NCBI RefSeq assembly: GCF_002157895.1 | Contig: NZ_CP021377.1 | Coordinates: 2,542,001-2,606,000 of the forward strand | Reading direction: 5' to 3' | From: Oceanisphaera profunda | GTDB taxonomy: Bacteria > Pseudomonadota > Gammaproteobacteria > Enterobacterales > Aeromonadaceae | DNA: 64,000 nt | In this document: piece after piece, positions 1 to 64,000 of the stretch | Layout of the letters: the number at the start of each line of letters is the position of its first letter | Position numbering within the stretch: the stretch's first letter is position 1 | Notes under the pieces: generated by a model | The model's database searches: none | The model's input: only the letters and a program-made list of their open reading frames with translations | Told to the model about the DNA's origin: nothing | Made by a program: the position numbers and the translations under genes

Positions 1-2
1 TC

Positions 3-1322
3 CGGGTGGCACTACAGCCGGATCAGCGTTATTTATGGGTCGGTAACGACAGTCGCCATGCGGAGCAGGGCGGAGTGACCGTCATTGATACCCAGAGTTT
101 GGAGCGGGTAAAAACGCTGATCACCGGGGCTGGGCATCATGATATTACCTTTAGCGACGACTCTCGTTATGCCTTTGTCAGCAATCGGGATGCGGGAGCC
201 TTGACGGTGTTTGATGTAGAGACATTGAGTCAAGTAGCGAAAATCAATACTGGGGCGCATCCCTTGGCAGTGGCATTCTCGCCTTTATCGCAGGCTGTTT
301 ATGTCAGCGATGGCAAGGATGGCACTGTGACTGTGGTCGATGCGCGTAGTTTGCAGGTGCGCAAGGTCATTCAAATCGGTCGCGGCATAGGACCCTTGCG
401 GTTTAGTCAGAACGGCCGCTTTGGCATAGTACTCAACACCATGGAAGACAGCGCAACTATCATAGACGCGGCAACCGATGAGGTACTGCATAGTGTTGAA
501 GTGTCGGCTGAACCTTATCAGCTGGTATTTACTCGTTCTTATGCTTATATCCGCGGGCTTGCCTCATCCAAAGTCTCCATGATTAGTTTGTTATCTTTGG
601 GCGAAGGAAAAACACCCACAGTTCAGCGTTTCGAAGCGGGACCTGCGGCGCCCAAGCTGGCTGGGGATCTTCCCATCGCCACCAGCTTGGCACCGGCAAG
701 GGAAGACGCCGCGGTGTTCGTGGTTAATCCCGTGGACAACAGTACTTACTTCTACACTGAGGGGATGAACGCCCCCATGTTTAGTTACCTGAATCGTGGG
801 CATGCGGCGCGGGCAGCCAAGGTGATAGATCGCAGTTTACGGGAGGTAGAGCCCGGCGTTTACAGCACCCGAGTTAAGCTGCCGCCGGCCGGTCAGTTTG
901 ATGTGGCGCTGATGCTCAACCAACCGGAGCTGACGCACTGTTTTTCCACCGAGGTGGCACTCGATCCGGCACTGGTGCAGCAGTTACAAAAGCCCAAGGT
1001 GGAGTTTATGTGGGATAAGCCCTTGCTAGCCGGCTCACCAGCCAAGATACGAGTGCAGTTGACGCTGGGGCGAGACAGTCAGCCGCTGAGCGGCGTTGCT
1101 GATTTACGGCTACGTTATTTTCTTGCTCCTTCTTCTCGTCCGCGTGAAGTTGAAGTGCTGGAGGTGGGGAAGGGCCTCTATGAGGCCAAAATTGAACTAG
1201 AATCAACTGGAGCCTATTACTTGCATCTGGCTTCAACCTCTCTGGGGTTGGGATTTAATGACTTGCCTTATACGAGCCTACGCACACAAGCCGCCACATT
1301 GAAGACGGCACAGTCTCGTTGA
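3..1322 (+). CDS. YVTN-type beta-propeller protein, 5' partial
   Basis: The reading frame is open to the window edge, so the true start probably lies upstream; an in-frame GTG at position 6 may be accidental. Residues 1-190 (counted from that GTG) carry repeated blades of the YVTN/cytochrome-D1 type, each with a pattern like GxVTVIDTQSLE, AFVSNRDAGALTVFDVET or TVTVVDARSLQ. The remainder, about residues 250-430, looks like an Ig-like beta domain. A signal peptide would be outside the window. It is first in a run of periplasmic genes (two SCO proteins, a cytochrome c fusion, a parvulin) on the same strand, with 32 bases to the next gene. Propellers of this type are often periplasmic redox or scaffold proteins. 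No catalytic motif is visible and the function is not known. Confidence 0.75.
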   Translation, partial: RVALQPDQRYLWVGNDSRHAEQGGVTVIDTQSLERVKTLITGAGHHDITFSDDSRYAFVSNRDAGALTVFDVETLSQVAKINTGAHPLAVAFSPLSQAVYVSDGKDGTVTVVDARSLQVRKVIQIGRGIGPLRFSQNGRFGIVLNTMEDSATIIDAATDEVLHSVEVSAEPYQLVFTRSYAYIRGLASSKVSMISLLSLGEGKTPTVQRFEAGPAAPKLAGDLPIATSLAPAREDAAVFVVNPVDNSTYFYTEGMNAPMFSYLNRGHAARAAKVIDRSLREVEPGVYSTRVKLPPAGQFDVALMLNQPELTHCFSTEVALDPALVQQLQKPKVEFMWDKPLLAGSPAKIRVQLTLGRDSQPLSGVADLRLRYFLAPSSRPREVEVLEVGKGLYEAKIELESTGAYYLHLASTSLGLGFNDLPYTSLRTQAATLKTAQSR

Positions 1323-1354
1323 TGAGGTGAATTAACGTTACAGGAGTAATGATC

Positions 1355-2017
1355 ATGAAAGGATGCAGCAACACACGCACAGCTAAGTTATTTACTCTGA
1401 TGACCATAAGTCTGCTCAGCGCGTCAGTGCAGGCGCATTCTCCTGAACAGCACGCGCATGCCCACGCCGAGCCTACTCAGGCAGCGGATACCACTGTGCA
1501 TTTCGTCGAGGTGCCCCTGCTCGACCAACATGGCCACACGGTCAACCTCAAGCAGGATCTGGTGGCAGACAAGCTAGTGGTGATGAGCTTTGTTTACACC
1601 AGTTGTACGACAGTGTGCCCAGTGGTGTCCGGATTAATGAAGCAGGTACAAAGCCTGCTGGGGGAGCGGGTCGGAGCTGAGGTGCAGCTGGTGTCCATCA
1701 GCGTAGATCCCTTACGTGATACTCCTTCTCGGTTGCAGCAATATTCGCAGGGTTTTAACGCAGGGGACGGCTGGAGCTGGCTTACCGGCACCACACAATC
1801 GATAAACCAAACTCTAAAGGGGTTGGGCGCTTGGGCCGCGGATTATGAGGCCCATCCACCCTTGATCATGGTCGGTGATGGCCGCAGCAATAACTGGTCG
1901 CGATTCTATGGTTTTACTGCTCCAGAAGTATTGGTCGCCAAGGTAGACGAGCTCAGCAGCGCTCGTCATTCGCTGGCTAAACAGGATCCCGCTATGCATA
2001 CAGGAGCGCATCTATGA
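1355..2017 (+). CDS. SCO1/SenC-family protein (first of two)
   Basis: Thioredoxin-fold SCO protein of about 220 residues. It has an N-terminal hydrophobic signal (TLMTISLLSASVQA), then a His-rich stretch (HSPEQHAHAHAE), then the copper/thiol motif YTSCTTVCPVVSG with CxxxC. A later segment (SISVDPLRDTPSRL) is typical of the family. Family members deliver copper to cytochrome oxidase CuA or act as periplasmic thiol-disulfide reductases. The start at 1355 is preferred because GGAG at 1343-1346 is 8 bases upstream; ATG 1349 is too close to it. The gene overlaps the next SCO gene by 4 bases (ATGA), so the two are translationally coupled. No cytochrome oxidase gene is visible nearby, so the copper partner is unknown. 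Confidence 0.85.
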   Translation: MKGCSNTRTAKLFTLMTISLLSASVQAHSPEQHAHAHAEPTQAADTTVHFVEVPLLDQHGHTVNLKQDLVADKLVVMSFVYTSCTTVCPVVSGLMKQVQSLLGERVGAEVQLVSISVDPLRDTPSRLQQYSQGFNAGDGWSWLTGTTQSINQTLKGLGAWAADYEAHPPLIMVGDGRSNNWSRFYGFTAPEVLVAKVDELSSARHSLAKQDPAMHTGAHL

Positions 2018-2652
2018 GATTTATTACCACTAGCGCGGTTTTGCTGAGCCTGATGATGAGCCCTCTCTACGCCCATGAACATCATGGTGATCATATTGAA
2101 GGAAAGAGTGAAGGGGCAGAAATGAAACCCACGAGTGCGCCAGTTGAAGTGAGTGCGCCTCAGGATGCGCGTAGCTACTTTACCGATACGGTATTGCAGA
2201 ACCAGCATGGAGAAACGGTGCGTTTCTACAGTGATGTATTGCAAGATAAAGTCGTGCTGCTCAATGTGATCTTTACCCATTGCGATGATGCCTGTCCCTT
2301 GATAACCCGCAAGCTGAAGGAGGTACGGGAAGCCATGGACGAAAAGACGGCTAAGCAAGTGCATTTTATTTCCATTACCAGCGACCCTTTAAACGATAAA
2401 CCCGAAGTACTGCAGGCATTTATACGCAAGCATGAAATAGAAAGCCCGAATTGGACTTTTCTAACGGGTGACAAGGCGCAGGTCGATTTGGTGCTGTCTC
2501 GTCTTGGGCACTTTATTGCCAGCCCTGAGGCTCATTCTACTTTGCTGATTGCCGGTGATGTGGCGAATAAACGGTGGAACAAGATCCAGCCCGATGCTCC
2601 GGTACCCGCAATAGCACAGCGTTTAGAGCTGTTGACTGAGCCTAGGCACTAA
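2014..2652 (+). CDS. SCO1/SenC-family protein (second of two)
   Basis: Second SCO-fold protein, 212 residues, with signal peptide (LLSLMMSPLYA), a His-rich start (HEHHGDHIEG), the motif THCDDACPLITRKL carrying CxxxC, and the SITSDPLNDKPEV segment. It is clearly diverged from its upstream paralogue and also lacks a second copper-domain signature. The start overlaps the stop of the first SCO gene. It is likely periplasmic, either lipid-free or anchored by the uncleaved signal. The pair may form a thiol relay or a copper insertion pair for the cytochrome c fusion protein encoded next; that link is inference from position only. Confidence 0.85.
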   Translation: MRFITTSAVLLSLMMSPLYAHEHHGDHIEGKSEGAEMKPTSAPVEVSAPQDARSYFTDTVLQNQHGETVRFYSDVLQDKVVLLNVIFTHCDDACPLITRKLKEVREAMDEKTAKQVHFISITSDPLNDKPEVLQAFIRKHEIESPNWTFLTGDKAQVDLVLSRLGHFIASPEAHSTLLIAGDVANKRWNKIQPDAPVPAIAQRLELLTEPRH

Positions 2653-2656
2653 TCTG

Positions 2657-4213
2657 ATGCGTTATCGGCGTTGGTTGATGGCCAGTCTCCTCTGCCTGAG
2701 TGGGCCAACAGGTGCCCTTGAACTGAGCCCGCAAGAAATGGCAGGCAAGCAGCTGTTTCTGCATGGCTCTGGCTCGGGGGACAGTATCATCCAGGCTCGA
2801 GTTGGGGCTGCAGGCTCGCTATTGCCAGCTTCGGTAATGCCTTGTGCCAGTTGCCACGGCGCAGACGGGCGGGGTCGACCGGAAGGCGGAGTTCGTCCGC
2901 CGTCTATTCTCTGGCGGCGGTTGACCCTTTCTTATGGCGGGCGGCTGAGTCATGGCCGTACTCGACCCGCTTATGACGAGCAAACCTTTGCCCGTGCCGT
3001 AGTTGAAGGGCGAGATTCGGCAGGAAAACTGTTGAATCCGTCCATGCCCAGATTTGTGATGTCGCAGCGTGATATGAACAATTTGACTGCCTATCTGAAA
3101 CGATTGGAAGAGGACGATGATTTCGGGTTGGAGGGTGACAAATTGCGGATCGGTAGTCTGCTTCCTCTGACAGGGAGTTGGGCGGAAATGGGAACAACAG
3201 TGGAAGCTGTGCTTGAGGAGGTGCTGGCGCGGATTAATGATAATGGTGGTATTCATGGCCGCCGGCTTGAGCTGATTATCCTAGATTCCGGTGAAACTAA
3301 AGCCAGTGCCGAAGCGGCATTGGATGAATTACAGCAGCAAGGACCCTTTTTTTCTTTACTCGCACCACTGGAGACGACCTTGGAGGAGGGGCTGACAGAA
3401 TGGGCCGAGGCGATGGGAATTCCGTTGATAGGGCCGCTTGGCCCACAGGTGGAGTACCGCCAAAGTGCCATGGTCTTTCATCCTTTAGCTGGCTTGCGTG
3501 ACCAACTGCTAACCTTGGGTGAATTTGCCGGCGACATGCTGCCCGCCAGTGAACGCACTGCCCTCATTGCCTATTCAGATCAGGCTCATCAACGCGAACT
3601 AGCGGAGTCTTTAGCAGAAAAACTGCGCCGCTCTGGCTGGCTTCGAGTACAGCTGTTGGATAGCCGCCAGCAGAAAGAGACCATTGCTGTCACCGCAGCG
3701 ACAAACCCGGCGTTATTTTTCATTGGTGCATCAGAAGACTTTGTCGACTTGGCTGAGCGATGGCATGCGTCTGGGCTGCGTCCTTATCTGTTTGCGGCTT
3801 CAGGCCAAGTTGCAGGTGAAGTCTTTAATATTCCGAATTCTTTCTCCGAGCGGGTGTTTCTTGCTTATCCTTTTTTACCCAGTGATTGGAGTCCCGCCGG
3901 CGCTTCTGAGCTGGCCCAGATTCGTGAGAAGCGCCAACTCAGTGGCCGAACTACCACACTGCAGGTACAAGCCTATTGTGCTGCAGTGTTACTGGTTGAA
4001 GGACTCAAGCGTGCAGGTCGTGATGCCAGCCGAAAAAAATTGGTGGTAGCAATCGAAGCGCTTTATGGTTTTAACACCGGGCTGAGTCCAGCTCTGAATT
4101 TTGGTCCAGGGAAGCGGGTTGGGGCTGTGGGTGCTCATGTAGTGACGGTAGATCTTGAATATCGACGCTTTCGGCCTTTGGGGCCTTATCTGCGTATAGA
4201 GGACTCGCTATGA
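2657..4213 (+). CDS. Cytochrome c / periplasmic solute-binding fusion protein
   Basis: 518 residues with two domains. After a signal peptide (SLLCLSGPTGA) comes a class I cytochrome c domain, about residues 25-155, with the haem motif CASCHG at residues 63-68 and a likely axial methionine in NPSMPRF. From about residue 165 the protein is a type 1 periplasmic binding fold of the branched-chain amino acid/ABC substrate-binding kind: LRIGSLLPLTGSWAEMG, then NGGIHGRRLELIILDSGE. There is no ABC permease or ATPase nearby, so the binding domain may sense a ligand rather than feed a transporter. Four bases separate it from the SCO gene and it overlaps the parvulin gene by 4 bases. Such fusions occur in periplasmic electron-transfer loci, but the substrate is unknown. 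Confidence 0.8.
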   Translation: MRYRRWLMASLLCLSGPTGALELSPQEMAGKQLFLHGSGSGDSIIQARVGAAGSLLPASVMPCASCHGADGRGRPEGGVRPPSILWRRLTLSYGGRLSHGRTRPAYDEQTFARAVVEGRDSAGKLLNPSMPRFVMSQRDMNNLTAYLKRLEEDDDFGLEGDKLRIGSLLPLTGSWAEMGTTVEAVLEEVLARINDNGGIHGRRLELIILDSGETKASAEAALDELQQQGPFFSLLAPLETTLEEGLTEWAEAMGIPLIGPLGPQVEYRQSAMVFHPLAGLRDQLLTLGEFAGDMLPASERTALIAYSDQAHQRELAESLAEKLRRSGWLRVQLLDSRQQKETIAVTAATNPALFFIGASEDFVDLAERWHASGLRPYLFAASGQVAGEVFNIPNSFSERVFLAYPFLPSDWSPAGASELAQIREKRQLSGRTTTLQVQAYCAAVLLVEGLKRAGRDASRKKLVVAIEALYGFNTGLSPALNFGPGKRVGAVGAHVVTVDLEYRRFRPLGPYLRIEDSL

Positions 4214-5169
4214 AGGGAATCAAAATGGGCATATTGATGCTCTTATGTTGCGTTCAGGCAAGCTCCGTTTGGGCTCAAGTTGTGGGTGTGGCAGCCAAGG
4301 TGAACGGAGTCGAGATCAGCAATTTTCGACTTGAGCGTCATTTTGCTGATTATTTGTTGGCCCAAGGTCGTAGTGTGGGCGCTATCCGCAGTCCCAATGT
4401 GTATAAGCGGTTCCGGAAAGAAGCGTTGGAACAGCTGATAGATAAGGAGCTCTTGTGGCAAGAAGCACAAAAACGTGGCCTCAACGTGGACCCGGTGCGG
4501 GTGCAGACTGAACTGAAAAAATTAAAAGCCGCTTTCGGCAGTCCGGAAAATTTTGCTCGACGGCTGGTGCAAGAAGGGTTTGACGAGTCAAGTTATACGG
4601 ATTATTTAAGGCAGGAGCTAGCGGCCATGATGATGCTGGAGGCGCTCACTCCGGTGTCTGCGCCATCAGCAGCAGAAGTGGAGCGGCTTTATCAGCTGAA
4701 CGTGAAACAGTTTGAGCGTCCGGAGCTGATACAGGCCAGGCACATATTGCTTAAAGTCAGTACAGCATCGGATCAGGAATCTATTGCAGAGGTGCACAAG
4801 CAAATAACGAGCTTACAACAGCAATTAAACCAAGGCGCTGACTTTGCCGCTCTGGCGCGCCGTTATTCGCAAGACAGTACGGCGGAGCAGGGCGGTCTGC
4901 TGGATGATTTTCAACGAGGTGACATGGTTCCGTCATTTGAAACGGCGGCCTTTGCCTTGTTACCGGGAGCCATCAGTGAACCGGTATTAACCCAGTACGG
5001 TTGGCATTTGATCAAACTCGAACAGCGTCATCCTAGTCTAACCATGCCACAGCAAGAAGCGAAGGAGCTGATCCTACGACAGCTTGCTAATGAACAAATC
5101 AACCAAGCTCGCACTGCCACACTTGTACAATTGCGGGCTGATAGTGAGGTTGTAATCTTGTCTCGCTAA
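4210..5169 (+). CDS. Periplasmic parvulin-type peptidyl-prolyl isomerase
   Basis: 319 residues. Signal peptide (MLLCCVQASSVWA), an N-terminal SurA/PpiD-like chaperone region (VAAKVNGVEISNFRLERHF), then a parvulin domain at about residues 170-270: ARHILLKVS, ADFAALARRYSQDS, GGLLDDFQRGDMVPSFE and ALLPGAISEPVLTQYGWHLI are all hallmark segments. It would catalyse proline isomerisation or hold unfolded proteins in the periplasm. It closes the redox block and lies just before the regulator of the secretion/curli operon. A chaperone role for exported fibre subunits is possible but not shown. 219 non-coding bases follow. Confidence 0.88.
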   Translation: MKGIKMGILMLLCCVQASSVWAQVVGVAAKVNGVEISNFRLERHFADYLLAQGRSVGAIRSPNVYKRFRKEALEQLIDKELLWQEAQKRGLNVDPVRVQTELKKLKAAFGSPENFARRLVQEGFDESSYTDYLRQELAAMMMLEALTPVSAPSAAEVERLYQLNVKQFERPELIQARHILLKVSTASDQESIAEVHKQITSLQQQLNQGADFAALARRYSQDSTAEQGGLLDDFQRGDMVPSFETAAFALLPGAISEPVLTQYGWHLIKLEQRHPSLTMPQQEAKELILRQLANEQINQARTATLVQLRADSEVVILSR

Positions 5170-5388
5170 TAGTGAATTAATTCCCCAATATCGGGTAATT
5201 TACCCGACTCCCCCGACCTTTCCCCATTTTTGGGTGCTCGCTCGCAGTATCTAATGAAAACATCGGCTATTCCTATGATGTAGAGAATAAATTAACTATA
5301 TTTTTCTGGCGTGAATTATGCATATTCATATTGGCTGGAGTGCTCTTATGACAAAACAATCCCCATAAAAATATAGGAGTTCTACTTT
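5170..5388 (+). promoter_or_regulatory. Intergenic region upstream of the secretion/curli operon, with palindromic GC-rich boxes
   Basis: Positions 5182-5232 hold a cluster of CCC/GGG boxes in otherwise AT-rich DNA: the near-palindrome CCCAATATCGGG (5183-5194), CGGGTAATTTACCCG (5192-5206, a perfect inverted repeat) and, on the minus strand, GGGGGAGTCGGGT. CGGGTAATTTA differs at one position from the CsgD consensus CGGGKGAKNKA known from E. coli. Similar boxes recur upstream of the gene at 19806-21155. The region probably carries the promoter for the response regulator operon; an AGGAG at 5375-5379 precedes its ATG by 9 bases. Binding by any regulator is inference. Confidence 0.5.
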
Positions 5389-5946
5389 ATGAATAACAAA
5401 GTGTTGATCGTCGAGGATGAGCTTATTTTTGGACAGAACCTCAAGCTCTATCTCGAGGCTCAGCAGTTTGACATCCAAATAGCCAGAGACGGAGCCAGTG
5501 CTATTAACCTGATAAAGGGCAGTTTTATGCCCGACATTATCGTACTCGACTTTCGTTTGCCCGATATGCCGGGGTTTCAGGTATTAGATGAAATCCGCCA
5601 ATACTGGCATGGTCATTGTGTATTAATGACGGGAAACCCTAGCAGTGAAGTGAGTGCACAAGCTATTCAGTACGGCGTCAAGTACATACTGTTTAAACCC
5701 TTTCCGCTGGCAGAGTTGGCGTGTTCAGTTCGAACCTTAATAAATACCAGCCAGTATCAAAAGCAGGATAGCGTTAGTCAGTCAGGCCTAACACCGAAAC
5801 GTAGGCGCCATCAAAGCAGCCACTTTCCGTTACAGATGTATGATGGCACTTGGATTTATGCTGACCGACGCCAGTCTGATCAGGCTGAAAATTTAGACGC
5901 CAACAGCGCTGAAAAAGAATCAGCCGATAATAATGATCCAACATAA
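5389..5946 (+). CDS. Response regulator, receiver domain only
   Basis: 185 residues. Residues 1-120 form a complete CheY-like receiver: acidic pair E9/D10, phospho-acceptor D54 in IIVLDFRLPDMPG, T81, and K103 in ILFKPF. The remaining ~65 residues are polar, with no recognisable DNA-binding, enzymatic or GGDEF/EAL domain; they end in a Gln/Asp/Glu/Asn-rich stretch. It heads the operon, 16 bases before the GspE-type ATPase gene, so it may act on the secretion machine or on a partner by protein contact. No histidine kinase is encoded in the window, so the cognate kinase must be elsewhere or upstream of the window. Confidence 0.85.
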   Translation: MNNKVLIVEDELIFGQNLKLYLEAQQFDIQIARDGASAINLIKGSFMPDIIVLDFRLPDMPGFQVLDEIRQYWHGHCVLMTGNPSSEVSAQAIQYGVKYILFKPFPLAELACSVRTLINTSQYQKQDSVSQSGLTPKRRRHQSSHFPLQMYDGTWIYADRRQSDQAENLDANSAEKESADNNDPT

Positions 5947-5962
5947 TATGTGAGGGAAGGTC

Positions 5963-7690
5963 ATGGATAGACGATCCTTAATGATGGGGCATACATTAGA
6001 TAATTTGACGGTGTCGACAATACCCATCATGCCTCGTTTCGATACCGGGTTGTTAAGTCAGGCCAGAGTCTTGTCCGGTACGAGCGGACGCAAACTCTTA
6101 GTTGAACTGGAAGAGCTGGCGGGGCTAGCGCCCGAGGAATTTACGCTAAGCCTAGGTAAAACCCTGCATTATCCTGTGCTGGACGGTGAACATCTGTTTT
6201 CATGCCCCCCTTGTTTTGAGCGAATCTCGCTGGCGCAAGCGCTCAAGCGAGAGTTTGTCATGATCAAGCAGGATCAGCAACGGGTGGGGGTGTTTTCCGA
6301 TCCGTTCGACGATGCAGGCATCGCTTGGATCGACAGTTGTTTGGACGGTGCACCTTTGTACCTGGTGCACAGAGACTCTCTTATTGCTTATCTCGCCCTT
6401 CACGAAGAGACCTATCAGGCCGTTGATATTTTGAATGCTGAGGCCGACCTACATGATAAAAGCGACAGTTTTCTGGAAGACTTGTCGCTGACCAGTATTA
6501 GCGAAGACCCCAGCTTGGTGATTAAGTTGGTTAACTCAACTCTTTACGATGCTCTAAAAATACATGCCAGTGATATTCATATCGGTATGACAGGTCAGGG
6601 ACTGGTCATTAAATACCGTATCGATGGAGTGTTGAATAATATCAGCCGAGTCCATGGTAATGATATTGCCGAACAAGTTATCTCCCGCGTTAAGGTGATG
6701 GCCGAATTAGATATAGGCGAAAAGCGAGTGCCTCAAGATGGCCGTTTTAAGATTGCAATAAAAGGCCGACAAATAGATTTTCGCGTCTCTATTATGCCCA
6801 GCATTTTTGGTGAAGATGCGGTACTGCGAGTGCTCGATAAACAGGAACTGGCGGACAGTACACAAGGGGTTCGCCTTGACACCTTAGGTTTTGAAGACAC
6901 CACCCTGCGTCATCTACGGCGACTGGCAGCCGAGCCCTATGGCATGGTACTGGTTACCGGCCCCACGGGTAGTGGAAAAACCACCACACTTTATGCCATG
7001 TTGACGGAGATTAATCATGGTGTAGATAAAATCATCACGATAGAAGATCCTGTCGAATATCAACTTTCCGGCGTGCTGCAAATCCCCGTTAATGAGAAAA
7101 AAGGACTGACCTTCGCTCGAGGGTTGCGTTCTATTTTACGTCATGACCCAGATAAGATCATGGTTGGCGAAATTCGTGATCCCGATACCGCTCAAATAGC
7201 GGTCCAGTCAGCGCTGACCGGTCACTTGGTGTTTACCACCATTCATGCCAATAACGTGTTTGACGTCATCGGTCGTTTCACTCAGATGGCCGTGGATCCC
7301 TATAGCTTTGTGTCTGCATTGAATGCGGTGCTCGCCCAACGTCTGCTGCGTTTGGTGTGCCCGTCCTGTGCCGCATCGGTTACTCCTAGTGATGAAGAAC
7401 TACAAGCCTCGGGTCTGGACAGATCCAGCGTCGAGCATTTTCATTTCGTACAAGGCGCCGGTTGCGGCCATTGCCGTGGTACCGGTTATCAAGGCCGCAC
7501 GGCCATCGCCGAGCTATTGCAATTGGATGACGAGCTACGCCAGTTGATTATTGACCGCAAACCGATAGCTGAACTCAAGGAACTTGCCTGCCGCCGAGGA
7601 TTGATTCTGCTGCGCAGTTCGGCGCTGGCGCTGGTGCGTGAGGGACGAACCACTCTGGAGGAGATCAACCGTGTCACTTTTGTCGACTGA
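5963..7690 (+). CDS. GspE/PilB/MshE-family secretion ATPase
   Basis: 575 residues. An N-terminal N1E-like region (about 1-150) precedes the T2SS/T4P ATPase core. Walker A GPTGSGKTTT starts near residue 333, the Asp box follows in ITIEDPVEYQL, Walker B lies in DPDKIMVGEIRDPDTAQIA, and the His box in GHLVFTTIHANN. Near the C terminus two CxxC pairs (CPSC and CGHC) form the zinc-binding insert found in GspE and PilB/MshE assembly ATPases and absent from PilT. It should power pseudopilus assembly at the inner membrane. The start is preceded by GAGGGAAGG. The 3' end overlaps the next gene by 20 bases. Whether it is closer to GspE or MshE cannot be settled by eye. Confidence 0.92.
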   Translation: MDRRSLMMGHTLDNLTVSTIPIMPRFDTGLLSQARVLSGTSGRKLLVELEELAGLAPEEFTLSLGKTLHYPVLDGEHLFSCPPCFERISLAQALKREFVMIKQDQQRVGVFSDPFDDAGIAWIDSCLDGAPLYLVHRDSLIAYLALHEETYQAVDILNAEADLHDKSDSFLEDLSLTSISEDPSLVIKLVNSTLYDALKIHASDIHIGMTGQGLVIKYRIDGVLNNISRVHGNDIAEQVISRVKVMAELDIGEKRVPQDGRFKIAIKGRQIDFRVSIMPSIFGEDAVLRVLDKQELADSTQGVRLDTLGFEDTTLRHLRRLAAEPYGMVLVTGPTGSGKTTTLYAMLTEINHGVDKIITIEDPVEYQLSGVLQIPVNEKKGLTFARGLRSILRHDPDKIMVGEIRDPDTAQIAVQSALTGHLVFTTIHANNVFDVIGRFTQMAVDPYSFVSALNAVLAQRLLRLVCPSCAASVTPSDEELQASGLDRSSVEHFHFVQGAGCGHCRGTGYQGRTAIAELLQLDDELRQLIIDRKPIAELKELACRRGLILLRSSALALVREGRTTLEEINRVTFVD

Positions 7691-8483
7691 ACGTTATATC
7701 GCCATCTTGGGCGCTGATGGAGTGGGTTTGTGCCGACGATCCAAGGATGGTCTGGTGTGGCTAGGGCGTGTTGATAATAAAGAAGAGGCTCGGTCGAGCT
7801 GGTTAGCGGCCACGGAGGCGCTTACATACTTACTGGAACAGGTGCCGAGTCAGCGCAAAAGCGAACTTTGTATACTGGTTTCCAATCATTTTATCCGCTA
7901 TTGCCTGCTGCCTTGGAGTGAGCAAATCGATTCGCTTAGGGAGCTGAAAAGTTATGCCGAAATCTGTTTTGAAGAGATTTACGGCTCCTTAGGTAATGAG
8001 TGGCATTTTCGTTTTTCCCCCCAAGCTAGCGGCCAAGATCGATTAGCCGCGGCGATGCCAGCGGCCTTGATTGCCGGTTTGCAGCAGAGCGCGAATGACA
8101 GAGGTTGGCGGCTGAGATCGATACAACCTTATCTGATGGCCGCATTCAATCGGTTCGCTAACGCACTGCCAACGCAGGACTTCCTATTTATCCTAGCCGA
8201 ACCCAAGCGCAGTACTTTGTTGCTGGCACAGAGCGGACATTGGAGCCATGTACGTTCGCTGTCGAGTATTGATTCCGATCAGGCGCTGGGGATCTTGATT
8301 GCGCGAGAAACTGAGTTGCAAGCGCTCGATGGCATGTCGGCTGCACCCGTCTATTTTCATGCCCCCGACCGAGTCAAAGCGTTCCCCATACCTATTTGTG
8401 GAGTGTCTACCTACCCTCTTAGCCTGCCATTGTCTGAGGCCAGTGAGGATTACCTATATACCATGGCCATGGCGGTGACCTGA
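7671..8483 (+). CDS. PilM/GspL-like actin-fold assembly protein
   Basis: 270 residues from GTG 7671, chosen because GGAGGAG at 7657-7663 lies 7 bases upstream; an ATG at 7638 lies deep inside the ATPase gene. There is no transmembrane segment. The segment VSNHFIRYCLLPW followed by YAEICFEEIYG resembles the start of the PilM/MshI and GspL cytoplasmic (actin-like) domains. Position between the ATPase and the PilN-like gene, as in pilMNOP and mshIJK operons, supports the role: a cytoplasmic adaptor linking ATPase and inner-membrane complex. Sequence similarity to known PilM is weak by eye, so the call rests partly on gene order. Confidence 0.7.
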   Translation: MSLLSTERYIAILGADGVGLCRRSKDGLVWLGRVDNKEEARSSWLAATEALTYLLEQVPSQRKSELCILVSNHFIRYCLLPWSEQIDSLRELKSYAEICFEEIYGSLGNEWHFRFSPQASGQDRLAAAMPAALIAGLQQSANDRGWRLRSIQPYLMAAFNRFANALPTQDFLFILAEPKRSTLLLAQSGHWSHVRSLSSIDSDQALGILIARETELQALDGMSAAPVYFHAPDRVKAFPIPICGVSTYPLSLPLSEASEDYLYTMAMAVT

Positions 8484-8484
8484 G

Positions 8485-9030
8485 ATGCGCACACTCGAAC
8501 TCGATTTTCATTCTCGTCCCCAAGCCAGCCTGCTGGGCTGGAGCTTGTTGGTCGTGGGCATACTCGTCGTTGTGGTCAGCCTGTTCTACCAATGGCGGTT
8601 AACCACGGCCATTGGCGTTCAGCAACATGAATTGGCTCGGGCTGAACAGGTATTACCGGGGCATAACATGGCCAATGGAACCGGCACAGTTGCGTTAAGT
8701 GTGATTCAAGAAGCAGAACTGAAAGAAATTCGTCGTGTTTCCGAACAGATGAATCGTCCTTGGGAAGGATTGTTGACTATGCTTGAAAAGGTGTCACGTG
8801 AGAACGTGTCTCTGTTGCTGCTGGCGCCGGATGCACACAAGCGGCAATTGCGAATCTCGGCGGAATCTCGTGACTTACCTAGCATGCTGGCCTTCCACCG
8901 TCAGCTGGAACAAAGCGATGAATTAAGTGATGTTTCTTTGCTCAGTCACGAGATAGTAAAAAGCGTTGCTGAGCAACCGATCCGTTTTAACCTATTGGCG
9001 ACTTGGGAGGTGAATCATGAATATCCCTAA
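8485..9030 (+). CDS. PilN-like inner-membrane assembly protein
   Basis: 181 residues with a short cytoplasmic N terminus (MRTLELDFHSRPQ), one transmembrane helix at about residues 17-38 (LLGWSLLVVGILVVVVSLFY), then a coiled, ferredoxin-like periplasmic domain. This is the layout of PilN, the C-terminal half of GspL, and MshI-type proteins. It starts 1 base after the PilM-like gene and overlaps the PilO-like gene by 14 bases. With the upstream gene it would correspond to a GspL split into two polypeptides, the arrangement of type IV pili and MSHA rather than classical T2SS. Confidence 0.72.
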   Translation: MRTLELDFHSRPQASLLGWSLLVVGILVVVVSLFYQWRLTTAIGVQQHELARAEQVLPGHNMANGTGTVALSVIQEAELKEIRRVSEQMNRPWEGLLTMLEKVSRENVSLLLLAPDAHKRQLRISAESRDLPSMLAFHRQLEQSDELSDVSLLSHEIVKSVAEQPIRFNLLATWEVNHEYP

Positions 9031-9565
9031 GTTGATCCTGCAAGAGCAGTGGCAACGATTAGGTCGGCCGGGCTGGGTTGGTTGCCTCTTGCTGCTATTG
9101 GCTATTGGTTATTGTGCCTTGGTGTTATTACCCCAGCGGCAACATTTAGCGGGGCTTGAGCTACGCACTACACAAGCTGTTGCATACCGTCTGCGATTGG
9201 ATCAGGGACTGGATCTACCGGTGGCGGCGCCTGGGCAGCAAGTTGATGATTTTTATCAAACTCTACCCGCACAGTTGGATGCCACGGCGGCTATCGATCG
9301 TATCTACGCGCTAGCAAATAAAGAACGTATTGCTTTGTCTCGTGGTGAATATGCACTGGGAGTGGATCCTAAAACTCAGCTGGCGCGCTATCAGATAGTG
9401 TTGCCGGTGAGTGGTAGCTATCCTCAGTTGCGGCGCTTTCTCCATGGTTTATTGGCCGAATTACCCGCAGTTGTGTTGGAAGAAGTGGATTTTAGGCGTA
9501 AGCAAATTGCCGACACTCAACTCGAGGGCCGTATTCGCATGACGCTTTATTTGTCGAGGTTGTAA
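9017..9565 (+). CDS. PilO/GspM-like inner-membrane assembly protein
   Basis: 182 residues: short N terminus, a transmembrane helix at about residues 18-37 (VGCLLLLLAIGYCALVLLP), a short coil, then an alpha/beta domain ending in FRRKQIADTQLEGRIRMTLYLSRL. A PilO/GspM/MshJ protein would dimerise with the PilN-like partner and align the pseudopilus with the secretin. It overlaps both neighbours (14 bases before, 1 base after), indicating tight translational coupling. Identification rests on topology, size and gene order. Confidence 0.72.
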   Translation: MNIPKLILQEQWQRLGRPGWVGCLLLLLAIGYCALVLLPQRQHLAGLELRTTQAVAYRLRLDQGLDLPVAAPGQQVDDFYQTLPAQLDATAAIDRIYALANKERIALSRGEYALGVDPKTQLARYQIVLPVSGSYPQLRRFLHGLLAELPAVVLEEVDFRRKQIADTQLEGRIRMTLYLSRL

Positions 9566-10110
9566 TGCATAACCGCAAGCGGCTGTACTGGATAATTTTT
9601 TTTGGCTTGGCCGGCATTATTGCCGTTGTTCCCGAGTATTTTTTTACGGAAAAGACGGATGTAATTGGCGTGACCCAGGCGGATTTCTCGTTGGATAAGC
9701 AAGGGCAATTAGCGGCATTACGTTCTGGGCCTGAGTCGACAAAGAGCGGCAAGCAAGAGCTGGGGATCACAGCGAAGGGGCACAATATAGCGGTTAATAC
9801 CGATCTTTTTGCCTCTCATAGTTGGTATGTGGCTCCACAGCGAGCGCCCGTGGTAGTGGCCCCCGTTTCGTCACCACTACCTCCGCCCAAGCCCATGACT
9901 CCACCTTTGCCTTTTCGCTTTATCGGCAAACTGGATGACAGCCAAAAGGTACGTGTGTTTTTACAGCAAGGAGAAAAAGTTTATGTCGTTAGTGTGGGGG
10001 ATGTGATTGACGGTACGTACCGAGTAGACGGAGTCACCGATAACTTGATGACATTGCTCTATTTGCCTTTGCAAGTGACTCAGTCTCTGAGTGTAGGGAG
10101 CAAACTATGA
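9565..10110 (+). CDS. PilP/GspC/MshK-like secretin-linking protein
   Basis: 181 residues. One N-terminal transmembrane helix (LYWIIFFGLAGIIAVVPEYF), a Pro-rich linker near residue 100 (SSPLPPPKPMTPPLP), then an HR/PilP-like beta domain: FRFIGKLDDSQKVRVFLQQG, VVSVGDVIDGTYRVDGV. This domain in PilP and GspC contacts the N0 domain of the secretin from the periplasm. No lipobox is present, so the protein is anchored by its helix, as in GspC and MshK. The stop overlaps the secretin start (ATGA), as expected for an interacting pair. Confidence 0.75.
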   Translation: MHNRKRLYWIIFFGLAGIIAVVPEYFFTEKTDVIGVTQADFSLDKQGQLAALRSGPESTKSGKQELGITAKGHNIAVNTDLFASHSWYVAPQRAPVVVAPVSSPLPPPKPMTPPLPFRFIGKLDDSQKVRVFLQQGEKVYVVSVGDVIDGTYRVDGVTDNLMTLLYLPLQVTQSLSVGSKL

Positions 10111-11993
10111 TAATACCCGCCAGAGTTAAGGATGACAGAATGGCGTTAGCCCGCATGCATTTATCGACAGTGATATCAGTTACGGGTGACAAGGGATGGC
10201 TGGGCAGGTTACTGGTGAGATATTCGTGGCGCTACTGGCTAGTTATGGTGCCTATGCTGATTTTGCTGGCCGCATGTGCAGGTTCGGCTAAACATCAAGG
10301 GGTGACATTAATTGAATCTGGCCAGTACGAAGATGGACTGGCGATGTTGGAGCAGAGTGCCGCCGCCGCACCAAGAGACACTGGGTTACAACTTACGCTG
10401 GCTACCCAGCGTAAAAAAGTATTAACCACTTTGTTAAGCCAAGCTGATCTGGCGTTTCATGGGCGAAACTTTAGTGTGGCACGACTTGGTTATCAGCGAG
10501 TACTGGGTATTGATTCTTATAACGCCAGAGCCGAAGAAGGCTTGCGTCAGTTAGATCAGATGCATTACATCGGCGATATGCTGCGCAATGGACAAACCGC
10601 ACTCCGGCGCGGTGATTTAAGTGGTGCTGAACAACAGATGCGAGCAATTTTTGCGCTGGATCCTAAACATGAAGGCGGGCAGCAATTACAGCGCAATATT
10701 GAGGCGATCAAGGCACGTACTTATGCGCCTTATCCCCAGTTGCGTTCACGTTTAAACCGTCCAGTTACGCTGGAATTCAGAGACGCCAATCTTCGGGTGA
10801 TTTTCGAAGTTTTGGCCAGTACGGCGGGTATGAATTTTATCTTTGATAAAGATATAAGGCCGGATATCAAGGCTTCTATATTTGTGCGTCAGGTGAGTAT
10901 TGAGGATGCTGTTTCCCTGTTATTGCAACAGAATCAGTTGCACCAGAAGGTGGTCAACGATAACACCATTCTTATTTACCCTGACTCGCCACAAAAACTG
11001 AAAGATTACCAAGAGCTGGTGATGCGCACTTTTTATCTGACCAGTACCGATGCCAACTCGGCCCTCAATTTAATCAAGACCATGCTTAAAACCCGCGATG
11101 TTTTTATCGATGAACGGCTCAACACGCTGACTATGCGGGATTCGGCGGAGGCAGTACGGATGGCTGAGATGCTGTTGTTGGCGCAGGATCAGGCGAGCCC
11201 AGAAGTGGTGCTGGAGCTGGAAGTAATGGAAGTCTCCCAGCAGCGTATTCTGGATCTCGGCCTGCAATGGCCCAATACCTTTGGTGTGCTCAGCGATGAT
11301 GGTTCAGATATCAGGATTTTGGATCAGTTGCGTGGCATAGATGCGGGGCGCATTAGTATTTCACCTTCTCCTCAGTTAAAGATTAATGCGCAGGATAAGG
11401 ATGTGAATACCTTGGCCAGTCCCGTGATCCGGGTCACCAACAAAGAGCAGGCTAAAATCCATATCGGTCAGCGAGTCCCCATTGTCAGTGCCACTTCAAC
11501 ACCCTCCACACAAGGTCCTGTGATTACCGAAAGTATCACCTATTTGGATGTAGGTTTGAAATTGGACGTGCAGCCGACTATCTATCTTAACGATGAGGTG
11601 GGTATAAAAATATCCCTAGAGGTGAGTAATGCCACGCCGCTAAGGCCCACCAATACCGGCACTATTCCCGTGCAAATAGACACGCGCAATGCGACCACCA
11701 CCTTGCGACTACGCGATGGTGAAACGCAACTACTGGCAGGTTTGATGCGAAATGATCATTCTTCCAGCGGCAATAAGGTGCCAGGACTTGGGGATGTACC
11801 AGGTCTGGGGCGCTTGTTTGGCAGTAACCAGGATATCGTTGGTAAATCTGAATTGGTGTTGTCTATTACTCCGCGCATCGTACGTAATTTGCCATACCGA
11901 AGCCCCAGTGACATGGAGTTTGCGAGCGGTACCGAGAGCCATTTGCAGCTACAGCCCGTGGTGGTGCCGGTATCTTTCAGTGACACAGAATAG
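10107..11993 (+). CDS. TPR-containing secretin lipoprotein (GspD/MshL/PilQ family)
   Basis: 628 residues. A long N-terminal region leads to a lipobox, LILLAAC, with the lipidated cysteine at residue 57. Residues ~60-205 are TPR-like helices (ESGQYEDGLAMLEQ and similar). An STN/N0-type domain (VTLEFRDANLRVIFEVLAS) follows at ~215-290, one N1-type repeat at ~300-370, and the secretin barrel at ~420-595 with the hallmark VPGLGDVPGLGRLFGS. It should form the outer-membrane gate. Lipidation of the secretin itself may allow self-targeting without a pilotin; none was seen. The start overlaps the preceding stop, which supports 10107, although a later in-frame ATG nearer the lipobox is possible. Confidence 0.88.
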   Translation: MIIPARVKDDRMALARMHLSTVISVTGDKGWLGRLLVRYSWRYWLVMVPMLILLAACAGSAKHQGVTLIESGQYEDGLAMLEQSAAAAPRDTGLQLTLATQRKKVLTTLLSQADLAFHGRNFSVARLGYQRVLGIDSYNARAEEGLRQLDQMHYIGDMLRNGQTALRRGDLSGAEQQMRAIFALDPKHEGGQQLQRNIEAIKARTYAPYPQLRSRLNRPVTLEFRDANLRVIFEVLASTAGMNFIFDKDIRPDIKASIFVRQVSIEDAVSLLLQQNQLHQKVVNDNTILIYPDSPQKLKDYQELVMRTFYLTSTDANSALNLIKTMLKTRDVFIDERLNTLTMRDSAEAVRMAEMLLLAQDQASPEVVLELEVMEVSQQRILDLGLQWPNTFGVLSDDGSDIRILDQLRGIDAGRISISPSPQLKINAQDKDVNTLASPVIRVTNKEQAKIHIGQRVPIVSATSTPSTQGPVITESITYLDVGLKLDVQPTIYLNDEVGIKISLEVSNATPLRPTNTGTIPVQIDTRNATTTLRLRDGETQLLAGLMRNDHSSSGNKVPGLGDVPGLGRLFGSNQDIVGKSELVLSITPRIVRNLPYRSPSDMEFASGTESHLQLQPVVVPVSFSDTE

Positions 11994-12020
11994 TGTTCGC
12001 CGGTTTTTTTAGGAGGCGTT

Positions 12021-12494
12021 ATGTCACAGGGATCGAGAGGTTTTTCACTGATTGAAATGGTGATTACCATGGCACTGGTCGCGTTGATTGCCAGCATGGC
12101 GTTACCTATGACAGAAACTGTGATCCGTCGTGGCCACGAGCAGGAGTTGAGAACGGCCTTATATCAGCTGCGTGATGCCATTGATGCCTACAAGATGGCG
12201 GCAACGGCGGGGCATATCCAAACGGCGGCGAATGAAAGTGGTTATCCGCCCTCTCTGCAAATATTGGTGGAAGGCGTACGAGATGTGCGAGATGTCAAAG
12301 GTGGGAAAATATATTTTTTACGGCGCATACCGAGAGATCCTTTTGCTGATCAGCAACGACAAGTAACCGAACACTGGGGGCTGCGTGCCTATGATAGCCC
12401 AGCAGAAGATCCCAGATCTGGAGATGATGTCTTTGATGTGTATTCATTGGCTCGGGGGCAAGGGCTCAATGGTGTTCCTTATCGGGCATGGTGA
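12021..12494 (+). CDS. Prepilin-like protein (GspG/H-type pseudopilin) 1
   Basis: 157 residues with a short leader and the class III cleavage site RG|FSLIEMVITMALVALIA, including the conserved Glu at mature position 5. The globular part ends in VYSLARGQGLNGVPYRAW, with the Asp-rich RSGDDVFDVYS segment resembling the calcium-binding C terminus of GspG. An AGGAGG box lies just before the ATG. It is the first of three consecutive prepilin-like genes and probably forms part of the periplasmic pseudopilus. No prepilin peptidase is encoded in the window. Confidence 0.88.
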   Translation: MSQGSRGFSLIEMVITMALVALIASMALPMTETVIRRGHEQELRTALYQLRDAIDAYKMAATAGHIQTAANESGYPPSLQILVEGVRDVRDVKGGKIYFLRRIPRDPFADQQRQVTEHWGLRAYDSPAEDPRSGDDVFDVYSLARGQGLNGVPYRAW

Positions 12495-12497
12495 CTT

Positions 12498-12866
12498 ATG
12501 AAACGAAGCCGAGGTTTTACATTGATTGAACTGCTGGTGGTGATGGGCATTATCGCCATGCTGCTGACTGTGGCAGGGCCGCGTTATTTCACCAGTCTGG
12601 AAAAGGCGAAGGAGACCACGCTCCGTCAAAGCTTATCTGTAATGCGCGAGGCGCTCGATCAATATTATGGTGACACTGGCCGTTATCCAGACTCGATAGA
12701 GCAATTGGTGGAACAGCGTTATCTACGCAAGTTACCGCAGGATCCTATTACCGAACGCAGTGATTTGTGGGTGATAGTGCCCCCGCCGGAAGGTGATGGA
12801 GTGTGGGATATTAAAAGTGGCGCCCCCGGCCAAGCCCGGGATGGAAGTCAGTATGCACATTGGTAA
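12498..12866 (+). CDS. Prepilin-like protein (GspG-type pseudopilin) 2
   Basis: 122 residues with leader MKRSRG and the cleavage motif RG|FTLIELLVVMGIIAMLL. A GspG-like body follows: LRQSLSVMREALDQYYGDTGRYPDSIEQL and DPITERSDLWVIVPP. The repeated YxxDxGRYP and LPxDP elements are typical of major pseudopilins. It starts 3 bases after the preceding pseudopilin gene and its 3' end overlaps the next by 14 bases. Given its close match to the GspG pattern it is the best candidate for the major pseudopilin of this machine. Confidence 0.9.
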   Translation: MKRSRGFTLIELLVVMGIIAMLLTVAGPRYFTSLEKAKETTLRQSLSVMREALDQYYGDTGRYPDSIEQLVEQRYLRKLPQDPITERSDLWVIVPPPEGDGVWDIKSGAPGQARDGSQYAHW

Positions 12867-13335
12867 TGGCTCTGGCACACAACAGGGGTTTACCTATATA
12901 GGAGTGCTATTTCTGGTGGTATTGATGGGGTTGGCACTGGCAGGAACCGGACAGCTCTGGTCACTGGGTAGCTTGCGTGCCAAAGAACGGGAGTTACTTT
13001 GGGTGGGCACTCAGTACGCGCAGGCGTTGCGTAGCTATTATCGCAGCTCGCCGGGGGTGGCTCTGTACCCACAACGGTTAGAAGATTTATTGGAGGATCC
13101 TCGATTTCCCCAAGTTCATCGCCACCTGCGCCGCCTCTATCCGGATCCCATGACCGGCAGCCATGACTGGGGATTGATTCTATCTGTGGATGGTCGTATT
13201 GCCGGCGTGTATAGCCGCTTACAGACCAAGCCGTTAATGCAGGCTCACTTTCCCGCTCAATGGAGTGAATTCGAGCATATGAACAGCTATCGGGATTGGC
13301 AGTTTGTTGCGGAAAAATCGTTTTTAACGCACTGA
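12853..13335 (+). CDS. Minor prepilin-like protein 3, lacking Glu5
   Basis: 160 residues from ATG 12853, chosen because GGAAG at 12843-12847 precedes it and it gives a short leader. The N terminus reads QQG|FTYIGVLFLVVLMGLALAG: a class III-type site and hydrophobic helix, but mature position 5 is Gly instead of Glu. Loss of Glu5 is characteristic of tip minor pseudopilins such as GspK. The globular part contains YPQRLEDLLEDPRFPQVHRHLRRLYPDP and WGLILSVDGRIAGVYS, a pattern seen in type II secretion-associated proteins. It probably caps the pseudopilus; the exact subtype is uncertain. Confidence 0.78.
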   Translation: MHIGNGSGTQQGFTYIGVLFLVVLMGLALAGTGQLWSLGSLRAKERELLWVGTQYAQALRSYYRSSPGVALYPQRLEDLLEDPRFPQVHRHLRRLYPDPMTGSHDWGLILSVDGRIAGVYSRLQTKPLMQAHFPAQWSEFEHMNSYRDWQFVAEKSFLTH

Positions 13336-13391
13336 AATAGCACTGCAGGATTGGGCAATGGAATGTCAATTTATCATTTAGGGAGAGCAAG

Positions 13392-13892
13392 ATGGAGCGT
13401 CAGGCGTGCAGCAAGTCAGAAGCTTTCAGCGTACAGGACCGTGGGGCTTGCCTTGGCATTGCGGTGGGGTACAGAGGGAAGAAAAAGGGTGTCATGCGCA
13501 AAGGAAGCCGAACCGTGCTCATGGGAGTAATGTTGATGCTGCTATCGAGTGGGGTTAGCGCAAATGAAGACGAGATGATGGGATTCATCGTCGATAACAG
13601 CATCTCCCGTGTAGGTCATGAATTTTATCGTTATTTTACTGAACGTTTACGAGATACGAGTCAAATGGACTTTAATCTGGTGGTACGTGAACGACCCTCA
13701 GCGCGTTGGGGGAGCTTGGTGTGGGTGGAGTATGAAGGGCGCACGCTTTATCGTAATTTTCTGGCTCCTAATACTTCGCAGTTGCAGTCGGTTGCTCATG
13801 AAGCGGCGGATCTAATACGTGATGAAGTGGCGCGGCAGAAGCTAGAAAATATGTTTCAGGATACATTCGATTTGGAGAGGGATGAATTATGA
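13392..13892 (+). CDS. csgE: Curli assembly protein CsgE
   Basis: The core EDEMMGFIVDNSISRVGHEFYRYF with ERPSARWGSLVWVEY and the C-terminal RDEL-like end match CsgE, the periplasmic adaptor that caps the CsgG channel and selects curli substrates. The signal peptide (MGVMLMLLSSGVSA) begins only around residue 40 from ATG 13392. GGGAG at 13381-13385 supports 13392, but ATG 13494, preceded by AAAAGGG, would give a conventional signal peptide, so the start is uncertain. It directly follows the pseudopilin genes on the same strand with 56 bases between, so curli export genes are in line with the secretion machine. The stop overlaps csgF. Confidence 0.92.
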   Translation: MERQACSKSEAFSVQDRGACLGIAVGYRGKKKGVMRKGSRTVLMGVMLMLLSSGVSANEDEMMGFIVDNSISRVGHEFYRYFTERLRDTSQMDFNLVVRERPSARWGSLVWVEYEGRTLYRNFLAPNTSQLQSVAHEAADLIRDEVARQKLENMFQDTFDLERDEL

Positions 13893-14302
13893 AGGCAAAC
13901 ATGACATTTACTTCTGTCGGTCTTTGGCTAGCCGCCAGTTTTTTTACGAGCGCCATTCAGGCCAGCGAGTTGGTTTACACACCCATCAATCCCACCTTTG
14001 GCGGGAGTCCTTTAAACGGCTCTTTTTTACTGGGTAATGCTCAAGCCCAGAATAAGTACAAAGACCCAGATCTAGAAGACAGAGTGAGAAATAATACGCC
14101 TACGGCACTAGAGCGCTTTACCTCTCAGCTGGAGTCCCGTTTGTTATCGCAGTTGTTGACTAATATTCAGACTGGCCAGACCGGCAGCCTGACCACTGAT
14201 GCGTTTACCATCAACCTTCAGGATAATGACGGTGTCTTGACAATTGTCATTACTGACAGGCTAACCGGTGAAGTGTCGGAAATTATCGTTGACAGTTTCT
14301 AA
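13889..14302 (+). CDS. csgF: Curli assembly protein CsgF
   Basis: 137 residues. Signal peptide (LWLAASFFTSAIQA) followed by the diagnostic CsgF sequence ELVYTPINPTFGGSPLNGS near the mature N terminus; in E. coli this segment threads into the CsgG pore. The rest includes a Gln-rich linker and a C-terminal beta region (DGVLTIVITDRLTGEVSEI). CsgF is surface-exposed and couples secretion to nucleation by CsgB. It overlaps csgE by 4 bases. Confidence 0.94.
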   Translation: MKANMTFTSVGLWLAASFFTSAIQASELVYTPINPTFGGSPLNGSFLLGNAQAQNKYKDPDLEDRVRNNTPTALERFTSQLESRLLSQLLTNIQTGQTGSLTTDAFTINLQDNDGVLTIVITDRLTGEVSEIIVDSF

Positions 14303-14342
14303 GTCTACTGGCTGTTCAAGACCCCACAAGGATGTCGAGCCC

Positions 14343-15197
14343 ATGAACAAATTTATTATACTGACTCTAGTATCAGTGGCGTTATCCGGATGTGCATTGC
14401 GTGAGCCGATGCCGGCAGAAATAGAGCCGGAAATGCCGACGTTAACGCCCCGAGCGTCGACCTATTATGATTTATTGGCACTACCCAAACCTAAAGGGCG
14501 GTTAGTAGCAGCTGTCTATGGCTTTCGTGATCAGACTGGTCAGTACAAACCGACACCGGCCAGCTCTTTCTCTACCAGTGTGACCCAAGGTGCAGCCAGT
14601 ATGCTCATGGATGCGATGCAAGCCAGTGGCTGGTTTCACGTGTTGGAGCGAGAAGGACTGCAGAACGTACTTACCGAGCGCAAGATCATCCGCGCCTCTC
14701 AGAGTAAGCCCAACACGCCGGTTAATATTCAGGATGAACTGCCACCTCTGCAAGCCGCTAATATACTGCTGGAAGGCGGTATTGTCGCTTACGATACCAA
14801 CGTGCGCAGTGGCGGAGAAGGCGCGGCATATCTGGGGATCAGCATTTCTCATGAATATCGAGTAGATCAGGTTACGGTTAATCTGCGGGCTGTGGATGTG
14901 CGCAGTGGCCGGATGCTGGCTAATGTAATGACCAGTAAAACCATTTATTCGGTAGGGCGCCAAGCGGGCGTGTTCAAATTTATCGAGTTCAAAGAGCTAT
15001 TGGAAGCCGAAGTAGGTTACACCACTAATGAACCGGCGCAACTCTGTGTGCTGTCGGCGATAGAGTCTGCGGTTGCTCATTTAGTGGCGCAGGGCATCGA
15101 ACAGCGGTTGTGGCAAGCGGGTGACGAAAGCAGCTTTGAGCAATCATCGTTACCCAAATATCTCCGTGAAATGCCAATGTCCCCCACACGTATCTAA
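14343..15197 (+). CDS. csgG: Curli secretion channel CsgG
   Basis: 284 residues from ATG 14343, giving a clean lipoprotein signal (MNKFIILTLVSVALSGC) with the lipidated Cys at residue 17. An in-frame ATG at 14268 lies within csgF and would bury the lipobox, so it is not used. Family segments include VAAVYGFRDQTGQYKP, GWFHVLEREGLQNVLTERKIIR and DVRSGRMLANVMTSKTIYS. The E. coli protein is 277 residues. CsgG forms the nonameric outer-membrane channel for curlin subunits. It is the last gene of the operon; 409 bases separate it from the convergent csgA gene. Confidence 0.95.
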   Translation: MNKFIILTLVSVALSGCALREPMPAEIEPEMPTLTPRASTYYDLLALPKPKGRLVAAVYGFRDQTGQYKPTPASSFSTSVTQGAASMLMDAMQASGWFHVLEREGLQNVLTERKIIRASQSKPNTPVNIQDELPPLQAANILLEGGIVAYDTNVRSGGEGAAYLGISISHEYRVDQVTVNLRAVDVRSGRMLANVMTSKTIYSVGRQAGVFKFIEFKELLEAEVGYTTNEPAQLCVLSAIESAVAHLVAQGIEQRLWQAGDESSFEQSSLPKYLREMPMSPTRI

Positions 15198-15563
15198 CAA
15201 GAGCCCTTCACTGAGACGATAGCCATGTATGTAGTATGTAAGGTACGGCATTCATGGCTAACTTTAATGCGATTAGATGAGTTTCAGGCTTCTTTTTGCG
15301 CCGTGGTGTCATCGATGTACGCGAGCTGACGTTCCATTCTGAGTAGATATAACTATCGGAACTAACGCGCTTTGTCCCTAGTTGTTGTATTCCAGTAGGG
15401 GGGAGTGGGTAGCGTACCTGCAGGCTATTTCCTTAAAACACCAGCTGAGCTGAAGCCAACTTGGGTCAAGTTGTGTGACATCTTACAGGGGGAACTGTTG
15501 GTATAACTAGCGGTGGAGAGCAAGAAGGAAGACCAAGCTTTACCTCCTGCAATAAATCCGACA
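15198..15563. other. 366-base gap between convergent csgG and csgA
   Basis: No convincing gene. It contains GGGGGAGTGGGT at 15399-15410, identical to a 12-mer upstream of the gene at 19806-21155 and close to the reverse-strand box at 5202-5214. A promoter-type motif is unexpected between two gene ends, so an unannotated transcript (small RNA or antisense to csgA/csgG) is possible. No clear terminator for csgG is visible on the plus strand. Confidence 0.35.
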
Positions 15564-15592
15564 TAAAAAACGCCGCCCTTCAGGACGGCGTA
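15564..15592 (-). terminator. Rho-independent terminator of csgBA
   Basis: Read on the minus strand, ACGCCGTCC-TGAA-GGGCGGCGT forms a 9-pair stem (one T-G wobble) followed by TTTTTT. It lies 15 bases after the csgA stop, as expected for the end of the csgBA transcript. Confidence 0.85.
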
Positions 15593-15606
15593 AAGTAAGA
15601 GTTTTC

Positions 15607-16929
15607 TTAGTTTTGGTTGCTGGTTGCCAGGTTACCACTACCGTATTGGGTAATGTAGGCGGCTTGGTTGTAGCCAGACTGGGTGATATAGGCTTGGTTG
15701 CCGGAACCGCCCTGAACGGTGGATGCGTAGTTGTTACTGTCAGATTGAGAGATCTGAGATAGGTTGTTATCGCCATATTGCTGCTCAACCCAAGCAATAT
15801 TATCGCTACCTGACTGAGCTAGGTCCACGCTGTTATCGGTACCGACGCTGTAACCCGAGGCAAGGTTACCGCCATCCTGTTGCTTGGAAGTCAGCGTATT
15901 ACCTGTGCCATTTTGGGTGAAATACAATTCGTTATAGCTGCCGGTCTGGCTGAGATTTATTTTGTTATCAACCCCGTTCTGGGTCAGGCTGGCTGTTTGG
16001 TTAATACCATACTGGCCTCCCTGATTGGTATCATACTCGGTACCAGCATAAAGCTCGTTACCAGTGCCGTTCGAGGTAATGGTCAGGTTATGGTTCACAC
16101 CTTCTTGTTGAATATAACTGAGGTTGAGACTGCCGTTTTGACTAACGTAAGCGTTCATTCCTGTAGCATCGAATTGTTCGACTAGCGCACCGTTTTGACC
16201 GCCACTTTGCCAGATGGTCGCTAGATTATTCTCACCGACCAGCTGGTCAACGATAGCATCGTTATATACACCTTGCTGGTTGATGTATGAGACGCTGGCC
16301 AGCTGTTCCTCCTGCCAGGTTTCCGCATAGTTATCGATACCTGACTGTACTATATTGGCGTTGTTATCGATGCCATCATACTGCTCAACATAGGCGTCGT
16401 TGTATTCACCAGATTGTTGCAGATTAATGTTGCTGTTTTCATATTTTTGATACGTCGCCGCTCGGTTGCTATTACCACTTTGGTGTATGTAAGCATTGCT
16501 GGCTGCGGTCTGCTCCTGATAAATGGAAGTGTCGTTACTATTACCATATTGTTCGGCAGTGGCGTAGCTGCTCACCTGATCTTGTTGCCAGCTCCGTGCA
16601 TCGTTATCGTAACCTGCCTGAGTTTGCGAAGACGAGCCCGTATCGCTGCCTCGTTGGACGCTAAGAACTGCGTTTAGCGTTCCTGACTGATTTTGTAATG
16701 AGTTACTATTCATGTCGTCTATCTGCTCGACACCTGCATAGTTAGTCGTACCATTTTGTGTCTGGGTAGCTGTACTGAAGCTGGCTAAGCTCTGTGTAAC
16801 AAGGCCAATGTTGCCAACACCATATTGGTTCTGGTTAGATGTACTGTCGTTAGCGAGAGCCTGGACGCTAAGCAGTGTCATTATAGCGGCCGCGATAGGT
16901 GTGATTTTGAGCTGGGTTATATTCAACAT
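15607..16929 (-). CDS. csgA: Very long CsgA-like curlin (major amyloid subunit)
   Basis: 440 residues from ATG at 16929, which has AGGAG 9 bases upstream; an earlier in-frame ATG lies inside csgB. Signal peptide IMTLLSVQALA is followed by about 17 curlin repeats built on the pattern Q-x-G-x-x-N-x-A-x-x-x-Q: for example ATAEQYGNSNDTSIYQEQ, YIHQSGNSNRAATYQ, AYITQSGYNQAAYITQ. E. coli CsgA has 5 repeats in 151 residues, so this subunit is about three times larger. It contains inserts that enlarge single turns (for example YAGTEYDTNQGGQYGINQ). It should be exported by CsgG and polymerise on CsgB. Confidence 0.92.
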   Translation of the reverse strand: MLNITQLKITPIAAAIMTLLSVQALANDSTSNQNQYGVGNIGLVTQSLASFSTATQTQNGTTNYAGVEQIDDMNSNSLQNQSGTLNAVLSVQRGSDTGSSSQTQAGYDNDARSWQQDQVSSYATAEQYGNSNDTSIYQEQTAASNAYIHQSGNSNRAATYQKYENSNINLQQSGEYNDAYVEQYDGIDNNANIVQSGIDNYAETWQEEQLASVSYINQQGVYNDAIVDQLVGENNLATIWQSGGQNGALVEQFDATGMNAYVSQNGSLNLSYIQQEGVNHNLTITSNGTGNELYAGTEYDTNQGGQYGINQTASLTQNGVDNKINLSQTGSYNELYFTQNGTGNTLTSKQQDGGNLASGYSVGTDNSVDLAQSGSDNIAWVEQQYGDNNLSQISQSDSNNYASTVQGGSGNQAYITQSGYNQAAYITQYGSGNLATSNQN

Positions 16930-16984
16930 GGTATTATCTCCTGAAAGTATTATTTGCGTCCCTGACAAATGAGCGCAGTTGCTA

Positions 16985-17482
16985 CTATTGATACTGGTTA
17001 ACCTGCACATTTTGGTTATTACCGTATTGCGTAATGCTGCCTCGCAGCCCCACTCCGAACTGCTCGATACGGGCGCGGTTGTTGATACCAGCTTGTATTA
17101 TCACCGCTTGGTTATCTGCACCCGATTGTGAAATTAAGGCTGAATTGCCATACCCAGACTGATCGATAATTGCCATTTGATTCCCTCCTTGTTGCAAGAT
17201 ATAAGCTTCTTGGTCAGTGCCAACCTGAACTATGCTCCCCAGCAGGGATTGGCCCGATTGGTTTAGCAACGCTAAATTGTTTTGACCTACTTGGCGCACT
17301 GCCAACTGTGCCGTTGTAGTGCTGCTGAACTCGAGCCCTTCTGGCATCAGTAAGTTGGTCTGTTCAACCAAATCAAAATTGTTCATTAAATCAGCCGCCT
17401 GCGACGGAGCGCTGATCAAGCCTAGACAGAGAACCAGCGTAATCCTGGTATAATGATGCCGCCAATCAGATAGTCGTAGCAT
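16985..17482 (-). CDS. csgB: Curlin nucleator CsgB
   Basis: 165 residues. Signal peptide (LVLCLGLISAPSQA), a linker (DLMNNFDLVEQTNLLMPEG), then about five curlin repeats such as RQVGQNNLALLNQSG, IIDQSGYGNSALISQSG and IEQFGVGLRGSITQYG, ending in NVQVNQYQ. Size and repeat number match CsgB, which anchors at the cell surface with CsgF and templates CsgA. AAGGA lies 8 bases before the ATG. It is 55 bases upstream of csgA on the same strand, the usual csgBA order. Confidence 0.92.
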   Translation of the reverse strand: MLRLSDWRHHYTRITLVLCLGLISAPSQAADLMNNFDLVEQTNLLMPEGLEFSSTTTAQLAVRQVGQNNLALLNQSGQSLLGSIVQVGTDQEAYILQQGGNQMAIIDQSGYGNSALISQSGADNQAVIIQAGINNRARIEQFGVGLRGSITQYGNNQNVQVNQYQ

Positions 17483-17532
17483 GAGTCAGATCCTTCTGAT
17501 TTTTATTTCTGCCTACTTTCCTTGTAGTAAAA

Positions 17533-17560
17533 CCTGTCTTTGCAACCTTGCAAAGACAGG
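17533..17560 (-). terminator. Terminator between the adhesin-like genes and csgBA
   Basis: Perfect 13-pair inverted repeat CCTGTCTTTGCAA / TTGCAAAGACAGG with a 2-base centre. On the minus strand it is followed by TTTTAC. It lies 7 bases after the stop of the 17568-19781 gene, so csgBA probably has its own promoter in the ~50 bases before csgB. Confidence 0.75.
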
Positions 17561-17567
17561 GAACAGG

Positions 17568-19781
17568 CTATTGAACGTTCACTGGGACCGTAGTGACGGT
17601 ACCGAAGGCCGACCTTATGGTGGCAGTGGGATTAGCGGTCAGCACCAAATCATCGGTCCGAGCTGCCAGCCGCCAATTTCCTGTTGGAGTTGGTGTTGTT
17701 GTACCCAAAATGACGGGGCCATCAATACTCGATACTTCGACGGTAATGGTATTGCCTGTTGCTAACGAGGTTTGGCCTTGAATGCTCCAAGTGAGCCTAT
17801 TTCGTCTTCCTCTCGCCTCTGCATCGGTCACTGTCAGCGTTTCAGCCGTATTCGGTGGTGGTGATACCGATACGGTGACGGTAGCCGGTGCCGATTGAGC
17901 GCCTAGCGAATCTTGCGCTTGATAGGTGAAGCTAGCGGTAAACGCGCTGGTAACCGAGGTTGGAGGGGTATAAGACACTGTAGTGCCGTCGGTAGAGACT
18001 GTACCTTGCCCCGTAGTTGGCTGTGTCAGGTTGACCACCGTAAGCGGTGTGTTGCCTTCTGGATCGCTGTCATTAGCTAATACCGAGATGGTAAGTGGAA
18101 TGCCCAATGTTGCGGCGTCGTCGTTTACCGCTATCGGGGCTTGGTTTGCCCCCACGGTGACAGTGACGGTTGCCGGCTCAGAGAGACCGCCGCGGCTATC
18201 TTGCGCACGATAGGTAAAGGTCGCGACCAATGGGGCGTTGTTGGTGGTAGTCGGTGGTGTATAGACCACAGAAGTGCTGCCATTCAGCGCGACACTGCCT
18301 TGTCCGACGGCCGGTTGGGTCAGTTGCACTATGCTGAGCGGGGTATCACCATCGGGATCGCTATCGTTAGCCAGCAACTGCAGTGTTAGCGGTACGCCCA
18401 CAGTAGTGGTACCACTGTCCGCTTGAGCCAGGGGTAACTGATTATCGGGTGTATCAGGAGCGTCACCTGTCACAGTAACCATCTCAATATCCGAGCCGCC
18501 AGCGGCGGACTGTACTCTGATGCTGGCAGGAGGCTGGCTCAAATCAGGTATGGTCAGCGTCTGCAGGTTAGAAGATTTGCTCAACCTACCGAAGCCGGTG
18601 GCCACCAGATCCGGTACTTGAGTTTCATCGCTTGATGTCGCCTCTATGCGCAGTGTGTTGTCATCCCACGAATAGGTAGCGCTATTGATCTTGACGATAT
18701 CAATCAACTCGCTGGACAGGGAGCTGGGTGTGCCGTTTGGCGAACTGGCGGTCACCACGATCAAGGACGGCAACTCAGCTGATGGGGGCTGCTGCACGAA
18801 GAAGCGGCCGTTATTATCAGGGATGAGAGCGGTCTGACAGGGAGATGTGCCACCCACCAGTGCCAGAGTTTCGCGGTAGCAGACATCGGCATCTTCCGAT
18901 GAGCTGGCGAAGACTTCGATTTGCGTTTGCGTCTGAGTGCGTTGGTAGCTGGCTCGCTCGATTTCCAGTGGTAACGAGGGGACCGAGTCGCGTACCTTGC
19001 CGGAGAGGGTAAAATCATTATTTTGAATTATCCCCGGCGGACCATCGATGCGCACAAAGTTGGTATCGAAGGGGCTGCCGGTGACTTCCTCGGTCAGGTT
19101 GGGGTTACCGATAAAGGTTTCTGTTACCCCTGTTTCCGGGTTGGTCTCGGTATAGGTGCCACTCAGACTTTGCAGGAAGGGGCCTATGTCTCCCCCGAGA
19201 GCGCCGGTGAAGTCGCCAGGCGTGCCGATACCGATATCACGGGTCATATTGATAGCCCGTCTGCCGACATCGGCTGCGTCTACCACGAAGGTTTCGACGC
19301 CGTAAGGATGGGTGACAGTGTAGGTACCCGCCACTGGCACCGAGGCGCGGATACGAATACGGGCAAAGCCCACTTGATCTCCTGCTTTGGGGGTTTCTGC
19401 GGCGAAGGCTGCTTCCAGTGCCGCAACATAAACCTCGAGCTCATAGCCGGGGACTGCACCTTCGGGGATGGAGGTTTCGGCCAAAAACCAGAACAGCTCG
19501 CCGGGCCAGTTTCCCGGGAAAACCAGCGGGTCGGCATCGTCAAATACCCCGGGTTCTGGATTTAAGGTACACATGTAGGCACTGGCAGTGCCACCGCTGA
19601 CGGCTTTGGATGTGCACAGCTCCAACTGCACTTCATTTTCGTCCTGATACCAGAGCGGAAAACCGCCGGATATGGCCGTATGGGGCCCTGGGGCCACCAC
19701 CGACAGCTCAGCCTGAGCCGGCCCAACGGTGGCGACAAACAGCCCTATGGGTGTGATGATTGTTCTTGTCCATTTGTTCAT
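17568..19781 (-). CDS. Large exported protein with cadherin/Ig-like repeats
   Basis: 737 residues with a signal peptide (PIGLFVATVGPAQA). Residues ~25-275 are a domain shared with the protein encoded at 19806-21155: PGPHTAISGGFPLWYQDEN, ELCTSKAVSGG, YMCTLNPEPG, NMTRDIGIGTP, EEVTGSPFDTNFVRIDGP. Residues ~450-645 hold two cadherin-type/VCBS-like repeats (VGVPLTLQLLANDSDPDGD, LGIPLTISVLANDSDPEGN, each followed by VTVTV strands); the DSDPDGD loops are calcium-binding in this superfamily. The C-terminal ~90 residues form another beta domain with no sorting signal seen. It is a plausible cell-surface or secreted adhesin and candidate cargo of the adjacent secretin; function unproven. Confidence 0.8.
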   Translation of the reverse strand: MNKWTRTIITPIGLFVATVGPAQAELSVVAPGPHTAISGGFPLWYQDENEVQLELCTSKAVSGGTASAYMCTLNPEPGVFDDADPLVFPGNWPGELFWFLAETSIPEGAVPGYELEVYVAALEAAFAAETPKAGDQVGFARIRIRASVPVAGTYTVTHPYGVETFVVDAADVGRRAINMTRDIGIGTPGDFTGALGGDIGPFLQSLSGTYTETNPETGVTETFIGNPNLTEEVTGSPFDTNFVRIDGPPGIIQNNDFTLSGKVRDSVPSLPLEIERASYQRTQTQTQIEVFASSSEDADVCYRETLALVGGTSPCQTALIPDNNGRFFVQQPPSAELPSLIVVTASSPNGTPSSLSSELIDIVKINSATYSWDDNTLRIEATSSDETQVPDLVATGFGRLSKSSNLQTLTIPDLSQPPASIRVQSAAGGSDIEMVTVTGDAPDTPDNQLPLAQADSGTTTVGVPLTLQLLANDSDPDGDTPLSIVQLTQPAVGQGSVALNGSTSVVYTPPTTTNNAPLVATFTYRAQDSRGGLSEPATVTVTVGANQAPIAVNDDAATLGIPLTISVLANDSDPEGNTPLTVVNLTQPTTGQGTVSTDGTTVSYTPPTSVTSAFTASFTYQAQDSLGAQSAPATVTVSVSPPPNTAETLTVTDAEARGRRNRLTWSIQGQTSLATGNTITVEVSSIDGPVILGTTTPTPTGNWRLAARTDDLVLTANPTATIRSAFGTVTTVPVNVQ

Positions 19782-19805
19782 GATGCCTCCTGGCTCACTG
19801 GATAC

Positions 19806-21155
19806 TTAGGGCTGAATAATGATGACTTCTTCGAGATCACTGCCGCCGTTGGCCGATACCACCCGTATCTGGGCAGGCGGAATGGGCCCGAGGTCGGTGG
19901 TGAGCGACTTGATTGGCCCGGCTCCAACGAGCTCTGCGATTTCGTCACCGTTGCCGAACACGGTCAGTGTCGGCGATGCCGTTTCGTCGCTGCTGCTGGC
20001 GGTAATAGTGATCTCGCTGGTTGCCAGGTTGTACGTGGCACTGTGGATCTGCACCAGATCGACTAAGGGAGCCGTGACGGCTGCTGCCGTGCTGTTGGGG
20101 ATGGCCAGCTGGTTGTCGGCGGTCAGGTTCAGGGTGACCGGCAGAGTGGAGGGATTGGTGCTCGATTGGCCATACCAATTGCCGGTGGCGTTAGCTTCAG
20201 TCATCTCTATGCTGACATCGGCCGAGTCAGTAAAGCTGGTGCTAGCCGGTGGTGGCGGGGCTTGCAGAAACACATCCTGCTGGGCAACCACGCCGCTGTT
20301 TACATTTTTGCGGGAGTAGGTGGCGCGTTCGACCTTGGCCGGGGTGGTCAGGTTGATGGTCGACAGTTTTCCCATCACGGCGAACAAGTCAGTGCGTAAA
20401 TCGATTCCTCCCGGGCCCTGAATGCGAATGAAGTTGGTATCGAAGGGGCTGCCAGTGACTTCTTCTTCCAAGTTGGGATCACCGATAAAGCTTTCAACTA
20501 GGCCGGTGACCGGATTGGTTTCACTATAGGGGCCGTTCACGCTACGCAGAAAAGGTCCCACATCACCGGTCAGGGCACCGTCATAGGTTTGGGGCGTGCC
20601 TATGCCGATATCGCGGGTCATGTTGATGGCCCTTCCACCCGCTACATCCACCTCGAATATCTCGACGCCGTAAGGGTGGGTGACTATGTAAGTACCGGCG
20701 GTGGGTACATCGACCCGAATACGAATACGAGCAAAGCTGACTTGATCCCCTTCAGCCACTTCCTCGGCGGCAAACGCGGCTTCCAGAGCCGAAACGTAGG
20801 TTAAATCGATACCCGAGGCGGCGTCCACTATGCTGGCGTCCCCAGTAAACCAGAAGGCTTCACCCGGAAAGTTAGTGGGAAAGTTGACCGCTTGGGTAGT
20901 ATCGAAGCCCGGTTCGGGTAGCAGGCCACACATATAGGAGGGCGCGCCCGGGGCCCCCGGGGCGCGTGAGCTGATTGCCTTGGACAGGCACAGGTCGAGT
21001 GCTCGCCCGTGGGTATCTTGATACCAAGCTGCAAAGCCTCCGTTTACTTGCAGGTAAGGACCTGGATCTACGTCATTCAATGCCGCCTGCGCCGACTGAC
21101 TCGCCACCATAACGAGTAGCAGCGAAGTTGCTGTGCTAACTGTGGTTTTTTGCAT
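19806..21155 (-). CDS. Exported paralogue of the Ig-repeat protein, without the repeats
   Basis: 449 residues, signal peptide (LLLVMVASQSAQA). Residues ~25-265 align with the protein encoded at 17568-19781 (GPYLQVNGGFAAWYQDTHG, YMCGLLPEPG, NMTRDIGIGTP, EEVTGSPFDTNFIRIQGPGG). A second shared beta region covers the C terminus (IHSATYNLATSEITITASSSDET versus INSATYSWDDNTLRIEATSS), ending in a NGGSDLEEVIII element. It lacks the cadherin-like repeats. It lies 24 bases upstream of its paralogue, so the two are probably one operon produced by duplication. I do not recognise the shared N-terminal domain. Confidence 0.78.
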   Translation of the reverse strand: MQKTTVSTATSLLLVMVASQSAQAALNDVDPGPYLQVNGGFAAWYQDTHGRALDLCLSKAISSRAPGAPGAPSYMCGLLPEPGFDTTQAVNFPTNFPGEAFWFTGDASIVDAASGIDLTYVSALEAAFAAEEVAEGDQVSFARIRIRVDVPTAGTYIVTHPYGVEIFEVDVAGGRAINMTRDIGIGTPQTYDGALTGDVGPFLRSVNGPYSETNPVTGLVESFIGDPNLEEEVTGSPFDTNFIRIQGPGGIDLRTDLFAVMGKLSTINLTTPAKVERATYSRKNVNSGVVAQQDVFLQAPPPPASTSFTDSADVSIEMTEANATGNWYGQSSTNPSTLPVTLNLTADNQLAIPNSTAAAVTAPLVDLVQIHSATYNLATSEITITASSSDETASPTLTVFGNGDEIAELVGAGPIKSLTTDLGPIPPAQIRVVSANGGSDLEEVIIIQP

Positions 21156-21598
21156 CTGTTCTTCCTCCAGCCATGAACGGTGTCCCTCATCCTTGTTTCC
21201 GACTCACTTGCAAAGAGGGTTCAAGCATAAGGAGCAATATCCATACCAGTATTTTTTTTGTGCAAATAGCACGAAGATTGGGCATTAGTGAAGGGGATAT
21301 GTAGTGACGATAATTTATTTTTGGGGAAATATACCCAGTATTGGGTTTTTTGGGGGAGTGGGTGTAAGAGAAAGGGGGAGTATTGATGATTACTAAGCCA
21401 CTAAATTTGGCTTCATTGAGCAGAGGCTCGACTCATATTGTGTTTTTATCTATTGGGTCTTAAAGAGCCATGTACTTTAATAGCGTCAACAGCTAGGGGC
21501 AGAGCAACGAGTATGTCATCATATGGTCATATTGTTGCTAGCGACAGGGAAGGTTAGCTAGGTGTAACAGCGCAAACCATTCATCTTGAGTACCGCCT
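21156..21598 (-). promoter_or_regulatory. Promoter region of the exported paralogue pair, with repeated GGGGGAGT boxes
   Basis: Contains the near-palindrome ACCCAGTATTGGGT (21332-21345), GGGGGAGTGGGT (21352-21363) and a second GGGGGAGT (21374-21381). The two GGGGGAGT boxes are 22 bases apart, about two helical turns. Related boxes occur at 5183-5214. The arrangement suggests a shared regulator for the two curli-associated transcripts. The right half also serves pbpG, whose GTG start is at 21599. Confidence 0.45.
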
Positions 21599-22543
21599 GT
21601 GATTATTTCTAACTTAATTAAAACTGCTGTTTTGACAACTTGTCTATTGGCTGGCTCCGCTTATACCGGCCACAGTTATGCTGCAACGACATCACTGAAA
21701 AGCAGTGCTATCCAACAAGATCTTGCCGCAGGTAGCGCATTACTGGTGGATTTAAAAACCAATGAAATTCTCTACGCTAACAACGAAAACTTTGTGGCCC
21801 CCATTGCCTCTGTGACTAAATTAATGACGGCTATGGTTGCCATTGATGCGCAGCAGTCCCTCGATGAAAAACTGCCAATTGTCATTAGTGATACCACAGA
21901 GATGCAGGGGGTATTTTCTCGAGTCCGCCTTGGCAGCGAGCTGAGTCGCCATGATTTATTGCTGATCACCTTAATGGCGTCAGAAAACCGCGCTGCGGCT
22001 AGTTTAGCGCACCATTACCGTGGCGGGCATGCGGCATTTATTCAAGCCATGAATGACAAGGCGCACGCTCTGGGAATGCAGCATAGCGCCTTTGTTGAAC
22101 CGACGGGTTTATCGGAAAAAAATGTGTCCAGTGCCCATGATTTAGTGTTGCTGATCAAAGCGGCAAATAGCTATCCACTGATCCGCATGTTCAGCACTAT
22201 GGATGAGAAAACCGTCGCCTTTACTAACCCTAATTACACTCTGGGTTTTCGTAATACTAATGGCTTGGTCCGCAAGGACAATTGGAATATTGCGCTGAGT
22301 AAAACCGGTTTCACTAACAGTGCAGGGCACTGCTTAGTGATGAGCACCGAAATGAATCAGCGCCCTGTCGCGTTCGTGGTGCTGGATGCGTTTGGCAAAT
22401 ACACTCATATGGCCGATGCTAATCGTCTAAAAAGATGGTTAGAAACCGGCACAGTAACGCCAGTACCGGCTGCGGCGCTTAACTACAAGAAAGCCAAGCA
22501 GCAGGAACGCCAAAATCAGGCTTTTGTGGCAAATGGCAGATAA
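21599..22543 (+). CDS. pbpG: D-alanyl-D-alanine endopeptidase PbpG (PBP7)
   Basis: 314 residues with GTG start and signal peptide ([15 protein letters not shown]). All three penicillin-binding signatures are present: SVTK (catalytic Ser-x-x-Lys), SEN and KTGFT. Length and sequence ([30 protein letters not shown]) match PBP7, which cleaves D-Ala-mDAP cross-links in peptidoglycan. The ribosome-binding site is weak. It is a chromosomal gene that marks the edge of the curli locus. Confidence 0.9.
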
Positions 22544-22959
22544 ATATAACGTCCCTAAAGCTTCCAATGGCTGCTCGGCAAGCGTGTAGCCTTGGGTTAC
22601 GGCGTGTAAATTAGCTAATACTACTCTGTATAACTAACTCATCATATTATTCTGCCACGCAGGACTGTCGAAGTCCTCTTTACCAAAGAGACCGGCAGCT
22701 ACAAAAGATAAGACTTCGATACGGTTTTGTAACTAAATTACTTTCTTATTGAGATTTGTATAAACCCAACCGCGACTAAGCAGCCAGAGGGTGAGTAGCC
22801 AGTTCGAACTGCGCTGCCGCCTATTTTCACCAGCACTGGGAATGCGACCAACACAAAAGACTCGATAATAGCCACAGACACTTCTTCTGTCGGTTTTGAA
22901 ACTACGCTATTTTAGCCTAGGGTTTCTCGCTCCAAGCCAATAGGGCAATACGCTCATAC
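22544..22959. other. 416-base intergenic region, nothing recognised
   Basis: Lies after pbpG and after the 3' end of the convergent IclR-type gene. A few short inverted repeats are visible (GGACT-GTCG-AAGTCC near 22672) but none is followed by a T-tract, and no coding or RNA gene is evident. Confidence 0.5.
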
Positions 22960-23760
22960 CTAACTGCTAGTGGAGGCCCCGTCTTGGCAGATGGCCGCAA
23001 TGGCTTCTGCAGCCCGTTGCAATGCGGGCAAAAAGGCTAGGGCTTGCTCTCGTGTCACCCGCATGATGGGGGCTTGCATGGCCACACCGATATTAGACAC
23101 ACCGTTAGGGTTAGAAGCCAGCACTGCAATGCATAGCAATCCAGGCAAAAACTCTTCGTCGTCAAACGCATAGCCTTGTTGCTTTACTGCCTCAATTTCC
23201 AGCTCAAGCGCGTTAAAATCAGTGAGCGTGTTGTGGGTAAACTTCTTCAATGGCACATCGGCGAGCAAGCGTTTACGTTGCGCTGGGGCCATTTGCGCTA
23301 AGAACAGCTTGCCACTGGCAGAGCAGTGCACGGGCACTCGTGAGCCGGGTTGCAAATAAAAACGCAGGGGCGCTGGGGTTTCTACCCGATCCAGATATAG
23401 CACTTCGCCGCCGGATAGCGCGGTAATGTTGCAGCTTTCTCCTATTTCCTCCCCTAGCGAGGCCAGTATGGCGTGCCGCGCCCCACCTACGGTGTCGTTT
23501 AACAGCAGGTTTTCTGCCAATCGGCGTAAGCGCGCGCCGCGGCTGTAGTGCCGCCCGTCGGCTTCTCGCTGCAACATGCCAGAGCTTTCTAGCTGCTGCA
23601 GCATGCGGTGCAGCGTCGGCTTAGGGATACCGGTTTCTTCTACCAGTCCTTGCAGCGTAACAAATTGATCTTTCTCGGAAATTACCTCTAACAGCGCGAG
23701 TAGGCGCTGGGTGGGAGTCCCGCCTTCTAAACGGTGTCTACCAGCTTTAGTGTTGATCAT
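22960..23760 (-). CDS. IclR-family transcriptional regulator
   Basis: 266 residues from ATG 23760, which has AGAGGA about 7 bases upstream (a further in-frame ATG at 23808 lacks one). Winged helix-turn-helix at residues ~12-70 (TPTQRLLALLEVISE, LVEETGIPKPTLHRMLQQLE), then the IclR effector domain with CNITALSGGEVLYLDRVETP, VPVHCSASGKLFLA and GYAFDDEEFLPGLLCIAVL. It is divergent from xsc with 193 bases between, so it probably controls xsc, by sensing taurine, sulfoacetaldehyde or a related compound. It differs from the MocR-type TauR encoded further on, so the pathway seems to have two regulators. Confidence 0.88.
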   Translation of the reverse strand: MINTKAGRHRLEGGTPTQRLLALLEVISEKDQFVTLQGLVEETGIPKPTLHRMLQQLESSGMLQREADGRHYSRGARLRRLAENLLLNDTVGGARHAILASLGEEIGESCNITALSGGEVLYLDRVETPAPLRFYLQPGSRVPVHCSASGKLFLAQMAPAQRKRLLADVPLKKFTHNTLTDFNALELEIEAVKQQGYAFDDEEFLPGLLCIAVLASNPNGVSNIGVAMQAPIMRVTREQALAFLPALQRAAEAIAAICQDGASTSS

Positions 23761-23953
23761 AGTGTCATCCTCTTTGTGATAATGATTATGTTTTATTTCA
23801 AAAAACAAAGCAATTTGTACTAATTTGTGAAATCTATGTTGACGTTAGGTTTGGATAAGGTTAAGTTTGAATCACGTTCCGCTTTTCGGAATGAAACGAA
23901 CAAAAAAATGAAACTTTGGTCGATCGGCTTTGAGGCTACCCTGGAGATAACTC
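23761..23953 (+). promoter_or_regulatory. Divergent promoter region IclR / xsc
   Basis: An imperfect palindrome, GTTCCG-CTTTT-CGGAAT, lies at 23876-23892, about 60 bases before the xsc ATG, with GAAACGAAC and ATGAAACTTTGG next to it. IclR-family operators are often such short inverted repeats. GTTTCATTTTT, present here on the minus strand, also occurs at 30777-30787 in the tauX upstream region. Assignment as operator is inference. Confidence 0.4.
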
Positions 23954-25789
23954 ATGAGCACTAACAACACAGAAATCCGTCAGAAAACAGATACCCGCCA
24001 AGTAGTTGAGGGCATGCAGAAGATGACACCTTCTGAAGCGTTTGTAGAAACGCTGGTTGCCAACGGCGTGACCGATATGTTCGGTATCATGGGCTCGGCC
24101 TTTATGGATGCGATGGATATTTTCGCTCCAGCCGGTATCCGTTTGATTCCGGTAGTACACGAGCAAGGCTCGGCACACATGGCCGACGGTTATGCCCGTG
24201 TATCTGGTCGTCACGGTGTCCTCATTGGCCAGAATGGCCCTGGTGTATCTAACAGCGTTACTGGTATTGCTGCTGCTTTTTGGGCACACAGCCCAGTGGT
24301 CATCATCACGCCAGAAACAGGAACAACGGGCATTGGTTTAGGGGGTTTCCAAGAGTGTAACCAGCTGCCGATGTTCCAAGAGTTTGTAAAATATCAAGGT
24401 CACGTTACCCATCCATCGCGTATGGCAGAATACACAGGTCGTTGTTTTGACCGTGCAATGTCAGAAATTGGACCCACTCAGCTGAATATCCCTCGTGACT
24501 ACTTCTACGGTGAAATTGAAGCTGAAATTCCTAAGCCAGCACGGTTAGACCGTGGTCCAGGTGGTGCCAAGAGTCTGGATGAAGCCGCTGAGCTGTTAGC
24601 TAACGCTAAGTTCCCGGTTATTATTTCCGGTGGTGGTGTGGTCATGGCTGATGGCATGGAAGAATGTAAAGCATTAGCTGAGCGTTTGGGTGCTCCTGTA
24701 GTGAACAGCTACCAGCACAACGACTCCTTCCCTGCTAGTCACCCATTATGGGCAGGCCCTTTAGGCTATCAAGGCTCTAAAGCCGGCATGAAATTGATGG
24801 CCAAGGCCGACGTAGTTCTGGCATTGGGTACCCGTCTTGGCCCCTTTGGTACCTTGCCGCAGCACGGCATGGACTACTGGCCAAAGGATGCAAAAATCAT
24901 CCAGATTGATGCCGATAATAAAATGCTCGGTCTGGTAAAGAAGATTGCAGTCGGTATTTGTGGTGATGCTAAAGATGCAGCGGTAGCCTTGACTGAGCGT
25001 CTGAATGAGCGTGAGTTGGTGTGTGATGCTACCCGTACTGAACGTGCTGACCTTATCGCTAGCGAAAAAGCCGCTTGGGAGAAAGAGCTGGACGAGTGGA
25101 CGCACGAAACTGATGCATTCAGCCTCGATGCTATCGAAGAAGCGAAAGGCGAAACGCCGTTCTCTGGTGGTACTTACCTGCACCCGCGCCAAGTATTGCG
25201 CGAGCTGGAAAAAGCAATGCCAGAAGACGTGATGGTATCTACCGATATTGGTAACATCAACGCAGTGGCTCATAGCTATCTGCGCTTCGAAAAGCCACGC
25301 AGCTTCTTCGCACCAATGAGCTTCGGTAACTGTGGTTACGCTTTCCCAACCATCATGGGCGCTAAAGTTGCTGCTCCTGAGCGTCCAGCGATTGCTTATA
25401 CCGGTGACGGTGCTTGGGGCATGAGCTTGATGGAAACGATGACCGCAGTACGTCATGACATTCCAGTAACAGTCGTGGTATTCCACAACCGCCAATGGGG
25501 AGCAGAGAAGAAGAACCAGGTTGAGTTCTACAACCGTCGCTTTGTGGCCGGTGAATTGGACAACCAAAGCTTTGCCGAAATTGCACGCGCTATGGGTGCG
25601 GAAGGTATCACCGTTGACCGTTTAGAAGATGTAGGTCCGGCGCTGAAAAAAGCCGTCAGCATGCAGATGAACGAAGGTAAAACCACGATCATCGAAGTGA
25701 TGTGTACCCGTGAGCTGGGTGACCCCTTCCGCCGTGACGCACTGAAGAAGCCAGTGCGCCTGCTTGAGAAGTATCAAGACTACGTATAA
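23954..25789 (+). CDS. xsc: Sulfoacetaldehyde acetyltransferase Xsc
   Basis: 611 residues, a thiamine-diphosphate enzyme that converts sulfoacetaldehyde plus phosphate to acetyl phosphate and sulfite. The family-typical segments are all present: GIMGSAFMDAMDIFAPAGI, VVHEQGSAHMADGYARVSG with the catalytic Glu, GQNGPGVSNSVTGIAAAFWA, and the ThDP motif from GDGAWGMSLMETMTA to the NRQWGAEKKNQVEFYNRR hallmark of Xsc. It is the key desulfonating step of taurine breakdown. Codon use looks more optimised than in neighbouring genes, in line with strong expression. A strong terminator follows. No pta gene is in the window, so acetyl phosphate must be used by a phosphotransacetylase encoded elsewhere. 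Confidence 0.96.
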   Translation: MSTNNTEIRQKTDTRQVVEGMQKMTPSEAFVETLVANGVTDMFGIMGSAFMDAMDIFAPAGIRLIPVVHEQGSAHMADGYARVSGRHGVLIGQNGPGVSNSVTGIAAAFWAHSPVVIITPETGTTGIGLGGFQECNQLPMFQEFVKYQGHVTHPSRMAEYTGRCFDRAMSEIGPTQLNIPRDYFYGEIEAEIPKPARLDRGPGGAKSLDEAAELLANAKFPVIISGGGVVMADGMEECKALAERLGAPVVNSYQHNDSFPASHPLWAGPLGYQGSKAGMKLMAKADVVLALGTRLGPFGTLPQHGMDYWPKDAKIIQIDADNKMLGLVKKIAVGICGDAKDAAVALTERLNERELVCDATRTERADLIASEKAAWEKELDEWTHETDAFSLDAIEEAKGETPFSGGTYLHPRQVLRELEKAMPEDVMVSTDIGNINAVAHSYLRFEKPRSFFAPMSFGNCGYAFPTIMGAKVAAPERPAIAYTGDGAWGMSLMETMTAVRHDIPVTVVVFHNRQWGAEKKNQVEFYNRRFVAGELDNQSFAEIARAMGAEGITVDRLEDVGPALKKAVSMQMNEGKTTIIEVMCTRELGDPFRRDALKKPVRLLEKYQDYV

Positions 25790-25823
25790 CACTTGGTTGT
25801 TGCATAAATCATAACTCTCCTTA

Positions 25824-25847
25824 CCCCCGGCATGCCGGGGGTTTTTT
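25824..25847 (+). terminator. Rho-independent terminator of xsc
   Basis: CCCCCGGC-AT-GCCGGGGG followed by TTTTTT, 35 bases after the xsc stop. It makes xsc monocistronic or largely so; the exporter gene downstream would need read-through or its own promoter. Confidence 0.93.
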
Positions 25848-25937
25848 GGTTATGCTGGCGTTATTGGCCCTACAGGCGGACACCATGCAAACAAATACTC
25901 AACCGCACTCGGCAATCGTCGCGGCCTATCGGAGTGA

Positions 25938-26705
25938 ATGAAATTGATAAACTTCATTATTGAGGCACCTTGGTTATTTCTAATCATTGCAGGCTTCGCC
26001 GGTTATTTTCAGACCGTGACCGGTTTTGGCTTAGGGATGATTGTCATGGGGCTGGCGGGTGGACTGGGCATAGCGCCCGTTGCGACGGTTGCCGCTGTGA
26101 TTAGTTTGATGACGCTTGTCAACTGCGTGGTGGCGTTACCCGGACGTTTGCACCATGTTCACTGGCCATCAGTGCGTGCCACAACCTTGGGTATCATACC
26201 CACCATCGTCGTTGGCGTGCTGCTGTTGGATTATTTGAGTGACGGTGCCGCTACTGTGGTACAAATTCTGCTGGGGTTGGTGATTTTATATGCGGCCAGC
26301 GGGTTACTGCTTAAAGCCAATCGTCAGGAACAGGTAGCGAGTCGCGCTAGCTTTGTCTTGTTTGGTGGCTTGTCGGGTTTCTTGGGGGGATTGTTTGGCA
26401 TTGCGGGGCCGCCGCTTATCTATCACTACTATCGTCAGCCGCTAGAACTTATTCGTATTCGAAATACCCTGATACTGATGTTTGCCGTCACCTCGGGGTT
26501 ACGTACCCTGTTTGTGGTGGGACGAGGGGAAATGAATATGGATATTCTCACGCTTACGGTTTGGGCATTCCCGGTGATAGCGGTGGCCACTTGGATTGGT
26601 CGGCATTGGCCGCCGCCATTCTCTGCAGCAACCATGCGCCGTTTGGTATTTATAATACTGATGCTAATTGGTGTGTCACTGATCGTTGCCGGCTTATTTA
26701 GCTGA
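25938..26705 (+). CDS. TauE/SafE-family sulfite/sulfonate exporter
   Basis: 255 residues with about seven or eight hydrophobic segments and the two-repeat TauE/SafE pattern: GFAGYFQTVTGFGLGMIVMG near the start and LFGGLSGFLGGLFGIAGPPL after the middle. Family members export sulfite, sulfoacetate or related organosulfur anions. Its position after xsc fits removal of sulfite produced by Xsc. GGAG lies only 3 bases before the ATG, so the in-frame TTG at 25944 could be the real start. The stop codon overlaps the end of a MITE-like element. Confidence 0.85.
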   Translation: MKLINFIIEAPWLFLIIAGFAGYFQTVTGFGLGMIVMGLAGGLGIAPVATVAAVISLMTLVNCVVALPGRLHHVHWPSVRATTLGIIPTIVVGVLLLDYLSDGAATVVQILLGLVILYAASGLLLKANRQEQVASRASFVLFGGLSGFLGGLFGIAGPPLIYHYYRQPLELIRIRNTLILMFAVTSGLRTLFVVGRGEMNMDILTLTVWAFPVIAVATWIGRHWPPPFSAATMRRLVFIILMLIGVSLIVAGLFS

Positions 26706-27088
26706 TACCAATCTGGAAAACTAACAGATCAAGGTCTTTTGCAACGAAGCCCGCGAAACCCACGGAAAAATAGTAATCAGATCTGAAAGTACTTTTTAGA
26801 GTAATGACGGGTCTGGCGTTTATCTTTACGCCGTCATCCTGGCGAAAGTCAGGATCTCGTTTTAGGGTTTTAAAGTAAAAGCAGATACCGGGACGGGTCC
26901 GGTAAGACGGTATAGGGCAGGTTCGGTGTTGGTCTTGAGTTCGGCGCTGTTGCTGTTAATACTTGTCGCACGTGAACTGCGTCCGTGACTCTCGTAAACA
27001 AAGAAGCGTGGCCAAAATGGCTCTTTAGGTTTGGCGCTATGATTTTTGGCTTAATGTAAACAGAACACATACTTACTTAGATTGGTAT
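26705..27088. mobile_element. MITE-like element with ATACCAATCT terminal repeats (384 bases)
   Basis: Bounded by the inverted repeats ATACCAATCT (26705-26714) and AGATTGGTAT (27079-27088). The left end continues CTGGAAA, the right end (reverse strand) continues CTAAGTAA. The same two ends, in opposite orientation, bound a 92-base element at 42196-42287; TTACTTAGATTGGTAT is identical in both. No transposase is encoded. It includes a dispersed-repeat-like stretch (GTCATCCTGGCGAAAGTCAG at 26832). No obvious target duplication. Probably a non-autonomous element. Confidence 0.55.
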
Positions 27089-27181
27089 GACATGTAGTAA
27101 GAGTTGATAAGGGCGGAAGGGCTCCGCCCATTAGAACAGTGATATTAATTGGGATAGTCGTTAGGGGCGTTCTGAGGGGAA

Positions 27182-27559
27182 TTATTCGTTATTGGGTGAC
27201 GACAGTTTCCATGCACCCGCTTTAATCGGCAGAAACGCGGCAACCGCTGCGGTAGCGATAACGTGGGTATTGTTGTTATCAGGGTCATGAACATTCAGAC
27301 CACCGTGCACCGCGGTTACTTCCGCACGGCCGCGAGGCAGGGTAGCGGCAACGGTGGCGCAGTCTACTTGATCGGGTCGTTGCACGCCAATCGTTACTTG
27401 TACCCGCATCTGACTGTGTTCATAGCCCAATGATTTGAAAAGCACGATTGATGAGTGGCGTAAGGCATCCTGTACCGCACGACAAGCGGCTTCAGTGTAG
27501 TCTTCTCGGTACAGCGAATTACCACTGCCCATCTCTAAAATAATGCGTTGTTCAGTCAT
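27182..27559 (-). CDS. Lin0512-family protein (second of pair)
   Basis: 125 residues from ATG 27559, which overlaps the stop of the upstream paralogue. It matches the small Lin0512 family: IILEMGSGNSLYREDYTEAACRAVQDALRHSS, MRVQVTIGVQRPDQVD, LPRGRAEVTAVHGGLNV, then HVIATAAVAAFLP. The family's biochemical role is not established. It is on the strand of, and directly downstream of, the CobS/CobT-like genes and its paralogue, so the four appear to be one operon within the taurine locus. Confidence 0.75.
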   Translation of the reverse strand: MTEQRIILEMGSGNSLYREDYTEAACRAVQDALRHSSIVLFKSLGYEHSQMRVQVTIGVQRPDQVDCATVAATLPRGRAEVTAVHGGLNVHDPDNNNTHVIATAAVAAFLPIKAGAWKLSSPNNE

Positions 27560-27905
27560 GATTGGGCTCCATATCGAAGGAAACAATAATCGCAGCATTA
27601 GCGATGACGCAGGTACCACTGCCATCGGGTTTGTCGATATCTAACCCGCCTTTGGTCACTGAGATTTGTGGTTTGCCATAGGGAAAGATGCCCAGTAGCG
27701 CCTGAATGTCCACTTGTTCAGGTTGTTGTACGCCGAGCTCAACGTCAATCAACATGGCGTCGCGAGGAAAGCCGAAAGCGTCGGCGACATTCAGAGAGTT
27801 ATGCCATAACGCATCGCGAATAGCTCGGGCGCAGGCTTCGGTGTAATCGAGGCTGCGAATGGAGGTGCCCATGCCAAACTGGTGCACTAAACGAGTCTTT
27901 GCCAT
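27552..27905 (-). CDS. Lin0512-family protein (first of pair)
   Basis: 117 residues from ATG 27905 (AGAGGA 8 bases upstream; a TTG three bases earlier is less likely). It shares the family pattern with its neighbour: HQFGMGTSIRSLDYTEACARAIRDALWHNS, MLIDVELGVQQPEQVD, FPYGKPQISVTKGGLDI, CVIANAAIIVSF. The tandem pair probably forms a heteromer. Similarity between the two is clear but far from identity, so the duplication is old. Confidence 0.75.
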   Translation of the reverse strand: MAKTRLVHQFGMGTSIRSLDYTEACARAIRDALWHNSLNVADAFGFPRDAMLIDVELGVQQPEQVDIQALLGIFPYGKPQISVTKGGLDIDKPDGSGTCVIANAAIIVSFDMEPNHD

Positions 27906-27973
27906 CAAATGGTTCCTCTAGTAAGTCAGTATTAGATGTGTGATTGCACCGAAAATGCGCGAGCAAAGGGCTA

Positions 27974-29710
27974 TTAACGGCGTTTACGGTGGCCAATCAA
28001 CTGTACGATTTCATCAAATAGATGACTGTCTAGCGCTTGTGACATATCGGTGGCCAGACAGTGACGATAAAACGGGCTCAAATCTAGGCCTACACCTAGC
28101 CCCAAAATATAAATTTCATTTTGGCGTTCGCGGCGGGCGAGCACCTCTTTTAGGTGGTTATCAAGGTAATAAGCGTCGTTGGTTAGGTTAGTGGCGCTGT
28201 CAGCTGGGCTGCCATCAGAAATCACAATGAGGATTTTTCGCTCCTCACTGCACGCTAGTAAACGGTTGCAGGCCCAGTCTACCGCCTCGCCATCAACACC
28301 TTCACGAAACAGATCGCCTTTGAGTAGGGCTGCAACATCACGGCGAGAGCGACGCCAGCCACGATTGGCCTCTTTAAACACCAAGTGGCACGTTTCATTG
28401 AGCCGGCCGGGATAGGGTGGTCGGCCTTGGCGCATCCACTCTTTATAAGGTTTACCGCCATTCCAAGTGTTAGTGGTAAAGCCCAGCAGCTCGCTGCTGG
28501 CACCTATCATATCTAGGGCGCGGATCAAGCAATCAGCCAGCATGGCGATGGGCTCAATTTGGTGGCGCATGGAGCCTGAGCAGTCAATCAAGATGCTGAC
28601 CACGCAATCGGCAACGGGGCGTTGACGCTCCTGATAAAATAGACGCCGTTCAGTGGGTGAGCTTACCAGTTGTGCCAAGCGGCGACCATCAATGCGGCCC
28701 TCTTCCTCGCCGTATAGCCAGCCATCACGTTGGGGAGTGGCTAATATCGCCGCAAGCTGGCGTGCCAGCCGCTGGATATTTATGCCCTGTTCACTAATGC
28801 CTTTATCTAGGCGCTCACGGTATTCTTCCAGTTGCGCCGCACGTATCAAACTGGTGGCTTTTACTTCGCGATCGTAAGCGGAAGTATATACCTGATAGCC
28901 CTGTTGGTTCTCGCCATAAGCTCTGCTGGCACCACTGCGGGCAGTGGCAAAGCCGTCGCTGTCATCACCGTCCTGATCAAAATCTAATAGCAGGGCAAAG
29001 CTTGATTGTGCGTCTTGGTCTTCGTCGCTGCTGTTGTCATCGTCTGCGCCTTGCTCGGCACGTTGGGCTTCTATAATACCGTCCACCAGCTCGGCAATAG
29101 CCAGCGCGTGGGGGATAAAGTCCACTTGTTGATGTCGAGTGCGGCGCAGCCCTGATAGCGATGTTCCCATCGACGAAGCCAGCGAAAAACGAGTACTTTC
29201 AATAAAATCTTCCGTTTCCTCTAGCACCTGGCGAGCATTAAGCCGTGACCAACACATTTGCGCGACCGTGTATATAAGAATACCGCTGCTGCTTTCGGTG
29301 TGGCCAGAGCGGTGAAAGTCTTGGGACCAACGCATAAAACGATCTTCCACGTTGGCGGCTATGCCGGTGAGCTGTGCAGGTACTAATGCCTCGACGCGCA
29401 ATTGCTCTAACAACTCGAACACCAGCCGCGCAACGGGTTTGGGCGGGCAGTGCGTTTGATGTAATTTGGCATCGCTGTACATCAGGCGCAAAGCCATGCC
29501 GTCTGCTGCGGCACGACAATCGGCAAAAGAGGCGACGGCGGTATCGATGCGATGATGGGGCGCGTGCATGGGGAGACTGCGCTCGCCCTGATACAACACT
29601 TTGCCACGAAAGTGCAGATCCGGGTGGCCACTAAGGGCTCGTATTGAGGCGGCGCACAGCTCTTCAACCCGTTGCTGGCGGCGGGCCTGTTGCTGGGCTA
29701 GATTGCTCAT
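27974..29710 (-). CDS. CobT-like von Willebrand A protein
   Basis: 578 residues. N-terminal half is helical with an acidic linker at ~222-245 (AEQGADDDNSSDEDQD); the C-terminal ~210 residues are a VWA domain with a MIDAS motif (ILIDCSGSMRHQIEP) and later ILIVISDGSPADS. This layout matches CobT of aerobic cobaltochelatase (CobNST). The partner AAA protein is encoded immediately upstream, overlapping by 4 bases. No CobN and no other cobalamin gene is present. It may therefore be part of an AAA/VWA activase that remodels another metal or cofactor enzyme, as NorQ/NorD or CbbQ/CbbO do. Confidence 0.8.
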   Translation of the reverse strand: MSNLAQQQARRQQRVEELCAASIRALSGHPDLHFRGKVLYQGERSLPMHAPHHRIDTAVASFADCRAAADGMALRLMYSDAKLHQTHCPPKPVARLVFELLEQLRVEALVPAQLTGIAANVEDRFMRWSQDFHRSGHTESSSGILIYTVAQMCWSRLNARQVLEETEDFIESTRFSLASSMGTSLSGLRRTRHQQVDFIPHALAIAELVDGIIEAQRAEQGADDDNSSDEDQDAQSSFALLLDFDQDGDDSDGFATARSGASRAYGENQQGYQVYTSAYDREVKATSLIRAAQLEEYRERLDKGISEQGINIQRLARQLAAILATPQRDGWLYGEEEGRIDGRRLAQLVSSPTERRLFYQERQRPVADCVVSILIDCSGSMRHQIEPIAMLADCLIRALDMIGASSELLGFTTNTWNGGKPYKEWMRQGRPPYPGRLNETCHLVFKEANRGWRRSRRDVAALLKGDLFREGVDGEAVDWACNRLLACSEERKILIVISDGSPADSATNLTNDAYYLDNHLKEVLARRERQNEIYILGLGVGLDLSPFYRHCLATDMSQALDSHLFDEIVQLIGHRKRR

Positions 29711-30690
29711 ATACTAAGTGACTCCCTGAACCAAGACTCGTCCAATTCTTCATCAAAGCAGCGTTGATAATATTCGGCCACAATCTGGCGCTCGGCATCG
29801 TCGCATTTGTTTAGGAATGACAGCCTGAAGGCCACCGCTGAGTTACGAAAAATCTCACAGTTTTCGGCCCAGGTAATCACGGTACGGGGCGACATTAGCG
29901 TGGAAATATCCCCGGCGGCAAAGCCTTTGCGCGTTAAGTCCGCCACGCTCACCATCCTATCAATCAGCTTACGGCCTTGTTCGGTATTTTTTTCCGGTAC
30001 CCGAGCCAGTACGATCGCCGCCTCTTCTTTGGCGCTCAGATAATCCAGTTTTGCCACAATATTCCAGCGGTCAATTTGGGCATGGTTTAGCACCTGAGTG
30101 CCTTGGTACATGCCGGACATATTACCCAGGCCGACGGTGTTGGCGGTGGCGAATAAACGAAAGCTGGGGTGCGGCTGAATGACGCGGTTTTGGTCCAGTA
30201 GCGAAAAGCTGCCATCACGCTCCAGAATGCGTTGAATAACAAACATCACATCGGGTCGGCCAGCGTCGTATTCATCAAAAATTAGCGCGATGGGGCGCTG
30301 CAGCGACCAAGGCACAATACCTTCTTGGAATTCAGTGACCTGAACGCCGTCTCTGACCACTATTGTATCTTTGCCAACCAGATCAAGACGACTGATATGA
30401 CCGTCTAGATTGACTCGTAAGCAAGGCCAGTTTAAGCGCGCCGCGACTTGTTCGATATGAGTGGATTTACCGGTGCCGTGTAGACCCTGAACCATGACCC
30501 GGCGGTTACGGGTAAAGCCCGCGAGAATAGCCAAGGTAACGTCTGGGTTAAAGCGATAGGCCTCGTCAATATCAGGAACATACTCGTTCCGCTCGCTGAA
30601 AGCCGGTACCTCTAAGTCACTGTCGATACCGAAGAGCTCACGTACCGAGCGTAGGGTGTCGGGCTGCTGGCTACCTAGCAAATCTGTCAT
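29707..30690 (-). CDS. CobS-like AAA+ ATPase
   Basis: 327 residues, MoxR/CobS-type AAA+ protein. Walker A GLHGTGKST within VQGLHGTGKSTHIEQVAARL, followed by NLDGHISRLDLVGKD which is diagnostic of CobS; Walker B in ALIFDEYDAGRPDV; sensor 1 in LFATANTVGLG. In cobaltochelatase CobS and CobT form the ATP-driven unit acting on CobN. Here the pair stands alone, first in an operon with two Lin0512 genes and divergent from tauXY. Its true client is unknown. Confidence 0.85.
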   Translation of the reverse strand: MTDLLGSQQPDTLRSVRELFGIDSDLEVPAFSERNEYVPDIDEAYRFNPDVTLAILAGFTRNRRVMVQGLHGTGKSTHIEQVAARLNWPCLRVNLDGHISRLDLVGKDTIVVRDGVQVTEFQEGIVPWSLQRPIALIFDEYDAGRPDVMFVIQRILERDGSFSLLDQNRVIQPHPSFRLFATANTVGLGNMSGMYQGTQVLNHAQIDRWNIVAKLDYLSAKEEAAIVLARVPEKNTEQGRKLIDRMVSVADLTRKGFAAGDISTLMSPRTVITWAENCEIFRNSAVAFRLSFLNKCDDAERQIVAEYYQRCFDEELDESWFRESLSI

Positions 30691-30973
30691 GTGTTGCTCC
30701 TTGAGACGAACGCAGAGTTATCTGTTTATAAATTTAGCTTAACTTACCAGCGCAAGCATTAAAAGTGGAACGTTATGTTTCATTTTTAGTTAAAGTGATG
30801 CTGTTGCCTAGTTTGTTGTTAATGGTTACTAGATTGTTATTTTTTGGCCCAAACAATGTGTGGTAACTGGCACTAATGAATAAAAAAACGGTGACGTAGA
30901 CTTGTTTGCACTGGATTTGCCACGTCTTAGGACGCGAACAATCATTACCAATTTATTTTAAGTGGAGTTAACT
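30691..30973 (+). promoter_or_regulatory. Divergent promoter region cobS-like / tauX
   Basis: Contains TGGAAC-GTTAT-GTTTCA at 30768-30784 (imperfect 6-5-6 inverted repeat), resembling an IclR-type operator and sharing GTTTCATTTTT with the xsc upstream region, and TGGCCCAAACA at 30845-30855, which recurs as TGGCCCAACA upstream of the TRAP genes (34441-34450). These are candidate IclR and TauR sites respectively. Both assignments are inference. Confidence 0.4.
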
Positions 30974-31357
30974 ATGAGCCAACCTACTGTTGCTTTTCTT
31001 CAAGCCTTCGGCGATGCCCTTAACCGTCATGATATTGATGCGCTGTTAGACATGATGACCGACGATTGTGTGTTTAACGGCGTGGCCGGCAATGAGTTGC
31101 ATGGTACTAGCTTTGTGGGCCCCGATGCGGTGCGCCAAGGTCTTTCTACCGCGTGGAAAAATGCGCCGGACGCCTGCTGGGTTGATGGTGAGTTCTACGT
31201 GATTGGTGACAAAGGTTTTATGGAGACCACCTATAAAGGCACCACTGCAGACGGCTTGCGTACCGAAGCGCGCATGATTGATGTATTAACGTTTCGCGAT
31301 GGAAAAATCGCCATTAAGAATGCTTTCCGCAAAAATCGCCCGCCTGTTAACGCTTGA
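30974..31357 (+). CDS. tauX: Taurine dehydrogenase small subunit TauX (SnoaL/NTF2 fold)
   Basis: 127 residues from ATG 30974 (GGAG 7 bases upstream). The sequence has the SnoaL/NTF2-like cone-fold pattern: FLQAFGDALNRHDIDALLDMMTDDCVF, GPDAVRQGLSTAW, then ARMIDVLTFRDGKIAIKNAFRKNRPP. On its own this fold is non-specific. Directly upstream of a large FAD dehydrogenase and within a xsc/TRAP locus it corresponds to TauX, the small subunit of taurine dehydrogenase known from Paracoccus and Rhodobacter. The enzyme oxidatively deaminates taurine to sulfoacetaldehyde. Confidence 0.75.
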   Translation: MSQPTVAFLQAFGDALNRHDIDALLDMMTDDCVFNGVAGNELHGTSFVGPDAVRQGLSTAWKNAPDACWVDGEFYVIGDKGFMETTYKGTTADGLRTEARMIDVLTFRDGKIAIKNAFRKNRPPVNA

Positions 31358-31402
31358 GAATCTTGCTCTAAAGCTTAACAACTCGATCATAGGGAAACGG
31401 TC

Positions 31403-32848
31403 ATGGAAACTGTAGATTTGAACAATCAAGCCGGTGTAAATGCAGAACAGCGCACCGCGCCGTTAAAGCCTTACGATCCCACTTACGATCCGCTTAAAAG
31501 CGAGAATCCGGGTCAGGGGCGTGACTATGCGCCGACTTATTGGATTGGCACTGCGGGTGAGCCACCCGCAGATGACGGTCCGGTGCAGGGTGATATGGAC
31601 GTAGATGTGGTGATTGTTGGTGCCGGCTTTACTGGGCTGACGGCTGCCATTTTCTTAGCAGAAAACTACGGCATTAAAGCCACTGTGTTGGAAGCGAATC
31701 GTACTAGTTGGGGTTGTTCTACCCGTAATGGCGGACAAGCACAGTGTGCGACAGGCCGGCTAAAGCGTTCACAGTGGATTGACCGTTATGGTTTGGATAT
31801 TGCGCATAAGCTGCATCAAGAATGCCTTGATGGCATGGCCACCTTTAAAGAGCTGATCAAAGATATTGATTGTGAACCGCAGCCCGGGGGGCACTTATAT
31901 ATAGCGCACCGTGATCGACAGATGCCAATCTTGGAAAAAGAAGCAAAACTACTGCGTGAAACCTTCAATTACGATGCGCAGATTATGGATGGTGATACGG
32001 TTAAGCGTGATTGGTTTGGCGACCAAGAAGCGGTCGGCGCCATGCATGAACCCGAGGGTATCGGCATTCACGCCGGTAAGTTGGCCTTCGGCTACCATTT
32101 AAAAGCGCGGGCGTTGGGGGTAAAAATTCACCCTGCCAGTCCGGTGCAGAGTTGGGAAACGCGCGGCGGCGTACATTATTTGACGACGCCTGGGGGAGTG
32201 GTGAAAGCGCGTTCAGTGGGGATGGCGACCGGTGGTTACACCTCTCAAGGTTTGCACTCCCAGTTAAAAAACCGCCTGTTGCCCGTGTTATCTAATTCTA
32301 TTGTGACCCGTCCCCTGACCGATGAAGAAATTGCAGCTTGTAATATGCACACGCGTCAGGTGATTACCGATACTCGGATCTTACGCCATTATTATCGGTT
32401 GTTACCCGACAATCGCTTACAGATCGGCAGTCGTAGCGCCATTACCGGCCGCGATGCTCCGCAGGAAAAGTATAAGAATATGCTGATCAGCGATATGCAT
32501 CGTAAATTCCCGTTACTGAAGGGGGTGAAGATCGACTATTCGTGGTGGGGATGGGTGGATGTTAGTCACGATATGATGCCGCGAATTTTCCAACCCAATC
32601 CGAAAGAAACGGTGTATTACGCACTGGGTTACGGCGGTAACGGTGTTATGTATTCGGCGCAGGCGGGTAAGCGTTTAGCCCAGCTGATTGCGGGTGATAA
32701 AATAGACATGAGTCTGCCTATTTTCAACTCTAAACTACCCTTCCCCAATGTGAAGGAAATGGTCGAGTCACAAGCCTTTGCGCCGTTTCGTCGATTGGGT
32801 CAGAGCGTCTTGTATCGCTGGTACAGCCACCAAGACGAGCGACCATAA
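31403..32848 (+). CDS. tauY: Taurine dehydrogenase large subunit TauY (FAD oxidoreductase)
   Basis: 481 residues. After a ~65-residue N-terminal extension comes an FAD Rossmann motif DVVIVGAGFTGLTAAIFLAE and a D-amino acid oxidase-type fold: SWGCSTRNGGQAQ, EPEGIGIHAGKLAFGY, and the C-terminal FAD-contacting YALGYGGNGVMYSAQAGK. This family also includes gamma-glutamylputrescine oxidase; the pairing with a TauX-like subunit and the locus favour taurine. AGGGA lies 8 bases before the ATG. It converges on tauR with only 6 bases between the stops. Electrons probably pass to cytochrome c or quinone. Confidence 0.82.
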   Translation: METVDLNNQAGVNAEQRTAPLKPYDPTYDPLKSENPGQGRDYAPTYWIGTAGEPPADDGPVQGDMDVDVVIVGAGFTGLTAAIFLAENYGIKATVLEANRTSWGCSTRNGGQAQCATGRLKRSQWIDRYGLDIAHKLHQECLDGMATFKELIKDIDCEPQPGGHLYIAHRDRQMPILEKEAKLLRETFNYDAQIMDGDTVKRDWFGDQEAVGAMHEPEGIGIHAGKLAFGYHLKARALGVKIHPASPVQSWETRGGVHYLTTPGGVVKARSVGMATGGYTSQGLHSQLKNRLLPVLSNSIVTRPLTDEEIAACNMHTRQVITDTRILRHYYRLLPDNRLQIGSRSAITGRDAPQEKYKNMLISDMHRKFPLLKGVKIDYSWWGWVDVSHDMMPRIFQPNPKETVYYALGYGGNGVMYSAQAGKRLAQLIAGDKIDMSLPIFNSKLPFPNVKEMVESQAFAPFRRLGQSVLYRWYSHQDERP

Positions 32849-32854
32849 ATTGGC

Positions 32855-34321
32855 TTAGCGTTCGCGCATCGCCAGCGGTACCAATCGAGCCAAGCGTTCC
32901 AAGCCTGGCTCGATTTTTTCTGCCTGTATGGCGGAAAAACCGAGTCGTAAATGCGCACTGCACGACTTATCAAAGTGATGAATATCGCCACACTCAATCA
33001 AAATGCTCTGTTTTCGGGCTAACGCTTGTAACTTGCGAAAATCCAAATCTGCTGGCGCTTTCAGCCAGAAGCTAGTACCCCCGATATTCGAGTGGGTACT
33101 GAACTGGGGCAGATGGGTTTGCAAAGCCTTGCTCATGCACTCCCAGCGTTGTTTAAGTGCGCGGTGGATTTGGCGTAACAAGACATCGTGATAGCCGCGC
33201 TCAATAAACAATGCCAGCGTGCGCTGATTGTTAGTGGGCGGATGACGCAGCATCAGACGCCGTATCGCACGCACTTCACTGATCAATTTCGGGTGCGCCA
33301 CCATATAGCCTAGGCGTAGCCCAGGTGCGAGTGTCTTTGACAGACTACCCACGTAAATAACCCTGTCATGACGGTCTAAGCTTTTAAGCGCGGGGGTGGG
33401 ATTACTCTCGTAGTTTATTTCGCTGTTGTAGTCGTCTTCAATAATTAGAAAGTTATCTTTTTCTGCTAAATCCAATAGCTGCCTGCGGCGCTCTAGCGGC
33501 ATGGTGACGGTAGTCGGGCTTTGGTGACTCGGTGTGACATAAACCAGTTGGCACTCAGACAAAGAGTCATCAATCTGCATTCCTTGGTCATCCACTGGCT
33601 GTAATTGGATATCTTCGGTCAACAGGCTCGCAATATTATACATGTCTACATAGCCGGGGTTTTCCATAGCAAAACGCCGGCCAGGTTTGAGTAATAGCTG
33701 CGCCACCATCCACAGTGCTTGCTGGGTGCCAACCGTAATCAGGATTTGTTCCGGTTTGGCCCACACTCCGCGTCTTGGCAGCAGTCGGGTACGGATCTGT
33801 TCAATCAGTAACGGGTCGTCTTCATCAAAGTGATCCACCGACCAGCTGCGTATGGCCTGCACATTCATGGAATCTCGGCTGCACTCGCGCCAGTGCTGGG
33901 TCGGGAACAAAGCTGGGTCAAGTTGGCCGTAAAGGAAAGGGTAGTCGTAATTATACCAGTCCTTGGGTTTGCGAATATTTTGCTGCAATGAAGGACGCAC
34001 CGTTAATAGTGTCTCCCACGACATGGGCTTGGCATCAATATCGTTAAGGCGTATTTGTTTTTCAGCGTGACCTTGCAGAATGTCGGCATTGACGAAATAA
34101 CCGCTGCGACTTTTCGCAATCAGATAGCCGTCATCAAGTAACTGTTCGTAGGCCAGAACCACGGTGTTACGCGCAATTTTTAATTCATTAGCGAGTTTGC
34201 GGCTGGAGGGCAGCGCTTTATCCAGAGGGATCTGCCCGTCGAGAATGGCATTGGCAATTTTCTCGCGTAACTGGCGTTGCAGAGTTTCGGTCAGATTAGG
34301 GTCTAGATGAAAAAGGAGCAT
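32855..34321 (-). CDS. tauR: MocR-type regulator TauR (GntR helix-turn-helix plus aminotransferase fold)
   Basis: 488 residues. N-terminal GntR-type winged helix at ~10-75 (REKIANAILDGQIPLDKALPSSRKLANEL, NTVVLAYEQLLDDGYL), then a fold-type I aminotransferase domain with the PLP lysine in YVGSLSKTLAPGLRLGYMV and the EDDYNSE motif. This is the MocR/GabR class; TauR of Rhodobacter belongs to it and activates taurine genes in response to taurine. It lies between tauXY and the divergent TRAP genes. Paralogous specificities (GabR, PdxR) cannot be excluded from sequence alone, but context is strong. Confidence 0.85.
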   Translation of the reverse strand: MLLFHLDPNLTETLQRQLREKIANAILDGQIPLDKALPSSRKLANELKIARNTVVLAYEQLLDDGYLIAKSRSGYFVNADILQGHAEKQIRLNDIDAKPMSWETLLTVRPSLQQNIRKPKDWYNYDYPFLYGQLDPALFPTQHWRECSRDSMNVQAIRSWSVDHFDEDDPLLIEQIRTRLLPRRGVWAKPEQILITVGTQQALWMVAQLLLKPGRRFAMENPGYVDMYNIASLLTEDIQLQPVDDQGMQIDDSLSECQLVYVTPSHQSPTTVTMPLERRRQLLDLAEKDNFLIIEDDYNSEINYESNPTPALKSLDRHDRVIYVGSLSKTLAPGLRLGYMVAHPKLISEVRAIRRLMLRHPPTNNQRTLALFIERGYHDVLLRQIHRALKQRWECMSKALQTHLPQFSTHSNIGGTSFWLKAPADLDFRKLQALARKQSILIECGDIHHFDKSCSAHLRLGFSAIQAEKIEPGLERLARLVPLAMRER

Positions 34322-34641
34322 GGTGCATGGGCCCTATTCTTGTTGGATATGGTGGCGCTCAAGTATGACACAGTGATTAAGGCTAATGAAAAATAAGTAC
34401 TTGGCATAAAAGGGATAAATATTATGCAACTGGATAGGTCTGGCCCAACACATGGTTGCTGGTTGGCTCTATGGATTAAGCACCAGAATGGGTAAAAAGG
34501 ATGTGTTAACGGCAATTAACACCCATTAAACATTTAAAACTAATTGGTAACATAGGTAACGTAAGCGAGCTAAGGAAAGAGCAGGTGAGACAGTAGTAGA
34601 GCTAAACCCTCACATCAACAACAAGAACAGGATTTATAACT
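34322..34641 (+). promoter_or_regulatory. Divergent promoter region tauR / TRAP operon
   Basis: 320 bases. TGGCCCAACACATGG at 34441 is similar to TGGCCCAAACAATG at 30845 upstream of tauX. CTGG motifs repeat around it (CTGGATAGGTCTGGCC). MocR-type regulators usually bind direct repeats, so this is a candidate TauR site. A GTGTTAAC-GGCA-ATTAACAC inverted repeat also lies at 34502-34521. Confidence 0.4.
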
Positions 34642-35655
34642 ATGCGTACATATAAATTAGCACTTCCTGCCATTATTTCAGCGGCCTGTTTGGCACTAAG
34701 CGCCAACGCTATGGCTGAAACCTGGAAAATGGCCATTGGTGATGCTGCGGGTGGCACCCAGTATGAACTTGGAGAAAGCTTTGCCGAGGAGTTAAAAAAA
34801 CGTACTGACGGTAAGGTCAAGGTTAACTTATTCCCTAACGGCCAGCTTGGTAGTGAACAAGATACCCTCAATAATGCCAGCATGGGTATGCTGGATTTGT
34901 CTATTTTGGCCATCAATAACATCACTCCATTTTCGCCTACGGTAGGCGTTTTGACCTTACCTTACGTTATTCACGGAGCGGAAGATGCCAAACTTCTGAC
35001 TCAAGGTGATGTTGGCAAAGAGCTGACGGAAAATACCATTCGTGATGCTGGCGTACGTATTGTGGGCTGGGCTTACTCAGGTTGTCGTCGCCTGACCAAC
35101 TCGGTCAGGCCAGTGGCATCCCCAGCAGATCTCAAAGGCATGGTGATTCGAGTGCCAAAGAACGAGATTATGATTGCTTCTTATCAAGCATGGGACGTCA
35201 ATCCTAACCCAATGGCTTGGTCTGAAACCTTTACTGCATTGCAACAGGGTGTAGTACATGGCCAAGACAACCCCTACATCACCATTGATGCCATGAAGTT
35301 CTACGAAGTTCAGAAATATATCACCAATAGCTGCTACGTGTTTTCTTTGGAGCCGCTCGTAATAGGTGAAGGTAAGTTTCAGAGTCTGAGTCCAGACATG
35401 CAAACCACAGTGCTTGAAGCCGGTAAGGCTGCCACTGATCACAGTTATGATTATTTACTGGCTCAAGAAGAAGGGATCAAAAAGCGTCTGGTAGAAGATC
35501 ATGGCATGACGATTACCGAGCCTGCCGATAATGAAAGTGAGTGGATCGCGAAAGCCTCTACTATTTGGCCTGATTTTTATAAGAGCATTGGCGGTAAAGA
35601 CAAGCTTGATGAAGTTCTACAAGTTCTAGGCCGTGAGCCGGCACCAGAAAAGTAA
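34642..35655 (+). CDS. tauK: TRAP transporter substrate-binding protein (taurine, TauK)
   Basis: 337 residues. Signal peptide (ISAACLALSANAMA) and DctP-type fold: MAIGDAAGGTQYELGESFAEELKKRTDGKVKVNLFPN matches the family start in pattern, with GQLGSEQDTLNNASMGMLDLS and the conserved arginine in GMVIRVPKN, then WSETFTALQQGVVHGQDNP. It would bind taurine in the periplasm and deliver it to the TauLM membrane proteins. A hairpin follows at 35686-35718, typical of the large-expression difference between binding protein and permease genes. Taurine specificity is from context. Confidence 0.88.
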   Translation: MRTYKLALPAIISAACLALSANAMAETWKMAIGDAAGGTQYELGESFAEELKKRTDGKVKVNLFPNGQLGSEQDTLNNASMGMLDLSILAINNITPFSPTVGVLTLPYVIHGAEDAKLLTQGDVGKELTENTIRDAGVRIVGWAYSGCRRLTNSVRPVASPADLKGMVIRVPKNEIMIASYQAWDVNPNPMAWSETFTALQQGVVHGQDNPYITIDAMKFYEVQKYITNSCYVFSLEPLVIGEGKFQSLSPDMQTTVLEAGKAATDHSYDYLLAQEEGIKKRLVEDHGMTITEPADNESEWIAKASTIWPDFYKSIGGKDKLDEVLQVLGREPAPEK

Positions 35656-35685
35656 CCCCAACAACTCACGTAAAATCGTTGCAGC

Positions 35686-35718
35686 TTCCCAAGCTGATCT
35701 ATCAGGTTGGCTTGGGAA
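35686..35718 (+). other. Intercistronic hairpin between tauK and tauL
   Basis: TTCCCAAGC / GCTTGGGAA, 9 pairs with a 15-base loop, no T-tract. Probably a 3'-stabilising structure that keeps the binding-protein mRNA abundant relative to the permease part. Confidence 0.55.
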
Positions 35719-35754
35719 TTGCGACGGGAGTCTTTTCTTTAGGTGGTCGCAGGT

Positions 35755-36318
35755 ATGAAAAATAATCTGTTCAAGTTCATCGATAATATCGAGAGCTATC
35801 TTTGTCAGTTGCTCTTGGTGGTCTTTGTTGTTTTATTGTTTCTCCAAATTGTACTGAGAAATATATTCAGCTATTCGATACCGTGGGGGGATGAACTGGC
35901 GACCTATGCGTTTGTTTGGTTCGCTTATTTGGGCGCCGTGTATGCCACAAAAATGTCCGCCCATAACCGAGTTACTTTCCAGTTTAAATTTTTCCCGCCC
36001 TGGGTAGAAGTTTTTTGCGCCGTACTCACAGATCTTATTTGGATCGGCTTTAACGCATTTTTTGTCTATCTAAGTTACGACTTCGTCTTCAATAAAATGA
36101 ACCTATTTTGGAAGTCCCAAACCATGGGCGTTCCAATGAAATACTTCTACTTAATTCTGCCTATTGCTTTTACCGCAATGACGCTGCGCATTATTCAAAA
36201 TAATTACCTTCGTTTTGTGAAGAAGGTAGACCTTATCGACCCTGAAGCCAAAGCCCTTGAAGAGATGACCAAAGGTGAAAAAGCAGGTGAAAACAACCAG
36301 GCCATGGGAGAAAAATAA
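35755..36318 (+). CDS. tauL: TRAP transporter small permease (DctQ/TauL)
   Basis: 187 residues from ATG 35755 (AGGTGG about 9 bases upstream; an in-frame GTG at 35743 lies too close to it). Four hydrophobic helices: LCQLLLVVFVVLLFLQIVLR, then a helix around WGDELATYAFVWFAYLGAVYA, one around VFCAVLTDLIWIGFNAFFVY, and one in YFYLILPIAFTAM. The WGDEL/AxYAFVW pattern is typical of DctQ. The C terminus is a charged tail. It starts the membrane part of the taurine TRAP transporter and lies 2 bases before the large permease gene. Confidence 0.88.
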   Translation: MKNNLFKFIDNIESYLCQLLLVVFVVLLFLQIVLRNIFSYSIPWGDELATYAFVWFAYLGAVYATKMSAHNRVTFQFKFFPPWVEVFCAVLTDLIWIGFNAFFVYLSYDFVFNKMNLFWKSQTMGVPMKYFYLILPIAFTAMTLRIIQNNYLRFVKKVDLIDPEAKALEEMTKGEKAGENNQAMGEK

Positions 36319-36320
36319 TC

Positions 36321-37661
36321 ATGGAATCCACACTAATCTACGTCCTGTTCGGTGCGTTTTTCTTGCTGTTGGTATTGGGTGCTCCTATTGCGGTGTCCTT
36401 AGCAGTGGCAGCGCTGGCTACTTATTTGACCTTGGGTGAAAATCCGCTGGCGTTTGTACAAATGGCCTTTACGTCGGTGGGCGCTTTTCCCTTAATGGCG
36501 TTGCCCGCGTTTATTCTGGCGGGGGCGCTGATGGAGGCGGCCGGGATTTCGAAACGGCTGGTGGACATTGCTGAGGCATTTGCCGGCCCCATGACCGGCG
36601 GCCTAGGTGCGGCAACCATATTTGCCTGCATGTTCTTTGGGGCTATTTCTGGCTCCGGCCCTGCGACTACTGCTGCAGTCGGGATGCTGATGATCCCCGC
36701 GATGGCAAAGCGCGGTTATAACAAAGGCTATGCGTCAGCGGTTACTGCTTCTTCCGGGGGATTAGGGGTAGTGATCCCGCCGTCAATTCCGATGGTTATC
36801 TTTGGTATTTCTGGAATGGGTCTGCAGCCACCACCGGAAGCAGTGGCTTTACACGGTAGTTTCCAGACGCTGTCTATCCCTAAGTTATTTATTGCTGGTG
36901 TGGTGCCGGGTATCGTTATGGCCAGTTTTCTGCTGCTCGTTAACTACGTTATTTCGCGCAAAAAAGGTTACCGCGGACTGAGTGATACCTGGTCCTTCAG
37001 CGACATTAAGACGGCGCTGCGCAAGGGCGTATGGTCGATGTTGGCCCCCATCATTATTTTGGGCGGCATTTACACCGGGCTGTTTACGCCTACCGAATCA
37101 GCCATTGTGGCCATTGTGTACACGCTGATTGTGGGTGTGTTCCTGCATAAAGAACTGCTGCTGAAGTCGGCGCTACGAACATTGGAAACCACCACTTGGA
37201 TCACCGGGCGGGTGTTACTGATCTTGTTTACTGCGACCGTCTTTGGCCGCCTGCTGGTGGAGAACCGAGTACCGGCGATTATTGCGGATTCTATGCTGGG
37301 CTTTACCGATAACACCTACCTCATCTGGGCGATGATCATCTTTTTCCTGCTCTTCGTCGGCATGTTCATGGAAACCCTGGCCGCGATCATGATTTTGACC
37401 CCAGTACTGCTACCCATTATGTACATGTTGGGTATGGATCCCGTGCATGTGGGCATAGTGGTGGTGTGTTCATTAGCGATCGGTTTCCAGACGCCGCCAC
37501 TGGGTGAAAATCTATTTGTGGCCTCGGGGATCGGGGGGGCCTCGATAGAAGAAATATCGATTAAAGCGCTCCCGTTCGCAGCAGCATCTATTACCGCGGT
37601 ATTCGTTATCGCCTACTTCCCGCAATTGTCACTGTGGTTACCTTCCCTCATGGGCTACTGA
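36321..37661 (+). CDS. tauM: TRAP transporter large permease (DctM/TauM)
   Basis: 446 residues with about 12 hydrophobic segments. DctM signatures include GAPIAVSLAVAALATYL, GAISGSGPATTAAVGMLMIPAM, ASSGGLGVVIPPSIPMVIFG and GFQTPPLGENLFVASGIGG. It forms the sodium-coupled translocation subunit with TauL. The gene is complete. A short hairpin separates it from the UspA gene. Confidence 0.92.
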   Translation: MESTLIYVLFGAFFLLLVLGAPIAVSLAVAALATYLTLGENPLAFVQMAFTSVGAFPLMALPAFILAGALMEAAGISKRLVDIAEAFAGPMTGGLGAATIFACMFFGAISGSGPATTAAVGMLMIPAMAKRGYNKGYASAVTASSGGLGVVIPPSIPMVIFGISGMGLQPPPEAVALHGSFQTLSIPKLFIAGVVPGIVMASFLLLVNYVISRKKGYRGLSDTWSFSDIKTALRKGVWSMLAPIIILGGIYTGLFTPTESAIVAIVYTLIVGVFLHKELLLKSALRTLETTTWITGRVLLILFTATVFGRLLVENRVPAIIADSMLGFTDNTYLIWAMIIFFLLFVGMFMETLAAIMILTPVLLPIMYMLGMDPVHVGIVVVCSLAIGFQTPPLGENLFVASGIGGASIEEISIKALPFAAASITAVFVIAYFPQLSLWLPSLMGY

Positions 37662-37686
37662 GTTAGCACCTTTAATTACACGGTTA

Positions 37687-37714
37687 GCGATGTTCAGCGA
37701 GTACTGAACATCGC
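37687..37714 (+). other. Intercistronic hairpin between tauM and the UspA gene
   Basis: GCGATGTTCAG-CGAGTA-CTGAACATCGC, 11 perfect pairs. No T-run follows (TTAGGAGACG), and the ribosome-binding site of the next gene is immediately downstream, so it may reduce rather than stop downstream expression. Confidence 0.5.
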
Positions 37715-37727
37715 TTAGGAGACGAAC

Positions 37728-38219
37728 ATGACGAAGAAAATCAACCGTATTTTATGCAGTATCGGCATGCGGGGTAATTGCGACAACGTCATTGAACATG
37801 GCATCAATCTCGCGTTGGCCACAGATTCCAGCCTGAATATTCTGCACGTGGTTAAATCATTGGCAGAAGATGTGATGAATACCCTGAAAGTGAATATCCG
37901 AGATCGCGATGTGCTCGGTTCACTCATGGAGCAGCGTATCGAGCAATCCCGCGACAAGTTAGCCGCGGAGCTGGAGGCCTTTTGGGTGCGCTTCCCCAAG
38001 ATGCGTGAAGCGATGAAGGATCGCGAGATCACACTCACTGTCTTGGAAGGCGATCCCGCATCAGTGATCACGCATTTTGCCAATATCGGTAAGTTCGACT
38101 TGATTGTGATGGCGGCCAATAAACGCAGTTATATTGCGACTTACGCCGGCAGGGTCACCAAGGGGGTGATCAAGCGGGCCAAAGTTCCAGTGGTAGTTGT
38201 TCCGGTTGCGCGGCCATAG
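37728..38219 (+). CDS. Universal stress protein (UspA family)
   Basis: 163 residues. UspA fold with N-terminal RILCSIGMRGNCDNVIEHGINLA and the C-terminal nucleotide-binding pattern FDLIVMAANKRSYIATYAGRVTKGVIKRAKVPVVVV (read as two consecutive segments), close to the G-2x-G-9x-G-S/T form though the first glycine is replaced. GGAG precedes the ATG. UspA genes sit inside TRAP operons in several proteobacteria (for example TeaD regulating TeaABC), so it may modulate the transporter. 12 bases separate it from the exporter gene. Confidence 0.85.
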   Translation: MTKKINRILCSIGMRGNCDNVIEHGINLALATDSSLNILHVVKSLAEDVMNTLKVNIRDRDVLGSLMEQRIEQSRDKLAAELEAFWVRFPKMREAMKDREITLTVLEGDPASVITHFANIGKFDLIVMAANKRSYIATYAGRVTKGVIKRAKVPVVVVPVARP

Positions 38220-38231
38220 GAGGAAAAAAAT

Positions 38232-39266
38232 ATGTCCACGATTGAAATGTCTAAGTATTCCTTTAAGCGGTTGATTGAACCTGGGCAGCGTTTGATGCCC
38301 GGCGTTATCATCTGTGTCACCATTGCCTTAGCGACCACCTTTATTGCAGATCATTATGGCGGCCCTACATTACTGTATGCGCTGCTGTTTGGTATGACAC
38401 TGCATTTTCTTACCGAAGAAGGGCGCTGCCTAGCCGGTGTTGAATTTACCTCGCGTACTATACTGCGCCTTGGTGTGGCCTTGTTAGGGGTGCGTATTAC
38501 CCTCGATGAAGTAGCAGCACTGGGTATTGGTCCGATATTTATGGTGATCGCGGGCGTGACCTTGACCATTGCCGTCGGGGCTCTGTTAGCTCGCATTCTG
38601 GGTTTAAGTCGTGATATGGGATTGCTGACTGGGGGCTCAGTGGCCATTTGTGGGGCGTCTGCGGCCTTAGCCCTGTCGGCGGTGATGCCGCGTCATGAAA
38701 CCCACGAGCGTAATACTATTATGACGGTGGTGGCGGTGACGACCCTGTCTACCGTAGCGATGATTGTATATCCGCTGATTGTTAGCATGCTGGGGTTAAG
38801 TGATAGCGACGCGGGTATTTTTCTGGGGGGCACTATTCACGATGTAGCGCAGGTAGTGGGTGCCGGCTATATGATCTCTGAAGATGCGGGTGCTGTTGCT
38901 ACCTTAGTTAAATTATTACGAGTCGCTATGCTGGTGCCGGCGGTAATCGTATTTATATTCCTGTTCCGTAAGAACCGTGCCGAAGGAAGTAGCGGCAAAG
39001 TTCCTATGCTACCGGGCTTTCTGGTCGCTTTTGTAGTGATAGTGCTGATCAACAGCCTAGGCTGGATCCCTACGATGGCAGCCGAGTTGGCCACCGATTT
39101 ATCACGCTGGTGTCTGGTCGCAGCCATTGCAGGGCTAGGTATTAAAACTTCATTCCAGAAACTAGCGGTGGTGGGTTGGAAGCCGGTGATCTTAATGGTC
39201 GCAGAAACGGTATTTCTGTTAGTGTTTGTGATGGCGTGTATTTACTTCGGCATAGGGGGCTTGTGA
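38232..39266 (+). CDS. tauZ: YeiH/UPF0324-family exporter (TauZ-like)
   Basis: 344 residues, about ten hydrophobic helices. Family signatures: LRLGVALLGVRITLDEVAALG, LLTGGSVAICGASAALALSAV, GGTIHDVAQVVGAGYMIS and WCLVAAIAGLGIKTSFQKL. The family is annotated as putative sulfate exporters; TauZ from taurine-degrading alphaproteobacteria belongs here. Together with the TauE-type protein after xsc this gives two possible efflux routes for sulfite or sulfate. It ends the TRAP operon; a terminator follows at 39457. Confidence 0.82.
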   Translation: MSTIEMSKYSFKRLIEPGQRLMPGVIICVTIALATTFIADHYGGPTLLYALLFGMTLHFLTEEGRCLAGVEFTSRTILRLGVALLGVRITLDEVAALGIGPIFMVIAGVTLTIAVGALLARILGLSRDMGLLTGGSVAICGASAALALSAVMPRHETHERNTIMTVVAVTTLSTVAMIVYPLIVSMLGLSDSDAGIFLGGTIHDVAQVVGAGYMISEDAGAVATLVKLLRVAMLVPAVIVFIFLFRKNRAEGSSGKVPMLPGFLVAFVVIVLINSLGWIPTMAAELATDLSRWCLVAAIAGLGIKTSFQKLAVVGWKPVILMVAETVFLLVFVMACIYFGIGGL

Positions 39267-39456
39267 TGGCAGTAGTACTCATGCCAACGACGATCGAGGT
39301 GTAAATCAGAGGTGTCGGTAGTACGAAATCCAGTTTATCGGTAAGTTTAAGGCCGAGCTTGTCAATGACATAGCTAATCGCGAACTCTCTGGATGATGTC
39401 TTCGCTGCGCTGCTTCTACCTGAAAATATGATGCATTTGTTATTACTAAATATCAA

Positions 39457-39486
39457 AACCCTGACTTAACACCGTCAGGGTTTTTT
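39457..39486 (+). terminator. Bidirectional terminator between tauZ and the alcohol dehydrogenase gene
   Basis: AACCCTGAC / GTCAGGGTT stem with an 8-base loop, followed by TTTTTT on the plus strand and preceded by AAAA, so it could serve both convergent transcripts. The ~190 bases between tauZ and this hairpin hold nothing recognisable. Confidence 0.8.
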
Positions 39487-39551
39487 ATTGCGGCTCTCGA
39501 TGACACAGACAGGGTCAGGTCTTGACTGAGAACAGGAATTGCGGGTGTTGC

Positions 39552-40607
39552 TTAAGAATTATCTATGATTACTTTAAGTGCCTGCTCTGTGCTGGCATTG
39601 CCAAATACTTCGTAGGCGCGCATAAAATCGCTGAAAGCGAAGCGGTGGGTGATGAGCTCAGCCGGTCTTAATTTACCCGACTGTACGTTTTTTAGCAGCA
39701 TGGCGGTGGTGTTAGTGTTTACTAAGCCGGTAGTGAGAGTAATGTTTTTAATCCACAGCTCTTGCAGCTGTAAATCCACACTGGTGCCATGTACGCCAAT
39801 ATTGGCGATATGCCCACCCGGGCGTACTACGCTTTGGCAGATATCGAAAGTGGCTGGTATCCCAACCGCTTCCATCACCACGTCAATGCCGTCTGTGGTC
39901 ATGGCCATGAGTTCGGTCACGGCATCTTGAGTTGCGCTATTGATGGTGTGGGTGGCGCCAAAGGTTTTAGCCATGGCAAGACGTGAGTCGTCTATGTCCA
40001 CCATGATCAGCTGAGCCGGTGAAAAAAACTGCGCCGTTAATAATGCTGCCATTCCAATGGGGCCAGCACCAATAATGGCGACCGTATCACCCGGTTGTAC
40101 AGCACCATAGAGCACACCAATCTCAAAGCCTGTGGGTAGAATATCGCTGAGCATCACTAGCGCTTCTTCGTCGGCGCCATCGGGTATAGGGTATAAGCTG
40201 TTATCTGCATGGGGTATGCGTACATACTCAGCCTGAGTGCCATCGATTAGGTGGCCCAAAATCCAGCCGCCATTGTCGCAATGCGCATAGAGCTGTTTTT
40301 TGCAGTAATGACACTTACCGCAGGCACTGACACAAGAGATCAGTACTCGCTCACCTTTTTTAAAGCGGGTAACGGCGCTGCCCACTTCTGCTACTACGCC
40401 CACTCCCTCATGGCCTAAAATTCGACCTTTGGTCACTGCTGGCACATCGCCTTTAAGAATATGTAAGTCGGTGCCACAAATCGTGGTTTTAACGATTTTA
40501 ACGATAGCATCGGTTGGCTGCAAAATTTTGGGGGCCGCGACAGTCTCTAAAGATTTCACACCTGGGCCGCCGTAGACTACGGCCTGCATTTTTTCTGGCA
40601 TCATCAT
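39552..40607 (-). CDS. Zinc-dependent alcohol dehydrogenase (MDR family)
   Basis: 351 residues from the first of three consecutive ATG codons at 40607, with GAGGA 7 bases upstream. Catalytic zinc site in TTICGTDLHILKGD and GRILGHEGVGVVAEVGS; structural zinc cysteines in SCVSACGKCHYCKKQLYAHC; NAD-binding VAIIGAGPIGMAALL. It resembles the threonine/sorbitol-type and 'alcohol dehydrogenase catalytic domain' proteins. Its relation to taurine breakdown is unclear; it is convergent with that operon, so separately transcribed. An alcohol or aldehyde derived from C2 metabolism is a possible substrate. Confidence 0.88.
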   Translation of the reverse strand: MMMPEKMQAVVYGGPGVKSLETVAAPKILQPTDAIVKIVKTTICGTDLHILKGDVPAVTKGRILGHEGVGVVAEVGSAVTRFKKGERVLISCVSACGKCHYCKKQLYAHCDNGGWILGHLIDGTQAEYVRIPHADNSLYPIPDGADEEALVMLSDILPTGFEIGVLYGAVQPGDTVAIIGAGPIGMAALLTAQFFSPAQLIMVDIDDSRLAMAKTFGATHTINSATQDAVTELMAMTTDGIDVVMEAVGIPATFDICQSVVRPGGHIANIGVHGTSVDLQLQELWIKNITLTTGLVNTNTTAMLLKNVQSGKLRPAELITHRFAFSDFMRAYEVFGNASTEQALKVIIDNS

Positions 40608-40955
40608 GACAAGTTCCTCATTTACATCCTTGTTAGAAGTTAGCCTTAGGATTCTCGTTATATCACCCACCTATATTAAGATTGAGCGGCAGGCTCGGTT
40701 AACCTTAGTTAGTAACTTTTAATAAGCAATGGGACTCGTTTTTAGAATCGAGTCGATTAGCTACACTTTACAGCGTTAAAAGCTGCTTGGAGTTGTGTTT
40801 GAAGCGCACAGTCACGTCTAGTTTTATTACATGGGAAATTATTACGTTCTTACTGGTTTGAGCTAATATTAAGCTGTAGGGCGAAAAAGTTCCATCTACG
40901 ACCCTGAACTTTATTTATAGATCAAGGTGTTGGAGGCGACTCCAAGGAGATAAGT
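40608..40955. other. 348-base intergenic region upstream of the first paralogue
   Basis: AT-rich DNA between the alcohol dehydrogenase start and the first ~100-residue paralogue on the opposite strand. It should hold two divergent promoters. AAGGAG at 40943-40948 is the ribosome-binding site of the downstream gene. No further structure is recognised. Confidence 0.5.
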
Positions 40956-41255
40956 ATGTTAAGCAGACTGCGCAGTTATACGCTACAAAATGGTGACTGC
41001 CACGCCAATATTATTATCAAACCCTGTGGCACGATAGAGGTCGACATTCCTGATAAACATCAACATCTTACTGTTGAATTAGAAAGAGTGCACTTTAAGC
41101 TGAATCAACAGGGTGTATTATTAGTATGTAGTGAAAAAGGATGTGGTGTAATTGAGGATGTCAGCTTGCAGCTATCCCGTAAAGATACTTTTAATCTTTA
41201 TGAAGTGATTGATGACGTTATTCAAGAGTACGAAAGGTTAATGTCAGATTTATAA
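40956..41255 (+). CDS. Small protein of unknown family, paralogue 1
   Basis: 99 residues, soluble, no signal peptide. Shared with two nearby genes: an N terminus of the form ML-x-R-x-x-x-Y-T-L-Q, the strand-like IIIKPCGTIEVDIP, a VHFKLNQQGVLLV segment, then LSRKDTFNLYEVIDDVIQEYERLMSDL. A beta-sheet half followed by a helical half is likely. The second Cys of the PCC motif is Gly here. It has its own ribosome-binding site and a terminator at 41291. I do not recognise the family; no function is proposed. Confidence 0.7.
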   Translation: MLSRLRSYTLQNGDCHANIIIKPCGTIEVDIPDKHQHLTVELERVHFKLNQQGVLLVCSEKGCGVIEDVSLQLSRKDTFNLYEVIDDVIQEYERLMSDL

Positions 41256-41290
41256 CAGAGCCATATGGCATTGAACAGAAAATTTATAAA

Positions 41291-41320
41291 AAACACCTGC
41301 ATATAATGTTAGGTGTTTTT
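41291..41320 (+). terminator. Terminator after paralogue 1
   Basis: AAACACCT / AGGTGTTT stem with a 12-base AT-rich loop, followed by TTTTATTATTT. The next ~320 bases to the second paralogue hold no recognised gene; TGTATAAAAAA at about 41569 is shared with the region upstream of paralogue 3 and may be promoter-related. Confidence 0.75.
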
Positions 41321-41644
41321 ATTATTTATAGCAGGATAGGGAAGTGAGTGATTCTGAATTTTTTAGCCATGCGGCTATATAGTCTTCTTAATATGCTCTG
41401 CTTTCCAACAATACTGATCTTGGTTATGTCTGCTTGGTGCATGTTTAACCGTCGGAAGTGTATGCACTCTTGCTGACTTATTGTGAACAATGCATGCAGA
41501 TCACGCGATATGGGAGGTTGGAGCTGTTGGCTTGCAAGTGCTTATAAATGGTGTACTATTGAAAAGCTGTATAAAAAACGCTCTATTTGTTGGCAGATGT
41601 TCTATTTATTCTCTTGGAATATATCAAGAGTAAAGGAGACAACC

Positions 41645-41953
41645 ATGTTAGCGAGAAAGTGTCGGTATTCGCTGCAAAGCGATACTACTATTTATGCTGA
41701 AATTATAATTAACCCCTGTTGCACAATCGTAATATCGGTTCCTAAACTGGGTCAGAGAATAAAAAGTAAGTTGGCGTTAATACATTTCACGCCGAGTGAA
41801 AAAAATGTATTGTTAGAGTGTTACGCAAAAGATACTGCTGAGTCGAAGTCTATTGTATTAGAACTTTCTTATAGCGATGCCCTTGAACTGTGCCAAACTA
41901 TTGATGAAGTTAAAGAAGAACATGAAATTTTAATGTCTGATTTATGCTATTAA
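41645..41953 (+). CDS. Small protein of unknown family, paralogue 2
   Basis: 102 residues from ATG 41645, which has AAAGGAG about 5 bases upstream and gives the N terminus shared with its paralogues; an in-frame ATG 162 bases earlier would add a sequence absent from them. Shared features: RYSLQSDTTIYAEIII, NPCCTIVISVP, IHFTPSEKNVLLE, LSYSDALELCQTIDEVKEEHEILMSDL. It is the most diverged and most AT-rich of the three. Cysteine content (PCC, ECY, LCQ, LCY) is high for a small soluble protein. Function unknown. Confidence 0.7.
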   Translation: MLARKCRYSLQSDTTIYAEIIINPCCTIVISVPKLGQRIKSKLALIHFTPSEKNVLLECYAKDTAESKSIVLELSYSDALELCQTIDEVKEEHEILMSDLCY

Positions 41954-41971
41954 TCTAATTTTATATTAAAT

Positions 41972-42000
41972 CGGCCTGAAAGTTTCAGGTCGATTTTTTT
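41972..42000 (+). terminator. Terminator after paralogue 2
   Basis: CGGCCTGAAA / TTTCAGGTCG stem (one G-T pair) followed by ATTTTTTT, 18 bases after the stop codon. Confidence 0.82.
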
Positions 42001-42195
42001 GGTCGAGCTTGGTGAGTTTTAGTCTTTAATGCCACATGTACACCTAACTATTATTTTAAATTAATAAGAGGTCAGGTTGTTGTTGGTTTTTTATAAGCTT
42101 AAGCATCTGTTTTTTATAACTTATAAATATCTACTGAATGCCGGTTTGATACCAGGGCGAGATCAAAAATAACTCGAAGGACCAAGTTTAAGATT

Positions 42196-42287
42196 ATACC
42201 AATCTAAGTAAAGATATGGCCTATTTCGGTGAAGAGGGCGTCGATGATCTTGAGAAACAGGATGATATTAAATTTCCAGAATGGTAT
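42196..42287. mobile_element. Short MITE-like element (92 bases)
   Basis: Left end ATACCAATCTAAGTAA, right end (reverse strand) ATACCATTCTGGAAA. These are the same two ends that bound the element at 26705-27088, but in the opposite orientation. It contains a 24-codon open frame (42216-42290, ATG to TAA) that ends in the right terminus, reading MAYFGEEGVDDLEKQDD and onward; this may be chance. No transposase. Confidence 0.55.
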
Positions 42288-42771
42288 TAACAGCGAAATG
42301 CTGGCCCGTTTCAGGATAATGGCTAACAGCCTCGCTGTACGCCTTACGCCGTAAATTAAGGGTGAGCGCTGGAATTTTCTTCGGCTTATAGCGTAAACGT
42401 CCGACGGTTTCTTCTCTGTCCTGCCTCTCTCAAAAGCAGCTGGAACATAAATTCATGCTGTAACTTTGTATCCATTATTCAGTGTTTTTGTATTTTTTTC
42501 GCTTGTTTAAGGCTGGGTATTCTCTTGGAGCCTTATGCTTTGTTTAAACATCGCTTTAGCGAATACTGTTATGTATCTGTTTATAAATTAATATAAAAAA
42601 TTTATAACTAATTAATTATGCTAGCTATTTTTACAATTACTCTGCGGGAGTTTTGTTTAATAGCAACTTTTTTTAACTGAGCTAACCTTAACGTGTTGTA
42701 TAAAAAATAAACGGTTTGGATTGTGAACAACTGAGAAGGAACCTCGGGCGATCACGTTAAAGGAGGCAGTG
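42288..42771. other. 484-base AT-rich intergenic region before paralogue 3
   Basis: No gene recognised. TGTATAAAAAA at about 42695, shared with the region before paralogue 2, and AGGAGG at 42761-42766 for the next gene. GC content drops strongly from about 42480 to 42640. The stretch after the MITE (42290-42450) is more GC-rich and could be a remnant of a gene, but no family is recognised. Confidence 0.4.
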
Positions 42772-43077
42772 ATGTTAGTCAGAAAGAAGTGTTATACCTT
42801 GCAGAGTGGCGCTGATTTTGATGTCAATATCACGGTTCATCCGTGCTGTACCATAGAAATTGATATTCCTAAACAACGCCAGTACTTGCGGCCGCGTTTG
42901 GATCAGTTGCATTTTAAACTGACCGATCAAGGAATGATCTTAGTGGTGGATAGCAATGCAGAGGAGGATGAGTCATCTCAGGAGCTGTATCTGTCTCGTA
43001 AAGACGCGATGCAGCTTTGTCGGATGATTAATGAGGTGGTCGAAGACCATGAAGATTTGATGTCTGCTTTATGCTAA
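42772..43077 (+). CDS. Small protein of unknown family, paralogue 3
   Basis: 101 residues from ATG 42772 (AGGAGG 5 bases upstream; the preceding GTG is too close). KCYTLQSGADFDVNITV, HPCCTIEIDIP, LHFKLTDQGMILVV, then LYLSRKDAMQLCRMINEVVEDHEDLMSALC. It is closer to paralogue 1 in the beta part and to paralogue 2 in the PCC motif. An acidic insert (NAEEDESS) lies at the loop before the helical half. Function unknown. Confidence 0.7.
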   Translation: MLVRKKCYTLQSGADFDVNITVHPCCTIEIDIPKQRQYLRPRLDQLHFKLTDQGMILVVDSNAEEDESSQELYLSRKDAMQLCRMINEVVEDHEDLMSALC

Positions 43078-43298
43078 TTCACCGATAAAAAATAGGCGAG
43101 TTACAGCTTAAGTAGAATGGGTCTGACTTTTCAGGTCCTGTACCGCAACCTCATTTATATCGTTTTTGTAGAGCAAAGTAGCGACAGCTAACGTACCTCA
43201 GTCACTCATTGTTCACTAAATGCAGTGTTGTGTGTTTGTAGAAACCGATAGGTCTCTTGTTGACACTAAGTCCACGGCATACTGATGTTTTCGTTAGA

Positions 43299-43329
43299 AA
43301 AAAGGCGCTTGTATAACAAGCGCCTTTTT
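43299..43329 (-). terminator. Bidirectional terminator between paralogue 3 and the decarboxylase
   Basis: AAAAAGGCGCTTGT / ACAAGCGCCTTTTT, 14 perfect pairs with a 3-base loop. T-runs on both strands. It lies 9 bases after the decarboxylase stop on the minus strand. Confidence 0.92.
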
Positions 43330-43337
43330 GGCTGAGC

Positions 43338-45596
43338 TTAGCGAATACAGTCGATAAAATACTGCGTTTGCCCTTCATGCTCTTCGGTCACTAAGCCGTG
43401 AATATAGGTTTCAAAGCCTGGAAAGCGCAGGTTGAATTCTCGAGCAAATTTCAGGTAGCTAATAATAGTGTCGTTAAACACCTCGCCTGGGATCAACAGC
43501 GGGATCCCGGGTGGATAAGGAGCCACCATTACCGCCGTAGTGCGACCGGATAATTCGTCGATCGGTACTCTGTCCATTTCCTTATGGGCCATTTTGGCGA
43601 AAGCATCGGCAGGCTTCATCGAGGGAATTAAGTCTGACAAATACATTTCAGTGGTTAGCTTAGCCACGTCGTTTTCTTTGTAGATCTGGTGAATTTGGTC
43701 ACACAGATCACGTAAACCCACACGCTCATAGCTAGGATTGCCTTGAATAAACTTAGGCAACACTTTCCACAAGGGCACGTTGTGGTCGTAATCGTCTTTA
43801 AACTGCTGCAGCTCGGTAACCATACTGTTCCACCGGCCTTTGGTAATACCGATGGTAAACATAATAAAGAACGAATACAGGCCGGTTTTTTCGATAACAA
43901 TACCGTGTTCAGCCAAGTACTTAGTGACCACCACTGCGGGCATACCGGTGTCGGAAAAATTGCCTTCCATATTAAGGCCGGGGGTTAAAATGGTGGCCTT
44001 GATAGGGTCGAGCAAGTTAAAGCCTGGCTCCACATCACCAAAACCATGCCAGCTTTCACCGGCGTGTAGCATCCAAGCATCGCGATCATCTAAGCCGTCG
44101 TCGGTTAAATCATCGGGGCCCCACACCTTAAACCACCAGTCGCTGCCGTATTCATCCCCGACCTTGCGCATGGCACGTCTAAATTCCAGCGCCTCAGATA
44201 ATGACTCTTCCACTAAGGCGGTGCCACCGGGCGCTTCCATCATGGCGGCGGCTACATCGCAAGAGGCAATAATGGCGTACTGGGGGCTGGTTGAGGTGTG
44301 CATCAAATACGCTTCGTTAAACACATCTCGGTCTAAGTGGTTGTTGGTGCCATTTTGCACCAGTATTTGTGATGCTTGCGATAATCCGGCCAACATTTTG
44401 TGGGTCGATTGGGTAGAAAATATCATCGACTTTTCACAGCGCGGACGGTTTTCGCCAATGGCGTGGTAATCCCCGTAAAAATCGTGGAAAGCCGCGTGCG
44501 GGATCCAAGCTTCATCGAAGTGCAGGGTTTCGATTTCGCCGTCGAGCAGGTTTTTGATCTCTTCGACGTTATACAAGATGCCATCGTAAGTAGACTGAGT
44601 AATGGTTAATACCCGTGGTTTGAGATCCGGATTTTTGGCTAATAATTCACGGCAGAAAGGGTTGGCCAGCATTTTTTCACGAATGCGCGCAGGCTCAAAT
44701 TCACTGCGTGGAATGGGGCCAATAATGCCGTAATGGTTACGGGTGGGCATTAAGAATACCGGTACCGCGCCTGTCATCATAATGGCGTGTAAAATCGACT
44801 TATGGCAGTTACGGTCCACGACTACGATATCGCCGGGTGCGACTGTGGAGTGCCAGACGATTTTATTGGAGGTAGAGGTGCCGTTGGTCACAAAGTACAA
44901 GTGATCGGCGTTAAAAATGCGCGCCGCATTGCGCTCACTGGCGGCCACCGGGCCCGTGTGATCCAGCAACTGGCCGAGCTCGTCGACTGAGTTACAAACA
45001 TCGGCGCGCAGCATGTTTTCACCAAAAAACTGGTGGAACATCTGGCCAACAGGGGATTTTAAAAACGCCACACCGCCGGAATGACCGGGGCAATGCCAAG
45101 AATAAGAACCATCTTGCGCATAATGGGTGAGGGCACGAAAGAAGGGCGGCGCTAGGCTGTCGAGATAGCTTTTTGCTTCACGAATAATATGACGCGCCAC
45201 AAAGTCAGGCGTGTCTTCGTGCATATGAATAAAGCCATGCAATTCACGCAAAATCGCATTAGGAATATGGCGTGCGGTGCGGGTTTCACCGTACAGATAA
45301 ATAGGAATATCTGGGTTGCGATGACGAATTTGTTCTACGAAGCGATGTAACTGATCGAGCACCGATTGGGCTTCTTCTGGGCTACCTGCTAACTCTTCGT
45401 CATCAATGGAGAGCACGAAGCCGGCTGCGCGACTTTGTTGCTGGGCAAACGAGGTTAAATCACCGTAACTGGTGTATCCCACTACATCCATACCAGACTT
45501 TTCGATGGCGGCCGCCAGCTCTCGAATGCCTGAGCCACTGGTGTTCTCGGTGCGAAAATCTTCATCAATAATGATGATCGGAAAATAAAATTGCAT
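43338..45596 (-). CDS. PLP-dependent lysine/arginine/ornithine decarboxylase (LdcA/AdiA-type)
   Basis: 752 residues from ATG 45596 (AGGA 7 bases upstream); an earlier ATG at 45734 would add an unlike N terminus. N-terminal response-regulator-like wing domain (FPIIIIDEDFRT), then a fold-type I core with SWHCPGHSGGVAFLKSPVGQ, NGTSTSNKIVWHS, DRNCHKSILHAIMMTGA, HFDEAWIPHAAFH and the PLP lysine in FSTQSTHKMLAGLSQAS. Very close in pattern to Pseudomonas LdcA, a lysine decarboxylase active in the arginine-to-lysine route; the substrate cannot be fixed by eye. No antiporter gene is adjacent, which argues against a classical acid-resistance pair. Confidence 0.88.
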   Translation of the reverse strand: MQFYFPIIIIDEDFRTENTSGSGIRELAAAIEKSGMDVVGYTSYGDLTSFAQQQSRAAGFVLSIDDEELAGSPEEAQSVLDQLHRFVEQIRHRNPDIPIYLYGETRTARHIPNAILRELHGFIHMHEDTPDFVARHIIREAKSYLDSLAPPFFRALTHYAQDGSYSWHCPGHSGGVAFLKSPVGQMFHQFFGENMLRADVCNSVDELGQLLDHTGPVAASERNAARIFNADHLYFVTNGTSTSNKIVWHSTVAPGDIVVVDRNCHKSILHAIMMTGAVPVFLMPTRNHYGIIGPIPRSEFEPARIREKMLANPFCRELLAKNPDLKPRVLTITQSTYDGILYNVEEIKNLLDGEIETLHFDEAWIPHAAFHDFYGDYHAIGENRPRCEKSMIFSTQSTHKMLAGLSQASQILVQNGTNNHLDRDVFNEAYLMHTSTSPQYAIIASCDVAAAMMEAPGGTALVEESLSEALEFRRAMRKVGDEYGSDWWFKVWGPDDLTDDGLDDRDAWMLHAGESWHGFGDVEPGFNLLDPIKATILTPGLNMEGNFSDTGMPAVVVTKYLAEHGIVIEKTGLYSFFIMFTIGITKGRWNSMVTELQQFKDDYDHNVPLWKVLPKFIQGNPSYERVGLRDLCDQIHQIYKENDVAKLTTEMYLSDLIPSMKPADAFAKMAHKEMDRVPIDELSGRTTAVMVAPYPPGIPLLIPGEVFNDTIISYLKFAREFNLRFPGFETYIHGLVTEEHEGQTQYFIDCIR

Positions 45597-45860
45597 CGGG
45601 TTTCCTAGGGTTGCCAGACATGCCTGTTTCGGACGTGCCGGTTTCGGACGTGCAGTGTAGGACTGTCTGGTAAAGAAGCTCGCTAGCCGAGCGGGTACTG
45701 AGTCTATTCTACTGTTTAGTATGCGAGCTGACAAAAATGCTTACTACAAACTCGCTGAACCATGGCCCATTATGAGCTTATAGCAGAGCGCTAAACTGGA
45801 AATATAGGTACACAGTTGGCACTATGACTAACTCTGTCGCTATCTTGGTGCTCTGTATTC
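45597..45860 (-). promoter_or_regulatory. Divergent region with a 15-base tandem repeat upstream of the decarboxylase
   Basis: GTTTCGGACGTGC occurs at 45626-45638 and again at 45641-45653 with a 15-base period, 30-57 bases before the decarboxylase ATG. The repeats may be a direct-repeat operator or may form alternative structures in the mRNA leader. The other end of the region serves the lipoprotein gene at 45861. Confidence 0.4.
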
Positions 45861-46463
45861 ATGAACAAACTCATAAAAGCCGCCACTTGGTTAGTGGGCG
45901 CGCTCTTGCTCACCAGTTGTGCCACTGCACCGCCGCGTAATCCAGAAAATATCTGTGCGATTTTTAAAGAGCACAAGAGCTGGCATAAATCCGTCGAAAA
46001 ATCCCGTAAAAAGTGGGGAGTACCGGCGCACGTGACGATGGCGATGATGTATCAAGAAAGCAGCTTCAAGCATGATGCCCAACCACCGATGCGCTACTTT
46101 TTGTTTATTCCTAGGGGACGCGCTTCAGATGCCTATGGCTACGCGCAGGCTAAAAAAGCCACCTGGGCGGATTATCAACGAGAAACGGGCAATGGCTGGG
46201 CCAGCCGCAGTAACTTTGATGATGCCGTAGACTTTATGGGCTGGTATATGAGTAAAACCAGTAAGATTAATGGCGTGTCTAAGTGGGATGCCTATAACCA
46301 GTATTTAAATTATCACGACGGCTGGGGCGGTTATCGCCGCGGTACCCATAACAAAAAAGGTTGGCTGTTAAAGGTGTCTCGCAAAGTAGAGGGCCGCGCC
46401 AAACGCTACGCAGACCAATACTGGCAGTGCAAAGACAGCCTAAACCGTGGCTGGTTTGGATAG
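45861..46463 (+). CDS. Lysozyme-like (SLT) lipoprotein
   Basis: 200 residues with a lipoprotein signal (WLVGALLLTSC, Cys at 20). The catalytic-like motif is MAMMYQESSFKHDAQPP (Glu of a GLSE/QES type), followed by GYAQAKKATWADYQRETGN and AVDFMGWYMSKT, then YNQYLNYHDGWGGYRRGT. This is the pattern of SLT-domain transglycosylases. It would act on peptidoglycan from the inner leaflet of the outer membrane. It is a single gene; no partner is evident. Confidence 0.8.
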   Translation: MNKLIKAATWLVGALLLTSCATAPPRNPENICAIFKEHKSWHKSVEKSRKKWGVPAHVTMAMMYQESSFKHDAQPPMRYFLFIPRGRASDAYGYAQAKKATWADYQRETGNGWASRSNFDDAVDFMGWYMSKTSKINGVSKWDAYNQYLNYHDGWGGYRRGTHNKKGWLLKVSRKVEGRAKRYADQYWQCKDSLNRGWFG

Positions 46464-46515
46464 CGAGCAGCACCGAGCTAAACATAGGGATTGAAAGATC
46501 CAATACGAGAAATTT

Positions 46516-46632
46516 ATTTGCCACGGAATACACTGAATAAGAGCGACAAGATAAAAGAGATGGGATCTTTACCAATAAACTTATTTTTCTTAATCACTTT
46601 TTCCGTGTTCTTCCGTGTATTCCGTGGCAGAA
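46516..46632. repeat. Palindromic dispersed-type repeat
   Basis: GCCACGGAATACAC (46520-46533) and its exact complement GTGTATTCCGTGGC (46615-46628) bound an 80-base interior; next to the right arm TTCCGTGTTC is partly reiterated. This 'TTCCGTG' type of repeat is widely dispersed in some gammaproteobacteria (recalled, not searched). It lies between the 3' ends of the lipoprotein gene and dsdA. Confidence 0.5.
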
Positions 46633-46666
46633 AGAGCTTTTAGGTTTGTGTCGTCCTATTCATCCT

Positions 46667-48031
46667 TTACTCTTCACCAGCGAGAGCAGCAGCTTGTGCC
46701 AAGTATTGTGCCATTTCTGCTTGGGGTACCATGCCGCCGCCGGTGGCCCATACCAAGTGATGGGCATTCGCTAAACGCTCAGGTGTTAAGCCTAGACGCT
46801 GCAAATAGCCTTCATCCTGTAACACCCGCCACGGCCCTGGCATACCGGCCAAGGCGGAGGGTTCGAGTTTAATATCTTCTTGCTCGTTTAATCGCCCCAG
46901 TAACGACAACATATCCTCATCACCCAAGGTATAAAAGCCGTCGAGCATCGGCGACATTAAGCGACCCACGAAGCCAGAAGGGCGACCCACCGCTAGGCCA
47001 TCGGCGGCGGTGATATTATCGATATGTAAGTCTTGCACCGAAATTTGGTCGTGCAAACCACTGTAAACGCCGAGCAGCATACAGGGCGAATGGGTGGGTT
47101 CGGCAAAGATGCAGTGCACCGCATCGCCAAAGGCCAGTTTCAAGCCAAACGCCACGCCACCTGGGCCGCCGCCTACGCCACAAGGCAAGTAGACAAACAA
47201 AGGGTTGGCACGGTCGACTTTAATATCGGCTTGCTCAAACTGCGCTTTCAATCGTTCACCGGCCACCGCGTAGCCTAAAAACAACTGCAATGAATTCTCA
47301 TCATCCACAAAATGACAATAGGCATCCCCTGCGGCCTGCGCGCGGCCCTCGGCAACGGCTACTGAATAGTCGCTGTCGTATTCCACTACCGTGACGCCTT
47401 GAGTACGCAGTAACTGTTTTTTCCAGGTTCTGGCTTCTGCCGACATATGCACGCTGGTTTGAAATCCCAGCTTGGCACCTATCATGCCGATCGACAGGCC
47501 TAGGTTACCGGTTGAGCCTACCGCAATACTATATTGACTGAAAAACTCGCGAAATGGCGCGCTGTGCAATTTGGCATAATCATCTGAACGTTGTAATAAA
47601 CCGGCTTTAAGGGCCAGCTTTTCGGCGTGCTGTAACACTTCATAAATGCCACCCCTCGCTTTAATGGAGCCAGAAATGGGCAGTTGATTGTCCATTTTTA
47701 GCCATAACTCACCGGGTAATGTTTGTTGAAATTGTGCCTCTAACGCCTGCTGCATCTTAGGCAGCTTGCGTATTGGTGATTCTAAGCGCCCTTGGCTAAT
47801 GGCGGTTTCGGGGAAGGCCACACTAAAGTAGGCAGCAAAACGGTCTAAACGCTGGCTGGCATCTTGCACATCCTCAGCGGTGAGCCCTACGGCTGCCAGC
47901 GCTTGCTCGACGGGTAGCCGTTCGGGATTAAACCAAGTGACGGGTTTAAGGGCTATCAGCTCATTCAATAACGGATGGGCTTGGCAAAGCTCGCTAATGG
48001 CTTCTGGTGAATAACGGGGATGGGCATACAT
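46667..48031 (-). CDS. dsdA: D-serine ammonia-lyase (D-serine dehydratase)
   Basis: 454 residues from ATG 48031 (AGGA 9 bases upstream; an ATG at 48109 would add an unlike stretch). PLP-lysine in [20 protein letters not shown], glycine-rich phosphate loop [12 protein letters not shown], and the DsdA-typical [18 protein letters not shown] and [16 protein letters not shown]. It converts D-serine to pyruvate and ammonia. It lies downstream of the sodium:alanine symporter-family gene on the same strand, which suggests the transporter takes up D-serine or a related small amino acid. No dsdC regulator is present. Confidence 0.94.
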
Positions 48032-48103
48032 ATCGTTGAGTCCTGAAAGTGAGCTGAACACCACACAGTATATCAGCCTCTTGGTGAAAGGGTGGCTATC
48101 AAG

Positions 48104-48133
48104 CAACAAGCAGGCCTAAAGGCCTGCTTGTTG
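48104..48133. other. Strong 14-pair hairpin between the AGCS transporter gene and dsdA
   Basis: CAACAAGCAGGCCT-AA-AGGCCTGCTTGTTG is perfect over 14 pairs. There is no T-run on either strand, so it is not a clear rho-independent terminator; it may reduce read-through from the transporter gene into dsdA or protect the 3' end of the transporter mRNA. Confidence 0.6.
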
Positions 48134-48184
48134 GGGGTACTGACTGACAACACCTGCGATATTGTGGTGTGTGTCTGTGCTTAT

Positions 48185-49537
48185 TTAGCGCTTTTGATTG
48201 AGCGCCTTTTGATCAGCGAAGTAGACTTTGGTTAATCTAAACACCACTGGGCTTAACAATGCCAAGGCAATCAGGTTAGGAATGGCCATCATGGCGTTTA
48301 AGGTGTCGGCCAACAGCCAAATAAACTCTAATGACTGAGTCGCGCCTATGGGCAGTGCGAGTACCCAGAGTATGCGAAACGGCAAGATAGCTTTTACGCC
48401 AAACAGGAACTGCACACATTTTTCACCGTAAAAGCTCCAGCCCAAAATGGTGGTAAAGGCAAAGATAGCTAAGGCCAGCGAGACGATATATTCCCCGCCC
48501 GGAATAGCCAGTGAAAAGGCGTGTGCGGTTAGCGAGGCGCCGGTTTCACCACTGGTCCAACTGCCGGTGACCACTATGGCTAAGCCGGTAATAGAACAGA
48601 CGATAATGGTGTCGATAAAGGTACCCAGCATGGCAATTAAGCCTTGGCGCACTGGGCTGTCGGTTTTTGCGGCCGCGTGTGCGATAGGAGCACTACCTAG
48701 GCCGGCCTCGTTAGAGAACACACCTCGTGCCACACCAAAGCGAATGGCCATCCATACTGCAGCACCGGCAAAACCACCTTGCGCGGCAACAGGGCTAAAG
48801 GCATGTTCGAATATGGTACCAAAAGCGGACGGTAATGCGGGGGCGTTCATCCCTAAGACGATGATACCCGCCACAAAGTAGGCGACCGTCATCAAGGGCA
48901 CTAACTTGCCTGCCACTTCAGAGATCCAGCGAATACCGCCGATTAATACCAAGCCTACCAGCACCATTAACACTATACCGGTGCCTGAGTGTGAGATGCC
49001 AAAAGAGCTACTTAATGCATCTGCCACCGAGTTGGCTTGTACCGTATTACCAATACCAAAGCCGGCTAAGGCGCCAAATAAGGCGAATGCGACACCTAGC
49101 CACGCCCACTTAGGGCCTAAGCCATTTTTGATGTAGTACATAGGGCCGCCAACGTGGTTGCCCTTTTCGTCGGTTTCGCGAAAGTTAACCGCACATACGG
49201 CTTCTGCATACTTGGTGGCCATGCCCACTAAGGCTGTCATCCACATCCAAAACAGCGCACCCGGGCCGCCTAAGAAAATAGCGGTCGCTACGCCGGCAAT
49301 ATTACCCGTGCCTATGGTGGCTGCCAGTGACGTCATCAAGGCATTAAAGGGCGAGATTTCACCACTACCGGTTTCTGTTTTAGTGAATAATAATTTGAAG
49401 CCAGTACCTAATTTTCGAATGGGCATAAACCCCATACGCAATTGTAAATAGAGCCCTATGCCTAAGATACCCACGAGCATGGGTACGCCCCATACCACGC
49501 CATTTACTGCCGTTAATAGATTGGTCAACCATTCCAT
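48185..49537 (-). CDS. Alanine/glycine:sodium symporter family transporter (AGCS)
   Basis: 450 residues with about ten hydrophobic helices. AGCS signatures: GVPMLVGILGIGLYLQLRMGF at the start, GTGNIAGVATAIFLGGPGALFWMW, MYYIKNGLGPKWAWLG, FGVARGVFSNEAGLGSAPIAHAAAKT and FTTILGWSFYGEKC. It imports alanine, glycine or serine, possibly D-isomers, with sodium. It is upstream of dsdA in the same direction, separated by ~150 bases. AGGAG precedes the ATG. Confidence 0.92.
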   Translation of the reverse strand: MEWLTNLLTAVNGVVWGVPMLVGILGIGLYLQLRMGFMPIRKLGTGFKLLFTKTETGSGEISPFNALMTSLAATIGTGNIAGVATAIFLGGPGALFWMWMTALVGMATKYAEAVCAVNFRETDEKGNHVGGPMYYIKNGLGPKWAWLGVAFALFGALAGFGIGNTVQANSVADALSSSFGISHSGTGIVLMVLVGLVLIGGIRWISEVAGKLVPLMTVAYFVAGIIVLGMNAPALPSAFGTIFEHAFSPVAAQGGFAGAAVWMAIRFGVARGVFSNEAGLGSAPIAHAAAKTDSPVRQGLIAMLGTFIDTIIVCSITGLAIVVTGSWTSGETGASLTAHAFSLAIPGGEYIVSLALAIFAFTTILGWSFYGEKCVQFLFGVKAILPFRILWVLALPIGATQSLEFIWLLADTLNAMMAIPNLIALALLSPVVFRLTKVYFADQKALNQKR

Positions 49538-49643
49538 AGCTAGACTCCTACAATATATTTAACAGTGAGTTAACACTGTTTTCCTGTAATAGGCTAGCTG
49601 GGATATTAAAATTTGCGCTATAGATTCATGTTTCGGATGGAAC

Positions 49644-51842
49644 TTAAAAAAAGGCTTGCATTAACTGGCGGCACTGGGATATGGCAGCTTTATATCCGCT
49701 TAGTTGCCATTCTTTCGCAACTAAAGTCGGCTGTGCGCCTGTGGCGAGCAGAGCGGCCAGCAGTCGTTGTTCTGAGTTTGAAAGTGGTTTCAATGGAGTA
49801 TGGCTTGCCACAAAGCGCGCCAAGGCTGCTTGATCAGCGCTTAAATCTCGATGATAAAAAGCAAAGTCATGAGCAATCTGTCGGTCTTGCGCTCGGGTAT
49901 CGCTGGGCGGCAGCAGCGTTAACGCCTGATAAATGGCGGCCTTGTCATTCTCAACCAAGCATGTGCTGTCTGCAATTAAGCATGTGTCATCGCCAGTTAA
50001 GGATGAATCCGAGCTAAGGGGCGGTGTAGCGCATGGATGGCGATGCACATTGGCACTAAATTGCCCCTGCCAGAGCGGCAGTTGCAGCTTGGCGGCGGCT
50101 GAGCTTGGCCATAACATCATCACCGCTTGTAAGCCACTGACCGCATCTCGGCTTTGGCCCAGACGCACAGCACTAAAGCCATTGGCTTGCCAAAATTTTA
50201 TCAGCTCAGGGCTGGCACCAAAGCTGGTACCGATAAAATCCCCGGTTAGTACTGGCTTTGCGGGGGATGACAGGGCTGTGGGCTGCATTTGTTGTTGCAG
50301 CCAAGTGAGTAATTGACTGCCTAGCCCGGCGTGCTGACAGTCGGGGTGCACGACGATGCGCATCACTCTGTGATAATGAAACTGACAAGCCTCACTCAAG
50401 CCGCCGTGAAAGGCTAAAGATTGTGGCAACAAGTGACCGCGCGGTCGGCGTTGGCCGCGCCAAATAGCCAAGCTAAGATCAGCGGTTAAAGGATGAGTGT
50501 GCGTTTGCCCTTCGCTGATCAACAGGGCCACGGCCACGGGGGTGGATTGGCGAAACATTACGGCTAAATGCAGCTCGGGCGCATCCAATAACTGGCGTAA
50601 ATCACTGGGGCTGGTTTGATAATGAGCCAAGGTCAACAGGCCAAACAGCTGGCTTAATAACATATCGTCGTTGAGCAATTGATCTTGGTTGACCCAGCGT
50701 ATTGTTAGTTTACCGTGACGAGTAGGTGTGACTGCAACCGCATTGAGTGCCAATAAGCGAAATAATAACGGCTCTAATGGATCTGTACTGCTCCAGCGCG
50801 CCGGTGTGCGCAGCTGAACTTTTTGGGTGCGCGGCTGCATGCGCAGCAGTTGTGGCTGAAATTTTAATTGAAAGCCAAGGCCGGTGCCCTCGTAGCCGTG
50901 CTCGGTGCTGGCAAACACACAGCAATACTGCCGCGCCAAACGTAATAGTAGCGCCACCGGAATGGCGGCGGCTTCATCAATCAATAAAATATCCGCAGGG
51001 GGCCGCTCGGCAAGCAGCGCATCGGGCGCCATAAAAACTAAGGGTTGTGCACAATGGGCCAGTACTTGGCTAACGGCATGGGGGCTGGGTGCGGTGAGTA
51101 ATACTCGTAAACCGGCTTTAAGTAAGCGACTGGCGGTTAAACCCAATACGCTGGATTTACCGCGGCCACGATCGGCGGTCAAGATCACCGGAATTCGGCG
51201 ACGAGCGCTGTGCAACAACACTGCTAAGGCATGTCGCTGCTGATCGTTTAGGCAGCCTTGTCGGTCTGAGTTCAGCTGCCATGGCGGTGTTTTTTCTATC
51301 AATGGCAAAGTGGGAAAAGCCGCACCTTGTGGCCAATGCAATACTTGTGTGTCTTGTTGTAATATTTGCATAAAGCGGCTTAAGAAGCGGCTGTGCAGAC
51401 CTTTTGCTTGCTCCGGTTCGGCCACGTAACGCACTAAATCAGGATCTGCATACTGAGGCCAATGGGCAAGCGGTGGGCACAGCAATATCAGTACACCACC
51501 GGCCATCAAGGTACCGGCCACGGCGGCCAAAGCATCAGGATGTAAACCGCTAAAAGCGTTAACGACGAGAGCACCGTATGCTTGGCCGAGCACGGTTTTA
51601 AATTTGTTGGTGGCAGTGGCAGCCTGGCTACCAAGCGCTTGGCCTAGCCAAAGAGTATTAGGCTCAGAGCAAGTGAGCTGCTGGGCTTGTGCCATGGCCC
51701 AGTCTTGCTCACCGGCCATGACCAATAGCCGCCGTTCCCCCGTTTGGCATAATTGCTGGCGCCAAGTTTGCCACGCCACTAAATGATCAGCAGTTAACGG
51801 GGAGGGCATTAGCGGATTATCAATGAAAGAGCCGGTTGCCAT
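49644..51842 (-). CDS. tmcA: tRNA(Met) cytidine acetyltransferase TmcA
   Basis: 732 residues. Order of domains fits TmcA: N-terminal DUF1726-like region, RecD-like helicase part with Walker A LTADRGRGKSSVLGL and Walker B DILLIDEAAAIPV, FASTEHGYEGTGLGF, then a GNAT acetyltransferase part with RIVVHPDCQHAGLGSQLLTW and GTSFGASPELIKFW. The E. coli protein is 671 residues; here a short variable insert lies near residue 620 (CATPPLSSDSSLTGDD). It makes N4-acetylcytidine at the wobble base of elongator tRNA-Met. The 5' end overlaps the hlyU-like gene by 23 bases. Confidence 0.94.
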   Translation of the reverse strand: MATGSFIDNPLMPSPLTADHLVAWQTWRQQLCQTGERRLLVMAGEQDWAMAQAQQLTCSEPNTLWLGQALGSQAATATNKFKTVLGQAYGALVVNAFSGLHPDALAAVAGTLMAGGVLILLCPPLAHWPQYADPDLVRYVAEPEQAKGLHSRFLSRFMQILQQDTQVLHWPQGAAFPTLPLIEKTPPWQLNSDRQGCLNDQQRHALAVLLHSARRRIPVILTADRGRGKSSVLGLTASRLLKAGLRVLLTAPSPHAVSQVLAHCAQPLVFMAPDALLAERPPADILLIDEAAAIPVALLLRLARQYCCVFASTEHGYEGTGLGFQLKFQPQLLRMQPRTQKVQLRTPARWSSTDPLEPLLFRLLALNAVAVTPTRHGKLTIRWVNQDQLLNDDMLLSQLFGLLTLAHYQTSPSDLRQLLDAPELHLAVMFRQSTPVAVALLISEGQTHTHPLTADLSLAIWRGQRRPRGHLLPQSLAFHGGLSEACQFHYHRVMRIVVHPDCQHAGLGSQLLTWLQQQMQPTALSSPAKPVLTGDFIGTSFGASPELIKFWQANGFSAVRLGQSRDAVSGLQAVMMLWPSSAAAKLQLPLWQGQFSANVHRHPCATPPLSSDSSLTGDDTCLIADSTCLVENDKAAIYQALTLLPPSDTRAQDRQIAHDFAFYHRDLSADQAALARFVASHTPLKPLSNSEQRLLAALLATGAQPTLVAKEWQLSGYKAAISQCRQLMQAFF

Positions 51843-52104
51843 GTTCGTCTATCACTCGTTTGGCTTTGGCTATCATAAGCTCGGCGGCTTGCTCGGCCGA
51901 GGGTAATAAATCGGCGCGCACCAAGTCATAACAGTGCTCGGTGCCGTCTATCAGTTGGATGATACGGCCATTAATTCGATATTGACCGCCTTCTGCAATC
52001 GGGGCGGGATAAATGTGGTAGCCCTGATAATTAATGGGCGCAATGTCAGCCCCGACAGGGGCAGATGGCGAGCGAAAGGCCCATTTTTTTAACCAGTTAA
52101 GCAT
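51820..52104 (-). CDS. HlyU-family protein
   Basis: 94 residues. PF10115-type HlyU pattern: INYQGYHIYPAPIAEGGQYRINGRIIQ, GTEHCYDLVRADLLPSAEQAAELMIAKAKRVIDEHGNRLF. The name comes from the ArsR-type regulator HlyU, but this small family is a different protein of uncharacterised function annotated as 'HlyU family transcriptional regulator'. It overlaps tmcA by 23 bases and is cotranscribed with it. Confidence 0.8.
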   Translation of the reverse strand: MLNWLKKWAFRSPSAPVGADIAPINYQGYHIYPAPIAEGGQYRINGRIIQLIDGTEHCYDLVRADLLPSAEQAAELMIAKAKRVIDEHGNRLFH

Positions 52105-52175
52105 GCGTGAAACTCTACATTAAAGGCGAGGTGATTAAGGTGAGACGAGGTAATACGATTCTGTGCAGCAGACGA

Positions 52176-52685
52176 TTATTTTCTCACGCTTAAGATAGCG
52201 TCTGTGATTAAAGTGACGGCGCCGCTGTATTTAGTCAGTTCTTTGATCTCGTCCATATTGGAGATGATCACCGGCGTTAAGGTGGACTTGGCTTTGGCTA
52301 CTAATAAATTTAAGTCGAATTCGAGAATCACATCACCGGCTTTTACGGTTTGGCCTTCGTGGGCGATGCGTGTAAAACCTTCGCCCTTGAGTTCCACGGT
52401 ATCGATACCGACATGAATAAACAGCTCTAAACCTGAGTCACTGTTCATGGCAAAGGCATGATTGGTCTCAAAAATCTTACTGATCACCCCATCACAAGGG
52501 GCAACAACTTTATTGCCGCTGGGCTTAATGGCGATACCGTCACCGACAATTTTCTCAGCAAATACCACATCTGGCACATTTTCTAACGCCACTATCTCAC
52601 CGGAGAGGGGGGCCAGTAGCCGAATGTTCTGCTTACGGACGGGCTCGTCAGACACCATTCTTTTTAGTTTATTAAACAGACCCAT
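52176..52685 (-). CDS. crr: PTS glucose-type IIA component
   Basis: 169 residues from ATG 52685 with GGGAG upstream, matching the usual start MGLFNKLKRM. The phospho-histidine lies in LELFIHVGIDTVELKGEGF, with VAPCDGVISKIFETNHAFAM before it; both are diagnostic for EIIA-Glc. It accepts phosphate from HPr and regulates adenylate cyclase and transporters. In enteric bacteria crr follows ptsH and ptsI; here the gene upstream is cysK, with a strong terminator between, so crr must have its own promoter in 52686-52797. Confidence 0.94.
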   Translation of the reverse strand: MGLFNKLKRMVSDEPVRKQNIRLLAPLSGEIVALENVPDVVFAEKIVGDGIAIKPSGNKVVAPCDGVISKIFETNHAFAMNSDSGLELFIHVGIDTVELKGEGFTRIAHEGQTVKAGDVILEFDLNLLVAKAKSTLTPVIISNMDEIKELTKYSGAVTLITDAILSVRK

Positions 52686-52797
52686 ACTCTTAGCTCCCTG
52701 CAGTAATGAAGAATCACGATGATAACAGTGGCCAGAACTAAGCACCAAGCTTACCTAGAGTGCCGGAAGAAAGAATGTGGCGTGCCTAATCGCGCAT

Positions 52798-52834
52798 AAA
52801 AAAGCGCAGGCTGTTTATTAAACAGCCTGCGCTT
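52798..52834 (-). terminator. Rho-independent terminator of cysK
   Basis: Minus strand reads AAGCGCAGGCTGTTTA / TAAACAGCCTGCGCTT, 15-16 pairs, followed by TTTTTT. It lies 38 bases after the cysK stop and cuts cysK off from crr. Confidence 0.92.
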
Positions 52835-52872
52835 CATTCACTAAGCCCTGCATGAATGCAGGGCAGTGTTAT

Positions 52873-53841
52873 TTAAGCCGGTAATTCTTGCTCAGTGAAG
52901 ATACCTTGAAACAAGGCCGTACTTAAGTAGCGCTCACCAGAGCTTGGCAAGATAACCACGATAGTCTTGTTAGCAAACTCAGGCAGCTCTGCCAGACGGT
53001 TGGCGGCAACCACGGCAGCACCGGAGCTAAAGCCGGCTAAAATACCTTCGTCTTTCATCAAACGACGCGCCATCTCGATGGCTTCATCACTGGTGACTTG
53101 CTCAACGCGATCCACCAAAGACAAGTCTAAGTTACCTGGAATAAAGCCGGCACCGATACCTTGAATTTTATGAGGACCAGGTTTGAGCGGCTCACCGGCC
53201 AAAGCTTGGGTAATGACTGGCGACTCTGCAGGTTCAACGGCGACCGTGATAATGGCTTTGCCTTTGGTGTTTTTAATGTAGCGAGACACACCTGTTAGCG
53301 TACCGCCGGTACCCACGCCAGATACAAACACATCAATTTCACCGTCAGTTTCATCCCACAGCTCAGGGCCGGTGGTTTTTTCATGAATTTCTGGGTTAGC
53401 GGGGTTATTAAATTGCTGTAGCAATACAAACTTTTCTGGGGCGCTGTCTCTCAGCTCTATGGCCTTTTCGATCGCACCCTTCATGCCTTGGGCACCTTCG
53501 GTAAGCACGATATTCGCGCCCAGTGCTTTGAGCAGTTGGCGACGCTCCATGCTCATGGTGTTTGGCATGGTCAGGGTAATAGCATAGCCACGAGAAGCCG
53601 CCACAAACGCTAAAGCGATACCGGTATTGCCACTGGTGGGCTCAATCAGCTCCTTGCCTGCGACCAATTCACCGCGCTTTTCTGCATCCCAAATCATGTT
53701 GGCACCGATACGGCACTTCACACTGAAGCTGGGGTTGCGGCTTTCTATTTTAGCCAGTACGCGACCCTTGCTCACGCGGTTCAATCTTACCAAAGGCGTA
53801 TTGCCAATGGTCAGCGAGTTATCTTCAAAAATTTTGCTCAT
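52873..53841 (-). CDS. cysK: Cysteine synthase A
   Basis: 322 residues from ATG 53841. O-acetylserine sulfhydrylase: [20 protein letters not shown], the PLP lysine in [17 protein letters not shown], the substrate loop [20 protein letters not shown], and [15 protein letters not shown]. The C terminus (LFQGIF-type) matches CysK rather than CysM. It forms cysteine from sulfide. The gene keeps its usual neighbourhood near cysZ, though an L,D-transpeptidase and a MepK gene lie between. A 20-base tandem repeat upstream may bind CysB. Confidence 0.95.
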
Positions 53842-54145
53842 GTGACTATTCCCGTAGTTCGCTAGCATCCAGTTCGCTAACATCATGATTATTGATATGC
53901 AGCCAGCTTAACCATTCTATTTAGAATGAGAAATGACAAATTAGAATGAGAAGTGACAAATTGTTATAACCAGAAGTTATTACATACTTGAATCATATGC
54001 ATTTATGACGGGAAGATAAACTGCAGAATAAATGGAGCTTTTATCATAAATTTGTTATCAAGGAGCCGGTGCGCAAGCTTTTGACGCGCAACCAGTGAAG
54101 AGTCGTTTTTATTTTGGCCAGTCAGCAGTGTGATTCAGGGAATGG
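53842..54145 (-). promoter_or_regulatory. cysK promoter region with tandem 20-base repeat
   Basis: TTAGAATGAGAAATGACAAA at 53921-53940 is followed directly by a copy with one change at 53941-53960. CATTCT-ATTT-AGAATG (53913-53928) is a perfect inverted repeat overlapping the first copy. CysB sites are known to be long, AT-rich and repeated upstream of cys genes, so this is a plausible CysB region; binding is inference. The other side serves the L,D-transpeptidase gene. Confidence 0.45.
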
Positions 54146-55981
54146 GTGGACATTTATATGATAGGCAGTAAATGGGTAACAAAATGTCGTGCCGCAGGCG
54201 GACTTTGGCTATTAGTGTCGCTAACCATGGGCAGTGCTACTGCTGCCGGTTGGCAAGACGAGCCCAAGGCGCGCGAGCAATTGCATCAGTTGGGCTTGGA
54301 GTTGGCCTTGGCAGATGTGCACCCTAATATCACGCAGTGGTGGCAACAGGCGGTGTCTACCGACACCGCATCAGACCAAGCCGATGACCGCTTATTACTG
54401 GGATTACAAAGCTTTTGGCGCCATTGGTCGGGCTTATCTTTTTACGATCGTCAGTATTTGCGCACTCATAAAGCCAAATTATCATTCTCTGAAGCCGATA
54501 AAACTAATTTACGCTTGGCCAATGAGTTAGGTAACCGTGAACAGTTAGTCGCACAACTCACGCCGGGTTATGGGGATCATCAGCAGCTGGCAGAACAGCT
54601 GACGCGTCTGCTGGCGCTCAATGATCAACCTTGGCCTGCCTTGCGCGGTGCTACCCTAAAGCCTAACGAGTACCATGCGCAGGTGGTCGGCATTCGCCAG
54701 CGGCTGCAGTTGTTAGGTGATATGCCTGAATCAACGGATATTGATTTGCCTGCGGTGTCGAGCCTTAACCTGATTTCACAGCATGAGCTAGACAAGGCGC
54801 TGGATAATAGCGACGTGCTGGATAAAAGTAATGTGCTGGACAATAACGGTGTGCCTGAGGGAGTGAGCTTAGCGGCAACCGAGGTCGCTGACTCTGAGTT
54901 AACGAATCCCGGACTCATCACTCCTGAATTAAGCGAGCTTGACCTCACCGAAGCCGATTTAATTGCGGCCGGCGTGGTTGAAGGCGATTTAGGGGCGGCT
55001 GAACAGGATATCGCTCTGCCAAGCCCAGTGAGCGCTCGCCCGACAATGGATGTGTTATCTGGCTTAAACAATAGCCCTGTGGCCGCGTCTGTGTTTCTCG
55101 ATTTGGAGCACTACGATGCAGACTTGGTTGCTGGCGTAAAACGCTTTCAAGCGCGTCACGGCTTAACCGTGGATGGCGTGGTTGGCCCGCAAACCTATGC
55201 TTGGCTAGACACCTCGCCATTAAAGCGCGCGCAACTGTTGATGCGCAGCATGATGCGCACCTTGATCAGCGATGAATTACCGCCTTCTTATCTGTTGGTC
55301 AATATCCCCGAATATCATTTGCGCCTATACCAGAATCAAGCCTTGGTATTTGAGAGCAACGTGATAGTGGGACAAAATCAGCGTAAAACGCCGATCATGG
55401 CCAACAAAATCACCAGCGTGGTGTTTAATCCACCTTGGAATGTGCCGCGCTCCATTCTGACGAAAGATATCTTGCCTAAGCTGCATCGAGATCCGGACTA
55501 TCTGGATCGCCAAGGATTTGAAGTGCTGGACAGCTCTGGCACCCAAGTGATTTCTCGGCATGAATGGCAAACTCGGCTGGAAGAGGGCGGTGGCTTTCCT
55601 TATCGGTTACGCCAGCGCCCAGGTCGCGGTAATGCGCTAGGGGCCTTTAAATTTCATCTGCCCAACAGTGATGCCATTTATTTGCATGACACCCCTGGTC
55701 GCGGCTTGTTTGCCCGTGACAGCCGCGCGCTGAGCTCGGGTTGTGTGCGCGTTGAAGGTGCCGAGCAACTGGCCGACTGGTTAGTGGCAGGGCAGATGAA
55801 CGGCAGTCGCTTAGCCGCGCTAAAAGCCAAACCAGAAACTCGCTGGATCAAAGTCAACGAGCCGCTACCCTTATTTATGGTGTATTGGCCCGGCTGGCTG
55901 GGCGCGGATGGCAAACCGCACTTTCGTAATGACATTTACGGTTTTGATACCAGACTAACCAACCCCTTTAGCGCCGGCTAA
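54146..55981 (+). CDS. ldtD: L,D-transpeptidase (YcbB/LdtD type)
   Basis: 611 residues. GTG 54146 or ATG 54158 could be the start. Signal-like segment (LWLLVSLTMGSATAAG), helical N-terminal part, a PG_binding_1 domain (VKRFQARHGLTVDGVVGPQTYAWL), then the catalytic YkuD domain with HDTPGRGLFARDSRALSSGCVRV carried across two segments (HDTPGRG, then SSGCVRV with catalytic Cys). LdtD makes mDAP-mDAP cross-links. Compared with the family a low-complexity Ser/Leu/Asp/Asn-rich insertion sits at about residues 210-285 (LDNSDVLDKSNVLDNN and onward), likely a flexible linker expanded by short repeats. Confidence 0.9.
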   Translation: MDIYMIGSKWVTKCRAAGGLWLLVSLTMGSATAAGWQDEPKAREQLHQLGLELALADVHPNITQWWQQAVSTDTASDQADDRLLLGLQSFWRHWSGLSFYDRQYLRTHKAKLSFSEADKTNLRLANELGNREQLVAQLTPGYGDHQQLAEQLTRLLALNDQPWPALRGATLKPNEYHAQVVGIRQRLQLLGDMPESTDIDLPAVSSLNLISQHELDKALDNSDVLDKSNVLDNNGVPEGVSLAATEVADSELTNPGLITPELSELDLTEADLIAAGVVEGDLGAAEQDIALPSPVSARPTMDVLSGLNNSPVAASVFLDLEHYDADLVAGVKRFQARHGLTVDGVVGPQTYAWLDTSPLKRAQLLMRSMMRTLISDELPPSYLLVNIPEYHLRLYQNQALVFESNVIVGQNQRKTPIMANKITSVVFNPPWNVPRSILTKDILPKLHRDPDYLDRQGFEVLDSSGTQVISRHEWQTRLEEGGGFPYRLRQRPGRGNALGAFKFHLPNSDAIYLHDTPGRGLFARDSRALSSGCVRVEGAEQLADWLVAGQMNGSRLAALKAKPETRWIKVNEPLPLFMVYWPGWLGADGKPHFRNDIYGFDTRLTNPFSAG

Positions 55982-56369
55982 CCCGCTTATAAACTGATGC
56001 TCAGCGCTATTTTAGCCTGTGAGCTGAGCAGCAAAGAGGAATGTTTTAGGTAATTGATGTTGGTTATTTAAGCGTTTGTGGCGTATTTTATATACAAATT
56101 TAAGGGTTAAAATTCATGTTTTAACTCTAAGCAGATGAAAACCAGCGGTCATGCCAACGAGTAAAAACGAAAAGTAGTGACTGTAAAGTGCAAAGCCCCC
56201 AGTAGCACAGCCCTTAGCTGCGTCGCTTGTTGTTCATTGCCAACCCGTCGAACACTGCCCTTACCGGCGGGTTCGACTTTTATTTTGAGATTTTGGCGAC
56301 CAGAGTGGATAACAAGCGCCGATCTATCGGCTGCTGCATGTTTATTGTTTAAAAAATGAGTTTAGAACT
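55982..56369. other. 388-base region between ldtD and mepK, with a hairpin
   Basis: GTCGAAC at 56247-56253 pairs with GTTCGAC at 56271-56277, followed by TTTTATTTT; a possible terminator, though far from ldtD. Otherwise AT-rich. A short frame 56177-56359 is not supported. In E. coli the ycbB and ycbK genes are also adjacent, so the region may hold the mepK promoter. Confidence 0.4.
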
Positions 56370-56981
56370 ATGTTTGACTTCAAAAGAGAAAAACAGGCCA
56401 TCGATCAACAACAGGCTGAATTAACACAGGGTGCTCTAGCACAAAGCGTTAATCGCCGTCGTTTTTTGCAAGGGTTAGGAGGGCTAGGCGCAGTGGCTAT
56501 GCTACCTATGCCGGCCTTGGCTAGCCGTTCGGCACCGGTGCGCAAGCTCAGCCTGCACAGCATTAATACCGGCGAGCAAGTCACGGCCAGTTTTTGGGAA
56601 GAAGGACGCTACCTTAAAGAAGGGTTAAACACCTTGAATCGCATCATGCGCGATTATCGAGCTGAAGAGCAGTCTGAGATAGATCCTAAGTTATACGACC
56701 AGCTGTATTTACTGCAACATCGTTTGGGCAAGGTCGGTGAAATTCAAATTATTTCTGGTTACCGCTCGCCCAATACTAATGCCATGTTGCGCCGCACCAG
56801 CAGAGGCGTGGCGAAAAAAAGCTATCACATGAAAGGCCAAGCCATAGACTTGCGCCTGCCCGGAGTGCCGCTTGCCCAAGTGCGCCAAGCGGCCTTAAAT
56901 ATGAAAGTGGGTGGCGTGGGTTATTATCCTAGCTCTAACTTTGTTCACCTAGATACGGGGCCGGTACGCAGCTGGGTATAA
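56370..56981 (+). CDS. mepK: MepK-type murein endopeptidase (YcbK/DUF882), Tat substrate
   Basis: 203 residues. A twin-arginine signal NRRRFLQGLGGLGAVAMLPMPALA begins at about residue 28 (written here as its two halves: NRRRFLQGLGG and AVAMLPMPALA). The M15-like zinc peptidase fold shows ISGYRSPNTNAMLRR, SYHMKGQAIDLRL and a C-terminal FVHLDTG with the zinc His/Asp residues. MepK cleaves mDAP-mDAP and D-Ala-mDAP links, so it opposes the upstream L,D-transpeptidase. Its 3' end overlaps the 3' end of the convergent cysZ by 37 bases. Confidence 0.9.
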   Translation: MFDFKREKQAIDQQQAELTQGALAQSVNRRRFLQGLGGLGAVAMLPMPALASRSAPVRKLSLHSINTGEQVTASFWEEGRYLKEGLNTLNRIMRDYRAEEQSEIDPKLYDQLYLLQHRLGKVGEIQIISGYRSPNTNAMLRRTSRGVAKKSYHMKGQAIDLRLPGVPLAQVRQAALNMKVGGVGYYPSSNFVHLDTGPVRSWV

Positions 56982-57643
56982 TGATCCACCCACAACGCCG
57001 TAGCACCACAGATGGCCACCGGTATAATCAATAGATTAATCAAGGGGATGCTGGAGCACAAGGCCACACTGGCGCCAAAACTTAAGTTAAGTTGGCGCTT
57101 TTTGGCAAGCTCACGACGCATCACCGCAAAATCAATTTTGTGGTTATCAAACGGATAATCACAATATTGGATGGCCATCATCCAGGCACTAAACACGAAC
57201 CACAGCACAGGTGCTAGGGTTTGTCCTACCAGTGGTATCAGAAATAACAGCAAACAGCCCAAAGCGCGCGGCAGATAATACATTATTTTATGTATTTCTC
57301 TGGCCAGCATGCGCGGCGTGTCTTTTACTAATCCCTTCCAGCCATCATCCGGTAACGGTTGCCCCGTGAGCTTAAGTTCTACTCGTTCGGCCAGCAAGCC
57401 ATTAAAAGGCGCAGCAATCAGGTTAGCGACACTGGTAAACAGCAGCGAAAATATCACTAGCACCACAATAATGGCCAATGGCCACAACACAAACTTAAGC
57501 CACTGCAAGTAACTGGGAATGCTCTCGTTAAACCATGCAAATAGGGTGTCTAGTTGCAAAAATAAAAAGTAAAAAGCGCCACCAAAGAGCAGCAGATTGA
57601 CCGCTAAAGGGATCAACACAAATAGGCGTAAATCTGGCTCCAC
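56945..57643 (-). CDS. cysZ: CysZ sulfate transporter, N-terminal region out of frame
   Basis: 232 residues from GTG 57643, with CysZ pattern: LFVLIPLAVNLLLFGGAFYF, LFTSVANLIAAPFNGLLAERVE, PRALGCLLLFLIPLVGQTLAPVLWF, QYCDYPFDNHK. The family starts about 25 residues earlier. In the same frame upstream the codons read on as ASGPHYIVRGLSLI, aligning with the E. coli N terminus, but no start codon exists there. An ATG at 57717 with AAGGAAG 6 bases upstream is one base out of frame: a single added base in the CCC/CCCC run at 57706-57714 restores a full-length CysZ. Either a frameshift mutation or a sequencing error is likely. Sulfate uptake feeds the nearby CysK pathway. Confidence 0.8.
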   Translation of the reverse strand: MEPDLRLFVLIPLAVNLLLFGGAFYFLFLQLDTLFAWFNESIPSYLQWLKFVLWPLAIIVVLVIFSLLFTSVANLIAAPFNGLLAERVELKLTGQPLPDDGWKGLVKDTPRMLAREIHKIMYYLPRALGCLLLFLIPLVGQTLAPVLWFVFSAWMMAIQYCDYPFDNHKIDFAVMRRELAKKRQLNLSFGASVALCSSIPLINLLIIPVAICGATALWVDHYTQLRTGPVSR

Positions 57644-57717
57644 AATCAGCGACAGGCCTCTAACAATATAATGCGGGCCACTGGCTAAATGAGCCGGTGC
57701 AGACGAGGGGCGGGCAT

Positions 57718-58124
57718 ATTAGGCTTCCTTACAAATAAAATGGCATGTTAGAGAGCAATCGATCCGCTGCCAAGTGGTTATTGCTATGCCTGAGTTGCGA
57801 GCAGCAGGGTGTCGAATGTATCTTTGAAGAAGATCGTTAGACATTATTGAGTCTGTTGAAGGTTAACGAATACGCTGTGGCGCCGTAATTTTGCACAGTT
57901 TTATTGCGGCTTTCAGCTGTTGACGACAATAAAGGCCGCTGGCACATCTAAAAACCGTCAAAATGTAGGCTTTTCTCTATTCATCACCCAGATGATACTT
58001 GTCAAACCTTGATGGTAAACATACCCTTGTCATTGTCTTCAATAACATTGCGGCGCAAGGCGGTCTAATATTCCTTGCCACAGCGACATGGTTTAACGTA
58101 AGAAAAATATTTAGAGAAACGATA
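57718..58124. promoter_or_regulatory. 407-base divergent region cysZ / zipA
   Basis: Contains the ribosome-binding site AAGGAAG (57724-57730, minus strand) of the cysZ ATG at 57717. Promoters for both genes are expected here but no clear -35/-10 pair or hairpin stands out. The zipA frame extends upstream to 57999, but those codons do not resemble ZipA. Confidence 0.45.
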
Positions 58125-59309
58125 ATGCAGGATTTGCGAATTATCTTGATCATTCTAGGCGCGGTAGCAATAGCTGCCTTACTGATCCACGGTTTGTGGA
58201 CCAGCCAGAAAGGGCGACAAAAACCCATGCGCGATAAGCCGCTGAGTAAAGTGGAGAATCAAGCACCGGAAGATACCGACGATGAATTTGATCGCGATGG
58301 TATTGGCAGGGTCAGAGTGGCGGGCCACCACCAAGCTGCGTCTTTGTCTCAAGATCACGAGATAGATGATGATTGGCAAATTAGTCCGCATTTTTCGGCC
58401 ATGAGCGATGATGACACCGACGAGCCGAGCTTAGTCATGCCACCTACTTTGTCGGCCAGTGTGTTTGCTGAAGACCCTAACGACGAGCATCACCAGGCTC
58501 CTGGTTTTGTGTCTCAGCCTGCTAAGCGTGCCGCTTCGCCTAATGAGAGCGCCGCCGAGTTGCGTGCCCGTCAATACCGCCAAGGTGAGATAGACCCACT
58601 TTTTGATGATCATGAGCAGGATAGCCCTAATCTTGATAGCCATACGCTTGATAACTCTAAGCTTGATAACTCTAAGTTTGATAATCATGAACTTGATGAC
58701 AAAAATCACGCTCATCAAGCAACAGAGCCTCAAGCGGCGACAGTGCAGCCAACAGCGCCCATTGCTAAGCCGGAGCCTGAAGTAAAGCGGGAACCAATTT
58801 ACTCAGAAGAGCTGGTTGAGCCTGCTCCGGCAGTGGAACCTGCCGTTGAGCCGGTGGTTGATAAGCCGGTAGCGCCCATCACCAAAACTTGGCAAGACGT
58901 ATATGTGGTCAATCTAATGGCCAAGCCCAATCAAACCATAGCGGGCATAGATTTAATCCGTGCCGTGACGCAAGTGGGGTTAGTTTTTGGTGATATGGAT
59001 ATCTTCCACCGTTATCAAGGTAGTAGCACCCAAGGTGAAGCCTTGTTTAGCTTGGCGAATATGGTTAAACCGGGCACCTTTACTCCGGAAGCCATGCGAG
59101 ACTTTACCACGCCGGGGGTCTCTATCTTTATGCAGCTGCCTAAGCCGGGGATGGCGAAAAATCACTTTAATATGATGATCCAAGCGGCAGACAATATGGC
59201 CGAAGAGTTAGATGCAGTACTGCTAGATGGTCAGCGCCATCCCTTAGCGCTTGAATACCTAGTGCGTTGTCGTACACAGCTCAGCGACTATGACAGCCAA
59301 GCCCAGTAA
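58125..59309 (+). CDS. zipA: Cell division protein ZipA
   Basis: 394 residues from ATG 58125; this start puts the membrane anchor at the N terminus (LRIILIILGAVAIAALLIHGL), the known ZipA topology. A long acidic/Pro-rich linker follows (~40-260), including the Asp/Asn/Leu repeat LDSHTLDNSKLDNSKFDNHE near 190-210. The C-terminal FtsZ-binding domain shows VYVVNLMAKPNQTIAGIDLI, FGDMDIFHRYQ, and FMQLPKPGMAKNHFNMM. ZipA tethers FtsZ to the inner membrane. It is 233 bases upstream of ligA with a terminator between. Confidence 0.94.
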   Translation: MQDLRIILIILGAVAIAALLIHGLWTSQKGRQKPMRDKPLSKVENQAPEDTDDEFDRDGIGRVRVAGHHQAASLSQDHEIDDDWQISPHFSAMSDDDTDEPSLVMPPTLSASVFAEDPNDEHHQAPGFVSQPAKRAASPNESAAELRARQYRQGEIDPLFDDHEQDSPNLDSHTLDNSKLDNSKFDNHELDDKNHAHQATEPQAATVQPTAPIAKPEPEVKREPIYSEELVEPAPAVEPAVEPVVDKPVAPITKTWQDVYVVNLMAKPNQTIAGIDLIRAVTQVGLVFGDMDIFHRYQGSSTQGEALFSLANMVKPGTFTPEAMRDFTTPGVSIFMQLPKPGMAKNHFNMMIQAADNMAEELDAVLLDGQRHPLALEYLVRCRTQLSDYDSQAQ

Positions 59310-59337
59310 TTTAATCTCTTAATATATGAAACTAACG

Positions 59338-59360
59338 TGCGGCCGCTGGCCGCATTTTTT
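59338..59360 (+). terminator. Rho-independent terminator of zipA
   Basis: TGCGGCC-GCT-GGCCGCA followed by TTTTTTATTT, 29 bases after the stop codon. It separates zipA from ligA, which are often cotranscribed. Confidence 0.9.
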
Positions 59361-59395
59361 ATTTAAGAGATAGCTTAAAATACCGTAAAGGGTGA

Positions 59396-61576
<2,181 letters not shown>

Positions 61577-61662
61577 GGCCGGTGATTAGGGAATGGGGAT
61601 TAGGGGGGGAACAGAGCTCTACTCAGGATCTCTATTCCCAATTTCCTATTCCCTATTCCCTT
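61577..61662. other. Convergent spacer of G- and C-rich tracts
   Basis: TAGGGAATGGGGATTAGG in the left half and CCTATTCCCTATTCCC in the right half form an imperfect inverted repeat between the ligA and oapA-like 3' ends. It may act as a bidirectional terminator but lacks a clear T-run. Dispersed GGGAATAGG-type repeats are common in this kind of genome. Confidence 0.45.
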
Positions 61663-62208
61663 CTAAGGCGTTGTCACCACGGCGAACTCTTGGCCCATGC
61701 GCCGAAAGGCGTTCAGTAGTAGGCCCTTATCGTTGACTTCCAAATAATGCAGTTGGCCCTCTTTATTGACGACCAGGGTCAAATCTTGGCCGGCGCGCAA
61801 GTTGCTGAGCGGTTTGTAAGAGGGCTCGGCGCGTACTAAGGCAATGAGATCACTGCCGGGCAGTTTCCATTGGCGAAACAAGGCGGCCAAGGTTTCACCC
61901 TGCGCCATGGTGTGATCGAGCTTTTTGCCACCCACAGGTATCTCAATCTCTCGGCTGACGGTGGGCGCCAATGACAAGCTTAAACTGCCGGTAACGGGCG
62001 TTGCTGCTTGCTGAGGCGCCGGTTGCCACATTAATAACAATATCCACAGCGGCGTTAAAATAGCCAAGCCCAGCTTATGTTTGCCCGGCACTTGTCGCCA
62101 GCTTTGCAGGCTGCGGCCTATGCCTTGGCGCACCGGTAAGGTGACGTTATTCATCTTACTGGCAAAAGATTCTGGTTGATTTCGCTTCATTTGTTTTCTT
62201 CTGGACAT
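61663..62208 (-). CDS. OapA/YtfB-type membrane protein with LysM-like domain
   Basis: 181 residues from ATG 62208 (AGGTGG about 7 bases upstream). Cytoplasmic N terminus (MSRRKQMKRNQPES), a single transmembrane helix at ~50-67 (LGLAILTPLWILLLMW), then the opacity-associated/OapA domain: DHTMAQGETLAALFRQWKLPGSDLIALV, NLRAGQDLTLVV. The family includes E. coli YtfB, which binds glycans and is linked to cell division. A longer frame upstream to 62331 lacks support. Confidence 0.8.
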   Translation of the reverse strand: MSRRKQMKRNQPESFASKMNNVTLPVRQGIGRSLQSWRQVPGKHKLGLAILTPLWILLLMWQPAPQQAATPVTGSLSLSLAPTVSREIEIPVGGKKLDHTMAQGETLAALFRQWKLPGSDLIALVRAEPSYKPLSNLRAGQDLTLVVNKEGQLHYLEVNDKGLLLNAFRRMGQEFAVVTTP

Positions 62209-62533
62209 AAATAACCACCTCGTGGCTCTCAGTGTATCTGCGGCCAACAGACTCGACAAGGTATGAGATAGCGGTGCTGGGAGTAGATGACCACTTTTGT
62301 CTGCTCTTATGCCAAGATCATTCACCGACAAAGCGTTTAACCTGCTGGCTGCGGGTGGTAAAATGGCGGTACTTTTTTATCAAAGCTGTGTTTGTAAGCA
62401 CAGTTTGATCCAAATACGGATGGCGCTTGATCCTCTGTGGTAAAATGCCCTAAACGTGTTGGACCTTGACCCAAACACACTTGGCCTTTAGTCCAAGTCA
62501 GTTGGGCTTTATTTATCAGCTAAGGCAGAAAGA
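62209..62533. promoter_or_regulatory. 325-base divergent region oapA-like gene / gltX
   Basis: ACTTGG-CCTTTAGT-CCAAGT (62479-62498) forms a short hairpin 36 bases before the gltX ATG, in a run with repeated TTGG/CCAA elements; a leader structure is possible. AAGGCAGAAAGA supplies the gltX ribosome-binding site. Confidence 0.4.
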
Positions 62534-63946
62534 ATGACAGTTAAAACGCGGTTTGCTCCTAGCCCTACCGGCTTTCTTCATGTTGGTGGTGCCCGTACTG
62601 CCCTGTATTCCTGGCTTTATGCCCGCCACCTACAGGGTGAATTTGTATTACGTATTGAAGATACGGATCTGGAACGTTCTACCCAAGAAGCCATTGATGC
62701 CATCATAGAAGGCATGAATTGGTTGGGACTGAACTGGGAAGAGGGTCCGTATTATCAAACCCAGCGTTTTGATCGTTACAACGCGCTTATTGACCAGTTA
62801 CAGAGCGAAGATAAAGCCTACAAGTGTTACTGCTCTCGTGAGCGCTTAGACGCCCTGCGCGAACAGCAAATGGCGGCGGGCGAAAAGCCACGCTATGACG
62901 GCCATTGTCGTCACAGTAGCGAACAACACGCGGCGGACGCGCCTTGCGTGATCCGTTTTAAAAACCCTACTGCAGGCTCAGTGGTGTTTGTGGATCACGT
63001 GCGCGGACGTATCGAAACCGGTAACGATCAGTTAGATGACTTGATTATTCGCCGTACTGATGGCGCGCCGACCTATAACTTTTGTGTAGTGGTTGATGAT
63101 TGGGACATGGAAATTACCCATGTGGTACGTGGTGAAGACCACATCAATAATACGCCGCGCCAAATTAATATTTATCAGGCATTAGGCGCGCCCGTGCCGG
63201 AATTTGCCCATGTGTCGATGATTTTGGGCGATGATGGCGCCAAGTTATCTAAGCGCCACGGTGCCGTGAGCGTGATGCAATATCGTGACGACGGTTATTT
63301 GCCGCAAGCGTTATTGAATTACCTAGTGCGTTTGGGTTGGTCTCATGGGGATCAAGAAATTTTCTCCCGAGAGCAAATGATTGAGCTGTTCTCCTTAGAT
63401 GCCATCGGCAAGTCGGCGTCGGCGTTTAACACCGACAAGTTACTCTGGCTAAACCAACACTATATGAAGACCTCACCTGCCAGCGAAGTGGCGGAGTACT
63501 TGGTGTGGCATATGCAAGATCAAGGCATAGATACTGCCCATGGCCCCGCATTAGCGGACGTGGTTAGCCTGTATGCTGAGCGTTGCCACACGTTAAAAGA
63601 AATGGCCGAGCAGAGCCGTTACTTATTTGAAGACTTCAGTGAATTTGAAGCGAACGCGGCCAAGAAGCACTTGCGCCCAGTGGCTGCCGAGCCACTGGGC
63701 TTGGTGCGTAGTAAGTTAGCTGAGCTCAACACTTGGCAAGCCGAGGCGATTCATGAGCAAATTAATGCCGCTGCGGCCGATCTAGAATTAGGCATGGGCA
63801 AAGTGGGCATGCCACTGCGGGTAGCGGTTACCGGTACCGGTCAATCGCCAGGCATAGATGGTGTGATTGCCTTGCTGAGTAAAGAGCAGGCATTGGCCCG
63901 TATCGATATGGCTTTGGCCTTTATTAGCGAGCGCGCTAACGGTTAA
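62534..63946 (+). CDS. gltX: Glutamyl-tRNA synthetase
   Basis: 470 residues. Class I synthetase: HIGH-type motif [25 protein letters not shown]-type motif [16 protein letters not shown], anticodon-binding helical domain at the C terminus ending in [21 protein letters not shown]. coli GltX is 471 residues. The four-cysteine zinc motif is present in part ([11 protein letters not shown], then GHCRH). It charges tRNA-Glu and is a reliable chromosomal marker. Confidence 0.97.
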
Positions 63947-63981
63947 CAGAAAACTTTAGGCGTATGCTACACATAATAAAC

Positions 63982-64000
63982 GGGGCCATTGAGTGGCCCC
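63982..64000 (+). terminator. gltX terminator, cut by window end
   Basis: GGGGCCA-TTGAG-TGGCCCC, 7 pairs, 35 bases after the gltX stop. The T-run that should follow would be outside the window. Confidence 0.7.

Follow-up and report, generated by a model that had tools for sequence, protein, structure and literature searches.

A sigma-54-type promoter signature shared by putative manganese oxidase, Xcm-type secretion and curli operons at a locus of Oceanisphaera profunda

The window, a stretch of 64,000 nucleotides of the Oceanisphaera profunda genome, was analysed by ORF calling and Pfam scans, and all coordinates are given within it unless stated otherwise. A receiver gene, a GspE-type ATPase gene, PilM/N/O/P-like genes, a secretin gene, three pseudopilin-type genes and csgEFG were found in one direction. 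The initial annotation, which had placed a receiver, an ATPase, pseudopilins and csgEFG on a single strand, was confirmed in this respect. The features of this Xcm-csgEFG operon were as follows:

5389..5946, plus strand: receiver-domain protein, first gene of the operon (Pfam Response_reg, 9.9e-21)
5963..7690, plus strand: GspE-type secretion ATPase (Pfam T2SSE, 5e-123; NCBIfam)
7638..8483, plus strand: PilM/GspL-like protein (gene order alone, without a database match)
8485..9030, plus strand: PilN-like inner-membrane protein (Pfam E 0.0011, under the cut-off)
9017..9565, plus strand: PilO/T2SSM_b-like inner-membrane protein (Pfam T2SSM_b, 5e-7)
9565..10110, plus strand: PilP/GspC-like protein (gene order alone, without a database match)
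10107..11993, plus strand: secretin with a lipobox (Pfam, 1.7e-40; N-terminal TPR matches weak and under the cut-off)
12021..12494, plus strand: pseudopilin 1 (Pfam N_methyl)
12498..12866, plus strand: pseudopilin 2, GspG-like (Pfam N_methyl)
12793..13335, plus strand: pseudopilin-like protein 3 (without a Pfam match; prepilin-like GFTYIG start), likely the XcmX counterpart
13392..13892, plus strand: csgE (PF10627, 5.7e-37)
13889..14302, plus strand: csgF (PF10614, 3.1e-31)
14343..15197, plus strand: csgG (PF03783, 1.4e-78); the longest ORF starts at 14268, and 14343 was the better start by its lipobox LSGC

The last pseudopilin gene and csgE were less than 60 bp apart, and the terminator scan listed no plus-strand terminator-like site in this gap. 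As in the MSHA pilus and classical type II secretion, a secretin, an ATPase, PilM/N/O-type genes and pseudopilins were present, but unlike in those systems the secretin and the ATPase fell below the curated NCBIfam cut-offs. The secretin scored 151.8 bits with GspD (cut-off 351), 144.3 with PilQ and 93.9 with MshL, all below cut-off, and the ATPase scored 493.8 bits with GspE (cut-off 630). The machine had been described as MSHA-like; its nearest models were GspD and GspE, and membership in the MSHA pilus was rejected because MshL scored below GspD, PilQ and HofQ. The MshEN domain on the ATPase was likewise under the Pfam cut-off. Of the type II components, the block itself held the secretin, ATPase and pseudopilins; the Pfam scan gave no GspF family match among the operon genes, and the platform gene xcmS lay upstream.

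On the opposite strand, csgBA and two exported proteins were found as had been annotated:

15607..17010, minus strand: csgA-type curlin, 18 QxGxxN motifs (Pfam and motif count)
16985..17482, minus strand: csgB-type curlin, 4 QxGxxN motifs (Pfam and motif count)
17533..17560, minus strand: terminator/attenuator-like hairpin between the 737-aa gene and csgB (terminator scan; the number of such hairpins over the whole region was not above that in shuffled sequence)
17568..19781, minus strand: 737-aa exported protein with Big_9/cadherin-like repeats (Pfam)
19806..21155, minus strand: 449-aa exported protein, first gene of the csgBA operon (ORF and homologue search)

The N-terminal part of the 737-aa protein was akin to the 449-aa protein, for which sequence searches of Pfam and NCBIfam named no family. 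A thioredoxin match of the 449-aa protein (E 0.004 over residues 373-415) was judged to be chance, and the AlphaFold models of both proteins were poor (mean pLDDT 48.9 for the 449-aa and 61.8 for the 737-aa protein).

CsgG, CsgE, CsgF and the curlin-repeat proteins all scored over their Pfam cut-offs, so that a curli (type VIII) gene set was present. The curli genes of E. coli are csgBAC and csgDEFG. The locus shares CsgE, CsgF, CsgG and curlin-repeat proteins with that system, but no CsgD or CsgC was called in the block by the Pfam scans, csgEFG stands behind a secretion gene set, and the promoter is of the sigma-54 type.

Upstream of the receiver gene, the window opens with the remainder of a further operon:

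6..1322, plus strand: YVTN beta-propeller protein, second gene of the mnxG-type operon, its start left of the window (Pfam; same place in P. putida GB-1)
1349..2017, plus strand: SCO1/SenC copper-chaperone-like protein (Pfam; order as in GB-1)
2014..2652, plus strand: second SCO1/SenC-like protein (homologues and gene order)
2657..4213, plus strand: cytochrome c/ABC substrate-binding fusion protein (Pfam; GB-1 order)
4210..5169, plus strand: SurA-type PPIC peptidyl-prolyl isomerase (Pfam; GB-1 order)

Directly upstream of the window lay a gene (L084:11445-17282) whose 1945-aa product is a giant multicopper oxidase carrying HxH motifs; its MnxG-type identity is predicted from family, motifs and gene order. 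A sensor kinase and a sigma-54 regulator were encoded further left (L084:5724-7235 and 7217-8620; Pfam); by their domains, including a sigma-54 interaction domain, they appear to be an MnxS/MnxR-like pair. The missing GspG and GspF genes were found side by side about 14 kb upstream of the Xcm-csgEFG operon. The oxidase, the regulators and XcmS/XcmT1 all lay outside the window and were hence unseen in the initial annotation.

The Xcm pathway of P. putida GB-1 and KT2440 is reportedly Gsp-related and accompanied by csm (csg-like) genes, and its published description is said to place pseudopilin genes next to csgEFG homologues, with a separate GspG/GspF pair. The same arrangement was seen here, where the pseudopilin genes adjoin csgEFG and the GspG/GspF pair is separate, but in a genus other than Pseudomonas. 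According to its title, the GB-1 report (de Vrind et al. 2003, PMID 12581354) deals with how the manganese-oxidising factor is secreted, and the available literature text mentions the Xcm cluster for P. putida GB-1, KT2440 and WCS358; the last of these, our locus L079, carries the block. In the accessible parts of two further reports (PMC11409713, PMC11930936), the GB-1 mnxG operon runs from mnxG to SurA in the order found here, and the six-gene order matched gene for gene through window positions 6-5169 (YVTN propeller, SCO1, SCO1, ABC-binding plus cytochrome c, SurA). Since the first genes of the window match this operon, the machine is identified with Xcm, by which the manganese-oxidising factor would be secreted, and the gene composition is largely known. 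The earlier remark that a characterised system of such composition was not known therefore gave way to a system already in print.

We next give the promoter features, since the sequence analysis suggests that its addition to the known gene composition is a promoter and palindrome signature:

5183..5196, plus strand: palindromic enhancer-like site CCCCAATATCGGGT of the Xcm-csgEFG operon (motif scan)
5222..5235, plus strand: second palindromic enhancer-like site CCCCATTTTTGGGT (motif scan)
5307..5322, plus strand: -24/-12 promoter of the sigma-54 type, 82 bp upstream of the receiver gene (position-conserved, 70/71 loci)
21233..21248, minus strand: sigma-54 type promoter of the 449-737-csgBA operon (motif scan)
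21333..21346, minus strand: palindromic enhancer-like site ACCCAATACTGGGT (motif scan; plus strand also flagged as terminator-like)

A sigma-54-type promoter with an upstream CCC-N6-GGG palindrome was common to three operons, namely mnxG, Xcm-csgEFG and exported proteins-csgBA. Separate, unrelated regulation of the secretion and curli genes had been considered; what was found is this signature on both. A sigma-54 site scoring at least 14 preceded mnxG in 42 of 45 regions when the searched stretch extended to +150 (a shorter stretch gave 19/44). The site before the receiver operon was position-conserved at 70 of 71 loci, and at L073, the 71st, a different gene had been scored; the true receiver gene there had a sigma-54 site of 15.0 and a palindrome, with no composite of the two at the set spacing. 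Before the 449-aa operon the site was present in 8 of 9 orthologues, a count that leaves out L046, L042, L041, L076 and L039 (paralogue matches of 42-45%, with the true gene beyond the locus) and L017, L066 and L083 (too close to the end of the locus). The palindrome was found upstream of mnxG in 43/45 regions, of the receiver operon in 70/71 and of the 449-aa operon in 9/9; the motif had been derived by reading the same promoters in which it was then counted, and some control classes for the palindrome contain G012 and G020 twice. The palindromes could in part be terminator hairpins, one being flagged as such.

The composite occurred three times in the 82 kb around the window, each time at one of the three operons. 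A whole-genome scan covering 30 Pseudomonas genomes gave 65 composite matches, of which 51 lay at the three operons or at a beta-propeller operon separated from mnxG and 14 were unassigned; two genomes had none, and the control gave 2 matches. G012 (L017) carried TGGTATGGAAGTTGCC before its 449-aa gene and composites as well. One further loose composite each was found within the 20-40 kb of G012, G020 and G005, the mnxG and receiver composites of G424 were missed by the strict pattern, and L104, the 449-aa gene of G042 that stands head to head with a second mnxG, had no sigma-54 site of its own. Other gene classes with sigma-54 sites upstream were SCO1 7/71 (L052, L054, L056, L059, L060, L061 and G419, all mnxG-less), BPROP 2/6 (L058 and L025, mnxG-less), SLT 2/25 (G000 and G432), cytPBP 1/69 and PilN 1/67. 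Sites scored before MnxR (36/70) were an artefact of its receiver domain matching the receiver gene of the operon. The GspG/GspF pair lacked either element (sigma-54 site 0/79, palindrome 2/81 regions), thus not all of Xcm is under the shared code.

In GB-1, mnxG is Mn-induced and preceded by predicted IHF and sigma-54 sites, and MnxR is a predicted sigma-54 regulator (PMC11409713, PMC11930936, in the parts available); an rpoN mutant is non-oxidising according to the accessible GB-1 literature. The mnxG operon account in those parts of the two reports ends at SurA and leaves the Xcm and csg operons untied to MnxS/MnxR control, and the available texts on the GB-1 system report no promoter signature shared by the three operons. 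The signature suggests a joint activation of oxidase, secretion machine and amyloid fibre.

The conservation of the block was then used to weigh how its parts belong together. csgEFG followed Xcm on the same strand at 56 of 67 loci, and the pairing of csgG with a secretin operon is thus conserved beyond this genome. Together with the short gap described above, this would fit Xcm being a curli-assembly device, with pseudopili acting on curlin as a pusher or a scaffold, or with a curli accessory protein leaving through the secretin. However, nine loci had Xcm without csgEFG at the locus (L025, L052, L054, L056, L059-L061, L073 and G419), CsgE occurred in 30 of 198 relatives of which only 3 had the Xcm secretin (E 1e-100), 5 of the 6 CsgE genomes of the class sample were without it (E 1e-60), and to our knowledge the curli of E. 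coli need no secretin/pseudopilin machine. Since Xcm and curli were each found without the other, a pilus machine dedicated to curli was rated low, and we consider this explanation improbable. The single coordinated system proposed in the initial annotation, with a secretin and CsgG working side by side, was supported by conserved pairing and shared signature, but the dedication of the machine to curli was not; that pseudopili build the fibre was unsupported, 27 of the 30 CsgE relatives being without the Xcm secretin. The view of the machine as part of curli is corrected accordingly.

Of the 50 Xcm genomes searched, 41 encoded an MnxG homologue, with 67-75% identity over the longest segment. 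In the mnxG-less genomes csgEFG was absent at the locus and Xcm was kept; L073 had MnxG and Xcm and no csgEFG at the locus. Could the csg genes have landed beside an unrelated secretion operon by chance and been kept by inheritance? Nearly all loci came from one genus, the joint absence of mnxG and csgEFG amounted to about four independent contrasts and was not significant (sign test p 0.125), and no genome of the class sample other than that of the window combined two or all three of CsgE, Xcm-type secretin and MnxG. We nevertheless regard such hitch-hiking as very improbable, given that joint absence and given a promoter signature that is common even where the 449-737-csgBA operon sits on another contig.

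The two exported proteins bear on a further alternative, that they are the ancestral and main clients of Xcm, with MnxG and curli a later addition under the same control and MnxG perhaps reaching the surface otherwise. Their genes were retained in 8 of the 9 mnxG-less Xcm genomes, and in the three of these that were checked they stood behind a composite promoter without csgBA within 8.1 kb, and the 449-aa protein occurred only where Xcm occurred (50 genomes searched). A 449-aa match was, however, absent from the Xcm genomes G001, G011 and G419 and from six genomes whose Xcm-like secretin is distant, so the two proteins are not obligatory, and the published phenotype of the pathway is that named in the title of PMID 12581354. 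This alternative is unlikely, if a serious competitor.

We favour the reading that the locus is a non-Pseudomonas counterpart of the P. putida GB-1 MnxG/Xcm/curli locus, a manganese(II)-oxidation regulon (probability roughly 0.7). In this regulon, with Mn(II) as the likely signal, an MnxS/MnxR-like kinase and sigma-54 activator would bind to CCC-N6-GGG palindromes and thereby activate three operons, each probably co-transcribed. One holds mnxG and the genes of its copper and cytochrome helpers, another the Xcm machine and csgEFG, and the third csgBA together with the genes of the two exported proteins. Xcm would export the folded oxidase to the surface, and probably the 449- and 737-aa proteins too, which are named here as candidate substrates; CsgG/E/F would export the curlins, whose amyloid coat may keep both the enzyme and the manganese oxide on the surface of the cell. 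More tentatively, at somewhat under even odds, an MnxR-type activator may, through CCC-N6-GGG enhancers and this one sigma-54 regulon, build a mineralising surface in which two exporters of the outer membrane cooperate, Xcm releasing the manganese oxidase and the two large repeat proteins and CsgG spinning an amyloid that receives the manganese oxide, with Xcm and the repeat proteins as the core, and oxidase and curli a joint module that is lost together.

How the oxide-forming enzyme stays outside the cell and why bacteria oxidise manganese are open questions, and the available text of PMC11930936 calls regulation and function unknown. One promoter code joining oxidase, secretion machine and curli amyloid would present oxide formation as part of a programmed surface coat.

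In the genome of the window, xcmS, the GspF gene, was frameshifted into pieces of 194 and 191 aa; if this is not an assembly error, the strain may have an inactive machine. xcmS was open in the sibling genomes checked, and the best match was open in 49 of the 50 Xcm genomes. The GspG/GspF pair lay beside mnxG here and in Pseudomonas G012, and about 95 kb from mnxG in G016.

The initial annotation had described a curli-plus-secretion gene block, and this block proved to be real, with its genes present in the order and on the strands given. The plus-strand part at 5389-15197 comprised a receiver gene, a GspE-type ATPase, PilM/N/O/P-like genes, a secretin, three pseudopilin-type genes, and csgE-csgF-csgG, and neighbours overlapped or stood less than 60 bp apart. 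The minus strand carried csgA, csgB, and two exported proteins of 449 and 737 aa. The PilM- and PilP-like labels were assigned from gene order only, with zero database matches for either, and no gene of the platform (GspF) family was found in this Xcm-csgEFG operon. A hairpin was observed between the 737-aa gene and csgB, and it may tune curlin expression. A terminator-like flag also fell on one of the promoter palindromes described below, and the terminator count of the region was not above that of shuffles.

The genome is one 3.5 Mb contig on which the window begins at 2542001, and T2SSF matches were located to its left at 2532700-2533673. The genes of this left-hand stretch (L084) were, in order:

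haem-degrading-type protein
sensor kinase
sigma-54 response regulator
GspF in two pieces and GspG, minus strand
lytic transglycosylase
1945-aa multicopper oxidase
beta-propeller gene, extending into the window

From the oxidase up to position 5169 of the window, the genes came in the order of the published P. putida GB-1 mnxG operon, given in PMC11409713 (Table 4) as mnxG, YVTN propeller, SCO1, SCO1, ABC-binding protein with cytochrome c, and SurA; this assigns the locus to the manganese-oxidase type. The GspF gene, xcmS (G000:C1:2532670-2533859, L084:8670-9859), was frameshifted into frames of 194 and 191 aa, although it was open, at 395-396 aa, in the siblings G432, G424, and G419 and in G012, so that Xcm activity in the window strain appears uncertain. 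The best GspF match was open in 49/50 Xcm genomes, and was likewise split in G040.

De Vrind et al. in 2003 reportedly found xcmX, xcmT2, and xcmT3 adjoining csmE, csmF, and csmG, with xcmT1/xcmS as a separate pair. The composition is largely known already as the Xcm/csm/MnxG locus, and the window represents this locus outside Pseudomonas. According to PMC4509608, the Xcm cluster was named for GB-1 and KT2440 and also detected in WCS358 (locus L079 in the present set). PMC3056050 reports csgEFG, csgAB, and secretory mutants in P. putida. In PMC3521004, both P. putida F1 and P. fluorescens Pf0-1 are credited with curli homologues, and the Pseudomonas csg operons are said to lack a nearby csgD, P. 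stutzeri excepted. Predicted IHF and sigma-54 sites ahead of the Mn-induced mnxG and mcoA (PMC11930936), a non-oxidising rpoN mutant, and a sigma-54-dependent MnxR (PMC11409713) are described in two papers in which neither "curli" nor "secretion" occurs as a word. Among the open-licence papers searched, none was seen to connect MnxR or sigma-54 with either the Xcm or the csg operons, a weak indication that no such link is in print. What is new and open to testing is a promoter code across three operons: mnxG, Xcm-csgEFG (receiver gene first), and 449-737-csgBA.

Scanning with a sigma-54 matrix placed a site scoring at least 14 ahead of mnxG in 42/45 regions and none on the opposite strand of the same regions; an earlier, narrower scan gave 19/44. 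The misses were G424 (13.1) and two MnxG genomes without Xcm (L138 and L139). A site 76-89 bp upstream of the receiver gene was kept in 70/71 cases (36 scoring 16.0, the window's 11.2), and in the sole miss, L073, the wrong gene had been taken; the true receiver gene has a palindrome as well as a site scoring 15.0. For the 449-aa gene, a site lying between -71 and -93 was present in 8/9 orthologues (scoring 11.9 to 16.4), with L104 as the miss. No site of at least 14 was found upstream of PPIase, GspE, PilM, secretin, the first pseudopilin, csgE, csgF, csgG, csgB, the 737-aa gene, or xcmT1. A palindrome, CCC-N6-GGG, recognised by reading these same promoter regions, lay upstream of mnxG in 43/45, the receiver gene in 70/71, and the 449-aa gene in 9/9 (38/45, 68/71, and 5/9 for the stricter CCCC-N6-GGGG). 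Across 14 control classes the strict form occurred in at most 4/73 of any class, and the looser one was somewhat above shuffles ahead of PPIase, the first pseudopilin, and the 737-aa gene. Hardly any sites were found at the xcmT1/xcmS pair (0/79 for sigma-54, 2/81 for the palindrome), which thus falls outside the code. Gene content, conservation, and the shared promoter signature are read at the sequence level; MnxR would be the binder of the palindromes, with manganese as the presumed signal in this organism. In G042 (G042:C1:241369-248908; L104, L170) the 449-aa gene stood head to head with that genome's second mnxG copy, and a sigma-54-type site was present on the mnxG side only.

The composite of palindrome and sigma-54-type promoter occurred three times in the 82 kb of upstream stretch and whole window, once per operon (shuffle mean 0.05). 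G432 had the same three, the strict pattern in G424 recovered the 449-aa composite only, and G012, G020, and G005 each had one extra loose composite. In 30 whole Pseudomonas genomes out of the 67 loci, 28 matched, with 65 composite matches versus 2 for the reversed pattern. Twenty-four lay within 400 bp of a receiver gene, 5 at mnxG (assigned by mnxG positions), 21 at the 449-aa/csgBA operon (in the stretches inspected the 449-aa gene was seen at 13 and csgBA alone at 1; the other 7 were assigned by position), and 1 at a beta-propeller operon with mnxG elsewhere (G016). Fourteen were left unassigned; in the two of these that were inspected, none of the set's known genes lay directly downstream. 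By way of the composite, the 449-737-csgBA operon was traced in several genomes to another contig or a remote position, and the mnxG-less G005, G007, and G008 had the 449-737 operon with its composite, csgBA being absent from the 8.1 kb examined. In G016 a beta-propeller-SCO-Xcm operon (L152, G016:C1:3391400-3399500) lay some 550 kb away from mnxG with a composite promoter of its own; it looks as though one operon was split and both parts retained the control site.

The secretin scan returned 67 loci, 65 titled Pseudomonas, and in 56/67 csgE, csgF, and csgG came after the secretin in the same orientation; three of the other 11 (L055, L058, and L071) stop at or near a contig edge. Of these 56 loci, 19 also had csgA and csgB inside the flank examined. 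A set of 198 relatives included 23 members of the window's genus, and the 4 with the Xcm secretin (E 1e-100) all belonged to it; three of them had CsgE at the locus, and the 40 kb examined in the fourth, G419, contained neither mnxG nor csg genes nor the large proteins. A class-wide sample of 369 genomes yielded 6 with CsgE, 11 with an Xcm-like secretin (E 1e-60), and 5 with MnxG (E 1e-100); the genome of the window was alone in having more than one of them. The Xcm-csgEFG linkage is therefore strong, yet confined to a limited set of lineages.

MnxG was present in 41 of the 50 genomes searched out of 67, and not found in L025, L052, L054-L056, and L058-L061. Seven of these nine lacked csgEFG at the locus and two loci end too soon, whereas 39 of the 41 MnxG genomes had csgEFG at the locus (L071 was cut, L073 lacked it). 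On the secretin tree the comparison came down to four independent pairs, with csg tracking mnxG in 3 or 4 (p 0.125), which is suggestive, not proof, of a joint absence. An mnxG-type promoter stood ahead of SCO1 in L052, L054, L056, L059, L060, and L061, as if mnxG had been excised behind it. G011, the L073 genome with Xcm but no csgEFG at the locus, had three MnxG copies on contigs C66 and C106, two in tandem on C106.

The 449-aa protein occurred in 14/50 chosen genomes, all Xcm-bearing: three of the window's genus, 8/9 mnxG-less Pseudomonas (not G001), G010, G016, and G042. It was absent from the Xcm-bearing G011 and G419, six genomes with a distant Xcm-like secretin, and, among genomes without Xcm, 4 with MnxG, 12 of the genus, and 11 with CsgE. 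Structure models of the 449- and 737-aa proteins were poor. Both are leading candidates for additional substrates of Xcm, which would carry MnxG and the large proteins as cargo, and curli may form the scaffold.

Elsewhere in the window's genome we noted a second CsgG-family gene (G000:C1:1987118-1987654, L002; E 1.8e-29) and another GspE/GspF-type pair (L007, L008, L012: G000:C1:97181-99543) in addition to one at 2290484-2293026; the genes at 3227708-3230701 we take, by type, to be Tad-like. At window 23954-25789, a putative thiamine-diphosphate enzyme resembling sulfoacetaldehyde acetyltransferase lay beside an IclR-like regulator and a membrane-protein gene, and this neighbourhood looks unrelated to the Mn-oxidase/Xcm/csg locus.
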